A DNA stretch of 64,000 nt from Terramyces sp. JEL0728 (taxonomy: Eukaryota > Chytridiomycota > Chytridiomycetes > Rhizophydiales > Terramycetaceae), in NCBI GenBank assembly GCA_027603945.1, contig JADIIU010000004.1, forward strand, positions 186,001 through 250,000. The letters run 5' to 3'. Numbering within the stretch: position 1 is the stretch's first letter; every line of letters begins with the position of its first letter. A program made the translations under genes and the position numbers. The notes beneath the pieces were generated by a model. It searched no databases and had not been told where the DNA came from. It saw only the letters and a list, made by a program, of their open reading frames with translations. This document shows positions 1-64,000 of this stretch, piece after piece.

Positions 1-85
1 GGAATTGGTCCTGGCAGAAATGCTCCTCAAGCTGCCGCACCAGGCGTAGAAGTAACTATTGCTAACTTAGTGGGATCCAAACTAA
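1..85 (+). CDS. C-terminal end of an unidentified protein (5' partial)
   Basis: Reading frame 1 is open from the window edge and gives a Gly/Pro/Ala-rich tail ending APGVEWDPN. Read straight through, the frame would extend to about 105, but a 19-nt intron fits at 52-70: it starts GTAAC, carries a CTAAC branch box and ends TTAG, exactly like the introns of the neighbouring genes. Splicing gives a stop at 83-85. Too little is present to name the protein. The intron call rests on motif similarity alone, not on a protein alignment. Confidence 0.5.
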
Positions 86-192
86 ACAATATAAATACAG
101 TGTAACTAATAAAAATTTAAATATACTGAATCAGTCGGACTGGCTTGGAAAAGAATGAAAGTATTATTTACACGAGAAATTTCTTTGACGTC

Positions 193-1861
193 ATGAGTTT
201 TGCAACGATAGAACCGACAGTGATAGATGAAGAGCTAATTCGAAAAGCAATAAACGAACAGCTGAATCTGGAAATAGCAGAAATTGCCAAGAAGGAAGGC
301 GTGGATCCGGAAGAAGTACAATCCTTACGTCTCGATTACAAAAGTAGAAATCGCTAATCCAGATATCCTCAAAATTGATAATCTATGGATATATGAGAGT
401 ATTACAAAATTGCAGCTGGATAATAATATCATTGAGAAAATTGAAAATGTGAATTTCCTAAAGAATCTAAAATGGCTGGGTATCTACTTTCTAACAAGAC
501 CTCTCGTTTAATAACATCACTGAAATTGAAGGGCTGAATTCATTAACCAAACTCACGGATTTGACTTTATTCAACAATAGAATATCAAAAATTGGAAATA
601 TGGATGATCTCGTAAATCTGCAGGTATTCTCGATCGGAAACAACAACATACAAACCATAGAATCAGTAATATCTACTAATTTAGCTGGCATACTTGATCA
701 AATTCGAAAATCTACGTGTATTGAATTTGACTGGTAATCCAGTTCACAAAAACCCAAACTACAAAAACTACTGTCTGGCTCACTTTAAAAACCTCAAATA
801 TTTGGATTACAGATTAATTGACCAGGAATCAGTAATTATTTTTAATGAGATTGCGGTTGCTAGAGAAAAACACATTGATTCAATTATATCACAAGACGAA
901 GAAGAAAAGATTAATGCGAAGCGAAAGCAAGACCAGAAAGCAAAACAAGAATTAGATAAATTACACCAGAAAGCGCATATTCTTTATATTGACTCGCTGT
1001 TTGATAGAATGTTTGATGAAGACCAAGATTATAAGCGTTTATTGCCAATCGCTCCAGCTATTTTGTCTGATATGAAAGAGGAGTACAGGGCTAAATTTGA
1101 AATTGTAGTCAAGGAACTAAAACACTTTGTACTGAAAAAATCGCAAGAAAAGCAAGATGATACAAATGCTATTCAATCGTGCCTGGACTCTGTAAAATCA
1201 ACCAGTGACAAAGATTGCTTGAATAAGCTGGAATTATTCCATCATCAAAAGAAACAGGTAAATGAAACTAATGGAAGCTGATCAAAATAGTTCAAATCTC
1301 TCGTAATCCAAAAGAAATTGACGATACAATCAAGGAATTACGTGATACCACTGGAAACCTCTCAGACCATTTGATGAATGCTGAAATAATTATAGTCGAG
1401 CAATTTGAAGAAGTGCTCAAAGATTTTGAAAGAAGCTACACGGAAATTTGCAATTCAATAGGAGAATGTGGGCAGTCTTCGTTTGCAAGATTAAGAGACT
1501 TGGAGAATGAATATTTGGAAAAATTCACTGAAAATATCCAAGTTATGTATGAAAGATTCAACAAGGGTGACGCAGAAGACGTAGACGATGAGATAAGAGA
1601 TGTACGATCTGTCTAATCTAGATCATGAGCGACAAAGATGTGCTGATGAACGCAGTGAATTCTTCACACGATTTCAGAATGCTGAAATTGGATCAACAGG
1701 AAGATGGGCTAGTCACTGGATTGGCAAAAGATTTAGAATCTATCGTTAAAGACATGTATCAGAACGAAATCAAGAGAAATAGGGATAGAGTCGGTGAAAT
1801 ACTTGCCCTGCTCGGTAAGACCAATTCCGAAATTGATTTTGCAGAAGAAAACTCTTATTAA
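193..1861 (+). CDS. DRC3: Dynein regulatory complex subunit 3 (LRRC48)
   Basis: Component of the nexin-dynein regulatory complex of motile cilia. Exons 193-343, 363-479, 499-665, 685-1257, 1278-1601 and 1622-1861 give 523 aa. The start is the ATG opening [19 protein letters not shown], matching the family N-terminus. SDS22-like leucine-rich repeats follow at about residues 45-170 ([33 protein letters not shown]), ending in an LRR cap. The rest is coiled coil, with the conserved [13 protein letters not shown] region near the C-terminus. Five introns of 19, 19, 19, 20 and 20 nt interrupt it; each junction restores a conserved LRR or coiled-coil stretch (for example [15 protein letters not shown]). 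The length is close to that of animal DRC3 (about 520 aa). Its presence implies a flagellated life stage. Identity is very secure. Confidence 0.95.
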
Positions 1862-1884
1862 ATATAATATGTCTTGTTTCGCAT

Positions 1885-2040
1885 TTATTGGGTTAATAAT
1901 AAAAGAGGGTAACTTTTACTATGAATGTTTGCGAGCCACAAGTACCTAGGAGACAGATAATCCAACAGCGGGTTGAGATCTGCTTGGACAAGTTTGGAAA
2001 TTGCACATAGAAGCAAAAAAGCAGTGGAAAAGTCAATCAT
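1885..2040 (-). CDS. Possible 51-aa hydrophobic peptide ORF
   Basis: A short minus-strand ORF between two real genes. From its ATG it reads MIDFSTAFLLLCAISKL and could be a signal peptide or a single membrane span followed by a short tail ending PLLLLTQ. No family is recognised. A 27-nt GT...AG segment lies inside it in frame, so splicing cannot be decided. It may equally be untranslated 3' sequence shared by DRC3 and the phosphatase gene. Confidence 0.2.
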   Translation of the reverse strand: MIDFSTAFLLLCAISKLVQADLNPLLDYLSPRYLWLANIHSKSYPLLLLTQ

Positions 2041-2096
2041 CTTGCACCGCAGACAGTAATAGTTGGCATTTGACAAATTGAAACAAAACCACTTTA

Positions 2097-3125
2097 TTAA
2101 TATCTTGGATAAAATTCAGCACTGCTAATAATATTCAGGTTTTCATCGTGGAAATTGACAGATGCAGCAGATGAAGTTACATGAACGTTAGCAAACCCAT
2201 AAGTTCCCGGTGAAGTAACAAAGTCTAATAAAGGATTAGCACATGCTTCGCTCCTACCACCAGCACCTGAAAGAAGGTAGAAAGTGTTACCGTTGACACC
2301 ATGACCTAAGGCGTGCTTGTGTCCAAAAAAGTAAGCAGAGACGTGATACTTGTCAAGCAAGTCTTTCAATGGCTGCATTCCAGGAATAGTTCCGTCACAA
2401 GCAGCCATATCAGAATGCCCAACGACAACAAGGTATTCAGCATCCATTGCGGTAGCTAATTCCCATTCGATGGCATCGAGTTGCGCATTGATCGCATCGT
2501 TCTCTGGGGTCCAACCCAAGCGAACAAAATTGTTTTTCATGTTATTGTCAGTAGCAGTAGCGGTGCCTTTAATGTTTCCAGATGAAATGGAGCCATTATA
2601 TCCGAAATAAAACAAATCGGTAGAGATATGAACAAAGTGCAAAGCAGAAGTGTCTACATAATATCTCTTGCTGTAGATGAAATCGGGCAAATTCCAGCGA
2701 CTGTCAATATGGGTTCTTTGGATTTGTGCAACAGGGTTTGAATACCAATCGTGATTTCCTAATATAAGATACCATGGGATTTGATTCATACGAGTTCCGT
2801 TATAAATTTGTAACCAGTCAGTGTTGAATTTTGGGTCAGTTGGTGAAGCTACACCATGAGCTGAAGCATTCTTTAATGGACCGTAAAAGTTGTCCCCAAC
2901 AGAAACTACAAAGTGGGTTTTGTCTTGGTCAGCCAATTTGGCCATGGACGCACCAACTACCTTCTGGTTGGGAAAGTCAGCATCGTATCCCATAGAGCCC
3001 CAATCCCCTACCACTTGGAAACGGAGTTCGGACGAGAATTTGGGCACTTTTAGAACAGCAGCCGCGAATTGGACAAGTGCAAGGTATTTCATTCTATTTC
3101 TGTAGATTCCCGTCCTTTTTTTCAT
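2097..3125 (-). CDS. Purple acid phosphatase, tartrate-resistant (ACP5) type
   Basis: Dinuclear metallo-phosphatase, usually secreted or lysosomal, that hydrolyses phosphomonoesters. Single exon, 342 aa from the first ATG. A second in-frame ATG at 3092 (MKYLALVQFAAAVL) gives a cleaner signal peptide and is probably the real start. The metal-ligand blocks are present in order: GDWG, GDNFYG, GNHDWYS, a GHSD block and GHKHALGHG near the C-terminus. These match the small mammalian-type PAPs rather than the large plant type. No intron motif is seen. It is divergent from ATP23 across 428 bp. Confidence 0.92.
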   Translation of the reverse strand: MKKRTGIYRNRMKYLALVQFAAAVLKVPKFSSELRFQVVGDWGSMGYDADFPNQKVVGASMAKLADQDKTHFVVSVGDNFYGPLKNASAHGVASPTDPKFNTDWLQIYNGTRMNQIPWYLILGNHDWYSNPVAQIQRTHIDSRWNLPDFIYSKRYYVDTSALHFVHISTDLFYFGYNGSISSGNIKGTATATDNNMKNNFVRLGWTPENDAINAQLDAIEWELATAMDAEYLVVVGHSDMAACDGTIPGMQPLKDLLDKYHVSAYFFGHKHALGHGVNGNTFYLLSGAGGRSEACANPLLDFVTSPGTYGFANVHVTSSAASVNFHDENLNIISSAEFYPRY

Positions 3126-3553
3126 TTATATATCTGATTGGTGGCTGTAAAACACAAGCTTGTATCCGGGAACCCATTGAACAGCGACAAAATTGGCAGA
3201 GAATTCGCTTAAAACGAGAATCAGACGGTAATGATTGAACCAGTCGTGCAGCCAGCGTTAGTCTTTCCTCATTTCAATACCGAAGCGCTTTTCCTTGTAA
3301 ACTTGCTCTGAATCCATGCATCTCAATATATGAAATGGACTTTTTAGATATCAGGTTGGTCGGCAATATCATTTGCAAATTGCTACTTTTTGTCTTTTAT
3401 TCGGTCGAGCTTCTTTGAGTTCATATAAAAATAGTCTTTTGGGATCCGACTCTTTCCTATAAGTGGATTGGCTTATTGACCGAATTAGATATTAGAACGC
3501 TGGCAATATTATTATAGTGAGGATTCAACAAACCAATACAAGTAGATATTATC
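3126..3553. other. Divergent intergenic region, acid phosphatase / ATP23
   Basis: Start-to-start spacer of 428 bp between two divergently transcribed genes, so both promoters should lie here. ORFs crossing it are short and antisense to ATP23. No repeat, tRNA or other structured element was recognised. Confidence 0.5.
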
Positions 3554-4083
3554 ATGAGCACCTTTGTTTCAACCTGTCCATCAGTTGGTATTAACTTGAA
3601 AATTTTTCCAAAATATAGCATGATAGAAACAGCAAAAATACGGAAAGTGTTTGAAGCACTGGATGCTAATGATTGCATTAGACCGCAGGTGAAATTAATA
3701 AACTGCAAGGAATACAAAAGCGGTGGGTTTGATTCAAAAACAAACGAAATTGAAATTTGCAAAAACTATATTCAAGACAATATGCATCTGGAAGAAACAA
3801 TTACCCATGAACTGATCCATGCATACGATACCTGTGTGAACAAACCGCAAGGAACAGATTGCTTGTATTTCAGAGTTAACAAAGGTTTCTTGCTTGTACG
3901 GAAATCAGGGCTGCGCACTTGTCTGGGGATTGCGATATGCTGACAGAATTCAAGAGAGGGAATTTCCCAAACCTTAAAGAATGCGTAAGGAGGAGAGCCA
4001 AACTTTCCACTAAAGATACCTGCCCTGCACAACTCGTGGATATGATGTTTGAATCCTGCTTTAATAATAAAGATCCATTTTAA
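3554..4083 (+). CDS. ATP23: Mitochondrial inner membrane protease ATP23
   Basis: Metalloprotease and assembly factor of the intermembrane space that processes Atp6 and helps assemble the F0 sector. Two exons, 3554-3864 and 3885-4083. The zinc motif HELIHAYD is followed by the diagnostic ACTEIRAAHLSGDC block, and the C-terminus carries the family's FESCFNNKDPF. The conserved ACTEIR block appears only when a 20-nt intron (GTATTT...GTTAACAAAG, branch TTAAC) at 3865-3884 is removed; without it the frame stops after HELIHAYD. The protein is about 170 aa, slightly short for the family. Identity is secure. Confidence 0.95.
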
Positions 4084-4161
4084 TCCTAGATATTTTGTGA
4101 TAATCTCAAAGCCACACGTTGTTGATCTCCAAATCTCTCATGGAATATCTTGAAAAAAATA

Positions 4162-6469
4162 ATGCCTCCAAGGAGCTTCAGAATCCCAAATTACAATTCA
4201 TTAATTAATAATTTAAACCAGGTCTGGCAGCCGATTGGAAAGAAACCGCTAACTTTGGCAGAAAAGATTCTGTACGCGCATTTAGACTCTCCATTAGAAT
4301 CGCTGCCAACTAGAGGATCTACCTACCTTAAATTGAATCCAGGTACCTATTATTAACTATTAGATCGAGTCGCTATGCAGGATGCGTCTGCACAAACTGC
4401 ATTGCTGCAATTCATCCTCAGTAAAAAGAAAACAACTGCAGTACCATCCAGTGTTCACTGCGACCACTTGATTGCTGCACAAGTTGGTGCGGATAGCGAT
4501 TTGAAGCAGTCCATAATAACAAACAAGGAAGTTTTCAATTTCTTGCAAACAACCAGCAAGAAATATGGAATTGATTTTTGGGCACCTGGGTCTGGAATTA
4601 TCCACCAGATCGTATTGGAAAATTATGCAGCACCCGGAATACTATTGCTTGGTACAGATTCACACACTCCTAACGCTGGTGGATTAGGGATGATTGCGAT
4701 TGGTGTTGGGGGTGCTGATGCTGTTGATGCAATGGCAGGAATCCCATGGGAACTGAAAGCACCAAAAATACTGGGAGTTCGATTAACTGGAAAATTGAAT
4801 GGCTGGACTAACCCTAAAGATGTCATTTTACATATAGCAGGGAAATTAACTGTTCAGGGGGGTACAAATCATATTATTGAGTATTTTGGACCTGGAGTTG
4901 AATCTCTTTCTTGTACTGGCATGGCTACAATCTGCAATATGGGGGCTGAGGTTGGCGCTACCACTTCTCTGTTCCCATTCACCGACAGCATGAAGAGATA
5001 TTTAAATGCAACCAGGAGGGGCGATGCCGCAGAGGCAGCAGCCAAAGCAGCAGCTATGGGATATTTGCAGGCAGACAAAGGGGCAGAATACGATAAAGTG
5101 ATTGAAATTGATTTGTCAAAACTTGAACCGCACATTAATGGACCATTTACACCCGATCTCGCTTGGCCATTATCCAAGTTCAAAGAAGCAATTAAAGAAA
5201 ACAACTGGCCAACAGAGTTGTCTGCTGGTTTAATTGGATCCTGCACAAACTCTTCTTATCAGGATATGTGTAATGCAGCAGCAATTGCCAAACAAGCTTC
5301 AGATAAAGGAATCAAAGCCAAATCCAAATTCTTTGTTACCCCAGGATCAGAGCAAATTAGAGCTACCATCGAGAGAGATGGCATTATTTCAACTTTGGAA
5401 AATGTTGGTGGTGTGGTATTGGCAAATGCATGTGGTCCGTGTATCGGCCAATGGAAGAGAGATTTTGATGGTACCAAGGAAAATACAATCCTTACTTCAT
5501 TCAACAGAAACTTTAAGGCAAGGAATGACGGGTCTTCCAAAACTATGAACTTTCTAGCTTCGCCTGAAATTGTCACTGCAATGACATTTAGCGGAAGAAC
5601 AGATTTTAACCCAATTACCGATTCGCTCACTGACAAGGATGGAAAAGAATTCAAGCTACAGCCTCCAAAAAGCGATGATTTACCCTCCTCTGGATTTTTG
5701 GAAGGTCGCCCGGCATTTGGTTTCCCGATATCTTCAAATCCAGATGAGTCGATTGATATTGTGATCGCAAAGGAGTCTGACAGACTTCAACTATTGGAAT
5801 CGTTTGCTCCTTGGGATGGAAAAGAATTTGAAAACCTCCAATTGCTAGTTAAAGCAGAAGGAAAGTGTACTACAGACCACATTTCTGCAGCAGGAGTTTG
5901 GCTAAAGTACAAAGGACACTTGGAAAACATTTCCAAAAACACTCTCATCGGTGCAACCAACGCGTTCCACGGAAAAGTAAATGTTGCAAGAAATGCACTC
6001 ACGAACGAGGTAACTCAATTTTAATTCAGATGGACTCTATTCCAAACGTGGGATTTGACTACCGTGCACAAGGAATTTCATCTGCGATTATTGGTGACTG
6101 GAATTACGGCGAAGGTTCAGCTAGAGAACATGCAGCCATGCAGCCTAGATACCTTGGAAGTAAAATCGTCATTACCAGGTCGTTTGCGCGTATACACGGT
6201 AAATTATATTAACATCAGAAACCAACTTGAAGAAGCAGGGGATATTACCTCTGACATTCCAGGACGAAAAAGACTATGACCTTGTGCCTGAAAACTGTAC
6301 TTTGTCCACTAGAGGTGTAGTTGGAATTGCACCAAACTCGCCAGTATTCCTCACAGTCAAAACTGCAGAAAAGGAATTTGAAATTGAGCTGAAGCATACA
6401 ATGAGTGAAGATCAGATAGCATGGTTTAAAGCTGGAAGTGCATTAAACATGATTGCAAACAATGCATAA
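4162..6469 (+). CDS. ACO1: Aconitate hydratase, mitochondrial
   Basis: Citrate/isocitrate isomerase of the TCA cycle with a 4Fe-4S cluster. Exons 4162-4342, 4364-6009, 6030-6198 and 6219-6469 give 748 aa, normal for mitochondrial aconitase. Cluster cysteines are visible in [10 protein letters not shown] and ACGPCIGQW; the substrate-binding [11 protein letters not shown] block and the C-terminal SFARIH and [10 protein letters not shown] blocks are intact. Introns are 21, 20 and 20 nt with TTAAC, TTAAT and TTAAC branch boxes. The start is uncertain: the ATG at 4162 gives only a short leader ([12 protein letters not shown]), and an upstream exon carrying a presequence cannot be excluded. Confidence 0.96.
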
Positions 6470-6997
6470 TAAATGGTATTAAATATTCCTTTGGTTTGGA
6501 TAATCTATTTAGAGTCAAGATTTGGAGCGCAAAGTCAATAGTCAATCAGAGCCACGTTCTTTGAAATAATTGGTTTCGGGTGGTCAGCACCAGTCTCCTC
6601 CAATATCACGACGTTAAGACTGATTCGGATAAGTTTAGGATTAGATAAGGTTTAGGAGTTTTTCATATCCAAATGCAATTCTAATCAATAACCAAATGCA
6701 GAATAAGATTAGGGTTTTGATTCTAGTTTGGGATTAGATAAGAGTTAGATTAGCTTGGAAAATTCGGGATTAATTCCTGCAAAATTTACACTGCATTTTA
6801 CCAACAACACGGTAATGAATTAAAAACCAAACGCATAGGATAATCTCCACTCTACTTTTTAGGATAAACAGCGGATTGCTCTGATACACCAAAATTTAGA
6901 ATTTTTATCCAAAGCATTGTGGTAGCTGCATTGTCTAGAAAAAACGTGAATTGCAACATAAAAGGGTAACAACAGCTGTTTCTACATCAGCAATACT
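6470..6997. other. Intergenic region with degenerate GGATTAGATAAG-like repeats
   Basis: No gene found in 528 bp. Between about 6620 and 6770 the sequence is rich in short related words (GGATTAGATAAGG, GATTAGGGTTTT, GGGATTAGATAAGAG, GTTAGATTAG) that resemble degenerate telomere-type TTAGGG tracts. It may hold the promoter of the first seven-span gene. Confidence 0.4.
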
Positions 6998-7977
6998 ATG
7001 ATTGAAGCCAGTTATGTCATCTCGTATTCTGAAATGAACGCAGCCACTCTGGTTTTGTATAGCTGCTCCTGCCTTTTTGAACTTGGAGTCCTGCTGTTTT
7101 TGTTTATTGTTGAACGAAAAATACAGCCAACGTTCTGGAAAATAGCCTTTATATCAACCATGTGTATATTTTTCGGATTCAGCTTATCTCTGATTGGGTT
7201 TGTTACTACAAATGAAAATTTTGATTGTGCTATCAACAGAAAGGTCAGCTATTCGATCAGATACATTGGATTCCTGCTGTTTGATTACGCACAAGCTAGA
7301 AAGTTTATTCGAGTGTACGCAACCAGCTCAAAGTTCAAATCTTACTTGATATACGGAGCATTCGTGGTACGCATTCTTTCATACATTTACAATGCAGTCA
7401 TGGTATCTGGAGCAGTAGCATTTCATTCGGATAATGTAGTTGGCAAAGGTCCGTGTCAAACAGTATTTCAACCGTTTGATATTTACCAGGAACACGGGAT
7501 TTCGGTATTCTACGAACTGGTTTTAGTATCTATTCTTGCAATGTACGCATCACAACAAAGTGTCAAAGATAGCTTTGAATTCTCAAATTTTCTAAAGAAG
7601 ATCATGGATTTTGAAATGTACTGCTTTGCATTCTACTTTTTCTTTGAAGTTGTGTACCTCATAGTCTACTCGTTCTCTCCAAAGAATTTAGTCTCTGTGT
7701 TCAACATATTCTATTTGCAGATACCTGTAATGATTCTTAACCGCAGGTGGTCCTATTCTTTGCAAACACCGTGAATGTAATAGAAAGAAAGTGGGAGAGC
7801 AAGGACATGCTCTCAGGGAATGACGTGAGTAGAGCTGTAAGTACAAACAGACCGTCAAACAAAGATACGCCGGCCATATTCAGCACTAAAGACTATCCAG
7901 ACGTCCCTACGGCATTCGGAAGAAAGGAAACCGTCAAGCACGTAGTTGCGAAAGAAACAGTAAAGAAACAAAGCTAG
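6998..7977 (+). CDS. Seven-span membrane protein, paralogue A of a tandem trio
   Basis: Exons 6998-7726 and 7747-7977 give 319 aa. About seven hydrophobic segments fill residues 15-260, followed by a hydrophilic, Lys-rich tail of about 65 aa. The N-terminus is very short, which gives a GPCR-like topology, but I recognise no named family. Features shared with the two neighbours: IQPxFW after segment 1, GFVTTN, a DCxxNRK loop, QARKFxRxY, GPCQT, YQEH, KKIMDFEMY and FYLQIPVVLFFA. The two loop cysteines (DC and GPC) could form a disulfide. The 20-nt intron (branch TTAAC) splits the codons just after IP at the same place in all three copies. Confidence 0.85.
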
Positions 7978-8474
7978 CACAATTTCAACGAGCATTTTTC
8001 ACTGTCCATTGGATTGAATTTTTTTCTTGGAAATGGGTCAATTTTTGAAAGCAACAATAAATTAGATTTTTACAAAATACTGAATTCGTTAGTTACCAGT
8101 CCTAGAGCAGCGATACTAAAACTCATGGATAGAGCTAGTTTTTTGAAGATTGCCTTTTCGGTGTTAATGAAGTTTTTTGTGATTTCGCATACACCTTTGT
8201 AATCTGGTACTGGGTTTATGTGTAGCAATTCAGGATAATTGGTTAGAATCGAGGCTTCTTTAATTATATTCATCAGATTCTCAAATCATATGACGTCAGA
8301 CAGTTTTTGATGGTTTGTAGCCTGAAATCCAACCCAGACCAAGCAGTTATTTTGTGTAATACCTACGCTGATTTGGAATACAGGTACATGGGATACTGTG
8401 AATAACGGGACACGCATTGTTTGACATATGCCATAATACACGATTAAAAGTTGACATCACGAATCAAAAAAGAG
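7978..8474. other. Spacer between paralogues A and B
   Basis: 497 bp between tandem copies, A/T-rich. Only short overlapping ORFs on both strands, none with recognisable features. It presumably holds the A terminator and the B promoter. No sequence similarity to the B-C spacer (9482-9605) is obvious by eye. Confidence 0.4.
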
Positions 8475-9481
8475 ATGATTACAGTCGACTATATAATCTC
8501 TTACAAGGAGATGGATGCGGCCACGTTGGTGCTGTACAGTATCTCTTGCTTCTTTGAATTGTTGGCCTTGTTCTTTTTGGTTTATGTTAGGACAAAAATG
8601 CAGCCAACCTTTTGGAGACTGGCGACAATATCCACCGCATGTATATTAATAGGATTCTCATTATCTTTGCTCGGATTTGTCACTACTAACGAAGATATTG
8701 ACTGCACAATCAACAGGAAAATTAGCTATTCTATTCGGTATGTTGGTTTCCTCGCTTTTGACCTTGCTCAAGCTAGAAAATTCATCAGAGTTTATTCAGG
8801 AGGCTCTCAATTTAAAACTCGACTGATTTACGCTGCATTTATTGTGCGACTTCTTTCTTATGTGTACAACGCAGTTTATGTCGCTGGTGCTGTAGCCTTT
8901 GTGTCCAACGGCGCAGTAGGAATTGGACCATGCCAAACTGTATTCCATCCATACATGATTTATCAGGAACATGCGTTCTCTGTATTCTACGAATTTGTGT
9001 TGATTTATATCCTTGGACTCTACGCCAGCCAACAAAGCGCAAAGGACAGCTTCCAATTTTCTGATTTGCTGAAAAAGATCATGGACTTTGAAATGTACTG
9101 CTTTGCCTTTTATCTGCTTATTGAAATCTTATTCTTGTTCATCTATGCGCTTTCGCCCAAGAATCTGGTGTCCGTCTTCAATATATTCTACTTGCAAATA
9201 CCGGTAACCACCAGCTAACGTAGGTTGTTCTGTTCTTTGCCACCACTCTCAATATTTTAGAAAGAAAGAGTGAAAGCTATGATAGTGCCAAAAATCAGAG
9301 CAATAGCAAGGGACAAACATCGAGTGCTAACAAATCCAAAGGCCAGAGCACTGCCAATACCTCTGTACCTTCCGTTTTTGCTGCAAAGGAAATGATCGAT
9401 GTGCCATCCACTTTTGGTAAAACGGACACTCAATCTAAAATGCTGAAATCTGTTTCTGTAAAGGATTATCGAGGTAAATGA
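8475..9481 (+). CDS. Seven-span membrane protein, paralogue B
   Basis: Exons 8475-9203 and 9224-9481 give 328 aa. The first exon is exactly 729 nt, the same as in paralogue A. All signature blocks listed for copy A are present. The start is the ATG giving MITVDYIISYKEMDAATLVLY, aligned with copy A; an upstream in-frame TTG is ignored. The C-terminal tail is different and low in complexity (Ser/Asn/Lys-rich, NQSNSKGQTSSANKSKGQ), so the tail evolves faster than the membrane core. The 20-nt intron has a CTAAC branch box. Function unknown; a sensory or transport role is only a guess. Confidence 0.85.
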
Positions 9482-9605
9482 CGAGTTTCCCTTGGATCTG
9501 TCTTTGTATGTTTGAATAAATTTTCTCTTGACACGTTCTCATTGTACAGACAACAATGGATGATTATTCGACTCTACATGAAAAATAGTTTATCAACTGA
9601 TAGCG

Positions 9606-10688
9606 ATGATTCAATTTAGTTTTAGGATTCAATATGAAGAATTGCAGTTGGTAACACTAATCCTGTACATAATCTCAGTTGTTTTCGAAGCATGCGTCCT
9701 AATATATTTGATTACAATGAAGAGATATATACAGCCAATGTTTTGGAAATTGGCGACTATAAGCACTCTGTGTATTTTAGTTGGGTTTTCGCTGTCGCTC
9801 TTTGGATTTGTAACAACGAATGCAGAGTACGACTGTTCGTTAAATAGAAAAGTCAGTTATTCAATTAGATATATTGGATTCTATATGTTTGATTTGTCTC
9901 AAGCAAGGAAATTCTTTCGGATATATGCTTACGGGTCGAGAATAAAGATTCTCGTCATATACCTGGCACTCGCAATCCGGCTGGTGTCGTACGCCTACAA
10001 TGCAGCACTAGTACAAGGAGCTGTGGCATTTCTTTCGGATAACTCATCAACAAATGGCCCATGCCAAACAAGCTTCACATCAGGCTGCATTTACCAGGAG
10101 CACGCCATATCAGTTTTATTTGAAATCATATTACTTGGAATACTGGCCAATTACTCTACGAATCAAAAACACAACGGACTATTGCTTTCGGATCTATTAA
10201 AAAAGATTATGGACTTTGAAATGTACAGCTTTGTGTTTTACTTTGTTGCGGAAATCGTTTACCTCATCGCATATTCGTACTTTCCAAAGACGTTCGTGTC
10301 GATCCTCAACCTGTTTTACCTTCAGATACCAGTACGTTACAACTGACTGTAGGTAGTACTATTCTTTGCAAATACAATGAATAACTTGAGGAGGAAGAAA
10401 GATGTGTCGTCGATGGAAGGATTAAACTTTCCAAACCCGATTGCAAAGTCCATTCCAGAGGAGAAGTTGCCCAAAGATATACTACGGATGCATAAAGCCT
10501 CCGAAGAAGCAACCATAAAGGAGCTTCGGTCGATAAAAGCAAGCGGGAAGGTTTCTCGGCCTTCCAGAACGACACACGCTGAATTGTCAAGAATCCAATC
10601 AAGCTATCAAAGCTCTCACAGTGCACAGTTCCCTTCGAAAAGTGTTCAATTTAACCCAGATTCGATTTCTTTTAACCAATCAATGTAA
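9606..10688 (+). CDS. Seven-span membrane protein, paralogue C
   Basis: Exons 9606-10331 and 10353-10688 give 353 aa. It is the most diverged of the three but keeps GFVTTN, DCSLNRK, QARKFFRIY, GPCQT, YQEH and KKIMDFEMY. The intron is 21 nt with a CTGAC branch box at the same codon position as in copies A and B. The longer tail (about 110 aa) is basic and Ser-rich. Its stop lies only 15 bp from the stop of the convergent sugar-nucleotide transporter, so their 3' UTRs must overlap. Confidence 0.85.
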
Positions 10689-10703
10689 ATAAACCCACAG
10701 TAT

Positions 10704-11763
10704 TTATTTTCCAACCAACGTATATACTGGAAGTGTTGGTTTTTTAACGTCTGGCTGTCCGTATAAGTGTGTTGCTGGTGTTAGTAATGAATACCATAAA
10801 GGACTACGATTGCCCCAACAACAAACGATAGCGTTATTTCAAAATCAAAGATAACTACAGACATTAACGATGACAGGATAATTGAAATCGATGTTGCGAA
10901 GCCTTTGAGAATATTATCGGCATAGAGCACCACTATCGCAACAATTATACCTCCAAGGGCTTGACATGAGATTGCAGCCCAAGTCCATGCATTATATCCA
11001 TAAAAGAATCCATTTTCCCGTATTTCTGCACCGTTTGCAACATAAACTTTGTTAATAAACATCACCTCCAAAGATCAATCCAGGAATCGCACTGAAAAAG
11101 GCCAACTGAACATTCTTTAGGAATAGGGATGATTTGGACCCTTTCAGTACTTTTTCAAACCTGATCATCAATCTTAATCTACCATACTCCAGCTAATCCC
11201 GATAGCATACATGCACACATTACAGCAACCAATCCCCAGAACTTGTCTTCGTTATCATTAGTACCAGCGCTTTTCTGCGAAGATAATTGTACAATAGCGA
11301 CCCCAGCTGTTAAAAGTACCAAAGAAACCCATTTTTTGACAGATAAGCTTCTGTTCAACATCCCAACGGAAAATAGCGCCGTGGTAAGGATTTTTAGTTG
11401 ATAAGTAACTTGAAATGTAGCTGCATCCAGTTTCGACACTGCTATGTACTGTAAATTATTCTGAATGAAATATAATATTGCTGGAACAGTCATTGCAACC
11501 CATCCAGAGGTAGGTCCGAATATATCAAGAACAATTGATTCCAGAGTAATTCTTTTTAGCTTTGATTCTTCTTTGATATGAATAATTAAGCTGGCAAATA
11601 ATTTAATAAATTCTGACACTACAACTGCTGTAGCAGTGTTATATCGGGGTCCAGGCAATGTCCTCGAATAACGCATTACTATAACCAAAACTGAATTTTG
11701 AACCACCAGCGTTATCAGAGAGATCCATTTTAATTCTATTCCAAATAATGATTGCTTTTTCAT
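10704..11763 (-). CDS. Nucleotide-sugar transporter, SLC35A / UDP-galactose transporter type
   Basis: Golgi antiporter that imports activated sugars in exchange for the nucleoside monophosphate. Exons (transcript order) 11763-11183, 11160-11066, 11046-10795 and 10774-10704 give 332 aa. Family hallmarks: MRYSRTLPGPRY, SKLDAATFQVTYQLKILTTA, LSGLAGVWFEKVLKG, QALGGI, YADNILKGFATSISIILS. The ten-span pattern is complete. Introns are 22, 19 and 20 nt; the GVWFEKVLKG and FGVYVANGAEIRENG junctions only appear after splicing. Substrate (UDP-Gal, UDP-GlcNAc or CMP-Sia) cannot be read from sequence. Confidence 0.92.
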
Positions 11764-12001
11764 TATTTTGAAACTTTGAAAATTTTGAAACTTGTTTTCA
11801 GGGTACTGGAGAGCAAACCAAAAATATTACCGCAATAGCAACAGGCAACATGGAGTAATTTGGTTATAGATACCAGCTTGATAAAGCTATTCATTTTCCA
11901 GATATTTTTTGAGCAAGAGGCTAGAGTCTGGTTGCGGATTGATCACTGATACCACGATAAGGTCCATCGAAGCATTAGCATTGGATTTATTTCTAATCCA
12001 A

Positions 12002-12955
12002 ATGTCTGCTCATTTTAATCTGCATCCCCTCGTGGCTTTTAATCCAAGCGAAACTTTTCTCCAAAATTTCCAAATATCAATGGAGATGTCTCACAATTTC
12101 CCGCATCTTACTCTTCCTCCTATCCAACTACATCAACAGCCGCAATCCCTCCAATTGGCACCTATTCTGCCATCGAAACCTGTACAATCCCAGTCAGAAC
12201 CTTCGCCAATTACAGGTAATTAACGCGAATTAACTGATAGATCCTCAAGCTAAAGCTGTCTTGAAGGATAAAATGCTCCAGATTTTACAACCTGAATCTC
12301 TAGAACAAAAAGAAAAGTATCTGGATTTAATACTTAGGAACTACCAACAACAGCTTGAACAATATCACAAGGAATTAAAAGATATCCAGGCTGGTATGGT
12401 AATTACTAATATAGGTGTTCACCCAGAATTTAAAAATTCCATCGAGCTGTTGGAAATCGAATATAATGATGCGTTGGTAGAAGCTGAAGTATTAAAGAAA
12501 TATCAGCTGGAATGCTCTCAAAAAGTATACGAATTGGAACGAGATTTGTGCGTCCAAGAGTACAGAGTAAGTCTCACTAATAAGGCGGAACATGAAGGAC
12601 TGCAAGAAGAAATGCTGGAGCAGCTAGAAGCCAGGAAAAGAAAACTAAAAGAAGATCGAGAATCGTTTGACTTGGGAAATGGTAATTTCAGATTGATTCA
12701 GATGGTGCGATAGATTCCTTCAAACCAGCAACACGCAAAACCACCAGGAACGGAGGTAAAATCGAAGACCGGAAAGAAAAGAGAAGAAAACCTCAAATCC
12801 AAGCGACGATTAGTTTACTATTGAAAGACAATGAAGTTATAGATGATTTAAATTTAATTAGGAGAGTATGTTACGGCTAATGTTAGTATACTGGCGTTGC
12901 TTCAAGAATTCAGAAGCCAACAGTGAGTAATTCGGCGAAAATGATCAAGAAATGA
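12002..12955 (+). CDS. SDS3: SDS3/BRMS1-like histone deacetylase complex subunit
   Basis: Scaffold subunit of the Rpd3/Sin3 deacetylase complex. Exons 12002-12215, 12241-12566, 12585-12681, 12702-12865 and 12887-12955 give 289 aa. The N-terminal 75 residues are Pro/Gln-rich. The Sds3-like coiled coil follows: GVHPEFKNSIELLEIEYND, KKYQLECSQKVYELER and KRKLKEDRESFD. The C-terminal DNEVIDDLNLIRR matches the Sds3/BRMS1 EDLxLI motif. Introns are 25, 18, 20 and 21 nt. The 18-nt intron at 12567-12584 is in frame and stop-free, so its retention would add VSLTNK; it is called on its GTAAG...CTAATAAG pattern. The start at 12002 is the first reasonable ATG, but an earlier exon is possible. Confidence 0.82.
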
Positions 12956-13080
12956 GTTGTATAGGAATAAAGAAGGTGGACATACTTTTTCTCTTGATTT
13001 ATCCAATTTAAATGGAGTAATGAGAATAATTGTAGATCAGCGACACTGGTAGAATCCTTTGGACCCGCACTGTATCCAGC

Positions 13081-13153
13081 CTTTACTGGCGGGGTTTGGT
13101 TGGGTTTGGTGGAGTTTGGTTGAGTTTGTGGAGTAATCATGTGGAGTAATCAT
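13081..13153 (+). repeat. GT-rich imperfect repeat plus 13-bp tandem duplication at a start codon
   Basis: About 13088-13128 is a G/T-only run of imperfect GGGTTTGGTT / GGAGTTTGGTT units. It is followed directly by two exact copies of GTGGAGTAATCAT (13128-13140 and 13141-13153). The duplication spans the Rieske start codon. Confidence 0.8.
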
Positions 13154-14383
13154 GTCGCACAAATTGATGGTGCTTCCGGATTTGGTTTCGGTGGAAAAAT
13201 TTCAACTATAAATATTACTCAAATTGGCATGAAACCGGGAATGCCAAACTCAAATATATTGCCAACGAGTGAAACTACAATCAATATGGACGAAACTATC
13301 GAACAAGACATTTCTCGCCAGCTGTTCTATGAAAAGTCCACCGATATGAGAAAAGCATGGTATCCAATATTCCCATCAGAGGAAATTACCTCCAAAGCGC
13401 CTACTGCTTTTCATATCCTTGGCGATCCTATTGTGGTGTATAGGGATCCACAAACCCTTGTAGCGGTTGCTCTTGCTGATAAGTGTGCCCATAGGTCAGC
13501 TCCATTATCCGTCGGACAAATCATAGATGGAAAGTTGGAATGCAGATATCATGGATGGCAATATGAAATTGATGGGACGTGCTCAAAAATCCCTTCTTTA
13601 ATGGATGGTCGAAAGATACCAGCAAACGCCAAAGTCAGAAAATACCCGACATTGGAAATTGATGGATGGGTATGGATTTGGCCTGGAAGTATTGACGAAT
13701 CGCTCACTGCCCCCAAACCATCATTTCCTACTTTTTGGGAAAATTTTGACATGTCACCAACAATTCAATATATCGACTTGGATATAGATGGAAGTTTGCT
13801 GATGGAAAACTTTTTAGACCCCTCGCATATTCCGTTTACTCATGCAGGAACCTTTGGCAAGCGTTCCATGGCAACGCCGCTAAAGATGGACTTTGAATTT
13901 CATCCAGATAAAATAGTGGGGAAATCAGAAACTCCAGAAAGAAAAGACGATTCTGAAAACTATTTTGTATTTAGAGCTCCGCACAATGTAACTGTAGCAT
14001 ACCGCGATCCCAAGCAACCAAACTTGAAAATGGACCAGTTGTTTTACGGAATACCAACCAAGAAAGGCAGCTGCCGGTTTATCATGGTTCAAAGATTTGG
14101 ATTTTTACAGAAACTTGAATCAATTCCTCTTGTGAGATGGGTATTGAAAAGCTCTTTTGAAAAATACAACAAAAAGATTGTCATGGAAGATTATGCAATG
14201 TTGAAAGGCCAGCAAGATCGATTGGCTGCTGGTGCAAATGCAATGAACTCCCCTGTTGCTGCGGACTTGATGATCAAAACATATAGAAATTGGTGGAGAC
14301 TCGCAATGAAAAAGAAACCGTGGTTTGGAGGATACAGTACTGATATTGAAGATATTTTGTTGGATAGATGTAGTGGATGTTGA
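13139..14383 (+). CDS. Rieske non-heme iron oxygenase, pheophorbide a oxygenase-like
   Basis: Single exon, 414 aa. The Rieske cluster ligands are in CAHRSAPLS and CRYHGWQY. The mononuclear iron site is in ENFLDPSHIPFTHAG (two His with a conserved Asp/Asn context). The overall order and the trailing Cys-x-x-Cys (DRCSGC at the very C-terminus) resemble the PAO/TIC55/PTC52 group, where a C-terminal CxxC is a redox motif; the C-terminal membrane spans of that group are absent. The ATG at 13139 sits inside a perfect 13-bp tandem duplication (13128-13153) that also creates an out-of-frame ATG at 13152. Substrate unknown; a sterol substrate (Neverland type) is an alternative. Confidence 0.88.
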   Translation: MWSNHVAQIDGASGFGFGGKISTINITQIGMKPGMPNSNILPTSETTINMDETIEQDISRQLFYEKSTDMRKAWYPIFPSEEITSKAPTAFHILGDPIVVYRDPQTLVAVALADKCAHRSAPLSVGQIIDGKLECRYHGWQYEIDGTCSKIPSLMDGRKIPANAKVRKYPTLEIDGWVWIWPGSIDESLTAPKPSFPTFWENFDMSPTIQYIDLDIDGSLLMENFLDPSHIPFTHAGTFGKRSMATPLKMDFEFHPDKIVGKSETPERKDDSENYFVFRAPHNVTVAYRDPKQPNLKMDQLFYGIPTKKGSCRFIMVQRFGFLQKLESIPLVRWVLKSSFEKYNKKIVMEDYAMLKGQQDRLAAGANAMNSPVAADLMIKTYRNWWRLAMKKKPWFGGYSTDIEDILLDRCSGC

Positions 14384-14422
14384 AATAAACGTTTTAGACA
14401 ATACAATTTATTAAAATACACA

Positions 14423-16540
14423 TTATATTTCTATTTGCTCATTTGCAGAAGATACTAGCGTGAGATGGACCCCAAAAATAATCTTTCCGTTCCTCCTTGG
14501 TCTTTTTGCCAGTGTGCACAGTGGTTCCTTGTGTCTATTGCCTTGCGAGTCTATACAAACCATTTGGCACCTCTCGCATAATGCGTCGACTTTAAATAGC
14601 TGGCCATGGTATTCCAAGAATTTCCCCACCCAAGACTCTTCAACAAACTCTGGCTGATTCTTGATACATAGATTTGGACGGAATGATCGAAAGTTTACGT
14701 GTGAGCCAGACCCGATTTCTGATAAAAGAAAATCCAAGCTCGAGTCATTGGTTAATAGATATTGCGAATTGTTTGCAAAAGATTTACCGCTTGCAGCTCT
14801 ATTTCTAAGGAGTTTGCATGACTGTCCCAGATACTCTGAAAACCATTTGTTTGCTAGCTCATTAGTCACTTCTGCCTCCACGGTGAATTTACAAACCCGC
14901 AAAGCTATTAAAGGGTCCGCCTTACTCTCATCCATTGGCAGAACCAGCGGGGGTAATTGTTTGCCTGTTATGGTTAGCATATTCTTTGCAAGTTTGATAT
15001 TCAATTGCCCAAGCTTGGGATATTTTTTCAAAGTCAAAGCCTTTCCCTGCAAATCCGTGAGCATAAAGTATCGATCGTACAGCAAACCGGTTTTACTAAT
15101 ATGCCAATTAGCCACCTCTATTCCAGGACATGATTTGATTGGGTATATGACCATTTTGCTTATCTCTATTTTGATAATATCGTTCAATGTTGGTACGGTC
15201 AGGCTGAACATTTCTTTTTTGCGTTGAAAATACGTAGTCAAGAACTTTAGCCATAATTTGACATCCTTTAACGAGTTTGCAAGCCCAAACGATATTCTGA
15301 CGGCCCCAGTTGGCTTCCCGTCTACAATGTCCATCTCATCTCCGCAAACATGTCCCAGTTTCTATATTAATTCTAAATACCGAGTGGTAGTGCTGTATTT
15401 GTGCGGAAGAGAGATTCAGATATTTCTGAGCAGCTCCGGCATTGCAAAATCTTCCAGTACGTAAATGAATATTCTTTCGTCAGCTGAATTATACCTCTGT
15501 TTCTGCTAATTTAGATACCTGGGAATATCCCACATACGACCCATCCGGATTCAAGAGATTGAAGGCAATGATAGGTCCGTGATCATTGAGAAAGTCGGAA
15601 TAAAGATGTACGACCGGAGCGCCATTATAGTGCTTTAGATTTTTCATCTCATTGTAGGCTTCGTCAGTCAAGTTCAGGATGCAATCTTTTAAATAGCTCC
15701 AAGTTCCAAATCTGTTTTCAATGTAGTCAAACCCGTGTTGCAGAGCCAAGATCTGGTGGAACGGGAGAGTCCCTACAATTAGCATAGAATACCATCTTCC
15801 ATCCGTTCGTAAAAATTTGATTTCTGACTGTAATATAGCGGCTCAACTCCAATTGACTCGACCGTACCACCGCCAAAATACGATTTCTGTAAAAATGGGA
15901 TTGCAGTGTTTTTAACTATCAATGCTCCTATTCCAGTTGGAAATCCAAACATTTTGTAGAATGAAATCGCCATATAATCAGCAGGATAGCGCTTCAAATC
16001 AAAAGAGCTGCTAGAACAATATGATGCTGCATCAACCAGCACATGAACGCCTTCCTTGTCATTTCTACAGCAACTCATATCAAATCTCTTCCCTGAAAAG
16101 TTGCACTGTGCTGGTATAGCAACAAGACCCTTCTTGTTTTCAAGATTTTTGATTTCCTTTGCAAAGCAGCACTGTTCAACGGGCATATTCTTTATCTGAG
16201 ACACTACCGTACTCATACCTACTACAGAGGTATGAGATTCGACCTGATAATAAAACGACTTTGACTTCCAATCGTAAGTTTCAGCGAGTAGCTTCAGCGC
16301 TGCTGTTGCTCCACTGGTAAATACAATTGAATATTCACTCTCGTCAGTATTGAGGTGTTTTAAAATCCTTGTTCTGCTTCTTTGAATCGCCGCACTGGTA
16401 TTTGTTGATCCAGAATGTGTATTTCCATAGATATTTGACATCAAGTCCTTTGTGTGACTGAGTAAGATGGGCGAAGGTATTGGAACACTTCCTGCATTGT
16501 CCAAGTATAAACTGTTTGTCAGCTGGGGGAAATCTTGCAT
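14423..16540 (-). CDS. MOCOS: Molybdenum cofactor sulfurase, full length (NifS-like + MOSC)
   Basis: Converts the dioxo Mo cofactor of xanthine dehydrogenase and aldehyde oxidase to the sulfo form. Exons 16540-15793, 15772-15495, 15473-15381 and 15361-14423 give 685 aa. N-terminal PLP domain: YLDNAG, FTSGATAALKLLAE, then the lysine in MAISFYKMFGFPTGIGAL and MEDGTLPFHQI. Cys-rich RTGRFCNAGAA follows, then GHVCGDEMDIVDGKPTGAVR, a beta-barrel and the MOSC domain with CERCQMVCIDSQ and LAKRPRRNGKIIFG. Introns are 20, 21 (CTGAC branch) and 19 nt. The start is the ATG opening MQDFPQLTNSLYLDNAG. It implies Mo hydroxylases elsewhere in the genome. It ends 39 bp from the Rieske stop. Confidence 0.94.
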
Positions 16541-16667
16541 TTTAATTTGAAAAGAAGCGTCCGCATTTTTTTGTTGCGGTCCCGTGCGCTTTGTGCAACC
16601 ACGAACTATCAAATGCCAAAAGTGCAGGAGCCAAGATAAGCAAGGTACTTGAAAATGATTTATTGAC

Positions 16668-17550
16668 TTATTTAGATTCCTTTGTAGCCTTCTTCTTTTT
16701 TCTCTTTTCTGGTGAAGATTCTACATCATTTTTGGTAGGAGTGGATTTGCCCTTGTTAGATTCAGAAATAGGCTTTCCAGACAGCTTTGGAGTTGGCTTA
16801 GGTTCTGGCTTCTTTTCAACTTTCTTTTCAGCTTTAGGTTCAGGCTTCTTTTCCACCTTTGGTTCAGGTTTCTTTTCCTTTTTTTCTGTTTTGGTTTTCT
16901 TTACAGGAGGTTCTGGTACTGGTTCATCTTCAGACTCGTCTACAGATTCCTTGGATTAGAGAAACTTACATCTTCGTGCTCCTCGATTTCTTCGATTTCA
17001 TCATCATCAGAGTCATCACTATATTAGGTTCGTTATACCCAGGCGGCAAGACTACTACCGGTGTCCCTTCTTGTTTTGCTTTGTACACTTTCATTTCTTC
17101 ATTGTATTTTTGCTTCAATGCTTCAGCTTGCTCAGCGTAATCCTAAATTAGTAGCTATAATACCGCTTTTATCTTTTCGTCCAATTCTCTCCATCTTCTG
17201 CCAATTTCAGTGACTTCAAGAGGTTTGTCGTTTGGATTGGTTTCCTTGTATTCTGCCCTTTGATCTCTTACGAAAATCATGTAGGATGATAGTGCTATTA
17301 TGAGTGTAATGCTTACGTTGCTTTGGAGCGTCTGGATCTCTTGGACGTTTTTTCGATGCGTGCTTCTTGGAGTGTTCAGATTCTTCGAACGCACCAGGTA
17401 CAGCAGTCTTGAAGAATTGCTCCAAGCCCTTAATGCCTTCCGATAAAGACTTTACTGCTTCGATCAGCTGTGGGTTAGATTAAGCAGTACTTGGTGTCCT
17501 TCTTCAGAGTCGAGGAACTTTAGTGTTAAACCACCTTTGGCTGGAGTCAT
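16668..17550 (-). CDS. HMG-box protein, HMO1-like
   Basis: Abundant DNA-bending chromatin protein. Exons 17550-17491, 17467-17317, 17294-17164, 17142-17039, 17018-16970 and 16949-16668 give 258 aa. An N-terminal helical segment (residues 1-60) is followed by KKRPRDPDAPKQPLSSYMIF, the opening of an HMG box with conserved W and Y residues (RRWRELDEKIKADY). An acidic stretch (DDSDDDEIEEIEEHED) leads into a long basic tail with repeated EKKPEPK units and a terminal KRKKKKATKESK. The single C-terminal box, preceded by a helical domain and ended by a Lys-rich tail, recalls yeast Hmo1. Five introns of 23, 22, 21, 20 and 20 nt. rDNA or ribosomal-protein-promoter binding is inference from Hmo1. Confidence 0.82.
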
Positions 17551-17750
17551 CCCTTTTGTTGAAGAAAATGGCCGAGGAATTACGAAAAAATGGCGTTGGT
17601 TCCACCCTCAACTGGATTTGGCCAATCAAAACTGCCCAAGGTGTTCCCCCCTCGCCCTGACAAAAAGCCCCAAGTCTGCACTCAAGCACTGCGAATGCTT
17701 AATCCGACAATCCAGCAAGATTTAAAACACAGCTTTCGATAGTCGATTTA

Positions 17751-19956
17751 TTAATAACTTCTTCCCCATAAAGTGTAACTAACTGCCTTTTGTCCACAAG
17801 CAAAGCACTTTGTGTTTTCGTTTACACCGTCTTTTGGTTGTTCAAATGGAATACACAAGGTCTTTGCTCCCATAGATGGTGCCTTTTCATCTTGTTCGGC
17901 GCCGTCGTCGCTATGATTAATTAACAACTACGTTCTGGCCGATCGCTCTTTGACATCCTTTTCACAATCAACTCTTTCGCACCATGGAGACAAAATAATA
18001 TTCTTGTTGTTCAAGGTTTCAACAAAGCTATCCCAAGTCTCTAATCTAACCAAATGCTCATCGCGTTCCTTCTTTGCCTTTTGGAACATGTCCTTTTGAA
18101 TGACTTCCAACAGGTCGGCAATCGTTTCGCCAATATTTGCAAGAGAGAGTTGAACCTTTTCACCAGTGTCTCTACGAACAGATTTGGCTTCGCCTTTAGC
18201 AATATCCTTTGGCCCAATTTCGAGACGGATTGGTACACCCTATCATTAGTGGTTATTACTCTTAATTCCCAGTGGTTGAATTTGAATCCAGGAGTGTAGT
18301 TATCACGCAAATCTGAGTGAACCTTGATTCCAGCTTTTTTCAAAGTGCTGTGCAGTTTAGCGCATTCGTCATAAACTTTTTGCTTTTCTTCAGCAGAAGC
18401 TTTGGCAGGGATGCCGGAAGGAACAATGACTACCTGAGTCTTGGCAACTCTTGGTGGCATCACAAGCCCTTTGTTGTCGCCGTGAACCATAACCATGGCT
18501 CCAATGCTTCTGGTAGACAGCCCCCAAGAGTTTTGCCAAACAAACGATCTTTCTTTGTTTTCATTGTCGACAATGATTTCAAACATCTTGGAAAAGTTCT
18601 GGCCAAGTTGGTGAGAAGTTGCACCTTGGATAGCACGGCCAGTAGTTGGAATAAATCCTTCGACAGTGGTAGTGTAGTTGCCGCCAGCAAACTTTTCGTT
18701 TTCAGACTTTTTACCTGGAACAACAGGAACAGCAAGCAACTCTTCGTACACTCTTCTGTAGAGCTCAAGGATTTCCAAAACTTCTTTATCTGCTTCAGCT
18801 TCAGTTGCAAAGGCTGTGTGGCCCTCTTGCCACAAGAACTCTCTAGTTCTCAAGAATGGTTGCGGATGTTTGAATTCCCAACGAACCACACTGCACCATT
18901 GATTCAATCTCAAAGGCAAATCTCTGTGGCTTCTAATCCAAGTAGCATAGTATGGATACATGGCAGTTTCTGATGTTGGACGGATTGCAATTGGTTCAGC
19001 CAGATCCGATTGACCTCTATCCATTAATTGAAAATTACGCTCTGGTAACCCATGCAACTTCTGGTGAGAATCCTTCAATGTGGTCTTTTTCTTTGTTCAA
19101 CTTTCCTTCAGTTATAAACATTGGGAAATAGCAATCTTCCACTCCTAATTCTTCGATTTCAGATCCAAAGAATTGTTGGATTTTCTTCCAAACAGCAAAT
19201 GCGTTTGGTCTGATGATATAGCATCCAGAGACATCATAATAATCCAGCATTTCAGTTTTGGTCAACACCTGCTCATACCATTTTGGAAAGTTTTCTTCCT
19301 TGGTGACAGTTAAACCAATGATGACTTGAGATTCTATGTCAATCTAGGAATACCTTCGGTTTTTTCTGCTTCCTTTGTCTTTTTGGCCTTTGGTGAACTT
19401 GGAGCTGCAGCTGGAGCAGCAAGGTTATTAAAATCAACAGCTTGGTATTCTCCAGCATGGGCATCCAAAAACTTTTTGAATCCATCCGATTTTACAAAGA
19501 ATGTTTCAGTAGCAGAGAACGAACGGAAAGCAAGGTTCAATCCTGCATTGTTGGCCATACTTTCATCAACCACTACAGTAACTGAGGATTTATCTTGAAC
19601 ATTTTCAATTGCAAATGGGGTCACTACTATTAATTCCAATTACAGTTCAATTTATCGATCCCAAATGTGCTTGCAACCAAATCATCTGCAGCCATTCTAG
19701 CATCTTTATATCCCAATGATTTCGCAACATTTCCAACTGAAAAAGTTGACGTTGACAGTGCAACTACTAGGATGAGGTTGTTGTTTGGCCCTTTGGATGG
19801 TTTCAAGACCAATGTTTTCACTCCGTTAGCTTCTGACTCAATTGTCTTTACTGTGTCTACCCATGTGTTGAACGACTCAACTTTGCTGTGAGATTTAACG
19901 TCGAGTGCTACAGACAGTGATTTCAAAGTCTTGGCGACACCTTGTTGATTAGACAT
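17751..19956 (-). CDS. Prolyl-tRNA synthetase, cytosolic eukaryotic/archaeal type with N-terminal YbaK-like domain
   Basis: Class II enzyme charging tRNA-Pro. Exons 19956-19644, 19623-19354, 19333-19039, 19016-18260, 18239-17932 and 17910-17751 give 700 aa. Residues 1-170 resemble the YbaK/INS-like appended domain of yeast-type ProRS. Catalytic motifs: motif 2 region [18 protein letters not shown] and [21 protein letters not shown]; anticodon-binding domain with [21 protein letters not shown]-terminal CFACGQKA...WGRSY, as in eukaryotic ProRS. Introns are 20, 20, 22, 20 and 21 nt. An in-frame ATG at 20010 adds 18 residues (MTNLTPYFKSVKKFPTTK) that could serve as an alternative leader. Confidence 0.94.
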
Positions 19957-20181
19957 TTTGGTTGTTGGAAATTTTTTTACGCTTTTAAAATAAGGTGTCA
20001 AGTTAGTCATACAAATAACCCATCTATTCTGAAATTGGTTAATCGGCCCTCTAGCACCGCTCTAGTTATCGTGCGAGTTTCGGTCCGATTGGTAACTTGG
20101 GAAACCAGTGGATTACCGCCGTTTATCTCAATGTGTGATCCAGACTAGCAAAAATTCAATTATTCATGCTTTATATTGTAA

Positions 20182-21184
20182 TTATAATACATGTTGACGA
20201 ATATATCCTGCCAAAAAGTCGAATACTACCAAAAGAATACCGCCGCCTAAAATGAACTAGAAAATACCTGGTCCTAATCGCAGCACCTTGGGGACAAATC
20301 CTTTGTAAAGCGCACTGGCACCTTCTTCCTTCATGATGGTTGAAATCGCTGGAACAGCCCAATTGTATTTATATGGGGCACTGATTTGAGATTGAACTCT
20401 TGTTTTGACTACATCGAATGGTGTGTTCAAAATAGTTCCGACTGTTCCACCAATAGTACCCGCGACAAAGTTGTTTAATAATTTACCCTGTTTTGATTCG
20501 GCTTTTGGAAGGCTGGCACGAACAAAACTAATAACACCAAAATAGCCCATATTCCACAGACCGTGTCTCCATATAGTTGCTTCTATGCCACGGCCAAATC
20601 CATACACACCTTCCGATTGCCAAATCTTGGCAGCTACGTCAGAGCTGCATTTAAATACATATTACGTGCTCTTGTACAAGTGTGCATTGCGTTTATCTTG
20701 CATTCTAATTTTGATTAAATCTGGAGTAGAAACGATGATCGCTTCGGTCATCCCAGCGCTTGATCCAGTCAACATGGAAAATAAAACACCATCTTTGAAC
20801 CCGAATTTGTCGTGATACAAATGTTTGTACTAAATAAACAATGAATTACTTGATCATTTGCACCAAACTTGATCGCCCTTTTTGGAGCTTCAACAAAGAT
20901 AGGAGGAAGGATACCACGGTATAAAGACCCAAATCTGCATTAAGATAGATTTACCCTTCGTTCTTTACCATCTTTTGGAAGCAATCTAGAATGGAGGAAT
21001 ATTCCGCATGCCCGACTTGAATTTGGAATCTGGTTTTTACAACTAGCGTTAGATTGTGGTTACCATCAAGCGGATACATTGTAAGAATTTCAGAGACACC
21101 GGCAACGGCACCACAGAATAATGAGTATTTGAATGGTAGAGGCTTTTCTTCTGCAGTTAATTTGGGTTTCTTGCCTTTGGACAT
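20182..21184 (-). CDS. ODC1: Mitochondrial 2-oxodicarboxylate carrier
   Basis: Inner-membrane exchanger of 2-oxoadipate and 2-oxoglutarate, which connects the aminoadipate lysine pathway (see LYS12 at 36073-37217) with the cytosol. Exons 21184-21064, 21042-20955, 20934-20850, 20829-20666, 20644-20268 and 20246-20182 give 299 aa. The three carrier repeats are seen as MYPLDVVKTRFQ, STPDLIKIRMQ and NTPFDVVKTRVQ. ODC-type blocks GIEATIWRHGLWNMGYFG and KYNWAVP are present. Five introns of 21, 20, 20, 21 and 21 nt; the first is in frame and stop-free and sits inside the PLDVVKTR signature. Several of its branch boxes are weak (TTTAT, TTCAT). Confidence 0.93.
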
Positions 21185-21282
21185 TTTTAAAAAATTAAAT
21201 TGCAGGCGGCTTGTGAAAATATATCGAGGGACCGCAAGTGATGATCTTGTCAGTTAGTTTATGAAACAAATATCTGGATTTA

Positions 21283-23931
21283 TTAATTACGCAAGAAATA
21301 ATTGGTTGCAGATCTTCTCTTGATTACTTCTTCTGTGGAATCACATTTACTTGGTTTTTGTTTCTGGTTAATATTTAAATTACCTTGCTTCTAGTATTCA
21401 GAAATGGAACATCACTGCTGGTTGGGAGCGATTCTTCGACAGCATCTCGTAATAGGCTTTCAATCCTATCTCGGTTGATTTTTCGAAATTGCCGGCTCCG
21501 GGGAAGTTTCCCCTTTCCTCTTCCCTTCAACAATGATTCGACAATTGGCGATGAGCGATCGTACTGCTCATCTTCTGACTCGCTTAACTGGTACATTCCT
21601 GCAAAGCTTATCTTGGGCAATGAAGCATTTTGCGGGGTTTTGATTGGTGTCCTTTTTAGTGTTTTTGAGGGAGTATGTATCGCTGATTTCTTTGTGTCTG
21701 TGTATTCGTAGTCTGTCTCAAAGTCTGAATTCCAAGCTGGAAGGATCTCCTGGTTCAGCGTAGTGCTGCGCTGTGGGTTTCCCTTCCTGCCTTTCTTTTT
21801 CTTTGGCGAGTTCAACTTTTCTTTAAATATTTGTATAGGAGATTTTGGTGGAAATTGGGATATTTGCTTTTCATATTTAACAGGGGAAAATATTTTAGTT
21901 GGCGATTTAATGGGGGAGATAAATTGAGAAAATGAAACTCTTTTGCTGGGGGAAATTTCAGGCGAAATATTTGGTTTTTCGGGAGATTCGATTTCAAATA
22001 TGTCATCAAATGCAATCTCTGTTACTTCAGGAGTTTTCACCGGTGCAGATACTGGCTCTCCAACTATGCATTCAACGTAATCGTAATGTACTTTAACTGC
22101 TCCAATTAAAAATAACTCGTCCCAAGCAGCAACTATCAGATACCACGGAATATGTGGAAAGACGATTGATGTCATTTCTCTGAAGCGTATGCCATACTGA
22201 ATAATGCCGTTTTTCAGCAGCATCTTTTCGTTTACAGTCATTGGTTTGAATGGTAGCAAGTAAAAGTCTTTGATGAAATTAAAAGACTTTGATCTGCGAC
22301 GGACATTGTTGATTCTTTGTCTAATTTGATTCACAGGTTTTGCGGGCAAGTAGTGTATATGGATGGAAACCATATCCTGCAATCCAAAGTTGATTAATCC
22401 ATTATATAGCAATACATCTTCGTTTGGCAAGAATTCCCTGATTCTGCTTCGGTTATTGGGAATAATTCTCGGGTATAAAGTTTGATCGGTACAACAGTCT
22501 TTTAATATTCGCTCTCCAGCCTCTGAAAATCGAATGGGGCACTTGTTTACTTTCTTGTCCATTGTATTGTAATCTGTTGCGAATCCTGTTCTCGGTATGA
22601 TTTCAGTTTTCAAAATATTGGAAAGCCCTGGGATGCCTGGAATATTGAAAACGGAAGATTCGCCAGCAATTGTCATGCCAACCTCTTTTTGTTTGGTGAT
22701 ATTATACTTTTGTTAGTAAAAGTTACCAATTGGTCCTTCCAAAAACATTTCTCTTCCCGGTTTTCTAACTCTGATTCAATGACATAATTTTGGAGAGTTA
22801 GCTGAAACAGCTGCTGCATTTGTTCTTTCAGCTCTTGAACTTGATTGTTGCCAAAGCACTTTGAGCTGTCATAAACCCAATCAATTTGGTGGTTAGTTTT
22901 AAGCAATACATCATATGTCTTTTCTTTAAGAGTGTCATTGAACAAGTCTTCAAATTCTTCATCTAAAGTGAAATATAATTACGAGGAATATTGGGGTCTT
23001 CAATAAACTGGCTATTTTGCACCTCATCCGTGGGACATGGCTGGTCAGAAAACAGCGATTCCAAATAATCCTGCTTGTTTGCTTTCATAACCTCGTTTCT
23101 ATTTACATTTAAACCGTTTTGTCCAAGAACTATATCGAATCCAAGATCAACGCCTGTTTTTTGGACCAAAGTTGGTGGCACAACCATAGCACTGCTTGCT
23201 TCAATTTCTAAAAGTGGGGAAGTAGAGTCCATCAACTTTGGTGTTTCGACAGGTTTTGAATATTTGTGTAATGGCGAAGCCGTATTTACATTTGCGATTT
23301 TTGAACTATTTTTCACATCTGCAAAAGTCGGGATTGACGGAGGAGTAGCAGATTCTCTAAATCTTTTCATCAAACTAGTTTCCTTTCGAATTGGTTCCTC
23401 GGATAAAGCGGGCAATAATTCATTTTGTGAATTATTCAGTATATCTGGCTTTAATGGCTGAACTGACGGTGGAAGATTAGCTGGATAACGGACGGAAGTA
23501 AAAGGTGAGTCACGAACTAATCCAAACACTGGCGATGAGGCTAATTTTGGTTTCTTTCTCGACTTTGGTGATTTTTTCGTTTTTCGTTTTACTGGGCTAG
23601 TATTTTTAGCAGCTGGAGACTTGTTTAAAGTTGTTTTTAGAACGCTTGAATTTCCAACGTCTGGTTCTGAAGTTTCAGCATTGCTAATTAGCACTTTTAA
23701 CGGCTCTATTGGCGATGACATTGCTTTTTTCCGTTTCTTTGCCGGCTTGGGAAGTATTGTAATGTTCTTTGGTGGAGAACGATAGCCTCGGAGTTTCAAT
23801 TGTTCATACCGTTCATGGCAGTCTTTAGCGTCCGATCCAGGTATGCAGGTCGCAATTCTCCCCCATGATTTGTTGTATTTGACCACAGCATCCATCAAAA
23901 TATGTTCCTTTAAAGCTGTCCACTGAAACAT
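21283..23931 (-). CDS. SANT/Myb nuclear protein, GON4L/YY1AP1-like
   Basis: Exons 23931-22983, 22962-22727, 22706-21384 and 21363-21283 give 862 aa. Residues 4-48 form a SANT/Myb repeat (WTALKEHILMDAVVKYNKSW...CHERYEQLK). A long Ser/Pro/Lys-rich linker follows. The middle carries GON4L-like blocks: QVQELKEQMQQLFQLTLQ, then FLPNEDVLLYNGLINFG, LPAKPVNQIRQRINNVR and FYLLPFKPMTVNEKMLL. The tail is disordered and basic. Family members are transcriptional co-regulators. Three 20-nt introns (branches TTCAC, CTAAC, TTAAC). In GON4L the SANT domain is C-terminal, here it is N-terminal, so orthology is tentative. Confidence 0.75.
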
Positions 23932-24195
23932 TTTGTGATTAAGTTTAAATCGCTTGTCCAGGAATGTGAAATTTTAATGCAAAAATATTTCATGACTCAC
24001 AGCTCTAATAAACGAAATCATGTAAGATAAGGGTTAGGGTTATTTGTATTAGTTTGGCTTTAATTACTCGGTAGCTTCAATGGTACGGTCTTGTGTACAT
24101 GGACAGCTGCTCATATTGGAGCAGTATCGAATCAAGTGAAATGATTCCGATAATCCAATTAAGATGGGAAATTCCCCATTAAAATTTTGTCCGAA
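23932..24195. repeat. Divergent promoter region with a short interstitial telomere-like tract
   Basis: 264 bp between two divergent starts. Around 24027-24042 lies AAGGGTTAGGGTTATT, two and a half TTAGGG units, the common fungal and animal telomere repeat. An AAAATTTT word lies just before the kinase start. Confidence 0.55.
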
Positions 24196-25347
24196 ATGTC
24201 TAGTAGTGATGATTCAGAACAAACCAAATTGGGAGTACAACTTGAAATTTCAAATTTCCAGCGAGATTTCCCTCATAGCCAGTATATCATGCTGGAAAAA
24301 ATCGGACAGGGAACGTTTTCGTCGGTTTACAAATCAATAGATAGCAAACACCAACACACCAGCGATTGTAAAGAGGAATGCAGTATCGTTGCAGTCAAAC
24401 GGATATATCCTACAAGTAGCCCGACAAGAATACTGACAGAATTATCTATTTTGCATGCATTATCTGGTCATCCAAATGTCGCTCCTCTAATAAATGCAAT
24501 CCGACACGAAGATCAGGTTATTGCAGTACTGCCTTATTACCCACATTCAAATTTCAAAGTATTTTCATTTAACCCAGCACTATTTCCGCGAATTATCTAC
24601 CAACCAAATTAAAGGTTACATGAGATCCTTGCTATCTGGATTAAAGCACGTACATCAGAAGGGATTCATACACAGAGATGTCAAACCCAGCAACTTCATA
24701 TATTCTCCAGAAAGTGAAACAGGAGTATTAATTGATTTTGGACTTGCACAAGTAGCAATTTTTAATTAGAATGAAGCTGATCGCAGGGTGGAAGATTTGA
24801 AATTCAAACAGCCAAAGCCAATGAAATTAGAAAAGAAGCGTCCGTTTTATATCGTTGGTAAGTAGTGGTCTAATAGAGATGATAAAAGACCCTCAATTAG
24901 AGCAAATAGAGCTGGAACCAGAGGATTCAGAGGTAATTAAGATTTGAATTCAGCGCCAGAGGTTTTGTTTAAAGTGGTCCATCAAACCAAAGCCATTGAC
25001 ATTTGGTCGGCTGGAGTGATCCTTCTGTCCATTTTAACTGGCCAATTTCCGTTCTTCCAGTCTACGGATGATGTGGAAGCTATGCTGGAAATCTCCCATA
25101 TATTCGGAAAACAGAAGATGAAACAGTTAGCATACTCACTAAGTGTGTTGTTTTTAATCTAGATCGCTCTTTCGAAACAAACATTCCTACAATAGGCAAG
25201 GAAATTGGGCTTTGCTACATTATTGACAAGATGAATGAAATGCCTGTTGATGAATTGGCACTAGACTTGCTGGAAAAGCTAATGGAATTAGACCCTGCAA
25301 AGAGGATTACTGCAAGTGAAGCATTGCGTCACCCTTTCCTTCAATAA
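24196..25347 (+). CDS. CDC7: CDC7-type DBF4-dependent protein kinase
   Basis: Serine/threonine kinase that fires replication origins by phosphorylating MCM. Exons 24196-24558, 24578-24751, 24770-24857, 24879-24932, 24954-25142 and 25163-25347 give 350 aa. Kinase motifs: [50 protein letters not shown]. The Cdc7-type signs are the GTRGFRAPE activation segment and a short insert between DFG and APE (only about 35 residues, far smaller than in yeast). Introns are 19, 18, 21, 21 and 20 nt; the last has a GTGTGT 5' end. The start is the ATG at 24196 in frame with [11 protein letters not shown]. Confidence 0.88.
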
Positions 25348-25427
25348 TATTTATAATATAATCCGAAACCGGCATTTTGGCACTTTCCGAATTTCGTGTT
25401 TACATTTTGAAATCGCACACATTTGAA

Positions 25428-26356
25428 ATGAACAATCAAGACACTGTCGGATTTATCGGATTAGGAAATATGGGTAGTGCTATGGCCGCCAATCTCATGC
25501 AAGGTATTTTTTGGCTAACGAGGGATTGCGCCAAAACCATTGCACGTCTGGAACAGAACCAAATCAAAAGCGGATGATTTAGTCAAACAAGGAGCTGTTT
25601 GGGTTGAATCTATCCAGCAACTGGCCAAGCAATGCAATGTTATTATTTGTGTTGCTTTTGATGATGCGGCATTGAAAGATATCGTCAACAAAGTAATTGA
25701 GGGAGGGCCTGCACCAGGCACCATCTTTGCCAGTTGCTCTACCGTGCATCCGGACACTACCAAGGAGTTGGTTCCGTTGGCTTTGAAGCATGGTATTCGC
25801 TTTATGGGCACGCCGGTATTTGGAAGGTAATTTATTCTAATCCAGACCAGATGCAGCAGCCAAGAAATTGCTACTCATGGTCGTTGCAGGACACCCAGAA
25901 TCTAAAAAGATCATCACACCTTATTTGTTGACAATGGGACGTGGGCCATTGGATTCTGGAGATGAAGCGCACCTAGCAAATGTCCAAAAATTGGTTGGAA
26001 ACTTTTTTGTCGCAACTATAATTGAATTAAGTGCCGAGGCACAAACTTTGGCGGAAAAGAATGGTCTTGATCGAGAAAAGGTTGTTGAATTTGTCGATTT
26101 GCTGTTCCCAATCCGCACTTTTCAGATCTACAATCGCATTATAGCCGATGAAGATTTCAGCCAGGGGTTTAGCGTTGCTGGCGGTTTAAAAGATGTTGGA
26201 TTGATCAGGGACATTGCTCAAAAAACTGGGGCTAAAGTTCCTATCGCTGATATTACTTATGAACACTTGCAGAAAGTACCTCCTGAAGATAAGGAAAAGG
26301 ATTGGGCCGTGCTATCCAATGTAGTAAAGAAAGAGTCCAATTTGCCAACAAAATAA
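25428..26356 (+). CDS. Beta-hydroxyacid dehydrogenase (3-hydroxyisobutyrate DH / glyoxylate reductase family)
   Basis: NAD(P)-dependent oxidoreductase of small 3-hydroxyacids. Exons 25428-25503, 25523-25826 and 25846-26356 give 296 aa. N-terminal dinucleotide fold GFIGLGNMGSAMAANL, then LHVWNRTKSKADDLVKQGA and the substrate loop TPVFGRPDAAA. The catalytic lysine region is KLVGNFFVATIIELSAEA. Both introns are 19 nt (CTAAC and CTAAT). Exact substrate is not decidable; GLYR1-like succinic semialdehyde or glyoxylate reductases share this pattern. It has no obvious mitochondrial presequence. Confidence 0.88.
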
Positions 26357-26377
26357 AGTTTGATTTTTTTGAACTCA

Positions 26378-27583
26378 ATGAGAATAAAGGTACAAATTGA
26401 TCTGGACAGCCAAATCAAAACATGGTACACTGTATCAGATCACTTTGAAAAATTTTCATTGCTGTTGGATAACCTGTCGTCAGACTTTGATTTTGCATGC
26501 AAGGATATTACAATGACGATGGACGGATTCGAATTGCCCCTATTTTTAAACCCATTCTCAATATTGAAGGAAGATGATATGATAATGTATGTTTTCACTG
26601 ATGTAGCATTTCAAGGAAATCACTGTTGAAGCGAAAGAACAATGTTGCACAGGACATATCTAAAAAGAGCAAAATTGATGCGAATGGAATAGCCGACGCC
26701 AAGAGCAGCATTACAACAGAAGCGAGTTCAGCAGAAGAAAGCGACTCATCTGATGCTGAGTCTGGCGATAGTTCGGACCCAGAAACTAGTGACAGTTCAG
26801 ATGAATCGGAGAGTGACTCTGTCAGTTCAGATACTGACGAGTCTGAAGAAAGCAAAGCAACCAAAGCAGTACTCCAAGCTGTCGACCCAAAATTAATTAA
26901 AGCATTACACAAGAACAAACGCAAAGCGGTTAATAATATGCTGCATACAGAGCCAACACATCAAAAGTTTAAAGAAAATGAGCCAATCGTATTCAACACC
27001 AAGGTTGAGCTTTTCAATCCTCCTGGAACGTTTAGCGACAATCAATTAAAGCGCCGTCGAAAAGTCACTCAGCAACACGAAACAGCTGATGAATATCAAG
27101 CAGAGCAAGAGAAATTGGAAGTGCAGGATTGGGAAAGTTTTGAGGAAATGGAAGAAAACGAATTTCCAATTTTGGAGGGAGAAAATCAAGCAGAGGAAGA
27201 TTTCGCGCTAAACACGCAAGTGGTAGATGCTGTTGACTATACCGAGTTGCCAGTCTTAAAGGAACCGCAAGTAGGCGCAGAGATAGTATATAAAGTAATG
27301 ATCGCTAATATAGACATTGGAATTGTCACTGGCATACACTGCAGAAATCAGTGATTTCAAAAGGGCTAAAATAGTGTCATTCACTCCAACCAAGAAAAGC
27401 TTCAAAGTGGTGCTGCATAAATTGCAACCAGATGCCCCTAATATTCCAAGCTCTGCATGGGAACCTAAAATCCATGATTACATCTATCCGAAAGGGAGAA
27501 AGTTTGAAGTAGAGCAAGTCCCTGAAGAAATCTCGATTGAAGTTGATTGGAAGGATTTAATTGAAGTTAGATTAATACACTAG
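26378..27583 (+). CDS. COIL: Coilin-like Cajal body protein
   Basis: Scaffold of Cajal bodies, where spliceosomal snRNPs mature. Exons 26378-26586, 26607-27294 and 27314-27583 give 388 aa. The N-terminal ubiquitin-like self-association domain (about residues 1-75) ends in ILKEDDMIIISRKSLLKRK. A long Ser/Asp/Glu-rich acidic region follows. The C-terminal Tudor-like domain opens VGAEIVYKTLELS and runs DFKRAKIVSFTPTKKSFKV. Introns are 20 (CTGAT) and 19 nt (CTAAT). It starts only 21 bp after the stop of the upstream gene. The assignment depends on domain order and the weakly conserved ends, so it is probable rather than certain. Confidence 0.78.
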
Positions 27584-27618
27584 GAAGACTATCGAACTGG
27601 AATAAATGATTATATTTG

Positions 27619-27903
27619 TTAATTAGCATCTTTTGACTCTGCAAATGTTTTTGGCAAGTTGAATCCAACTTTGTTTGCGGTTCTCTGTAGTTTCTCACTA
27701 TCAGACAACTGGGATGCGGGCCAGTACCGTTCCATCATTTCTGTATGTGTTCTATTTGCCAACAGCAAGTCATAAATGTTTTTAGCTTCCTGCAAATCGC
27801 TCCTGATCTTGAATTGCTCTTTGAGATGCAGCTTGTAATATTGTGGGTTTGGGAATCGTTGAATTTCTCTGAGAATGTTTTTGTATAGAGTTCTTGCTTG
27901 CAT
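27619..27903 (-). CDS. LYR-motif mitochondrial protein, FMC1/DUF1763-like
   Basis: 94 aa, single exon, start MQARTLYKNILREIQRFP. The TLYKNILRE opening and a downstream basic helix fit the complex-1 LYR family of small mitochondrial acyl-carrier-binding assembly factors. The C-terminal ERYWPASQLSDSEKLQRTA followed by VGFNLP resembles FMC1 and fungal DUF1763 proteins (ATP synthase F1 assembly). Tail-to-tail with coilin, 35 bp apart. Which LYR subfamily it belongs to is uncertain. Confidence 0.7.
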   Translation of the reverse strand: MQARTLYKNILREIQRFPNPQYYKLHLKEQFKIRSDLQEAKNIYDLLLANRTHTEMMERYWPASQLSDSEKLQRTANKVGFNLPKTFAESKDAN

Positions 27904-28279
27904 TTTGATTGAAAAATCAAAAAAAGAATTTGCAATTTGGAGCAACGAGACTAACTGTGATACCGAAACTCAATTTACGAGTTGATTATGCCAAGTCGCA
28001 AATGACATTTTATAGCTATTCCGCACGATTTGTTTACATTAGTATTATTCATGGTAGTCATTGAGCTGTTTCCAATGCCGTGAGTCACTATAATGATTGA
28101 ACGTAAAGAACAATCACCAAAGAGAAAATAATTCCATGTTTAATGGGATTGCCAATTTACGAACGAATGAAACGCAAATATTTGACTAATCCAATCGCCT
28201 CTGCATTGTTTATAATTTTTGAAACTAGAATTACTGTTGCCACTTGAAAATCTTCTGCAAAAATTCTTGTGGAAAAGAA
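27904..28279. other. Divergent intergenic region, LYR protein / MDV1
   Basis: 376 bp between two divergent start codons. A GAAAAATC word lies just upstream of the LYR start and a TTTTTGAAAC word lies upstream of MDV1. No other element recognised. Confidence 0.4.
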
Positions 28280-30285
28280 ATGTCTGAAAGCTTCCAGTTT
28301 TCTAAAGGCGTCAGAAAAATGAATTCGACAAGCAATCTAAACTTTGTATTCCATTCTAATAGTAGAATCCTTGGGGTAAAATTGGTGATGATGGTTTGGA
28401 TATCATGCAGGAGGATTCCCAAACTGTTCCTGAGCTCTATGAGCAATATGAACAGTATGATGAACCACCCGAACAGGAGGAGCTTCCAATGGAAAAACCG
28501 GAAGTGGATTCACCTCCGCAGAGTAATTCTTCTACAATTGTTTATGTCGAAGAGCAGCAAGAATTATTAAAGCAACAATTAAATATCGAGCCAGAAGACC
28601 AAATTCAAGAAACAACCACATTTTTTCAAGGTTTTAGAGCTTCAAATCCTCGCATGTCAATGAATTTTCACAAACCGCAACCGTTAAAGCCAGTAGTGTT
28701 GGTCCCGGTTGTTGAAAAGAGGAGAGACTCGATCGCTTCAACTATTTCACACAACTCCAACAATTCAAAAAGCAGCAGATTGCCAGCAAAAGCAAGACAT
28801 CAAGCAATTGCAATTAACAACATTGCAAAGTTGTTTAACGATCTTTTGAATGAAAGAGAAAAACTGTTCACGGAAAGTGATACATTGGAGGTTGATAGAG
28901 TGAGTTATTTCTAATTTAGCAAACCGCAGAAGACGAATTGCGCCAAGTTGAAGATATTTTGACCAAATTCACTGAAAGAAAAAAGGAATTGACAAAGGAA
29001 ATTAACCGTATTATCAAGAGAGAGGATCGCATTGCTCAATTATGTAATTTATATTAACTGTAGTGGAAAACGTCGATGATAGGATCAATACTATTGGCGA
29101 TCAAACTGTTAAAGTTGAAAAACAAGTTCGAAGCATCAAAGGAGAACCTTGTATGATTGAAGATGATGAAGAATCTGAAGAACCTAATACTTGTATCAAA
29201 ACCTACTTTGGGCACATGGACACGATCGAATGTCTCGATTTCGAGTCTCCATTCGGCCATTTAGTCACTGGATCTGCCGATAAAACTCTCAGAATCTGGG
29301 ATATGTCTAGCCATAAGTGTTTAGGTGTATTGGAAGGGCATTCTGGTAAACATTACTTACGATAGGCTGGGTAAGAACCGTCCAAATGTCTGGATACACG
29401 GTAATGAGTGGTAGTGGAGACCATACTGTCAACATGTGGGATATTTCGGGGTTAGACACTAACTTGGCTACTCAATTGGTCGACACAGAAGACGATGGTT
29501 ACAGTCCGTTGGTAAGAACATTTAGTGGACATACTGGGGGCATTTCTTGTCTTCAATTCAACGACACTACCTTGTTGAGTGGTTCTATTGACAAGACTAT
29601 TCGTCAGTGGGATCTAGAAACCGGCTCTACCTTGGCCGTCCTCCGTAGCGAAGTGTCAGTAGACTCCTTGGAAAACCCTCTTGACCAAGCTTTATATGCC
29701 CACGAAGTTGCAAGTCCTGCCGTTCTTGCCGTCGCTGAACAAACAGGATGGGATGACTTTGACAAGCCAGTCGAAAAAGTCCAAAAGAAGATTTATAATA
29801 TCGGAGGTCATGTTGGCGGTTTGCACTTTTGGCAACACGCTTTGGCTGCGGGCTATGGCGATGGTGTCATCAGACTATTTGATCTTCGTAGTGGCAGTTG
29901 CCATCGCGAGCTTAAAGGGCATTTTGGTGCAGTAACTACCGTCAACTTTGATGATAACGTAATTATTTCTGGGTCTATGGACAAGACTATCAAGGTATTT
30001 TCTATATAATTTTAGTTGTGGGATTTAAGAATGGGAGACTACACACATTCATTAAACACTGCTGGAAATGTCACTGATTTATCTTTTGATTTCTCCCGCA
30101 TTGCAATCGCATGTTCAACAAAATCAATCAACGTATACCACCGTACATCTGGCAATGTAGCTGAATTAGAAGGCCATTCTAAGAGCGTTCGCGCAGTTAA
30201 ACTGAAAGGCGGCCGCATTGTTAGTGGTGGTATGGATTCCACTTTAAGGGTATGGAGATCTGATCCTATGCAAATAATTGTATGA
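28280..30285 (+). CDS. MDV1: WD40 protein of mitochondrial fission, MDV1/CAF4-like
   Basis: Adaptor linking Fis1 to the dynamin Dnm1 on the outer mitochondrial membrane. Exons 28280-28345, 28366-28899, 28920-29043, 29064-29345, 29366-29994 and 30016-30285 give 634 aa. Residues 1-175 are acidic and disordered. A coiled coil follows at about 180-255 (the exon carrying LRQVEDILTKFTERKKEL). The C-terminal half has WD40 repeats: GHMDTIECLDF...LRIWDM, GSGDHTVNMWDI, GHTGGISCLQF...IRQWDL, GHVGG...IRLFDL, GHFGAVTTVNF, KLWDLRMGD and GHSKSVRAVKL...LRVWRS. Introns are 20, 20, 20, 20 and 21 nt. The last 42 bp overlap the end of cysteine dioxygenase on the other strand. Confidence 0.88.
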
Positions 30286-31020
30286 TGCAAGCAATAAATC
30301 ATAAAGTTCAATATCAATTTTATTTAAAGTACTGGGAAAGTATTCAAATTCTTTTGGAGCTTCCATACCGGCAAACACATGCTTTGGTGGTTCTGGTAAC
30401 TTTGGGAGGTTTCTGCCTGAAGAAAACCTTTCCAATTGATACTTTGCTTTCAAAGCACAAGCCTGATCCAATCTAACCCCATCTGTGGAATAGAACGTGG
30501 TCTTGCCTGATAGACTTTCGTTTCCCTTTTCGTCGTAAATCTTGCAATACTCAATGGGCGGAGAATACAGGTGCAATGAAATAGCAGGCTGCCCAGTATC
30601 ATTCCCAACTCGATGAGTTCCAATCTTGTCGTGCATGTAATTTACTTGGTTTTCAGTGTAATATGCAGTTTTTGGCATTTCGGCGTTCTCGCTGGGATAT
30701 AAAGTTTCTGTCAGCTGCCCTTCTAGCACTTTAAAGATACAATGTGAGTTTGCATGGTTGTGGATTGGGGAAGTATGTCCAGGTCCCCAACACAGCGCAA
30801 TCAAATTGTATTTACCGTTCCCGTCATCAATCAAATTACGAGTATATTTCTTTGCATCAAATAAAGCATATTTTGCGTAATCCAGTCGGTTAGCTTTGTA
30901 ATTTGACATTAACGACATTAGTTTTTCAACATCTGTTTGTGTAATGTCATTATCTTTAAATTCACTGCGAATTTCTTTGACTAGATTTGCAAGTGTCATT
31001 GGTAGCATAACGGCGGACAT
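30244..31020 (-). CDS. CDO1: Cysteine dioxygenase
   Basis: Non-heme iron enzyme oxidising cysteine to cysteine sulfinate, the entry step to taurine and sulfate. Single exon, 258 aa. Iron ligands are in SPIHNHANSHC (two His) and GTHRVGN; the Cys of NSHC is the partner of the Cys-Tyr cofactor, and SLHLYSPP carries the conserved Tyr. The protein is about 55 aa longer than animal CDO: after the cupin core the frame continues through a non-conserved tail into the antisense end of MDV1. An AATAAA lies inside that tail on this strand, so the true end or an unnoticed splice could differ. Confidence 0.92.
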   Translation of the reverse strand: MSAVMLPMTLANLVKEIRSEFKDNDITQTDVEKLMSLMSNYKANRLDYAKYALFDAKKYTRNLIDDGNGKYNLIALCWGPGHTSPIHNHANSHCIFKVLEGQLTETLYPSENAEMPKTAYYTENQVNYMHDKIGTHRVGNDTGQPAISLHLYSPPIEYCKIYDEKGNESLSGKTTFYSTDGVRLDQACALKAKYQLERFSSGRNLPKLPEPPKHVFAGMEAPKEFEYFPSTLNKIDIELYDLLLASYNYLHRIRSPYP

Positions 31021-31450
31021 GAATTTGCGTTATTTATTACTGTGGGGGCAATTATCAGGTGCACGGAAACAATAGAGTTGAACAATGACTTGTGAAACCG
31101 ATGAATGATCAGACACCTGATAAGTAATACCCGCCAAAAGTAATATTTTGTGATATTAATACGACTCGTCGGATTTCATTATTGCTTGCCAGATATTTAT
31201 TGCGATTTTATTTGCACTCGCATACGCTGGCAAATTCCATGGACGATAACACAAATTTGGGTCTAATCTGAAACAGTCATCCCAGAATGATCATTCTCAG
31301 CAGACTGTTAATGAGCTAATGGCTTTCTATTGTGCCGCAAATGCCATCCACTGGATGTTCAGATGCACTCAGAATCCATAATCAGTGCACTGCATACTTT
31401 ATTGAAAAGATTATTCTAACGATATTTTAAACCAATTAAGCTCGTCTACA
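31021..31450. other. Intergenic region upstream of cysteine dioxygenase
   Basis: 430 bp holding the CDO promoter side and the 3' side of CCZ1. Only short random ORFs. No tRNA-like or repeat structure was found by eye. Confidence 0.4.
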
Positions 31451-32831
31451 TTAACCATGGTTACCCTGGATGCGATCTAATCCAACTTCTTTATCTACAT
31501 ATACTACAATATCCCTCGAGCCATCTTTTAGCACACACAACCACCCTCCATCAATGTTGACGTAACGCTCAACATCACTATTCTTTTGCAAAAACAGTTT
31601 TCTTACTTTTGTTGTGATTTTGGTGTTGCTGCTTCCAACTTGGAGGTTTCGTGTATTGTTATTCTTGATAGTGTAATAATACATGCTCGAGGATAGTTTC
31701 TCTGGAATATTTAACAGCGGAGCCATCAGTTCATGTATACAGCTTTGCAGGAATGCGTAGTAAGATAACTGGTGGAATTTTTCCAATTCAACATGCTTGG
31801 TCGTAAAAGTAATAGTGAGGATTTCATGCAATTGATAAGTAATAATAATATGTGGTGTTTTGTCAAAATAGACAATCTTGGGAACAACATTTTGTTCCAC
31901 CTGATCGAGTGTTTCTGGGCCAATCAAGAAACCTGTAAATGGCGGACCTGATTGAAAATTTGCTGAATGAAGAAACGTAGACACTCTCGAAGAGATTGCC
32001 GCCTATCTTAATATCGGTTACCTCTCCCTTGGTTTTCACCTGATTGATAATCAAATCGTCATATTTTCCACTTTCAGAATCAACCAAGTAATCATACAGG
32101 TCATATATATGTTCGTACCGCTCCAAACCGCTGTAAACCAGCGCATTTTTATATAATAACGTCACCGTGGTGGAAGTGATTGTGGAAAGTTTGTTTAGTA
32201 TCGAAAATACTGATTTATAAAAGTTATATCCCAAGATCCCTTCCAAAGAAGCGAGTTCCAGCTTTCTAAAATCTATTGATTGTATAAAACATGTAAAGAA
32301 CGACTCTAATTTTTGTCTATAGGTCTCCAATTGGTTCGTAAAGTTGTGTGGAGGTCCGCTGTCTGTGTCTACTTTTTCCAGCATCTTTCCTTTCCCTGTT
32401 GATTCTACTCTACACAAATTTTTGAACTCTTCCACATCATTAAACAAACAGTATCTAGCATGCGACTTCACTGCCAAAGAAATCATAGCTTCATCCGAGG
32501 TTGAATAGTCTGCGTACTTTTTCCCGCTTTTAGTGTATGCAGTTGCAGCCATCCTGACTTTAATCAGGTAGTAGAATTCATCCGTTTTGTACAGGATCGA
32601 TATCGTCTTTCCAGTCTTGAATATATGATACTGCGATGGTGTGAATTTCGCAGTGAACGACTCCATTGCTTGTGCCAATCCAACTTGTCTGGAAATTTCA
32701 TCTGGAGATGTTGGTGGATAAAAGTACAAGACTTGTCTAAGCATATCTTCTGTTGATTCCGACTTTCCTTGCAGCTTTGGATTAAATATACAAAAATATA
32801 ACAGTTGCGCGCTGGTCTCAAATGGCTTCAT
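31451..32831 (-). CDS. CCZ1: Vacuolar fusion protein CCZ1
   Basis: Subunit of the Mon1-Ccz1 GEF that activates Rab7 on late endosomes. Exons 32831-31985 and 31962-31451 give 452 aa. The N-terminal longin domain starts with QLLYFCIFNPKL, then VLYFYPPTSPDEISRQVGLAQAM, which is the family signature. Later parts are less conserved (INTU/CCZ1 longin 2 and 3). The 22-nt intron has a weak TTCAT branch box; alternative acceptors in the same frame exist 15 nt downstream, so the exact junction (residues near ETNFQSGPPFTG) is less certain than elsewhere. Confidence 0.85.
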
Positions 32832-32894
32832 TTCAGATCAAAAACAAAAACGTGAACATTTAAAATTATATTAACTCCTTGGATTACGCAGGGA

Positions 32895-33483
32895 TTACCA
32901 TTCCAGCTGATCGGGCGTTATCGGATGTTTTAAGGGAATAATGCTCTTTTTGTCAACATCTCTCGGCAATGCTTTCCTCATGTCTAAGTTAATAAATAAT
33001 CACCAAAAGCATCCTCGCTATCTGGCCCTGTATAATACCCCAGCACTCTTCGGTAAACCGAATATCCAAATCCTTCGTACATCCCTATCGCTACCACGTT
33101 GCTGACTCGCACGAATAAATCCACGAAATATGTATTGTATCTACGTTATTGTCAAATATACATTTTTTCAGATACTTGTTCCAGAATGTCCATTAGTTGA
33201 TTGGCTAATCCCATCCTTCTAAAATCTGGCGAGACTGTAACTGCAGTAACATGTCCATGCCATAATTCATCGTCTCCTTCGGCTTTTCCCATTACTGAAT
33301 TAACTTTTGATTACCATATCCCATCAGGGCTTTGTTTGAGTTTTCAGCAACTGCAAAATAGTCTGGCCACTGGGCAAGGTACTGCAAGTAGGACGAAATT
33401 GAATACGTTTCAGTCAGCGGATCGAGGTTGATGCTATTGAATTTGAACAGGTCTGTCGCAACAAATCGTCGAAGTGTCGTCAT
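32895..33483 (-). CDS. NAA20: N-terminal acetyltransferase B catalytic subunit
   Basis: Acetylates nascent chains beginning Met-Asp/Glu/Asn/Gln at the ribosome. Exons 33483-33315, 33294-33162, 33140-33004 and 32983-32895 give 175 aa. Almost the whole protein is conserved: FNSINLDPLTETYSISSYLQ, WPDYFAVAE, WHGHVTAVTVSPDFRRMGLA (acetyl-CoA loop), FVDLFVRVSN, GYSVYRRVLGYY, EDAFDMRKAL. Introns are 20, 21 and 20 nt. The ATG is the family start (MTTLR). Very secure. Confidence 0.97.
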
Positions 33484-33507
33484 TTGATAAAGTACAAAAT
33501 AGCAAAT

Positions 33508-34300
33508 TTATTTTTTGAAGGTTTTTGAAGGAACCTCCTTTTCTTTGTAGGGATAATCCAAAGTGTCCTCTTTACGCTTGTATAGCCATTTGGTCTGGCC
33601 AGTACGTACATGAACACCTTGCACCATAACGATATTCTCGCTCTTGAACCTTCTAATAAATCGTGGATCCCATAGCTCAAAAGCAATTCCAAGATCTTTA
33701 CAGCATCGCATCAAAGCATTGGATTTACATCCTTCGGTTGCGGTCGGTATTCCTTCCTCAGAGAAATACGCTTGCTCTCCCCTTGCCTGGGAAATAAATC
33801 TACCACGAGCAAATAATGCGTATTCCCTAGATAACATCTTATTGATTGCTGTATGCGGACCTCGAGGAACCTCACGGTTACTCAAATATTACCTGTCTAA
33901 ATTAAGTAATTACCTGGGTATTAAACTCACAATACCTATGATTAAACTAACGGAACCAATGCCCAGCCCCCGGGACCAAAAGACTGATTCAAAATGCGAC
34001 GGTATCTAGGTTAATTCTTGGCAACTTGATTTCCGGTAGATATAAATGGCCATCCGGAGTAACTTCAACATCCTGCCCATTGATTGGAGCATTCAACACT
34101 GCCAGTATCTCTGAGCTGAAGCCTTCTTGAGACACTCCGGTGAATTCTTGTACCTCCTGTTCGCCTTGAAACACCACTGAATCCAATTTCTCTTCCGAAT
34201 ACCAGCGTCTGCTTGGAAATGCGAACCGGGTGCTCAAAGTAAACCCCATTCCTATTGCATTTGATCCTCTGACCTGTCTTGCTAGCCTCATCGCAATCAT
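33508..34300 (-). CDS. MGM101: Mitochondrial genome maintenance protein MGM101
   Basis: Rad52-like single-strand annealing protein of mitochondrial nucleoids. Exons 34300-34026, 34005-33957 and 33870-33508 give 228 aa. The start is the ATG giving a presequence rich in Arg ([12 protein letters not shown]...[11 protein letters not shown]). Core: [82 protein letters not shown]. Intron 1 is 20 nt with an unusual GTTGCC donor. Intron 2 is 86 nt and composite, described separately. The spliced junction gives ALVPR, exactly as in other MGM101 proteins. In ascomycetes this gene is typically fungal; homologues exist in other protists. Confidence 0.96.
33871..33956 (-). other. Composite 86-nt intron made of four adjacent 21-22 nt GT...AG units
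   Basis: Read on the minus strand, the only intron over 25 nt in the window divides without remainder into four segments, each beginning GT and ending AG: 33956-33936 (21 nt, GTTCCG...TCATAG), 33935-33914 (22 nt, GTATTG...ACCCAG), 33913-33893 (21 nt, GTAATT...TAGACAG) and 33892-33871 (22 nt, GTAATA...CGTGAG). The first three have a TTAAT branch box and the last has GTAAC. Each matches the stand-alone introns in this genome in size and layout. The flanking exons join precisely at ALVPR. Confidence 0.85.
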
Positions 34301-34535
34301 TTTCACCTTGTGATCTACCGCGTGTAACTTTTTTTTTCTTTCGTCTTCTCGACCACTAATTTTCAAATTTTTTGGTGGCACAGCATAAATTAGCCAATCA
34401 AAACAACTCGTTCTGATCTACTTTCTTTTTAACTTTCTTCCTACTTCAATGTAACAGCAGTGGCTTTCCTCGCGTTACTCTTTTCGATTTTGAAATTTTT
34501 CTTCCTTTCATTTACGAGTTCAAGCCCAAGCTGAA

Positions 34536-35169
34536 ATGGAAAAGAGGACTTTTAATTCTAACGATTTAGTAAGTTAATATTTTTAAACTTTAGCTCTCTA
34601 GGTTGCAAGAATATGCTCACGATCCCACTAGGTATGATACCAATCCATATGTCGATACTTCTGTATTAAAAAGCAAGGAAGATTACTCTCCTTTAAATAT
34701 GACATATCATGATATATCTGGCGCATTACCTTCGTTACTATCCACTCCCTGGGATCCCAGCTACGACTATAGCTCCCCGGATGAAATTAAAACTGTAAAT
34801 CCTCTAGACATTAATCCTGTGATGTGCTACAACCAGCCTTTAAATCTTGGATCTCCTTTCGCTATAGGAATGGATCTATCCACATCTCCAGAAAGCAATT
34901 GGCTGCCATTTGGCTCAGTAGACTACTCTCTCTCTTATGATAATCGAGGAGAGTATACGGAATACTCTCCGATCATGAAAAAACAGAAACCTCTCTCTGA
35001 ACTCGTTGAAAATCATGACGACGAATCTGATTGGGAGCCAATCAAAAAACTAAAATCTCAAAGAAAGTCAAGCAGAATCGCAAAGCGCTCAAAACGAGTG
35101 ATTCTTATCCAACAAAACAATCTAACCATCTATAGAGGTTTTAATGACGACGAAAACAAGGAAAATTAA
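34536..35169 (+). CDS. Unidentified acidic/disordered protein ending in a KEN box
   Basis: Exons 34536-34568 and 34594-35169 give 202 aa. It is rich in Ser, Asp, Tyr and Pro, with no folded domain visible. A basic patch RKSSRIAKRSKR precedes a terminal DDENKEN, a KEN box of the kind read by the APC/C. Repeated SP dipeptides (YSPL, SSPDE, TSPES, YSPIM) are possible CDK sites. The 25-nt intron (TTAAAC branch region) is at the long end for this genome; splicing restores the frame LLSRLQEYAHDP. No family recognised; a cell-cycle-regulated nuclear protein is a guess from the motifs. Confidence 0.7.
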
Positions 35170-35583
35170 CGAGGAAATTCATACTTACTTCATTTTAATA
35201 CCTTCTTTTTTATAAATAAATTGCAATTTCAAAACTCATTATTAATGCACCTTTAGTATTAGTGTTGCCAACTCTATTCATGCAACCAAGAGCATTGTCG
35301 TCCTCACGCTCACTTTAGGGGTTTGCTACTCATGTCTACTTGAATATGCACTGCAAATGTTTGTGCCATCGATTTTTCACTCATATCCACCGAATTTTTT
35401 ACTGGAGTTTTTTGAATCTCTGAAAAAAATTTCACAACTGTTCATCGAAACTCGTTCGGACAAGCACTTTCGAACACTCCAAATGCAGTCCACAAAATTA
35501 ATTTTCGGAATAAAATAGCGATATTCTGCATTCAGGCATTATATCCACAAACAATTGATATTTTTTTTCGTCTCCACGCTCAA
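35170..35583. other. Intergenic region before MDH1B N-domain gene
   Basis: 414 bp, T-rich, with an AATAAA about 45 bp after the upstream stop. No ORF of interest, no repeat. Confidence 0.4.
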
Positions 35584-35990
35584 ATGGTGCACATCATCAT
35601 CTCGGGAAAAACCCAAGATCCAGAATTTGTAAAGGTAAATGCATTCTAAATAGGCGGAAATGCTTGGCTACTACCTCCAAAAGAACTTGCCGGATTTTAA
35701 AGTCACTGTATTGTTCAAAAACGATTCGAATTGGGGCGAATTCGTACAAAAGGAGTTTAAAACGAATGATTGGGGGGTCAGAGTAGCGAGAGATAGAAAT
35801 TTAAAGAATCCCAACGATTTAAACCAGCTTGTTTGGTATGAGAGTGGCCAATTAATAGGTAAAAAACCTTTATCCAGGTGATGCAAGAGATTTTAATATT
35901 TATGCCAAATCAGCCTATAATCAAGACTACATAGCCATGGATGATCAGCTTTTGCAGGATATTGCAGCTGAAAATAGTATATTAGCTTAG
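35584..35990 (+). CDS. Stand-alone N-terminal domain of MDH1B (putative malate dehydrogenase 1B)
   Basis: Exons 35584-35634, 35654-35857 and 35877-35990 give 122 aa. It matches the N-terminal region of animal MDH1B: MVHIIISGKTQDPEF at the start, LGYYLQKNLPDFKVTV, a conserved W in DSNWGEFV, VWYESGQLIGG, and YNQDYIAMDDQLLQDIAAEN at the end. The whole Rossmann-type dehydrogenase part of MDH1B is absent: the stop follows directly and the next gene is on the other strand. Introns are 19 nt each (CTAAAT and TTTAT branch regions). MDH1B is associated with ciliated cells, so a flagellar role is likely but unproven. Confidence 0.78.
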
Positions 35991-36072
35991 AATAAATCAC
36001 GAACACGGACGTTTTCCCGTGCATCAGTGTCTCTTGTCTCCTCCAGAGATGAAGGATTGAATGGATGGTTTA

Positions 36073-37217
<1,145 letters not shown>

Positions 37218-37373
37218 AAAGTTTTTTTGAAATTTTTCAAGAGATGAAGATGAAAATCGCCGCGAGGAATTTATTACAGAATGCAGCCGACTAGAGAACT
37301 CTTCTTAATCCAGCAATGTCCAGTTTCTTTGGAGTCTTGGCTGAATAGAGCTTGACGATCGGCGGGATATTTA

Positions 37374-37832
37374 TTATAAAAACACAGTCAGATTCCTATT
37401 CTCTAGATCAACATCCACTTCAACACCAGCATTCGTCAGTCGTTCAATTTCTTTGTTGGAGAATTTGGACTCTTGATTTTCGCTTGGAAGCTGGAAATTG
37501 AAAACTTTGGAGTCTCTATACTTTTTGCTACACCTCTTCTTTGTCTTGGTCCGTCGCAACACTTGGTCGTCGCTCTTGGATATTAAATTTAGGAACATTT
37601 GCTTTTCTAGGGAATACTTTTTTACAGGTTTTGGTTTTGGGTTTAAATAGTTTTTGATATTTTCCATGCCTTTAATTTGCTCTGCGTATAGGCCAATGTT
37701 TGTGAATTCCGACACTTTGGCAGTCATTAGAACTTCAAAGTCGTCTTCGCTATACTGACTGCAGCTACTGTCTGTACATATATTTTCAAGCGGGTTTAAA
37801 CTGTCATGCGAGTGAAGATAGCTAGGTTGCAT
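37374..37832 (-). CDS. Unidentified 152-aa protein
   Basis: Single exon from the ATG at 37832; an in-frame TTG seven codons earlier is not counted. Composition is polar: an acidic N-terminus (SQYSEDDFEVL), a Lys/Pro-rich middle (NPKPKPVKKYSLEK), a basic RRTKTKKRCSKKYRD patch that could be a nuclear localisation signal, and a C-terminal hydrophobic strand-like end (VEVDVDLENRNLTVFL). No domain recognised. Confidence 0.6.
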   Translation of the reverse strand: MQPSYLHSHDSLNPLENICTDSSCSQYSEDDFEVLMTAKVSEFTNIGLYAEQIKGMENIKNYLNPKPKPVKKYSLEKQMFLNLISKSDDQVLRRTKTKKRCSKKYRDSKVFNFQLPSENQESKFSNKEIERLTNAGVEVDVDLENRNLTVFL

Positions 37833-38029
37833 TTCTTTGTCAATTCTACTCAAATAGAAAAATGATTTTTCGACGTTTTATGCTGAGGAAAACAAAACGG
37901 GTAAATTCGGATAATTACGGGTGTGAGCAAATCGGCGAAATGATACGATTACACAAGAAAAAGAATGAAGAGGGATCTCTACCCTTCGGATTTGGACCAA
38001 CAAAGGCGGAAAATAATCTATGCAATTTA

Positions 38030-38353
38030 TTACAACTGTAATGCCGCCAACACAATAGCAAAAACACTGAAAGATACAGAAACAGCATCGGCTGTCAAAG
38101 ATGGAGGGTAGGTTTTGGAGGTTGCTGGATAGGTCGGTGCGGTGTTTGGAGCTCCATCGTTTGTATAAACACTAGCGATAGTTGATGTAGAATTTGAAAT
38201 TGCGGCCGTTACTGTTGAATTAGAAGTTGAAGTTGCAGAGTGACTGGATGCTGTTCCATTGATGGAAGCCAATGAAGTTGTAGCTGGTGCAGCCGAGGTG
38301 ATGGTTGATTTCGCAGCGACGGCAATGAATAATGTAGCAATAGAAGACTTCAT
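38030..38353 (-). CDS. Small Ser/Thr-rich, probably GPI-anchored surface protein
   Basis: 107 aa, single exon. An N-terminal signal peptide (MKSSIATLFIAVAA) is followed by a mucin-like stretch dominated by Ser, Thr, Ala and Asn with several N-x-S/T sequons (NGT, NST), and by a hydrophobic C-terminus (VSFSVFAIVLAALQL) preceded by a small-residue region, the layout of a GPI attachment signal. Fungal cell-wall proteins often look like this. No homology is claimed. Confidence 0.7.
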   Translation of the reverse strand: MKSSIATLFIAVAAKSTITSAAPATTSLASINGTASSHSATSTSNSTVTAAISNSTSTIASVYTNDGAPNTAPTYPATSKTYPPSLTADAVSVSFSVFAIVLAALQL

Positions 38354-38459
38354 TGTTGCAAGTACAAGCGGTGCAAGTATCAGTCAGATATTTAAGATGT
38401 TGGGCTCATCTTTCTGTGGCCGTTCCAGCTCAAAAAGGAAATAGGGTGAAACAAGTTTA

Positions 38460-41268
38460 TTAAAGTTTTGCAAACCAATCGCCAACGGAAGTTTGCTCTC
38501 GCTCAACCCAAGCCAAGGCCGTTCGTGCTTTTTCAAGGTTCTGAGTCAATATACGGACACACCCTTCCAACTCCTTCTTTCTTTGTACTGCCTTTTCTTT
38601 GGCCAAGTTTGTTCCGTCGATAAAGTTTTCAGTGAACAAAACCCTGTCTCTCGACAATTTGCATTTGAGATAGCCGACAAGAAGGATTGACAGTATATAA
38701 GCTTGGGTCTTGTAAAGTTGGTAGATATGATCCCAATTGGAAACCACATAGTCTTTGATATAATCTTGTAATTCATCGGCAAAGTCAGATTGATTCGCGC
38801 ATAGTGATGTGTACAGGTACACGACATCACCACTCTTGATCTTATCTGAATCAAACAAGAACTGTTCAACAACTACCTTTGCAATATTGATGTCATTGGT
38901 CTTGCCCAAAGCGCGCAGTGCATCAGCTTTGATTTCTGGGTTTCCTCCGGTCTGGTACAAGTTATATAGAAAATCAAAGTCTTTTTGCGGTGTTTCGGAT
39001 AATCCAATTCCAGCTGTAAAGACCAATGCTTGAATATTTGGATGGAAAGAGTTTTCGTCACCTTCACGGAATTTCAAATACAAAGATAATAAATGCTGTT
39101 CAACAGACTGAACTTTTGCTGAACTTGCGGTAAGAATAGACAAAGTTCGCACAGCAGCCAAGTTTTCGTCTTCTCCTTCAGGATAGTCATAACCAAGCTG
39201 TGTAACCTTTCCAGCAAAGATTGTTGCTGAAAGAGCATCAATGCCTTTCAAGACTTTATCATCTGCTACCCAAGCCTTTTTGAGGGTTTCACAGCAGCCA
39301 TTTACCTTTCGAAGAACACTAATGTCAGAAAAATCTTACGTGATATCGGTTTCATTCGACAAACCGTTTAATACGTCCAATGCGCCAGTAGTTGAAGTTA
39401 ATCCAGCCTCAGCGAACGAGAAGACATCCATGAGAATTTCTAATCTATCGGTAACAGCAAAGAGTTCAGGGAAATTCTTTAATGCCTTGCTGATACTTAC
39501 CAATTGCTCGTTGCTATAGTTTACTCTGAAAAGTGCCTGGCACGAACTGTTGAGCTTCCAGAATGAAGTCTCATTTTCTTCATAGTCAAAGGTTATTTCT
39601 CCAACCTTTTCATTAAACAAAAAGTTTTCGCCATGTACACCATTGCTGGTCAACACATATATTGGGATAGACCAAATTGATCCACTTCCTTCCTCTTCTT
39701 CAGTCAAATCCCCAGTCGCCAAGAATCTTTTTTGCTGCAAAGTCAAAGTAAGTTTTTTGGTTTCCACATCGTATTTTTCGCCAGTGATAGTAACCATAGG
39801 ATAGCCTACATCGCCAATCCACTCCTTCATCAATTTTGCGACATCTTGGCCAGAGACTTCAGAGCAAGCGTTCCACAAGTCAATAGTGGTAGCATTCTTG
39901 TATGCAAACTTCTTCAAGTACAAGCGTACTCCATTCATGAAATTCTCAGCACCGAGGTAAGAGCTGATCAATCTGATGACGGAAGCACCTTTGGCGTACG
40001 AGATACCATCAAAGATCTGGTCAATGTCTTTTGGGGTACTAACTTCAACTTCTATTGGATGGCTGGAACGGAGACCATCGAGGCTGAAAGCAATCCCCAT
40101 GTTGCTTCCAACGAATTCGTCAAATGTTTTCCATTCAGGAAAGTTTTTGTCAACGGCAAAGATACCAACGTATGTTGCAAACCCTTCATTGAGCCAAAGT
40201 TCTTTCCACCAGTCCATAGTTACCAAATTGCCAAACCATTGATGAGCAAATTCGTGACATACGACTAATATTAAAACAAAGTACCTTCAGCAACCATTCT
40301 TTTGGCAGAAATACTGGTGTTGTGTCCATCAACAAGAAGAGCTACGTCTCTGTATGTAACCAACCCCCAGTTTTCCATTGCTCCTGCAGAAAAATCTGGG
40401 ATTGCAATCTGATCCATTTTTGGCAAAGGATATTTAATATCAAAGTACTCGGAAAAGAATTCAAGAGTTTTGGTTCCAACGTCAAGGGCAAACCTTCCTT
40501 GTTCTTTCTTTCCTGGCAGTGTGTACACTCTACAAGTTACAGGTTGTGCATCTGCTGGTGATTTTGGATTAGCAACTCCTTCAATGTATTCAAATTCTCC
40601 AATGCAGAATGCCAAAAGATAGGAAGACATGATTGGAGTGGTGGCATATTTGAATGATCTGAGAGTTTTTGCACCAAACTCGACATCCTTTTCTTCAATA
40701 ATATTCATGTTGGACAATGCAGTCAACCCTGGAGGAACTAAAAGTTGGACATCATAAGTTGCCTTGCGGTTAGGTTCATCCAACAAGGAAAACATCTTCT
40801 AGCGTCCGCAGCTTCAAATTGGGTGGTAACCAAGTATTTCTTTGAACCATCTTCTGCCAAATATGATGAACGGTAGAAGCTTTTCAAATCATCACAGTGA
40901 GTTCCTGCAAATTCAATGTGCAACACGACATTTGATATAGCTGGAATCTCATGTTCAAATTCCATTGTAGCAGTTTCTTGATCAACATCTATTGAAATTG
41001 AATTAGCGATTTGGGCTGCCCTGTGTGTTGTCGCATCTTTTGGCCATGCATCAACTCTAGGCAAACCGCCTGGGTTGACTCTGAATACAACAACAGAAGC
41101 CTTTGAGATAGACAAATCTCTAACATTTGTTACCAATGTTTTTGTTGGTTCAGAAATAGTTAAACTTATGGAAACCTGCCCCGTAAACTTTCCAGATTCC
41201 AATCCAGGGACCAGAGTCAAGTTGTAGTGAGTTGGTTTTGCGCTTGAAGGTAGAAGCCTGCTGGTCAT
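38460..41268 (-). CDS. M1 zinc aminopeptidase, copy 1, with a one-base frameshift
   Basis: Puromycin-sensitive/APE2-type aminopeptidase. Exons 41268-40285, 40264-39340 and 39318-38460; about 922 aa once one missing base is allowed for. The catalytic GAMENWG and HEFAHQWFGN...NEGFATY are intact. The frame breaks near 40780: copy 2 reads a run of three C on the plus strand (43921-43923) where copy 1 has two, so the first ORF runs out of frame right after RRCFPCW and resumes at DEPNRKATY. Introns are 20 and 21 nt. Because everything else is open, this is either a very recent lesion or a homopolymer sequencing error. The C-terminal ERAP-like exon differs clearly from copy 2. Confidence 0.85.
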
Positions 41269-41574
41269 TCATGATTTTTTAGTTTGGCGCTTTTTATACA
41301 TATTTTTGTGTAACCTGAATGACTCAGTTCCCACGAAACTTTAATTAGTACCAATTCTCCATAAACATCAAGGAAGTTAGGTTGCTAAGGGGAAAGTTGT
41401 GAATTCAACGTGAGTAGGGCTGAGCATTGACCAGGAGTGCAGATTAAGTATGCCAGAATCAAGTATAGTTTTGGAGACTTGTGTTTGGTAGTACCAAAAA
41501 GAGTATCCAAATGACTCACACGGCGGTAATTGGAATGATGGATAGGGTAGCAGACAACACACTATTTTATTAAT

Positions 41575-44416
41575 CTACAGCTTTGCAAATCCATTCAATA
41601 CAAACCAATCCGCAACGGAAGTTTGTTCTCTTTCCATCCAAGCAGCAGCACTTTTTGCGCTTTCCAAATGTTGGTTCAACGACCTGCTGAAGCCTTCGAC
41701 TTGTTTCTTGCGCAAAGCAGCTTCTTCTTCTGGGAGACCTTCGCCAGCAGCCCAGTTTTCAATGTGGTTGATAGTTTCCCTTGTCAAGTTTGCGAAAACG
41801 TGCACAATAGGAACAACGCTCAATCTTGCTGCCTGGGATTCAAATTTAGCGTAAATTTTGGACCAATTGGCATTTTCGAATACCCAATCTTTGCTGTGGG
41901 TTCGAATTTCAGATTTCAATCCAGAAGCTGGATGCATAACCAAAGTCATGTATGGGCCAAAGGCGTCTTGCGGTCTGATTTTATCTGCCTCAAAGATGTA
42001 TTCTTCAAGCAATCTTTTGGCAAGAGTTAAATCATTGGTTTTGCCCAATGCGTTAAGAGCGCTGCTTTTGATTCCTGGGTTTCCTCCGGTCTGGTACAAG
42101 TTATATAGAAAATCAAAATCTTCTTGAGGAGTATCAGATCGTTCATTTCCGCAAGCGAATACAAGCCCTCTAATGTTGGAGTGGAACGCGTTTTCTTCAC
42201 CATTTTTGAATTTCAAGTAGCGGGATTTCATTTCTTCTTTGACTTTTACATCCCCTGCATTCACAACTACTTCAATTGCAAGAGTTCTAATTGAGGAAAC
42301 AGTCTCGTCTTCTCCTTCAGGATAGTCATAACCAAGCTGTTCAACCTTTTCTGAAAAAATGGACAAAAGTAAAGCATTAATTCCTTCCACAACTTGTTTG
42401 CTTGAAGACCATGTACGTCTGATCTTTGCACAGCTGCCACTGATCTTCTCCAACACTCTATAATATTAATATTTGCGTACCTTAGATCAGTTTCAGCAGA
42501 ATATCCTTTCAAGATTTCCAAAGCACCAGTAGTTGAAGTTAATCCAGCCTCAGCGAACGAGAAGACATCCATGAGAATTTCTAATCTATCGGTAACAGCA
42601 AAGAGTTCAGGGAAATTCTTTAATGCCTTGCTGATACTTACCAATTGCTCGTTGCTATAGTTTACTCTGAAAAGTGCCTGGCACGAACTGTTGAGTTTCC
42701 AGAATGAAGTCTCACTTTCTTCATAGTCAAAGGTTATTTCTCCAACCTTTTCATTAAACAAAAAGTTTTCGCCATGTACACCATTGCTGGTCAACACAGA
42801 TATTGGGATAGACCAAATTGATCCACTTCCTTCCTCTTCTTCAGTCAAATCCCCGGTCGCCAAGAATCTCTTTTGCTGCAAAGTCAAAGTAAGTTTTTTG
42901 GTTTCCACATCGTATTTTTCGCCAGTGATAGTAACCATAGGATAGCCTACATCGCCAATCCATTCCTTCATCAATTTTGCGACATCCTGGCCAGAGACTT
43001 CAGAGCAAGCGTTCCACAAGTCAATAGTGGTAGCATTCTTGTATGCAAACTTCTTCAAGTACAAACGTACTCCATTCATGAAATTCTCAGCACCGAGGTA
43101 AGAGCTGATCAATCTGATGACGGAAGCACCTTTGGCGTATGAGATACCATCAAAGATCTGGTCAATGTCTTTTGGGGTACTAACTTCAACTTCTATTGGA
43201 TGGCTGGAACGGAGACCATCGAGGCTGAAAGCAGTTCCCATGTTGCTTCCAACGAATTCGTCAAATGTTTTCCATTCAGGAAAGTTTTTGTCAACGGCAA
43301 AGATACCAACGTATGTTGCAAACCCTTCATTGAGCCAAAGTTCTTTCCACCAGTCCATAGTTACCAAATTGCCAAACCATTGATGAGCAAATTCGTGACA
43401 TACGACTAATATTAAAACAAAGTACCTTCAGCAACCATTCTTTTGGCAGAAATACTGGTGTTGTGTCCATCAACAAGAAGAGCTACGTCTCTGTATGTAA
43501 CCAACCCCCAGTTTTCCATTGCTCCTGCAGAAAAATCTGGGATTGCAATCTGATCCATTTTTGGCAAAGGATATTTAATATCAAAGTACTCGGAAAAGAA
43601 TTCAAGAGTTTTGGTTCCAACGTCAAGGGCAAATCGTCCTTGTTCTTTCTTTCCTGGCAGTGTGTATACCCTACAAGTAATTGGCTGTGCATCTGCTGGT
43701 GATTTTGGATTAGCAACTCCTTCAATGTATTCAAATTCTCCAATGCAGAATGCCAAAAGATAGGAAGACATGATTGGAGTGGTGGCATATTTGAATGATC
43801 TGAGAGTTTTTGCACCAAACTCGACATCCTTTTCTTCAATAATATTCATGTTGGACAATGCAGTCAACCCTGGAGGAACTAAAAGTTGGACATCATAAGT
43901 TGCCTTGCGGTTAGGTTCATCCCAACATGGGAATGCTCTTCTGGCATCTGCAGCTTCAAATTGGGTGGTAACCAAGTATTTCTTTGAACCATCTTCAGCC
44001 AAATATGATGAACGGTAGAAGCTTTTCAAATCATCACAGTGAGTTCCTGCAAATTCAATGTGCAACACGACATTTGATATAGCTGGAATCTCATGTTCAA
44101 ATTCCATTGTAGCAGTTTCTTGATCAACATCTATTGAAATTGAATTAGCGATTTGGGCTGCCCTGTGTGTTGTCGGATCTTTTGGCCATGCATCAACTCT
44201 AAGCAAACCGCCCGGGTTGACTCTGAATACAACTGCAGAAGCTTTTGAAACTACCAAGTCTTTGGCATTGGCAACAAGAATCTTTGTTGTTTCGGTAACA
44301 GTCAAACTAATAGAAACTTGCCCTGCAAACTTTCCAGATTCCAATCCAGGAACCAGAGTCAAGTTGTAATGTGTCGGCTTGGCGAATAGTGGAAGCAATC
44401 TTCTCGTTACAGTCAT
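41575..44416 (-). CDS. M1 zinc aminopeptidase, copy 2, intact
   Basis: Exons 44416-43426, 43405-42481 and 42457-41575 give 932 aa. Cytosolic M1 aminopeptidase of the APE2/AAP1/PSA group that trims N-terminal residues from peptides. Exopeptidase motif GAMENWG, zinc site HEFAH with the third ligand in NEGFATY, and the downstream Tyr region are present; no signal peptide. The middle exon is 925 nt in both copies. Introns are 20 (TTAAT) and 23 nt. Head-to-tail with copy 1, 306 bp apart. Confidence 0.95.
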
Positions 44417-44784
44417 TTATGAAATTCACAAAAATCGTCTGCTTTATAGTCACATTGTGACCACCAAACTCGGCAAAACCTCGTTTCTTTGACCATGTGG
44501 ATTGGTACGGGAACTGACTGGTTAACATAAATCAGCGAGCAAGACGTTGCCATTAAATAAGGTAGCTTATGGGGATAAGTCAGCGTCTGCGAGCTAGTGC
44601 AAAAGAATTGCTCCTTGCCAGATTACCAAAGGTGTTCAGTAGAGTGCCGGCTGTTTGTCAGGTCCAGCCGCGATGCATACCCGATTTCTGAATGTGATGA
44701 TAATTTCATTCAATTCCTGAGAAATTCTTGTTGGATAGATCGAATGCAGGACCAGCTTTGTTGGAAAAAAGTGAATCAAGTTTA
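44417..44784. other. Intergenic region upstream of aminopeptidase copy 2
   Basis: 368 bp between the aminopeptidase start and the 3' end of the SDR gene, both on the minus strand. Short ORFs only. Not similar to the spacer upstream of copy 1, so the duplication did not include the promoter or the promoter has diverged. Confidence 0.4.
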
Positions 44785-45542
44785 TTAGATTTTGGCAATC
44801 AGCTCTCCTTCGTTAAATGAGTGCAGAGTAATTCCGTCCCGAGTAACTGAAAACACCTCGCCAGTCATGGTGCCATCGATAACCAGCACGAATCCATCAA
44901 CTACCATTTCAATATCAACCAAATTGCCAGTAGTCTTGTATCCATTCTCTTCAGAAGCAGTTACAAGTGGAGTTCGAACAAACGCAGGACAGATACAATT
45001 TATACGCAACCCTTTTCTTTTACAAAAATAGACTAGAGATTTACTGAGCCCCACAACCTATGTTAATTGAACTTACTCCCCATTTGGCGGCAGTGTAGAT
45101 TGGCTGTTGGAAAGCGAACCCGGTCAGTCCAGCTACACTAGCTACATTGACAATCACGCCTTTAGTCAAGTAGTCTAAAGCCAGTCTACAGCCAATAATT
45201 ACTCCATTCAAGTCAACATCAACAACTTTCTTCCATTCATCCTCCTTGCTGGTTGCAAACCGGCTAGATTCGGTAATCCCTGCATTGTTTATAAGGATAT
45301 TGATTTCTCCATATTTCTGTATCCCTACTTTAAATACTGATTCAAATTCGTTGTAATTGGCTACATTTGCTTTTACGAATATTGCAGAAGGGAGCGAGTT
45401 TACGAATGCTGGATCAGGGTTGAGATCGCATAATATGAGGTTGTGCGACTTTGATAATCGGATGGCAAGAGCTTTCCCCAAACCTCATTAGGGAAATAGT
45501 ACCTGATAATCCCCCGGTAATTAATGCTGTTGGTTTAGTCAT
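44785..45542 (-). CDS. Short-chain dehydrogenase/reductase, 15-PGDH-like
   Basis: NAD-dependent classical SDR. Exons 45542-45503, 45483-45077 and 45057-44785 give 239 aa. The cofactor motif TGGLSGLGKALA is rebuilt across the first 19-nt intron. NNAG, the catalytic Ser region VNVASVAGLTG and YTAAKWGVVG (Tyr-x-x-x-Lys) follow, rebuilt across the second 19-nt intron (TTAAC). The C-terminal part with CPAFVRTPLV fits the 15-hydroxyprostaglandin dehydrogenase-like subgroup. Substrate unknown. Confidence 0.88.
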
Positions 45543-45808
45543 GCAGAAAAATTAGCAAGTTTCTCGGCCGTGTAATTTTGGTATAGGCGAACAGAGCAGA
45601 CTTGGAAATTGAGATCCACTAACAGCTAAACACATGGGATGCTCTGCGTTCCACAAAAGGACGCTACAAGAATATCTACACCAAATATCTCTCGCAAAGC
45701 AATTCAATACTTTGCTTGAATGAGGAATTATTTCAAGCTGCTCTCTACAGATACTCACTGATTTTGCATTCTAAATTTCGCTTACAAAAAAATTCTAATC
45801 AAAAACAA

Positions 45809-46117
45809 ATGTCGAAATTCAATTTTTCCAAATTAAAAGAACTCAGAATCCACCTATCTCACACTCCGCAATCAGCAGGAGCCAGGTACAGCTCAACTAA
45901 CAAGACAATTCTTGGTAAACAATTACCCTTCAATCAAGCAATCTTTTCCACAGTTGCCAGTTCTAGTTCGTGAATCAAAGAATATTAAATCGGTTTGTTA
46001 TGCTAGATTTAGTAATTTTGGTTTTATTTAGGTCACGGAGTTGAACATAGTGTTTTATTGGAAGGGCTGGATGAAAATCAGGTTGAAACTAAAATCAATG
46101 CTTTGGCTGCAAAATAA
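45809..46117 (+). CDS. NDUFA2: NADH:ubiquinone oxidoreductase subunit NDUFA2 (B8)
   Basis: Thioredoxin-fold accessory subunit of respiratory complex I. Exons 45809-45885, 45905-46011 and 46032-46117 give 89 aa. The start MSKFNFSKLKELRIHLSHTP is diagnostic; LPVLVRES, VCYARFSHGVE and a C-terminal helix ending LAAK complete the family. Introns are 19 (CTAAC) and 20 nt (weak TTTAT branch). Shows that this organism has complex I, which excludes microsporidia and most anaerobes. Confidence 0.93.
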
Positions 46118-46241
46118 AGGAAATGTTAAATTGACTGTTGCCTGCTATGAGAGGCTTGCACCAAGTTGTCGATATATTTTCCAGACATCAACCGGATAAT
46201 AGCGCTGATTCAAAAGATCCAAGAAGGACAAAATAACCAGT

Positions 46242-47403
46242 TTATTCTTTCTTATATTTCAACTTCATTCTTGGTTTCAAAAAGACATTCTGACGCGTTA
46301 GGAGCAGAACTTCATAATCCATTTGGAACTTTCTAAAGAGATTTTCAAAATCAAGTACACTTGGTGGTTTCTTTTGGCTGGTCCAATACTTTTCAAAAGC
46401 ATCGAAAATGAAACCTACAATCAGAAAAGCTTACAATAGATTTCGTTGAATGTATCTTTGTGGATACCATAGCTGTAAAAAACAAATTGCAATTGTCTGG
46501 TTCTAACTAGACGCAGGCAATAGGCAGTGATATTAATGCCACACAATGCAAATGAGAACCAAGATACTGAGTGATGGCTGGTATTTAGAATACGCTTTGC
46601 GATATCAATATAGTTTTGGCAGAAATACACGAGGTTATCCAAAGCTAATAATCCCATGGACCTGAAATCCGTTGATGGATCTTTCCCCTTTCATTAGATA
46701 TCCTTACTTGAAACCCAATTTTCTGCCACTGAGAAGTAAATCTTGAAGTCAATGGCTCGTCCATTAGCATGTTCCATAAACTCCGCAATTTCTTTTCATT
46801 GGCAGTCACAGTGATATCATATCTAGTCCCTGTTGTGAGTAACAATAACCTGCCCTTGTGTTTAGTTCATGCAGCAGTTGGAAAGAAGTAAATATTTCTG
46901 TCATCCCTTGTCGGAGGACAAGAGCTTGTGGACTATGTTACCATCAAGTACCTGATTTCTCCTTCTTTCATTGGGAATCTCTTTATTGTAACCAACAGCT
47001 GGAACAGTTCCTCAAATTTAGTTCCAGTTCCAGGTTCCACAATATCGTTAGGTTCGATTTCTACTTGGCTATACCAAGATTCAAACGGACGGCGAAATTC
47101 GTCCAACTTTGAGGAATGCAAAACACACTGGTCCAAGCGATACAGTTCTTCCGGAGTCAAAATAATCTTTTTTTGTTCGCTAATGACTTCATTTAAATCC
47201 TGGTATTTGAACGGACGGATGGTATTTATTCGGACAATGGAATCGCATATTCTGTATATTTCTGAAGTGCCTGTAATGTACCCGTAAATTAACTTCAGCG
47301 TGTTGTAGACAAATGTAAATATCGTTGATTGGTAAATCTGCTGCATTATGAGGTTTGACCACCATGTTGCATAGTCTAAACCAAACGGTTTGTAAAAGGG
47401 CAT
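46242..47403 (-). CDS. ELMO domain protein (ELMOD1/2-like ARL2/ARF GAP)
   Basis: Exons 47403-46952, 46932-46850, 46829-46708, 46687-46435 and 46414-46242 give 360 aa. The N-terminus PFYKPFGLDYATWWSNLIMQ resembles ELMOD2. The ELMO core is IGFQGKDPSTDFRSMGLLAL followed by LDNLVYF, FALCGINITAY and a C-terminal KYWTSQKKPPSVLDF. The conserved Arg of the GAP motif (DFRSMG) is there. Introns are 19, 20, 20 and 20 nt with varied branch boxes (GTAAC, CTCAC, CTAAT, CTGAT). The ATG at 47403 lies 26 bp from the start of the divergent neighbour. Confidence 0.88.
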
Positions 47404-47429
47404 GAGGTTTTTGATTAAAAAAATCAATC
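47404..47429. promoter_or_regulatory. 26-bp divergent start-to-start spacer
   Basis: The ELMOD start (minus, 47403) and the orphan start (plus, 47430) are separated by 26 bp of mostly A/T sequence. Any shared promoter must overlap coding sequence of one or both genes, or one gene has its first ATG wrongly placed. Confidence 0.5.
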
Positions 47430-48437
47430 ATGGAATTGCTGGAGTTGATTGATATTTACAAGCTCAGGTTTCAGAACAACCAGAGTGTTTATATAAGTGG
47501 GAAAAAGGACTATGGATTCAACAGATATTCGGAAATCCTCAGTGAACTACTAATTTTGGCTGAGCAAAAGACAGTTTTGGATGGTTCAGCACCAGGCATA
47601 CCAACAGATGTAAATACAGGCGAGACTGAGCAAGGAAATAGTGTAAATTTAGAAAAAGAGATCCCTAAAAGAGATATTGTAGAGTCAGCCCGATCTGATA
47701 CAGAAATAAGAGCACTTGATCCGCCAGCAACTACGCTGGACAAAGGAAAGTCTAATGGCAATGGAGATGCAAATTATCAACATCTGCCCGCTCAAGAATT
47801 GGAGAAATCCTCTCGTGGATTAGTAATTCTGGACTTTAAACCGGATGAGACAACAACAGTAGATACGACGATCACAGTAAAGAAGCCGCTAGCACCTGAA
47901 GATCCTAGTCAGATCGAAACGCCAGCTGAAGTGCTATTGGAAGAAAATAATCCAAATTCGACTGACCGTTCGCTACAGGATATTACAAAAGTTGAACAAA
48001 ATGCAAGCTCTCAGAAAGGAAAGAGGAAGAGGAAGAATGCAAGAGCCACTAATGCAAAGAAGCCCAAAATCACAAAAAACGTTGATTTGGCAAAAGTCGA
48101 AATAAAGGAACCGAAACAGTCTGAAAATCAAGTGTCCAGCATAGAAGATGCAAACAACCAGATAGTGGGTGTCAATGTACAAAGAGAAATACTGAATGCA
48201 CTTCAAACAGATGGAAAGCTGCCGCCATCAAAAGATAACTCGCAAGAAGAAATTGGCAAAGACCAATCTGACCATTTAATTCAGTTTTTCTCTCAAGCTC
48301 CTCAAGACACTGGCATTGACTCGCCAGATATAAGTTTTATCCCTGCAGTTAACCTTAGTGCAATTGGGCACTGTGAAATGGAAGATGCTAACTTGGCAGA
48401 CATATCCGCATTTTTAGAACAGGATATTGAATTTTAA
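47430..48437 (+). CDS. Unidentified 335-aa acidic protein with a basic nuclear-type patch
   Basis: Single exon. Residues 1-50 may fold (MELLELIDIYKLRFQNNQSV...ILSELLILAEQKTV). The rest is disordered and rich in Glu, Asp, Ser and Pro, with a bipartite-type basic cluster KGKRKRKNARATNAKKPKI at about residues 190-210. The C-terminus is acidic and hydrophobic (LADISAFLEQDIEF), the kind of peptide that can act as a short docking or activation motif. No family recognised; a nuclear role is inference from the basic cluster. Confidence 0.7.
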   Translation: MELLELIDIYKLRFQNNQSVYISGKKDYGFNRYSEILSELLILAEQKTVLDGSAPGIPTDVNTGETEQGNSVNLEKEIPKRDIVESARSDTEIRALDPPATTLDKGKSNGNGDANYQHLPAQELEKSSRGLVILDFKPDETTTVDTTITVKKPLAPEDPSQIETPAEVLLEENNPNSTDRSLQDITKVEQNASSQKGKRKRKNARATNAKKPKITKNVDLAKVEIKEPKQSENQVSSIEDANNQIVGVNVQREILNALQTDGKLPPSKDNSQEEIGKDQSDHLIQFFSQAPQDTGIDSPDISFIPAVNLSAIGHCEMEDANLADISAFLEQDIEF

Positions 48438-48567
48438 TAAAAGAGACAGGGATATTACATCCACAATCGGTGCTCAAAATGAGAACTGTTTAACAACGGA
48501 ATTCAGTCTGTTATCAAGTATGATACTTTGATGGATCCTTTATTTAATGGCTGGGATTGGAACAAGA

Positions 48568-50064
48568 TTACGCTTTAACAATCTTATCAATTGCAGAAAT
48601 CAAGCGGGTCATGTCACCCTTGAGTGCAGCTGCATAACGTAAAACCTTGTCCTTGGTGTCGAGAACTTCAACTGACTGAGTGAGTGCATTGTAATTCACA
48701 GCAAAAGGACGGTGTAGATGGGCCGCAAATTCTCTATTGTTAAAATAAACTACTTGACTTCATCCTTCATCTGCTTGAAACTGTCGGCAACGAAATATAC
48801 TGGTTGGAAAGAGGTGATTGGATATTCTTGTACACCCATAACATCGCAGTTGAAAGGCAGGAGCTTTGGTTTATCCGATAAGCAATATTCCAATTCACCA
48901 AAACTAGACAAAAGACCTGCTCCATATGCCTTGATTTCTTTTCCTTGCTTGCACAATCCAAACTCAACCGTGAACCAGTAAATCTAAGGTAAATACAGTA
49001 AAAACCGTGGCCAATTTCTTTAAATCCTAACATTAAGGATAACTTACCTCATCTGAAGCACCGAGCGATGCTAAACCGATTTCATGTGAAAAAGAAGCAA
49101 AGTCTGGGTCGGCATAAAGTGGGACATGCCCAAGTAATTCGTGGCACACATCTGGCTCTGGAGTATAGAATGGAGCACTGTGGTGACGAATATACTGGGT
49201 AGAATGGAATACTCTGAATGCCAAAGCGTTCAAGAAATCACGGCTAGACAGGAGCCCCATCACTGGTCTAATGGTCCATCCGGTACAATCTATATTAGCG
49301 AAACACACCTTTCAAGAATTTCGAAATATCTTCAATTTGAGGGATATTGTGCTCGCTATATCCACAATTTTGTTCCAATAGTGGAAAGATATAGTTGTCT
49401 ACGTTACTGCCAACTTACGTTCAAAACAGGCATGGGTCTTGTACATACTGCGGAGCTTACGGTATACAATCCCCCTGGTATTAATTAACTTTTACCAAGT
49501 TTCAATTTCCTTCTCAGTGTATTCAACGTGGGGCAATGGATTGCCGTGTCTGTAGGTCAATGCTTGGTTGGTAATCATCTGTCTCCTTTCTCTGTAAGCT
49601 GGATCTTTGAAACCGGGATGATCTGCCTCCAATTCCTGGATTTAACGAGAAATTACAGAACCATAAGACAGCACTTTTTCTGCAAAGGAATCCAAATCAC
49701 TAATCTTTCTAGGGAACCATGGTACTTGTCCCACACCGGCATCGTCCTCACCACTGACAATTCGAACTTCCTTTGTCTTCCTTTTAATTTCCTGCAATGC
49801 GGTCTTTACAAGATTTGGCTCTGCAGTGAAATCAACAAAAAAATCATAATCGCCCTTGGTTTTTGATGGTCTGGATTCGATGCTTGTCAAAGAAATGCTC
49901 AAGTTGCGCAAAGTGTTGAGAATATTTTCCAATGCACCAACTCTGTCAGAAACAGAAAAGTAAACCGTGGTCCTTTCTGTTTTGCTAGTGTAGAATCGAG
50001 TGATGAGCCTCCTATTCAGCGATTGTAATGTTGCATTGGAGAACCTGAATGTGTTGGCAAACAT
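48568..50064 (-). CDS. PAH: Phenylalanine 4-hydroxylase with ACT domain and mitochondrial-type presequence
   Basis: Tetrahydrobiopterin-dependent iron enzyme making tyrosine from phenylalanine. Exons 50064-49657, 49635-49496, 49474-49419, 49398-49309, 49289-49048, 49026-49006, 48983-48754 and 48733-48568 give 450 aa. Leader [20 protein letters not shown], then ACT domain ([19 protein letters not shown]), then the catalytic core: [21 protein letters not shown] [61 protein letters not shown] (iron His pair), [30 protein letters not shown]. Seven introns of 21, 21, 20, 19, 21, 22 and 20 nt; exon 6 is only 21 nt. PAH is rare in Fungi, and a presequence is unusual. Confidence 0.95.
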
Positions 50065-50310
50065 GATTCGTAATTTATTGCAAAAAATTAGTCAACATTG
50101 TGGGCTGTCGCCAAAACCGGATCGGAACTGATAACATGATCAAATTAAATTACTTTATTCTACACAGTTCGTTATTGTTAATTGCATTCCGGCGAATCTT
50201 TATGAGAACTATCTCTTGGCCAACATAAAAGTGACCAACAATAAAACACTTCAGTTCTCCCAGGAGGTTTACAGAGTACATTCAAATTTCAAGATGCAAA
50301 TCATTTCAAT

Positions 50311-51954
50311 TTATTCATCAGTAATTTCAACTTCATCGCCGTTAGTCAAAGACCGGCTGCCATTCATATCCCGAGTACCATTGACATCTGTTCCTGTCAA
50401 GTCTACTTCTTCCTCGAATACTTTGCCAGGGTTTTCATCAGGCTCTTCGATATCCAATTGCTCAACTTGCACCTCAGACACTTTTTTTACTCCATGAGCA
50501 ATCGCAGTTTCCTTGAGATCATTTAAAAATTTAGAGATGGATGAATAATCTGTCGTTGGTCCATCTAGTACTTTGTCTAATCCCGAAACTACTCCAGGTA
50601 GCAGGCCGTCAACAAATATCCAGGCAACAATTTCTGAATCTCTGGGGCTTTTTGAATGGTGCTCCATAATTTTATTTGATATGGCGGCAAGCGACTCGAT
50701 AAATGCTGCTGATAGTTCAGGATGAAGAGTTTTGCAAGGGAAATATCTAACCTGATTCAAGATCGTCATGTACTTGTTATATGTAAGGGCAACTGTGTGG
50801 CTTTTCATGAGGAAATCCTGTATATCCATATCTTTCTTTGGTCTTTCGATCATTACCTCATTGATGTGGAATGATTTCTTGATTTCTTGTACCATTTCTA
50901 GGACAACCCTCTTTGTTGTTTGTTCAAACATTGCCACTACAATAGGTCTAAAATCCAGCCCCACTCTTCCAAGGGACATTCCATAATACATGACTTGAGT
51001 GTTGATTGAAGGAAGAAGAGAGATGTCTTGGACTTTGTCTAAAAAGTCTTGAAGAACTTTTACCAATTTGGATATAGCGTATGACGCAAATGAACATAAT
51101 ATTGGGCATTCCTGCAGCGAATCCGTTGTGTTTGGGAATATTGCTTTGTAATGCGTGACTAAATCAAATAGGTATTCTCTTTGCGTTTCAATCCATCTTC
51201 GAACATAATCGTTGGGCTGATTCTCTTTTACTAGCGCCAGCAAACTGTTTAAATGATCTTGTCTAAGAGTGAGAAACAGAATCCTCAGGGTCTTGTCCTT
51301 GATCCCCAATCTTTTCAAATACCCAATTACCCTGATGCATAGAGGTAATTTTACGGGCCCTCTTAACATTGATAATAGCTGCAACAACATTGTCTGCGAA
51401 CTATTTTTGCTTGATGCCAAATCTTCAAAGAAAGGAACATTTGGATATCGAATAGGCAATCGCTGAGTGAATAATTGCAGGTCCATTGCTTCTTCATAAT
51501 GTCCATTTCTAATTAGCGTATCAAATAAAGTTGGAATTTCCAAAATTGGTTCCAGATTGTCCAATTGGCTAGATATTAAATGCAAATTCCGTCGGGTAGC
51601 AATATTCTCTAAATGGCACTTTTCAGTGTCATTCAATAACCGCTCGACTGTTGGAATGTGCGTTTCAACTTTGTCCAACGACCCTGGCAGTATTTTAAAC
51701 TGCTTTGCGACTTGCTCGAAATGCTCATTTGCTTCGATAAATGCTTTATATTCTGTACAAGTGATTTCCGACCACTGTTTTTCCAACCTTGCTTTTTCCT
51801 GTTTTAATTCCTCTGGCTCTCTTGCTAGGTCCTCTAGTGTCGATGCAGTAATATGATTCAGGTAATCTTGGATTGCTTGTCGTTCAAATATCTCTGGACT
51901 GACATGTTTACTCTGAGTGAGTAATTCTGCCAGTTTCATGTGTTCTGATTGCAT
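50311..51954 (-). CDS. COG8: Conserved oligomeric Golgi complex subunit 8 (Dor1-like)
   Basis: Tether of retrograde vesicles at the Golgi. Single exon, 547 aa. Dor1 features: IQDYLNHITASTLEDLAREP, the Tyr-rich helix EYKAFIEANEHFEQVAKQF, LEPILEIPTLFDTLIRNG, YEEAMDLQLFTQRL and LPLCIRVIGYLKRLG. The C-terminal 60 residues are acidic and disordered. It starts at one of two nearby ATGs (MQSEHMKLAELL). An AAAATTTTC word lies about 12 bp upstream. Intronless despite its length. Confidence 0.85.
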   Translation of the reverse strand: MQSEHMKLAELLTQSKHVSPEIFERQAIQDYLNHITASTLEDLAREPEELKQEKARLEKQWSEITCTEYKAFIEANEHFEQVAKQFKILPGSLDKVETHIPTVERLLNDTEKCHLENIATRRNLHLISSQLDNLEPILEIPTLFDTLIRNGHYEEAMDLQLFTQRLPIRYPNVPFFEDLASSKNSSQTMLLQLLSMLRGPVKLPLCIRVIGYLKRLGIKDKTLRILFLTLRQDHLNSLLALVKENQPNDYVRRWIETQREYLFDLVTHYKAIFPNTTDSLQECPILCSFASYAISKLVKVLQDFLDKVQDISLLPSINTQVMYYGMSLGRVGLDFRPIVVAMFEQTTKRVVLEMVQEIKKSFHINEVMIERPKKDMDIQDFLMKSHTVALTYNKYMTILNQVRYFPCKTLHPELSAAFIESLAAISNKIMEHHSKSPRDSEIVAWIFVDGLLPGVVSGLDKVLDGPTTDYSSISKFLNDLKETAIAHGVKKVSEVQVEQLDIEEPDENPGKVFEEEVDLTGTDVNGTRDMNGSRSLTNGDEVEITDE

Positions 51955-52117
51955 CGTGTATGTCCAAAATTTTCAAAGCAGCGTAATTCATATTGTAACC
52001 CATATTGAATTTCCTCAGATTGCTACTTTCCTACAATGAATGGTTCCACACATCGTGCGATACTGCGAATACCGCTCATAAATGGTCAACAAATCGCCAA
52101 GAAACAAGCCAATTTAT

Positions 52118-53178
52118 TCAACTCTTTAAAAACTCTTTGAAATAATCCTTGCGATCAATAATCGACTGTTCAATGCGTCTTTGAAAGTTTGCCATCTGCA
52201 GTTTATAATTTTGCTGTCATTAACAATCAGTTACCCTCCTCTCTCTACTTTTCTCGATTATTTCATTCATTGTCGTTTTGTACTTTAAATCAACGTCATA
52301 TTCTGTGTTGATTTGCTCTACCTCATCTTCCCCAATATCAAAGAATGACTCTAGGTCAAATCTGGAATTAAAAATACTCACTCTAACTGCATTCGTTTGT
52401 TTACAATGCGCTTTTCCAAATTGCTCACTTCCACTTCGTCCAATTCACGAATATTTGGGAATTTGGAGATTGTTTGGATCCTGTAGTCGATCTGCTCACA
52501 ACACTTGTTTCCCCTGAGTACAAAATATTCGATAGAAGTTGGCAAGTTGATTTCACTGGTTTCTTTGAATTGGTTTGCTTCCAAATCCAAGAGATTCAAG
52601 TTACACTTTGTCAATGAGATTTTTTCAAGTTTGTTGTGGGACAGTATGAGGAAATCCAAGTTTGGGAGATTCAGATCAGGAAATTCCGAGATATTATTAT
52701 ATTGCAAGTACAAGTGAGTCAAATTTAGCAGATTTGACAAACCGCTAACATCCACTATATTTTGACGGTCCAACCTGACTCTTTTTATCGCATTCACTCC
52801 ATCTTGTTTAATATTATTCTTTGAGACAATTTTGGATACTGTTACTTTGCCTTCTTGATCTTCTTTTATTGGAGTCGATGGATTTCTCATTGAGATCCTG
52901 CTTGTATTATCTCTGGTTGGAGGTTTACTTGAAGTGCGAGTTGTCTTTGAATCCACTGTGAATTTACTTGAAGTGCGAGTTGTCTTTGAATCCAGCGTGA
53001 ATACACTCGAGCCAACTCTAGATTTTATTGCTGATGAGCTGCTGGCTCTAGTAATCGAAGCGCTAGGTTTTTTTGGAGCAGGCATGGCCGACTCTCTAGA
53101 ATTGGTCGTTGGCTTGCTCGTTTTTGCCAAAGCTTGTTTTAAATCCTCTTTTGATTTGCGAATCTTCAATTCATTCAT
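52118..53178 (-). CDS. Leucine-rich repeat protein, LRRC46-like (probable axonemal)
   Basis: Exons 53178-52382, 52361-52235 and 52213-52118 give 339 aa. Residues 1-120 are basic and Ser/Thr-rich with a direct repeat DSKTTRTSSK twice (positions about 63-86). SDS22-like LRRs follow: RLDRQNIVDVSGL, LTHLYLQYNNISEFPDL, LDFLILSHNKLEKI, LNLLDLEANQF, FVLRGNKCCEQIDYR, a cap found in LRRC46. The C-terminus is helical and ends RIEQSIIDRKDYFKEFLKS. Introns are 20 and 21 nt. The family is found in ciliated eukaryotes. Orthology with LRRC46 is likely, not proven. Confidence 0.75.
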
Positions 53179-53328
53179 TGGAAATCGCGTAAATTATAAA
53201 CTTTACATTTCCAGTCAGCCAAGCGTACCATCATCGCGAGTATAAATATTGATTCTTGGTGGATTTACAATATCTGCATTCGATCTGCTAAACTCAACAG
53301 AAAGAAAAAGAATAAAATATGGATTTAT

Positions 53329-53775
53329 TTACATTGCGTATTCTTTAGTATAATACTTTACCAGGCTCTCGTAACCCTTCTTGTCTCCAATCCTAAGCAA
53401 ATTGGCTGCATCGCAATTCAATGGCGAACTGATTTCAGGTTCATTCAGAAGCAGCCCAACTGCCATTATTGTAGAATGTAGAGTCCATGTCGGCGACCAT
53501 TGTGAAGTTAGTAAATCCAAACAAACGTTTCCTGATTTGAAATCAATATTTGGATGACATATGGGTGTTTTAAATCTGATTTTTGGTGCTACTGATGGGT
53601 AGTCTGACGGCACATTTATTTCTATCTTCCAGGTTCCATCTTTGTACGGCGAATCCGGATGTCCTTTGATTCTAGCTTCCCAAAGGACAAAATCTTCAGA
53701 TATGGGCTCTAATATTATATCGGATTTGGTTTTCTGTAAATCCTTGTATTCCTTCATTAGCCTCTTCATATTCAT
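53329..53775 (-). CDS. PEX4: Ubiquitin-conjugating enzyme E2, PEX4-like
   Basis: Single exon, 148 aa. E2 fold with NVPSDYPSVAPKIRF, ICHPNIDFKSGNVCLDLL (active Cys in GNVCLD), WSPTWTLHSTIMAV and LLNEPEISSPLNCDAANLLR. The SPLNCDAANLLR and terminal YYTKEYA features match the peroxisomal Pex4/Ubc10 group that monoubiquitinates Pex5. MNMKRLMKEYKDLQK start is standard. Other E2 subfamilies cannot be fully excluded. Confidence 0.85.
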   Translation of the reverse strand: MNMKRLMKEYKDLQKTKSDIILEPISEDFVLWEARIKGHPDSPYKDGTWKIEINVPSDYPSVAPKIRFKTPICHPNIDFKSGNVCLDLLTSQWSPTWTLHSTIMAVGLLLNEPEISSPLNCDAANLLRIGDKKGYESLVKYYTKEYAM

Positions 53776-53811
53776 TTAAAAATAGAAAAAAGGCGGGCGG
53801 ATTCAAAAAAT

Positions 53812-55147
53812 TTATTCCATTGAAATCACACTCTTTTCGCCATTTTCGTTATAAATGAATAACTCTTCGTCAGAATCCATTCTATCTATAGTCGAGAGGT
53901 ATCTTACAGATTCTACGGGCGAATTACTAACGTTCCATGGCTCGATATCTTCATCTTGGAATAATTCTGCAGCTGGAGCCACGTTGTTAGATTTCATTTT
54001 GCGATATGCTTGTACCACAGTAGAGTTTGAAGAATTCACGATAAAATCACACGTTGCATCAATTTCCAGCTTTTCAAGCTTTGACTGCAGTTCTTTTGAG
54101 AGTTTTTCAGTGTATGGATCTATAACAGGGAGCGACTCTCTTTCTGAGACTTGCTCTCCAGTATTTTCAACAGATTCTGCCGAGATTTCGTTTGCTGGCT
54201 TGTAAATTACTTGTCTTTCAAAATCAGAGGATTTTGATTTCAGCTGTATTATTGGTGGCAGTTCGGGAATATCGCTTTCATTGAATGCGCTTTCTAATGG
54301 GTTATCTTTTGTCTCTTCCTGCCGTTGACTTTCCTTTCTTCTCAGCGGTTTATATTTTGGCGTTCTTCTCTGGGCACTGGTTTTAGGTTTGACTTTTTGT
54401 TAACTAATTCCTACTCTTTATGGATTCGGTTATTAATGGAGATGAAATTAGATTTTCTGCATCGGACAGTGCGATAAAGGTAGAATAATCTACCCCTGGC
54501 GGATAGGAAACCGCTCTGGGTATTTCTTCCGCGTACTGAAATATATCTCTGGATTGCAGATACAACATTTGCTTCATTGTAAATATCTTTCGCAGTCTAA
54601 AAGTCCCGCTTATAGTTACCTTACTCAAAGATCTAAAGATGCTGGACCTAAAGTTGTCGGAAACCATTTTAGACATATTGAAACATAAATTTACCCACTG
54701 ATATCAATAAAACTGTACCTGCCCTTTGGGGATGTTTGGGAAAGGAATTGACGCATGAAGCGCGGTGATTTTGATTTCCTTGTTTGGATTTGAAATCAAG
54801 AATCGTCTATTGTTCATTGCAAGATCAGTGATACACAATTCAATTGACATTTGGTTTCCCAGCCCCAAATATACTTGAAAAACTAAATATGGTTGAAATA
54901 GAACGACTAGATTAGGAATGAATACCAGATTTATCGTTCTTTGGTAGCTGCAGTTTGCCATCTACGTTAAGAGCGATTACTCTCCAGCGTGTAGCAAAAT
55001 CCTTTTAGATCCTGGGCAAAGGTTCGTTTAACCGACGATTTTTGAAATTTCCATTCATTAATCAGCGGACTGACGTTGTTTGTAAATACTTCAAATATTG
55101 GGCCGCCCTAAATTAGCTCTTTGTACTTGATAGCTATTCTCAAACAT
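53812..55147 (-). CDS. CFAP20 domain-containing protein (CFAP20DC / C3orf67-like)
   Basis: Cilium-associated family. Exons 55147-55127 (21 nt), 55107-54981, 54961-54926 (36 nt), 54906-54719, 54697-54415 and 54392-53812 give 411 aa. The N-terminus MFENSYQGGPIFEVF and later QLPKNDKSVVLFQPYLVFQVY, IELCITDL, RRFLIS, ITALHASIPFPN, GQWVNLCFNM and TFRLRKIFTMK follow the CFAP20 domain throughout; they only line up after removal of four introns of 19, 19, 19 and 21 nt. A fifth 22-nt intron precedes the disordered acidic C-terminal half (YIPDIPELPP-type linkers, EDIEPWNVSNSP). Complete N-terminus resolved by the tiny first exon. Confidence 0.88.
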
Positions 55148-55183
55148 GAACGCGAAAAACAAAAATTTCAAAATACCAGTCTA

Positions 55184-55946
55184 TTACTTTGTAGAAACTC
55201 TTTTCAACTCCAAATCGTCCATTCTTTCTTCCTGTCTACGCTTTGCAATTCTCTCTCTAATTTTGATGAGAAAGAGGGTAATGAAAAAGAAAACAATGAT
55301 ACACACAAACACAAATACTAGGAATCCAAGCATTGGCCCCCACTTGATACCTACTTCACCGCCATTGAGCGAAACCAGGAAAGAATACGGCCAATGTGTA
55401 TTGTCAAATTGATGGAGGATCACAATGAATGTTGGATACAACACGACAACCAAAAATGCAAACAAGAGATGGCTCTTGCGCAATTCATAAGTACACAAGA
55501 ACAATTCGATCAATGGGAAGAGCAAGTTGAAAACATGAGATATTGGACCTGTAACCAATGCAAAAGTAGTCGAGTTTGGATCGGAAAACAAGCCAGGTGC
55601 TAGCAAAGTCCAGAATACAACAGACACCAACCAAGCGACAGGCTGCATTGCAGCAAACAAAGCAAATTGAAACCCTTCATGAAAATCTAACAGTTTTCTT
55701 CCTTTTGACAGAATATAATACTTGATTGTGTTGGATATAAAGTACAAATTGAGTAGTATCCAGTTCCAATCTATAGTTAGGTGTATTCTTGCCTGTGAGA
55801 TAAATGAAATATTTGGGACCACTGCGAATCATGTTCATCAGCGTATAGCCAAAGATTAACACAGAAATAACTGCGTTGGTGACAAAATAAGCTTCATTGG
55901 ATATGAAATGTGAGTGTGGCCTGCTTGGTTCAAGGACAAATTGCAT
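55184..55946 (-). CDS. Polytopic membrane protein, AIG1/FAR-17a or rolling-stone-like
   Basis: Exons 55946-55793 and 55770-55184 give 246 aa with about six hydrophobic segments and a basic cytosolic C-terminus (KIRERIAKRRQEERMDD). Landmarks: DWNWILLNLYFISNTIKYY, GFQFALFAAMQPVAWLVSVVFW, THVFN-type GPISHVFNLLFPLIELFL, HLLFAFLVVVLYPTF, THWPYSFLVSL. The order resembles AIG1/FAR-17a lipid hydrolases or rolling-stone proteins. The only intron is 22 nt and of the GC-AG class (CAG|GCAAGA...CTAACTATAG). It lies 36 bp upstream of the CFAP20DC start, same strand. Confidence 0.7.
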
Positions 55947-56527
55947 AAGAAAAAGATTGGTCTGGTGCTACTACCTGCTCCTTTTTGAGCGGAATCGTTT
56001 CACAACCGAAAGAGGGCCGCAAAACAAACCATTGACAGAAATCGGTCCAGAATTCTGTTCAGCTTTCTGTCGAATTCCATGCGGGAATTTGGAATGCCAG
56101 TCCTATTTATCGTCGACAAGAAATGCGGTTGCGTGCATTGGTAAATTAAATTGTCCAGCGAAACTGGATATTTTTGAAAACTTAAAGGTCCAGCCTACAC
56201 AGCTACAATCTGCAAATACAATCAACCCTCCAGCTACTGCGTAGGTAATGCTCCCAAAGAAGTAAATTGGGCAGTGATAAACTTATAGTGTGAATAAGTT
56301 GCTGGCTCAAAGACATTGAGATTGATTACCATTGGCACGAGTAGAAAGATTTGACATTAGATACAATAGGCTTATTTGGAAATTTAATGACTTCCGAGTG
56401 GAAAGATAATATCCAAATCCAACCAAGATACAGAGAATTTAATCGATAATACGGAATTCAGGTCTGCGGCTGCTTATTCTACTGATTTGGCTGTGATTAT
56501 TCAGATCACGAAATTTTTTTGAAAAGA
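55947..56527. other. Intergenic region with an unresolved minus-strand ORF
   Basis: 581 bp between two divergent starts. On the minus strand a frame open from about 56250 to a stop at 56103 reads YFFGSITYAVAGGLIVFADC and onward to FLVDDK; upstream in another frame is MVINLNVFEPATYSHY. The two could be one small membrane protein only if a 32-nt intron is assumed, which is too long for this genome. A plus-strand Cys-rich ORF over the same bases is probably its shadow. Confidence 0.3.
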
Positions 56528-57358
56528 ATGCAAAATCATGGAACAATTGGATATCAGCGCACGGCAGTTAGAGGAAGCGATCCTATAACGCTAATAGAAA
56601 AAATCATCAGAGAGCGTATATTTGCAAGTGTATATTTTAAACAAAAGTTGTTTGGAGCTACAGCGGAAATTATGGTGGACCGTGGAATCGATTTACTGGC
56701 AATTGGCGGCCAATATGGATTGCAGAGGCCGACAGAGTTCCTTTGCTGCACCCTAAAACTATTACAGCTACAGCCAGAACTGGAAATTATACAGTTGTAT
56801 ATCCAAGATGATTTCAAATACCTCACTGCGTTAGGTGCATTTTATTTACGGCTGACTGGAAGTTCTACGGAGGTATACAAGAGCCTTGAACCGTTGCTGT
56901 TGGACAAACGAAAGCTGAGAAAGAGAATGCCAGATGGAACATTCGAAATTACACACATGGATGAATTTATTGATGAATTATTGGCGGCTGAACGAGCGTG
57001 TGATATAATCTTACCACGATTGACAAAGCGTTACGTACTTGAAGATTTAGGTGAGCTGGAGCCACGTATATCACCGCTGGAAGACGAATTGGATGGTTAT
57101 GAAGAACCAGAGCCGGAAATAATAGAGGAAGAGGCTCCAGAAGAGCCTGAAGTTGAAATACCACTGGAGGAAATTGATCCATTGCACAAGAAAAAGAAAA
57201 AGTTCTCTTCCAAAAAAGTTAAAGGGCTATTCAAGAAAGAAAAGAAAAAGGAGGTGCAAGAAGAAGAGGATAAGGTTGACCATGGATACGAACATACACT
57301 CTCAATTGCAGAAACCAATAGGATTAGAGCCAGTTATGGGCTGAGTGAATTAAAATAA
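56528..57358 (+). CDS. PRP38: Pre-mRNA-splicing factor PRP38
   Basis: Spliceosomal B-complex protein needed for activation of the assembled spliceosome. Single exon, 276 aa, from the ATG at 56528. PRP38 domain: IEKIIRERIFASVYFKQKLFG, GGQYGLQRPTEFLCCTLKLL, FKYLTALGAFYLRLTG, FEITHMDEFIDELL, CDIILPRLTKRYVLEDLGEL. The C-terminus is acidic then Lys-rich (HKKKKKFSSKKVKGLFKKEK) in place of the metazoan RS tail. Its stop is 10 bp from the convergent GCST stop. A GAAATTTTTTTGAAAAG word directly precedes the start. Confidence 0.95.
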   Translation: MQNHGTIGYQRTAVRGSDPITLIEKIIRERIFASVYFKQKLFGATAEIMVDRGIDLLAIGGQYGLQRPTEFLCCTLKLLQLQPELEIIQLYIQDDFKYLTALGAFYLRLTGSSTEVYKSLEPLLLDKRKLRKRMPDGTFEITHMDEFIDELLAAERACDIILPRLTKRYVLEDLGELEPRISPLEDELDGYEEPEPEIIEEEAPEEPEVEIPLEEIDPLHKKKKKFSSKKVKGLFKKEKKKEVQEEEDKVDHGYEHTLSIAETNRIRASYGLSELK

Positions 57359-57368
57359 AAGTTTTATT

Positions 57369-58571
57369 TTATACGCGATGATAGTTTGCTGGTACAAATG
57401 GCATTTTGGTAACAGTAGCCTTTTGCATCTTGTTTCTTACTTTGACTTGCAATTCAGTTCCTTGTTTATGGAATCCATTTTCTACGTAGCCCATAGCAAT
57501 GTTCTTTTTAAGAGTTGGGGATGGGCAGCCGCTGGTGATTTCGCCAATCTTTTTGCCGTCGGCATAGATTTCAGTATGCTCTAATGTTAAATTAAAGCAC
57601 CTCTTGCTGGGGCACCTTCTACGACCAACCCGATTCTTCTCTTTGAAACACCTCCTTTAATTTGAGGCAGGATCTTATCAGCACCCAAGAATCCACCTTC
57701 TTTTCTTCTTCTTTGTCCAATTGTCCAAGTCAACGCTCCTTCAACTGGAGTAATGTCTTCATCCAAATCGTGTCCATAAAGGCATAATCCAGCTTCAAGT
57801 CTTAAACTATCTCTAGCGCCTAAACCAGCCAGTTCAACGTCCGGATGATTTAACAAAGTTTCTGTCAATCTAACAGCTTTTTCATGCGGAACAGAAATCT
57901 ACAATCAAATAAAAATCACTTCAAATCCATCTTCGCCAGTATAACCGCATCTAGATACATAGCATGGAATACCAGCCAATTCAATTTTTTGTGCAGTCAT
58001 GAATGCGAATTTGGAAAGATCAGCTTTAGCCAAACCTTCAACGACTTTTGCAGCGCTAGGACCCTGAATAGCAATCAATGATACGTGATCTAATACATCG
58101 ACGTTGACTTCACCACCATTCTTTTTGAAAATAGCTAGTTGCTCTCTAATATGCGCGAGATCTTTGTCAGCACATCCAGCATTGGAAACGACATAGAATG
58201 CATCCTCGCTTTCCTTGTTGATAACTGTATCATCAATAATACCGCCGTTTGCATTGGTAAACACTGAAAGGGTGGAAGATCCAACTGGCAAATTTACCAA
58301 ATCTGCAACCACAAGAGTTTCCAGGAATTTCACATGATCCTTTCCAGTCCATCTTGATTAACATGAATTACTTTGTCTGAAGCATATGAGATACATCAAA
58401 TATAGACGCTTTTTGTCTGGTCCAGCTGTGAGAAGCGAGTGCACCTAAATTGGAGTAACTTACTGGCATATCCCAACCAGCAAAGTCTACCATTTTCCCT
58501 CCATTCTTGACATGGAAATCGTACAGCTTGGTTTTCTTGAATAATGCTGTAGCAGTTGAAAATCTTTTCAT
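57369..58571 (-). CDS. GCV1: Aminomethyltransferase, glycine cleavage T protein, mitochondrial
   Basis: Transfers the methylene group of glycine to tetrahydrofolate in the glycine cleavage system. Exons 58571-58372, 58352-57920, 57898-57600 and 57579-57369 give 380 aa. Presequence [16 protein letters not shown], then [87 protein letters not shown] and [20 protein letters not shown]. Introns are 19, 21 and 20 nt. Complete and typical in length. Confidence 0.95.
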
Positions 58572-58904
58572 TTGTCGATTAGGTAAGATTCGTAAAAGGA
58601 AATTTTATGAAAACACCAGTTGATTAAAACAGGAAACTCTTAGATGTGATTCTTGAGGTTCTTATAGAGAAACCGAATTCAATTATCCTGGGATAGATTT
58701 TGCAGATTGACAGGCATTCAGACTGGAACTAATTGCATTCGATTTGTGTAGATTTCAATCTCTTGTGCATAGCAGATTATCAAGCTGCCATATACACTCA
58801 AGTTTATATGATAATGATTTAGTTGGCAGACCTATGCCAGTATCTTGAACGTGAAGCTGCTGCTATATTTCGGCTATCTTGACGTAATTTTTTGCAAATT
58901 AAAA
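58572..58904. other. Divergent intergenic region, GCST / CCDC174
   Basis: 333 bp between divergent starts. An in-frame TTG-initiated extension of CCDC174 reaches 58845 but has no ATG. Nothing else recognised. Confidence 0.4.
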
Positions 58905-59615
58905 ATGAAAAAGGAAATCAAGGTCAGCTCGTCTTCAGTACTGGATTTAAAAGCGGAACTATCTAAAAAGGAAGCCCAAATAAAACACAAATCCAACCCA
59001 TCAATCGTTACCACAAGACTGAAACATGTTTCGCGAACAGTAAAGAAACCCAAACTGGAAATGGATGATGAAGAAAAGAGTAAATTGGAAGCCAGTTTTG
59101 TCGCTCTATCTCGAAAAGCAGAATTGTATGAACAGAAACAACGAGATCAGGATTCTGACGAGGAAGGGTTGGTAGATTTCCAAATAAAAGAACAAACAGA
59201 GCAAATTGAAAGCAGCAACTGGGTCCAAGTTACAGACGAATTTGGTAGGACTAGACTGGTGAAAAAAGATGAAATCAATGATTTCCCCAACGAAACAATA
59301 GTAGATAAACCTGCAGTCAAACCGGCACTTGAAACTAATACTCTCAAGCACTTTAATGTAAATTTCGAACACCGTAATTTAGGAGCTGTCCACTATGCAC
59401 TATCCCAGGACGACGACGTTAGAAGAAAACAAATGGATGATCTTGTACAGATGACAAAGGAAACCGAGGCAATCAAGTTTAGAATTCAGAAATCAAAGAC
59501 GGAAAGACAGCAGGCAATCAACGAGCGGCTAGAATTAATCAGAGCCAGGAATAGAAAAAGAAAAGAAGCAAAAACCAACAAACAAGTGGAGAGCATTCTC
59601 AGTAGCTTTCTCTAG
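58905..59615 (+). CDS. CCDC174: CCDC174-like coiled-coil protein (exon-junction-complex associated)
   Basis: Single exon, 236 aa from MKKEIKVSSSSVLDLKAEL. Highly charged. The family signature is SSNWVQVTDEFGRTRLVKKDE (D-x-FGRTR) in the middle, flanked by a conserved LSRKAELYEQ upstream; a long C-terminal helix ends RLELIRARNRKRKEAK. In animals the protein is found with exon-junction and spliceosomal complexes. The assignment depends mainly on the FGRTR motif and the helix order. Confidence 0.78.
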   Translation: MKKEIKVSSSSVLDLKAELSKKEAQIKHKSNPSIVTTRLKHVSRTVKKPKLEMDDEEKSKLEASFVALSRKAELYEQKQRDQDSDEEGLVDFQIKEQTEQIESSNWVQVTDEFGRTRLVKKDEINDFPNETIVDKPAVKPALETNTLKHFNVNFEHRNLGAVHYALSQDDDVRRKQMDDLVQMTKETEAIKFRIQKSKTERQQAINERLELIRARNRKRKEAKTNKQVESILSSFL

Positions 59616-59631
59616 CCATCTGCGATCAAAA

Positions 59632-60651
59632 TTATTCTTGTTTATTAAGCTTGTACCAATCCCATACAAATTTGCCTTTTTCTGGTTCACTAATTTCAAC
59701 TACCCTATCCCGCGAATTATATCGCACTTTATAAACTGTATTCCGATCGTCTACCGTAACGTTCTTACTAATAAAATCCAACACCATCTTTCCAAAGTTA
59801 AAACATACATGGCGATTCCAAAGTTCTCTGCACAGTCCAGGTAGTTGATCTGTTCTATACTCTCTCAACTCAACGATTTCCTGGTTCCTTTTGAATCCAA
59901 ACACTACATAAACTACACCGGCAAGGTAAGACTGGATGTACGTTTTAAGTAGTTTGTATTTGCGGAAGGAATAGTCCATTTTTTCATTTTCAATTTCTTT
60001 ATGGGTCTTTAGTTCGCAATAATTATTCTTGCTGATACAATCAACTTCTCCTCCAAGCACAAGGTTGTGCTTTGCCAATCGCGCTTGGAACACGCTACAA
60101 TACTGAATATTTGTATTTACGCTGATTTTATCCTGCTCTTTAGAACCCATTGGAGAAGTAAAACAAGCTTCAAATTTGTATCCATAGTACATATTTACAG
60201 CTTGATCAGGACGATCCTTTTGCAGGGTTTTTACTTGCTCCAAATAAATAGTTCCATCTACTAATGACGCATTCAACTCCCAATCTTCATGTTGTTGATA
60301 TGGTGTACAGACTATCAAAGTCATTATTCCCCTCCAAGTAACAAACGATGGTTTTTTGGGAATGTTTGTGTTTTGTACTGCGAGCAAAAGTGCATCCAAA
60401 TGCTCTTCCACCTCCTCCCTCTGTGTATAATCATCCGGGTATCCGTTATATAAATTATATGGCAATGGTTTTGGGTCGTATGACGATAGTGCCTGATTGC
60501 TATCGAGGGAAAGTTTGCGGGTGTCGTCGTAAGAGAAATGACAGAGCTCGGCTGGCTTGGAGTATTCTGACCGATCTTTACTTAGTGAGGCTGTTGATGG
60601 AAGTCGCAGTCCCGACTTTCGAGCCGATTCTTCCAAATGTCTTTTCATCAT
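59632..60651 (-). CDS. DXO: DXO/RAI1 family decapping and 5'-3' exoribonuclease
   Basis: Removes incomplete caps and degrades faulty mRNA. Single exon, 339 aa. Active-site blocks: WRGIMTLIVCTPY, YYGYKFEACF, GGEVDCIS (acidic metal ligands) and NYCELKTHKEI (ELKT), plus KYKLLKTYIQSYLAGV, the motif VI region. N-terminal substrate-recognition Arg and FSYDD are present. The ending VWDWYKLNKQE fits. Convergent with CCDC174, 16 bp apart. Confidence 0.93.
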   Translation of the reverse strand: MMKRHLEESARKSGLRLPSTASLSKDRSEYSKPAELCHFSYDDTRKLSLDSNQALSSYDPKPLPYNLYNGYPDDYTQREEVEEHLDALLLAVQNTNIPKKPSFVTWRGIMTLIVCTPYQQHEDWELNASLVDGTIYLEQVKTLQKDRPDQAVNMYYGYKFEACFTSPMGSKEQDKISVNTNIQYCSVFQARLAKHNLVLGGEVDCISKNNYCELKTHKEIENEKMDYSFRKYKLLKTYIQSYLAGVVYVVFGFKRNQEIVELREYRTDQLPGLCRELWNRHVCFNFGKMVLDFISKNVTVDDRNTVYKVRYNSRDRVVEISEPEKGKFVWDWYKLNKQE

Positions 60652-60696
60652 TTAAAAACACGAAAAAAAGTAGAGTGCAATTAATTTATATTACAG

Positions 60697-62512
60697 TTAC
60701 TTGGTTGATGCGCTATTCCACAGCGAAAATATATCAAGCTTTTGGTCGGTAAACCATGTGTCGGGATACACTAGAGTCCCCTTAGCTTCAGTAAGGTTTG
60801 TGTATATTTTCTCCATGGTCTTATTTCTTGCTACCAATTCATTTACAAACCATTGATAGTCTTCCATTTTAATATCACACGCGAGGCTAAGCTGTCTGAT
60901 TGAAGTCGGTATATGCAGCAGTGCTGCAAGAAACGAAAAGTCTATCGTGCATCCAGATAGACACAGAGACTGGAGCTGTAAATTAGATTGGATTAAATCC
61001 AAGAATATATCCTGCGATATTGCTGTTTGTTCATATAGATTTAGCACTCTGACGTTCTTCATTGCAGGTATCAAGAGCAACAAAAACTCTTCATCTAAAA
61101 CGCCAATTATCCCATTGTCGCTTTGAGTATTGCTGCTTTTAGATAGTATTTACCAGTGAAAATCAAGAACTTCTATTGGACACTTTTCCAACACAGCCTG
61201 GAATCCCTTGCTCGACATGTTGTTTGTCTTTGATATTGCGAGGGTTTTTAAATTTCTGCAATACTTTGATACAGCCAAAAGAGTTCTATCTGTGATGGAT
61301 GTGTGCGGGTTCCAGTTTTGGCTAAACTGTGCTGGAAATTCAAATACCACTCTCAGTAGCGACAAATTGGGACAGAACGAAAAAGAAGTTTCCAACTACC
61401 ATTAATACGCTGTTACAATTGAATCATTGATTTGACAATCTACAAACCGAAGAGTTTTCAGCCTATGCTTCATTTTGAATTCAGGTACCGAATCTGTTTC
61501 ATTCGTTAGTCCGACTATTCCAAGAAACTCCAAGTTATCACAGTTATTCCATATCGTATAAAACGATTCCATCGTTAAATCGCAGTAATCTAACGCAACT
61601 GCAGTCAGATTCGGGCACAGTGTTGTCAAGATCAATATATCAAAATCACCCCCCCAGGTAAAATCGTATGAGTTTACTGGTACTCCGTCCAATCTCAAAC
61701 ATTCCAGATTCCTAAGTGCGGGAAATATCGTTGATAGTCCAATTTTTGAGGTAAACGGTTCCAGTTCTGAACATGCTTCCAATGAAAGCACTTTGAGGTT
61801 GTATCCTTCCTGTTTGAGTGCATCCAGTAGCAACGGCCAAGAATTCTTGTGTACATCATTGACACTAAGATTTTGCAGCTGCGAAATGTACGGTCTGCTC
61901 TGCAGTACTATTGACGGCGCAAGTGTTGGCAGGAAGTCTGGTCCATGCACTGGATGGTTAAATTTCAAACTAAATTAACTAGAATTACTTTGTACAATTG
62001 GGAATCCAAGGCAGCAAGTATTTAATCAGGTGCATATTAGGATCCCAACTAGGAAGTAACAACTGCTTGACAAAATACCCGTTCCCTTGCACAGTTCTGG
62101 TTGCAATTGGTATCATCCTTAATTTATCAGATTCTGCAATTGCGACATTCAATCTTCTCTCAAATTCCCTTGTTCCACTCTTTAGATCATCATAGTGAAA
62201 AGTTTCGCCTTCTATTATTTCTGGATCGACAGCAGCTAGCTGCGGTCCAAGCTCCAGAGCAAAAGATTCCAGTTGATCGTTGTTTGAACTGGCTAATATT
62301 CCATATATGAACAATACCAAGTTGTGCGTTTCTATTCGAACATATTTGTACAGCTCCTCAGTTGCCGTTCTATTCCAGCTTTTTATTCTGCATAATTGAT
62401 TAAGGGTATGCGTGTGCGGGCTGTTCTTTGATGATATTCCTCCGGGTAAAATGTAATTTGGCCGTTCAATAAATGACAGGATCCTCAGCTGTATTTCTGG
62501 TGGAAAATGCAT
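60697..62512 (-). CDS. F-box-like leucine-rich repeat protein
   Basis: Exons 62512-61989, 61969-61417, 61395-61154 and 61132-60697 give 584 aa. Starts MHFPPEIQLRILSFIERP, an F-box-like opening. The remainder is a run of AMN1/FBXL-type LRRs: LKVLSLEACSELEPF, LTAVALDYCDLTMESF, LEFLGIVGLTNE, LKTLRFVDCQINDS, LKTLAISKTNNMSSKGF, LQSLCLSGCTIDFSF. Introns are 19, 21 and 21 nt. The third could also be read as 18 nt (in-frame alternative acceptor 3 nt earlier), but that leaves only 2 nt between branch box and AG. Substrate of the putative SCF ligase unknown. Confidence 0.82.
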
Positions 62513-62696
62513 TTCTTTTTTGTTGAAAAAATACAGCGAAAAAAGAAACAAGTTTATTAGTTGCCTTCATCTTGCAATTTCACTTGAAGGGAGATTGCAT
62601 CAAATAGATTCTAAATTAAAATGGAAATACCCATGCATAAGCTACCGCAACCAAAAGTATTTTAAAATTCATTAGGAAAATTTACGCGATTTTTAT

Positions 62697-63486
62697 TTAA
62701 TAGCGATCATAGTCTCTTCGCTTGTCATCCCTTCGATCTCTACGATCTCGTCTGTCATCATATCTATCCCTCCTTTCATAATCCCGTTCGCGGTACTCTC
62801 TCGGCTTGGACGCTCTGGCAGCTTCTTCTGGTCTGGGATTCAATATTTGGATTGATAGTTTCTGCGCTTGGAATAATTCTCTCTTCAAATCTTTTGTCAC
62901 TTGTTTTAAATGCATAAAGTTGCAAAATCCTCCCCTGGTACATTCTGCATTTTCATATTGCCTACAGCATGCTAAATTAGTATTAATCACCTTCATTAAA
63001 ATCAGTGACTGGTGATAATTCGGCATACAGCGGTCTGCCAGCATAGAATCTGGAGTTCAAGGAGTCGCAAGCTTTCCCTGCATCTTCCTCGTACTTGAAT
63101 CTTATATAAACATCTATATGAGCAATACTTACTTCCTACTAGATGATCTCCCACATTATCACATATATTCATTTCTTCAATCTCTCCATATTTCGCCAAC
63201 TCCATAAAAATATCTTCAAAAAACAAATCGAAATCATTTTGCAATTCATAAGGATTCATTCTGCATCCGATTAGATTTCCTGGGTTCTGATATAAATTTG
63301 GCAGTAGCAGCGTTTGTGAAAAGTTTGGTTTTACATGCTTGCGAGAGCACTGGTTAATTAAAAGCTACCTTTTCACCATGACGACAAGCGCCGATTTTGA
63401 AATAAAAGGAACAGTTTACTTTATCCTTTTCTGTGCCGTAGATGGAAGCTAAATGATCTTGAGTTAATAATTTACTTGCCTGCCAT
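62697..63486 (-). CDS. U2AF1: U2AF small subunit (U2AF35)
   Basis: Recognises the AG at the 3' splice site. Exons 63486-63480 (7 nt), 63457-63369, 63349-63133, 63113-62991 and 62971-62697 give 236 aa. Zinc finger 1: [64 protein letters not shown]; zinc finger 2: [20 protein letters not shown]. The usual RS domain is replaced by an Arg/Asp-repeat tail ([17 protein letters not shown]). Introns are 22 (GC-AG, with the consensus CAG|GCAAGT donor), 19, 19 and 19 nt. All key residues intact although the introns it must serve have no pyrimidine tract. Confidence 0.96.
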
Positions 63487-63875
63487 TTTGTGATCAGGAA
63501 AAAGAAATTTCAGAAATTCAACTTTAAGATACCCACTAATGAGCCAGCGATAGACTGGAAAGATATTAGCAGCTATGGGACATTAAGGAGTATTCTAGAA
63601 GCAACTAGAATATCAAGTTTTACACCCTGATATTAGCGAATAGACAGGCGCTAATAATTAACTACTGAGGCAAAGAATCTGAGAGATACTTGTGCTGGAG
63701 AAATATTTCAATACTTTGGTTACTTTCACTAGCCACAAATATTTTCCAGCCACAAATCTTGAGTGACATCTGATTGGTCGGAGGCTAAATGCTCCGGGGG
63801 AAAGAGAAAAAAACAAAGATGGATTTTTCGCCTTTCAAGCTCAGCGCTAAATACAAAACAGATTAGTTGCCCAGC
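63487..63875. other. Divergent intergenic region, U2AF1 / RPS10
   Basis: 389 bp between divergent starts. A GAAATTTCAGAAATTC word lies 20-35 bp upstream of U2AF1. No further element recognised. Confidence 0.4.
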
Positions 63876-64000
63876 ATGCTCATTTCAAAAGACAACCGTA
63901 AGCAAATTTATCAATATCTTTTCCAAGAAGGTGTATTAGTCGCCCAAAAGGACTACAATCTTCCATTACACCCTGAAATCAAAGTCCGCAACCTCGAAGT
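63876..64000 (+). CDS. RPS10: 40S ribosomal protein S10 (eS10), 3' partial
   Basis: The frame opens MLISKDNRKQIYQYLFQEGV and continues LVAQKDYNLPLHPEIKV, the N-terminus of eS10 (winged-helix protein at the 40S mRNA entry). It runs off the window edge in frame. No intron motif in the visible part. Confidence 0.93.
   Translation, partial: MLISKDNRKQIYQYLFQEGVLVAQKDYNLPLHPEIKVRNLE

Follow-up and report, generated by a model that had tools for sequence, protein, structure and literature searches.

Spliceosomal introns very probably shrunk to about 18–22 nucleotides throughout the sampled genome of the chytrid Terramyces sp. JEL0728

The window analyzed here, a stretch of 64,000 nt of DNA from Terramyces sp. 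JEL0728, a chytrid of the Terramycetaceae (Rhizophydiales), carries seven genes in which 31 introns were fixed by homologous proteins that lack the inserts. All are 18–22 nt long, which bears out an initial annotation that had claimed introns of 18–25 nt. On the plus strand, DRC3 has six of them: introns 1 (344..362, box CTAAT), 2 (480..498, CTAAC) and 3 (666..684, CTAAT), each of 19 nt, intron 4 (832..849, 18 nt, TTAAT), which is stop-free if retained, and introns 5 (1258..1277) and 6 (1602..1621), both of 20 nt with a CTAAT box. The first three had been named as examples; they are exact GT..AG segments, and once they are excised the predicted product aligns with 11 DRC3 sequences from chytrids. 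Aconitase, on the same strand, contains introns at 4343..4363 (21 nt, TTAAC), 6010..6029 (20 nt, TTAAT) and 6199..6218 (20 nt, TTAAC). The prolyl-tRNA synthetase gene on the minus strand has five, at 19624..19643 (20 nt, TTAAT), 19334..19353 (20 nt, TTGAC), 19017..19038 (22 nt, TTAAT), 18240..18259 (20 nt, CTAAT, with a gap-free junction) and 17911..17931 (21 nt, TTAAT, with a nearby gap of 2 aa compared to 8je5).

The other four genes also lie on the minus strand. Homoisocitrate dehydrogenase carries introns 1 (36943..36963, 21 nt), 2 (36766..36785, 20 nt) and 3 (36297..36317, 21 nt, GTT donor), all with a TTAAT box; intron 3 is stop-free if retained, and a model that retains it has 7 extra aa compared to 3ty3. 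Phenylalanine hydroxylase has seven: intron 1 (49636..49656, 21 nt, off-consensus box TTAAA), 2 (49475..49495, 21 nt, TTAAT), 3 (49399..49418, 20 nt, off-consensus box GTAAC), 4 (49290..49308, 19 nt, CTAAT), 5 (49027..49047, 21 nt, TTAAT), 6 (48984..49005, 22 nt, GTT donor, TTTAC) and 7 (48734..48753, 20 nt, TTAAC, gapless against 5den). A micro-exon of 21 nt (49006..49026) between introns 5 and 6 aligns without gaps. In aminomethyltransferase the introns are found at 58353..58371 (19 nt, TTAAT), 57899..57919 (21 nt, TTGAT) and 57581..57600 (20 nt, TTAAC), the last with a 1-aa gap 6 aa beyond it. Finally, the U2AF35 gene (62697..63486), recognized by homology and a stop-free joined frame, has four tiny introns: intron 1 (63458..63479, 22 nt, TTAAC), which is GC-AG with the donor GCAAGT, followed by three of 19 nt at 63350..63368 (TTAAC), 63114..63132 (CTCAT) and 62972..62990 (CTAAT). 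The joined frames of all seven genes are free of internal stops (prolyl-tRNA synthetase over its first 707 codons).

Both the ends and the branch region of these introns correspond to the major (U2-type) class. Thirty of the 31 are GT-AG and one is GC-AG, 29 contain a YTNAY box, and the genome encodes a U2 snRNA (covariance search, 140 bits) that keeps the branch-pairing GTAGTA. U12-type introns are defined by an RTATCCTTT donor and a TTCCTTRAC branch; with GTAATT donors and a YTAAY box, assignment to that class was rejected. Among 334 high-confidence model introns, 58 are without a good box. In the 276 that score for one, the branch A is located at nt 14–15 in 226 and mostly 5–6 nt from the intron end, and the terminal AG is the first one after the box in 262. 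The donor consensus is R/GTAATT, with T at +5 in 51% and G in 20%, and the region ahead of the branch is U-rich (T 35–64% at +5 to +11). The box lies 2–3 nt ahead of the AG and about 10 nt past the donor, which supports the kind of layout described in the initial annotation, and, as also claimed there, no space is left for a pyrimidine tract between branch and AG. As read from the sequence, each intron is probably little beyond two adjoining recognition sites, i.e., the donor (R/GTAATT) and the branch box (YTRAY) with 2–3 nt and the first AG.

The same layout produces a sharp length peak. In the window, the pattern GTA..YTAAY N0-3 AG gives 24, 25 and 12 matches at 19, 20 and 21 nt, respectively, compared to 1.57, 1.50 and 1.83 in 30 dinucleotide shuffles, and 0–5 matches at each of the remaining lengths from 14 to 60 nt. 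Beyond the window, we sampled 10-kb stretches, one on each of 20 other contigs and chosen non-randomly, amounting to 200 kb or 1.3% of the 15-Mb assembly. Here, 56, 91 and 47 matches occur at 19, 20 and 21 nt vs. 14, 8 and 9 in the mirrored sequence, and each of the 20 stretches carries 3 to 17 of them. Every other length from 14–18 and 22–30 nt stays below twice its mirror count. Between 31 and 300 nt, the bins are near or below the mirror (largest excess 8.8 vs. 8.5), sample and mirror both being above the shuffles. Only 19, 20 and 21 nt stand out in the 200 kb outside the window. For this motif and lengths up to 300 nt, the 264 kb of window and sample reveal a narrow length class and no longer one. 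Genome-wide, one exact 20-nt pattern with a box-AG spacing of 1 nt showed no enrichment (172 matches vs. 231 in the control); the spacing seen in the tiny introns is 2–3 nt. Secondary peaks at 16 nt with a 2-nt spacing (16 matches) and at 17 nt with a 3-nt spacing (12 matches) disappeared against the mirror once GTA was required, and presumably stem from internal GTs at position +5 within genuine introns.

Gene models agree with the motif counts. A simple gene finder accepting any GT..AG of 15–80 nt, with no motif or length preference, placed 46 of its 81 introns in the window at 18–25 nt, and a box-aware gene model restricted to 14–30 nt predicted 120 introns in 32 models there, 111 of them of 18–25 nt. 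Gene models of the 200-kb sample contain 365 introns. A gene model permitting introns of up to 150 nt fused the window into two genes and was discarded. The box-aware gene finder makes errors, e.g., by placing questionable introns in an aminopeptidase copy (38384–41268).

Reading frame and strand provide a further line of evidence. Excision of 19–20 nt matches with coding flanks restores the frame in 80 of 83 cases, whereas the excised frame is found for 9 of 42 matches of 23–45 nt and without clear excess for those of 31–300 nt (264 kb); the test is uninformative for introns of length 3n. Matches of 19–21 nt lie on the coding strand in 221 of 252 cases vs. 27 of 56 for those of 14–17 nt. In addition, three tandem paralogues share one intron position, where introns of 20, 20 and 21 nt have diverged in sequence. 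An apparent stop selection in 3n introns (a stop in 56/70 vs. 148/264 of the others) was dropped and supports no claim, since gene finders that start from ORFs retain a 3n intron lacking a stop as coding sequence, which happened in homoisocitrate dehydrogenase.

Altogether, motif, frame and homology tests and the identity of the organism support the earlier proposal of widespread U2-type ultra-short introns in a fungus, with tiny-intron matches in 20 of 20 sampled contigs outside the window (1.3% of the assembly). U2-dependent GT-AG introns have very probably shrunk to about 18–22 nt throughout the sampled genome of Terramyces. In a literature search of open-licence papers, we found no report of ultra-short introns in any fungus, chytrids included.

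We infer from the genomic sequence that a spliceosome conventional in other respects removes these segments from RNA. U2AF35 is known as the factor that recognizes the 3' AG. Its gene product is 88% identical to the Globomyces protein over 84% of the query, and a U2AF65 gene is present in which RRM1-RRM2, the UHM and the U2AF35-binding region are all matched. In the proposed mechanism, the fixed donor-branch-AG spacing would take the role of the pyrimidine tract and the 3' site would be the first AG past the branch, read by U2AF35, while U2AF65 could be held by protein contacts or touch the U-rich segment that precedes the branch. Alternatively, the 3' end may be set by another UHM factor, e.g., SPF45/RBM17 acting on SF3B1, a route put forward for short introns in human, with the U2AF genes persisting for other reasons. 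The distance of only 5–6 nt from branch A to intron end in most introns fits this alternative, as do the RNP1 motif of U2AF65 RRM1, which reads HCH here vs. FAF in human, and the at least eight pyrimidines that U2AF-dependent splicing is said to need in a study of human introns (PMC8363638). Yet both U2AF subunits are well conserved and the stretch ahead of the branch is U-rich, and we regard SPF45-type recognition as a serious but minority possibility. It is very improbable that the segments are no RNA introns at all, but are lost by DNA elimination in a second nucleus or skipped by the ribosome during translation. Their size by itself would be compatible. However, the GT-AG termini, the constant position of the branch box and the use of the first AG are hallmarks of the spliceosome, the genome encodes U2 snRNA and U2AF, and neither DNA elimination in chytrids nor such translational bypass in nuclear genes is known to us. 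The idea that the models merely fit chance motifs or sequencing errors, for which the mistakes of the box-aware finder in the aminopeptidase copy (38384–41268) might plead, deserves next to no weight given the excess over shuffles and mirror, the 80/83 in the frame test and the 31 homologue-fixed junctions.

Other parts of the splicing machinery were not recovered, which is no proof that they are missing. The covariance search of the genome for U1 snRNA was empty and that for U6 snRNA gave two weak matches (27 bits vs. a cut-off of 44), the search controls in both cases being prokaryotes; one of the two U6 matches looks coding. The canonical 5' end of U1 occurs at four places, none an Rfam U1 match up to E = 5, and four sequence patterns for U6 yielded nothing convincing among the places inspected, which were 12 of 17 for one pattern and none of 12 for another. 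The search for RED gave no match (0 candidates), and Rfam at gathering score detected no RNA families in the window and 7 of the 20 stretches.

Several known systems resemble that of Terramyces in part. Introns of the chlorarachniophyte Bigelowiella nucleomorph are reported as 18–21 nt (PMC10245619), alike in size range and narrow spread, but in a relict algal nucleus within another cell, whereas those of Terramyces lie in the nuclear genome (15 Mb assembled) of a fungus that bears a flagellum. The heterotrich ciliate Stentor, also a free-living cell, has introns of 15–16 nt, keeps the U2 GUAGUA and is listed with U2AF2 and U2AF1; its most frequent intron, GUAAUUUUUAUAUAG, shares the GUAAUU donor with Terramyces (PMC9505925). 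Its introns are shorter, however, and the branch region is described only as U-rich, in contrast to the clear YTRAY box of Terramyces. Mikrocytos mackini likewise shows a narrow class (16–17 nt) with conserved sequence (PMC10245619), yet this organism is parasitic, its spliceosome is strongly reduced and its introns number 224, compared to 365 model introns in 200 kb of Terramyces. Paramecium and Nyctotherus, reported to have ultra-short introns only (PMC5014332), exceed Terramyces with about 25 nt and concern the ciliate macronucleus, and the many short introns of Cryptococcus neoformans, with a stated mean of 63 bp (PMC8476143), are on average about three times longer. The Terramyces introns are among the shortest known, though introns of 15–17 nt exist elsewhere; the small size noted in the initial annotation stands, but its wording "near the physical limits" goes slightly too far in view of the shorter introns given for heterotrichs (15–16 nt) and Mikrocytos (16–17 nt) (PMC10245619).

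With Terramyces, a flagellated fungus whose ordinary genes number in the thousands joins the small set of lineages near the lower limit of intron size. Tentatively, and with more doubt than confidence, we suggest a clade-wide independent shrinkage to about 20 nt in Terramycetaceae, Globomycetaceae and Kappamycetaceae, in which many introns and full U2AF were kept and donor reading changed along, with +5 G replaced by U (the state also seen in Stentor). U1 or U6 RNA might have changed to match, and this may explain why standard searches miss both. Six of the 11 chytrid relatives compared, including Batrachochytrium, have DRC3 without sign of tiny introns, so that a tree of few branches could serve to trace the shrinkage and to test how compact the donor-branch-AG arrangement can be.

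Public proteins of Terramyces and its relatives contain skipped exons, retained introns and truncations at tiny-intron sites, which can mislead comparative work. The public Terramyces DRC3 model omits the exon 363–479 between introns 1 and 2, is short by 14 aa at intron 3, as a 61-nt intron at 624–684 would produce, and retains intron 4 as VIIFNE, while the match of the public prolyl-tRNA synthetase model begins only at intron 3. Similarly, the Kappamyces DRC3 protein is without 7 aa immediately upstream of the intron 6 site, and the U2AF35 protein of Boothiomyces JEL0866 is without 9 aa at the site of intron 3.

Introns in the window fall into a narrow length class. When a GTA donor was paired with a YTAAY branch box (Y being C or T) lying 0-3 nt ahead of AG, 24, 25 and 12 matches were counted at 19, 20 and 21 nt, against 1.57, 1.50 and 1.83 expected from 30 dinucleotide shuffles; each remaining length between 14 and 60 nt yielded 0-5. 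With the looser pair of GT and YTRAY, the main peaks lie at 19 nt with a box-AG spacing of 2 nt (22 matches), at 20 nt with 2 nt (20) or 3 nt (23) and at 21 nt with 3 nt (15), and lesser peaks at 16 nt with 2 nt (16) and 17 nt with 3 nt (12). A simple gene finder, allowed any GT..AG of 15-80 nt without motif or length preference, placed 46 of its 81 introns at 18-25 nt. A box-aware gene finder, limited to introns of 14-30 nt and surely wrong in some of them, did so for 111 of 120 across 32 gene models. The initial annotation had resolved 103 introns, 102 of them of 18-25 nt, and taken them for genome-wide ultra-short U2-type introns of a fungus; this short class is borne out by the excess over shuffles, by both gene finders and by 31 introns of 18-22 nt fixed by homologous proteins.

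These 31 introns, distributed over seven genes, were placed by aligning the joined proteins to homologues. DRC3 contributes six (aligned to 11 chytrid proteins), aconitase three (aligned to 1aco), phenylalanine hydroxylase seven plus a 21-nt micro-exon (a gapless stretch against 5den) and prolyl-tRNA synthetase five (with a 2-aa gap near the last junction against 8je5, none there against Boothiomyces). Protein alignment likewise fixed three in aminomethyltransferase, four in U2AF35 and three in homoisocitrate dehydrogenase, where the gene model retained one as seven extra residues. Their lengths are 18 nt (one), 19 (eight), 20 (11), 21 (eight) and 22 (three). No internal stop occurs in the seven joined frames, that of prolyl-tRNA synthetase being covered over its first 707 codons only because its gene model ran into neighbouring genes. 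Two of the 31 would be invisible if retained, since their length is a multiple of three and they are stop-free. A YTNAY box is found in 29, the other two carrying TTAAA and GTAAC, and GC-AG ends occur once: within the U2AF35 gene, a 22-nt intron on the minus strand (63458-63479) has the donor GCAAGT. At 6998-10400 a membrane-protein-like gene occurs as three tandem paralogues, which share one intron position with lengths of 20, 20 and 21 nt; ungapped identity is 20-50% in the intron versus 55-75% over the flanking 60 nt.

The same class is present elsewhere in the 15.0-Mb assembly of 231 contigs. One 10-kb stretch, always at the same position, was sampled from each of the 20 contigs C1-C3 and C5-C21, which are among its longest (the window lies on C4); together these stretches amount to 1.3% of the assembly. 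Pairs of GTA and box numbered 56, 91 and 47 at 19, 20 and 21 nt, where shuffles gave 4.1-4.5 and the mirrored sequence 14, 8 and 9. Every length of 14-18 and 22-30 nt stayed below twice the mirror, and bins of 31-300 nt were close to or under the mirror, yet over the shuffles. A motif-free gene finder allowing 14-60 nt assigned 28, 50, 22 and 15 of its 225 introns to 19, 20, 21 and 22 nt. With 3-17 matches of 19-21 nt in each stretch, the proposal that ultra-short introns occur genome-wide holds in all 20 sampled. Across the whole genome, the 20-nt pattern with a 1-nt spacing, GTA N9 YTAAY N AG, was not enriched (172 matches versus 231 in the control); the introns use a different spacing.

Each motif match was scored, with codon values from the window gene models, for whether the best downstream coding frame fits removal or retention. 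Of the 257 matches of 19-21 nt, 194 (roughly three quarters) lie outside the window. Removal fits 80 of 83 matches of 19-20 nt with coding flanks, retention two and neither one. For 42 matches of 23-45 nt whose length is not a multiple of three, the corresponding numbers are nine, 26 and seven. Among motif matches of 31-300 nt removal showed no clear excess, its largest share being found at 201-300 nt, where removal fits 59 of 148 matches, retention 52 and neither 37. The coding strand holds 221 of 252 matches of 19-21 nt versus 27 of 56 of 14-17 nt.

Intron anatomy was derived from high-confidence model introns, those scoring above 30 with exons of 45 nt or more on either side, a filter passed by 361 of the 485 introns, of any length, modelled in the window and the sampled stretches. 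Over the 322 of 18-22 nt the donor consensus in per cent is A(56) G(49) / G T A(88) A(55) T(51) T(64), with G at +5 in just 20%, and T or C precedes AG in 81%. A good box is present in 276 of 334 introns of 18-23 nt. Of these 276, 226 have their branch A at nt 14 or 15 and 216 have it 5 or 6 nt from the intron end; in 262 the first AG past the box serves as acceptor. The intron is a donor and a branch box side by side, followed by the first AG. The middle is U-rich, and the part downstream of the branch is too short for a pyrimidine tract. The motif peaks at 2-3 nt from AG and the position of the branch A agree with the layout originally described, namely a GTA donor, about 10 nt to a (C/T)TAA(C/T) box, and AG a few nucleotides further. 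With G largely lost at +5, the donor resembles that of the commonest intron of Stentor, GUAAUUUUUAUAUAG, as given for that ciliate (PMC9505925). Introns are not few: the models contain 365 of them over 154 kb of coding sequence, about 2.4 per kb, compared with the 3.93 that a fungal survey gives as the mean of two chytrids (PMC8476143).

Parts of the splicing machinery were recognized. U2 snRNA gave one match (140 bits) with GTAGTA kept, the U2AF35 gene lies in the window, and the U2AF65 gene on C2, with four tiny introns in its model, matches solved structures over RRM1-RRM2, the UHM and the U2AF35-binding region. In RRM1 of this protein (locus L039, C2 from 44938) the RNP1 strand reads HCH versus FAF in human U2AF65, residues which stack on RNA. 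U1, U6 and RED had no match in the assembly, nor in the control genomes, so these negatives do not establish absence. Four patterns plus one covariance search of the whole assembly retrieved no recognisable U6 snRNA; its gene may be interrupted by introns, have changed, or lie outside the assembled sequence.

How such introns are read can be proposed from this layout. In the likelier, U2AF-based reading, U1 and then U6 would read the donor and U2 would pair with the branch box, the two sites leaving almost no spacer, and selectivity would come from fixed spacing instead of a pyrimidine tract. U2AF35 would read the AG, with U2AF65 held via protein contacts or via the U-rich stretch upstream of the branch. 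As a rival possibility, SPF45 might take the place of U2AF on them, by analogy with what has been put forward for human short introns (PMC8363638). A work that cites a paper with RED in its title names Smu1 among the factors for short donor-branch distances (PMC12862383).

Public annotation of this taxon (Rhizophydiales, Terramycetaceae) and its relatives is affected at the same junctions. Our DRC3 is identical to the Terramyces sp. JEL0728 record at all aligned residues (89% when gaps count) and 91% identical to Boothiomyces macroporosus. The public Terramyces protein skips the 39-aa exon between introns 1 and 2, lacks 14 aa ahead of intron 3 and retains intron 4 as VIIFNE; the match to its prolyl-tRNA synthetase begins at intron 3, and that entry is fused to the adjacent HMG-box gene, as was our model. 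Among 11 relatives picked out of 1,056 DRC3 matches, residues are missing or added at tiny-intron junctions in five (Terramyces, Boothiomyces macroporosus, Boothiomyces JEL0866, Kappamyces JEL0680 and Globomyces JEL0801) and no junction differs in six (Polyrhizophydium, Entophlyctis helioformis, two Batrachochytrium, Gorgonomyces and Borealophlyctis). Judged from their proteins, this suggests tiny introns at these sites in Globomyces and Kappamyces as well. U2AF35 of Boothiomyces JEL0866 lacks nine residues at one tiny intron.

The surprise of these introns is where they occur. Introns of 18-21 nt are listed for a nucleomorph, 15-16 nt for heterotrich ciliates and 16-17 nt for Mikrocytos (PMC10245619), and a 23-nt Trichomonas intron is described as among the shortest known (PMC12316389). 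For fungi, a survey of 644 genomes, with two Chytridiomycota in its density table, regards 63 bp as a relatively short mean (PMC8476143), and no comparable sizes appear in the available portions of three papers on chytrid genomes (PMC5364385, PMC13391722, PMC6572847). Our search of open-licence papers found no published report of such introns in a fungus, and they probably represent an independent case alongside the known ultra-short-intron lineages.

Two further observations concern repeated sequence. Among the listed genome-wide matches to the 20-nt pattern with 1-nt spacing, an identical sequence turns up again 10-62 kb away, on one contig and strand, in C18, C27, C37, C38 and C44, and in like manner with one base different in C26; these are either large duplications or haplotypes wrongly joined in the assembly. 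In the window, two adjacent, near-identical genes (38384-44416) look like M1 aminopeptidases, and one of them (38384-41268) seems to be disrupted around 40763-40830, the site of two doubtful introns in the gene model.
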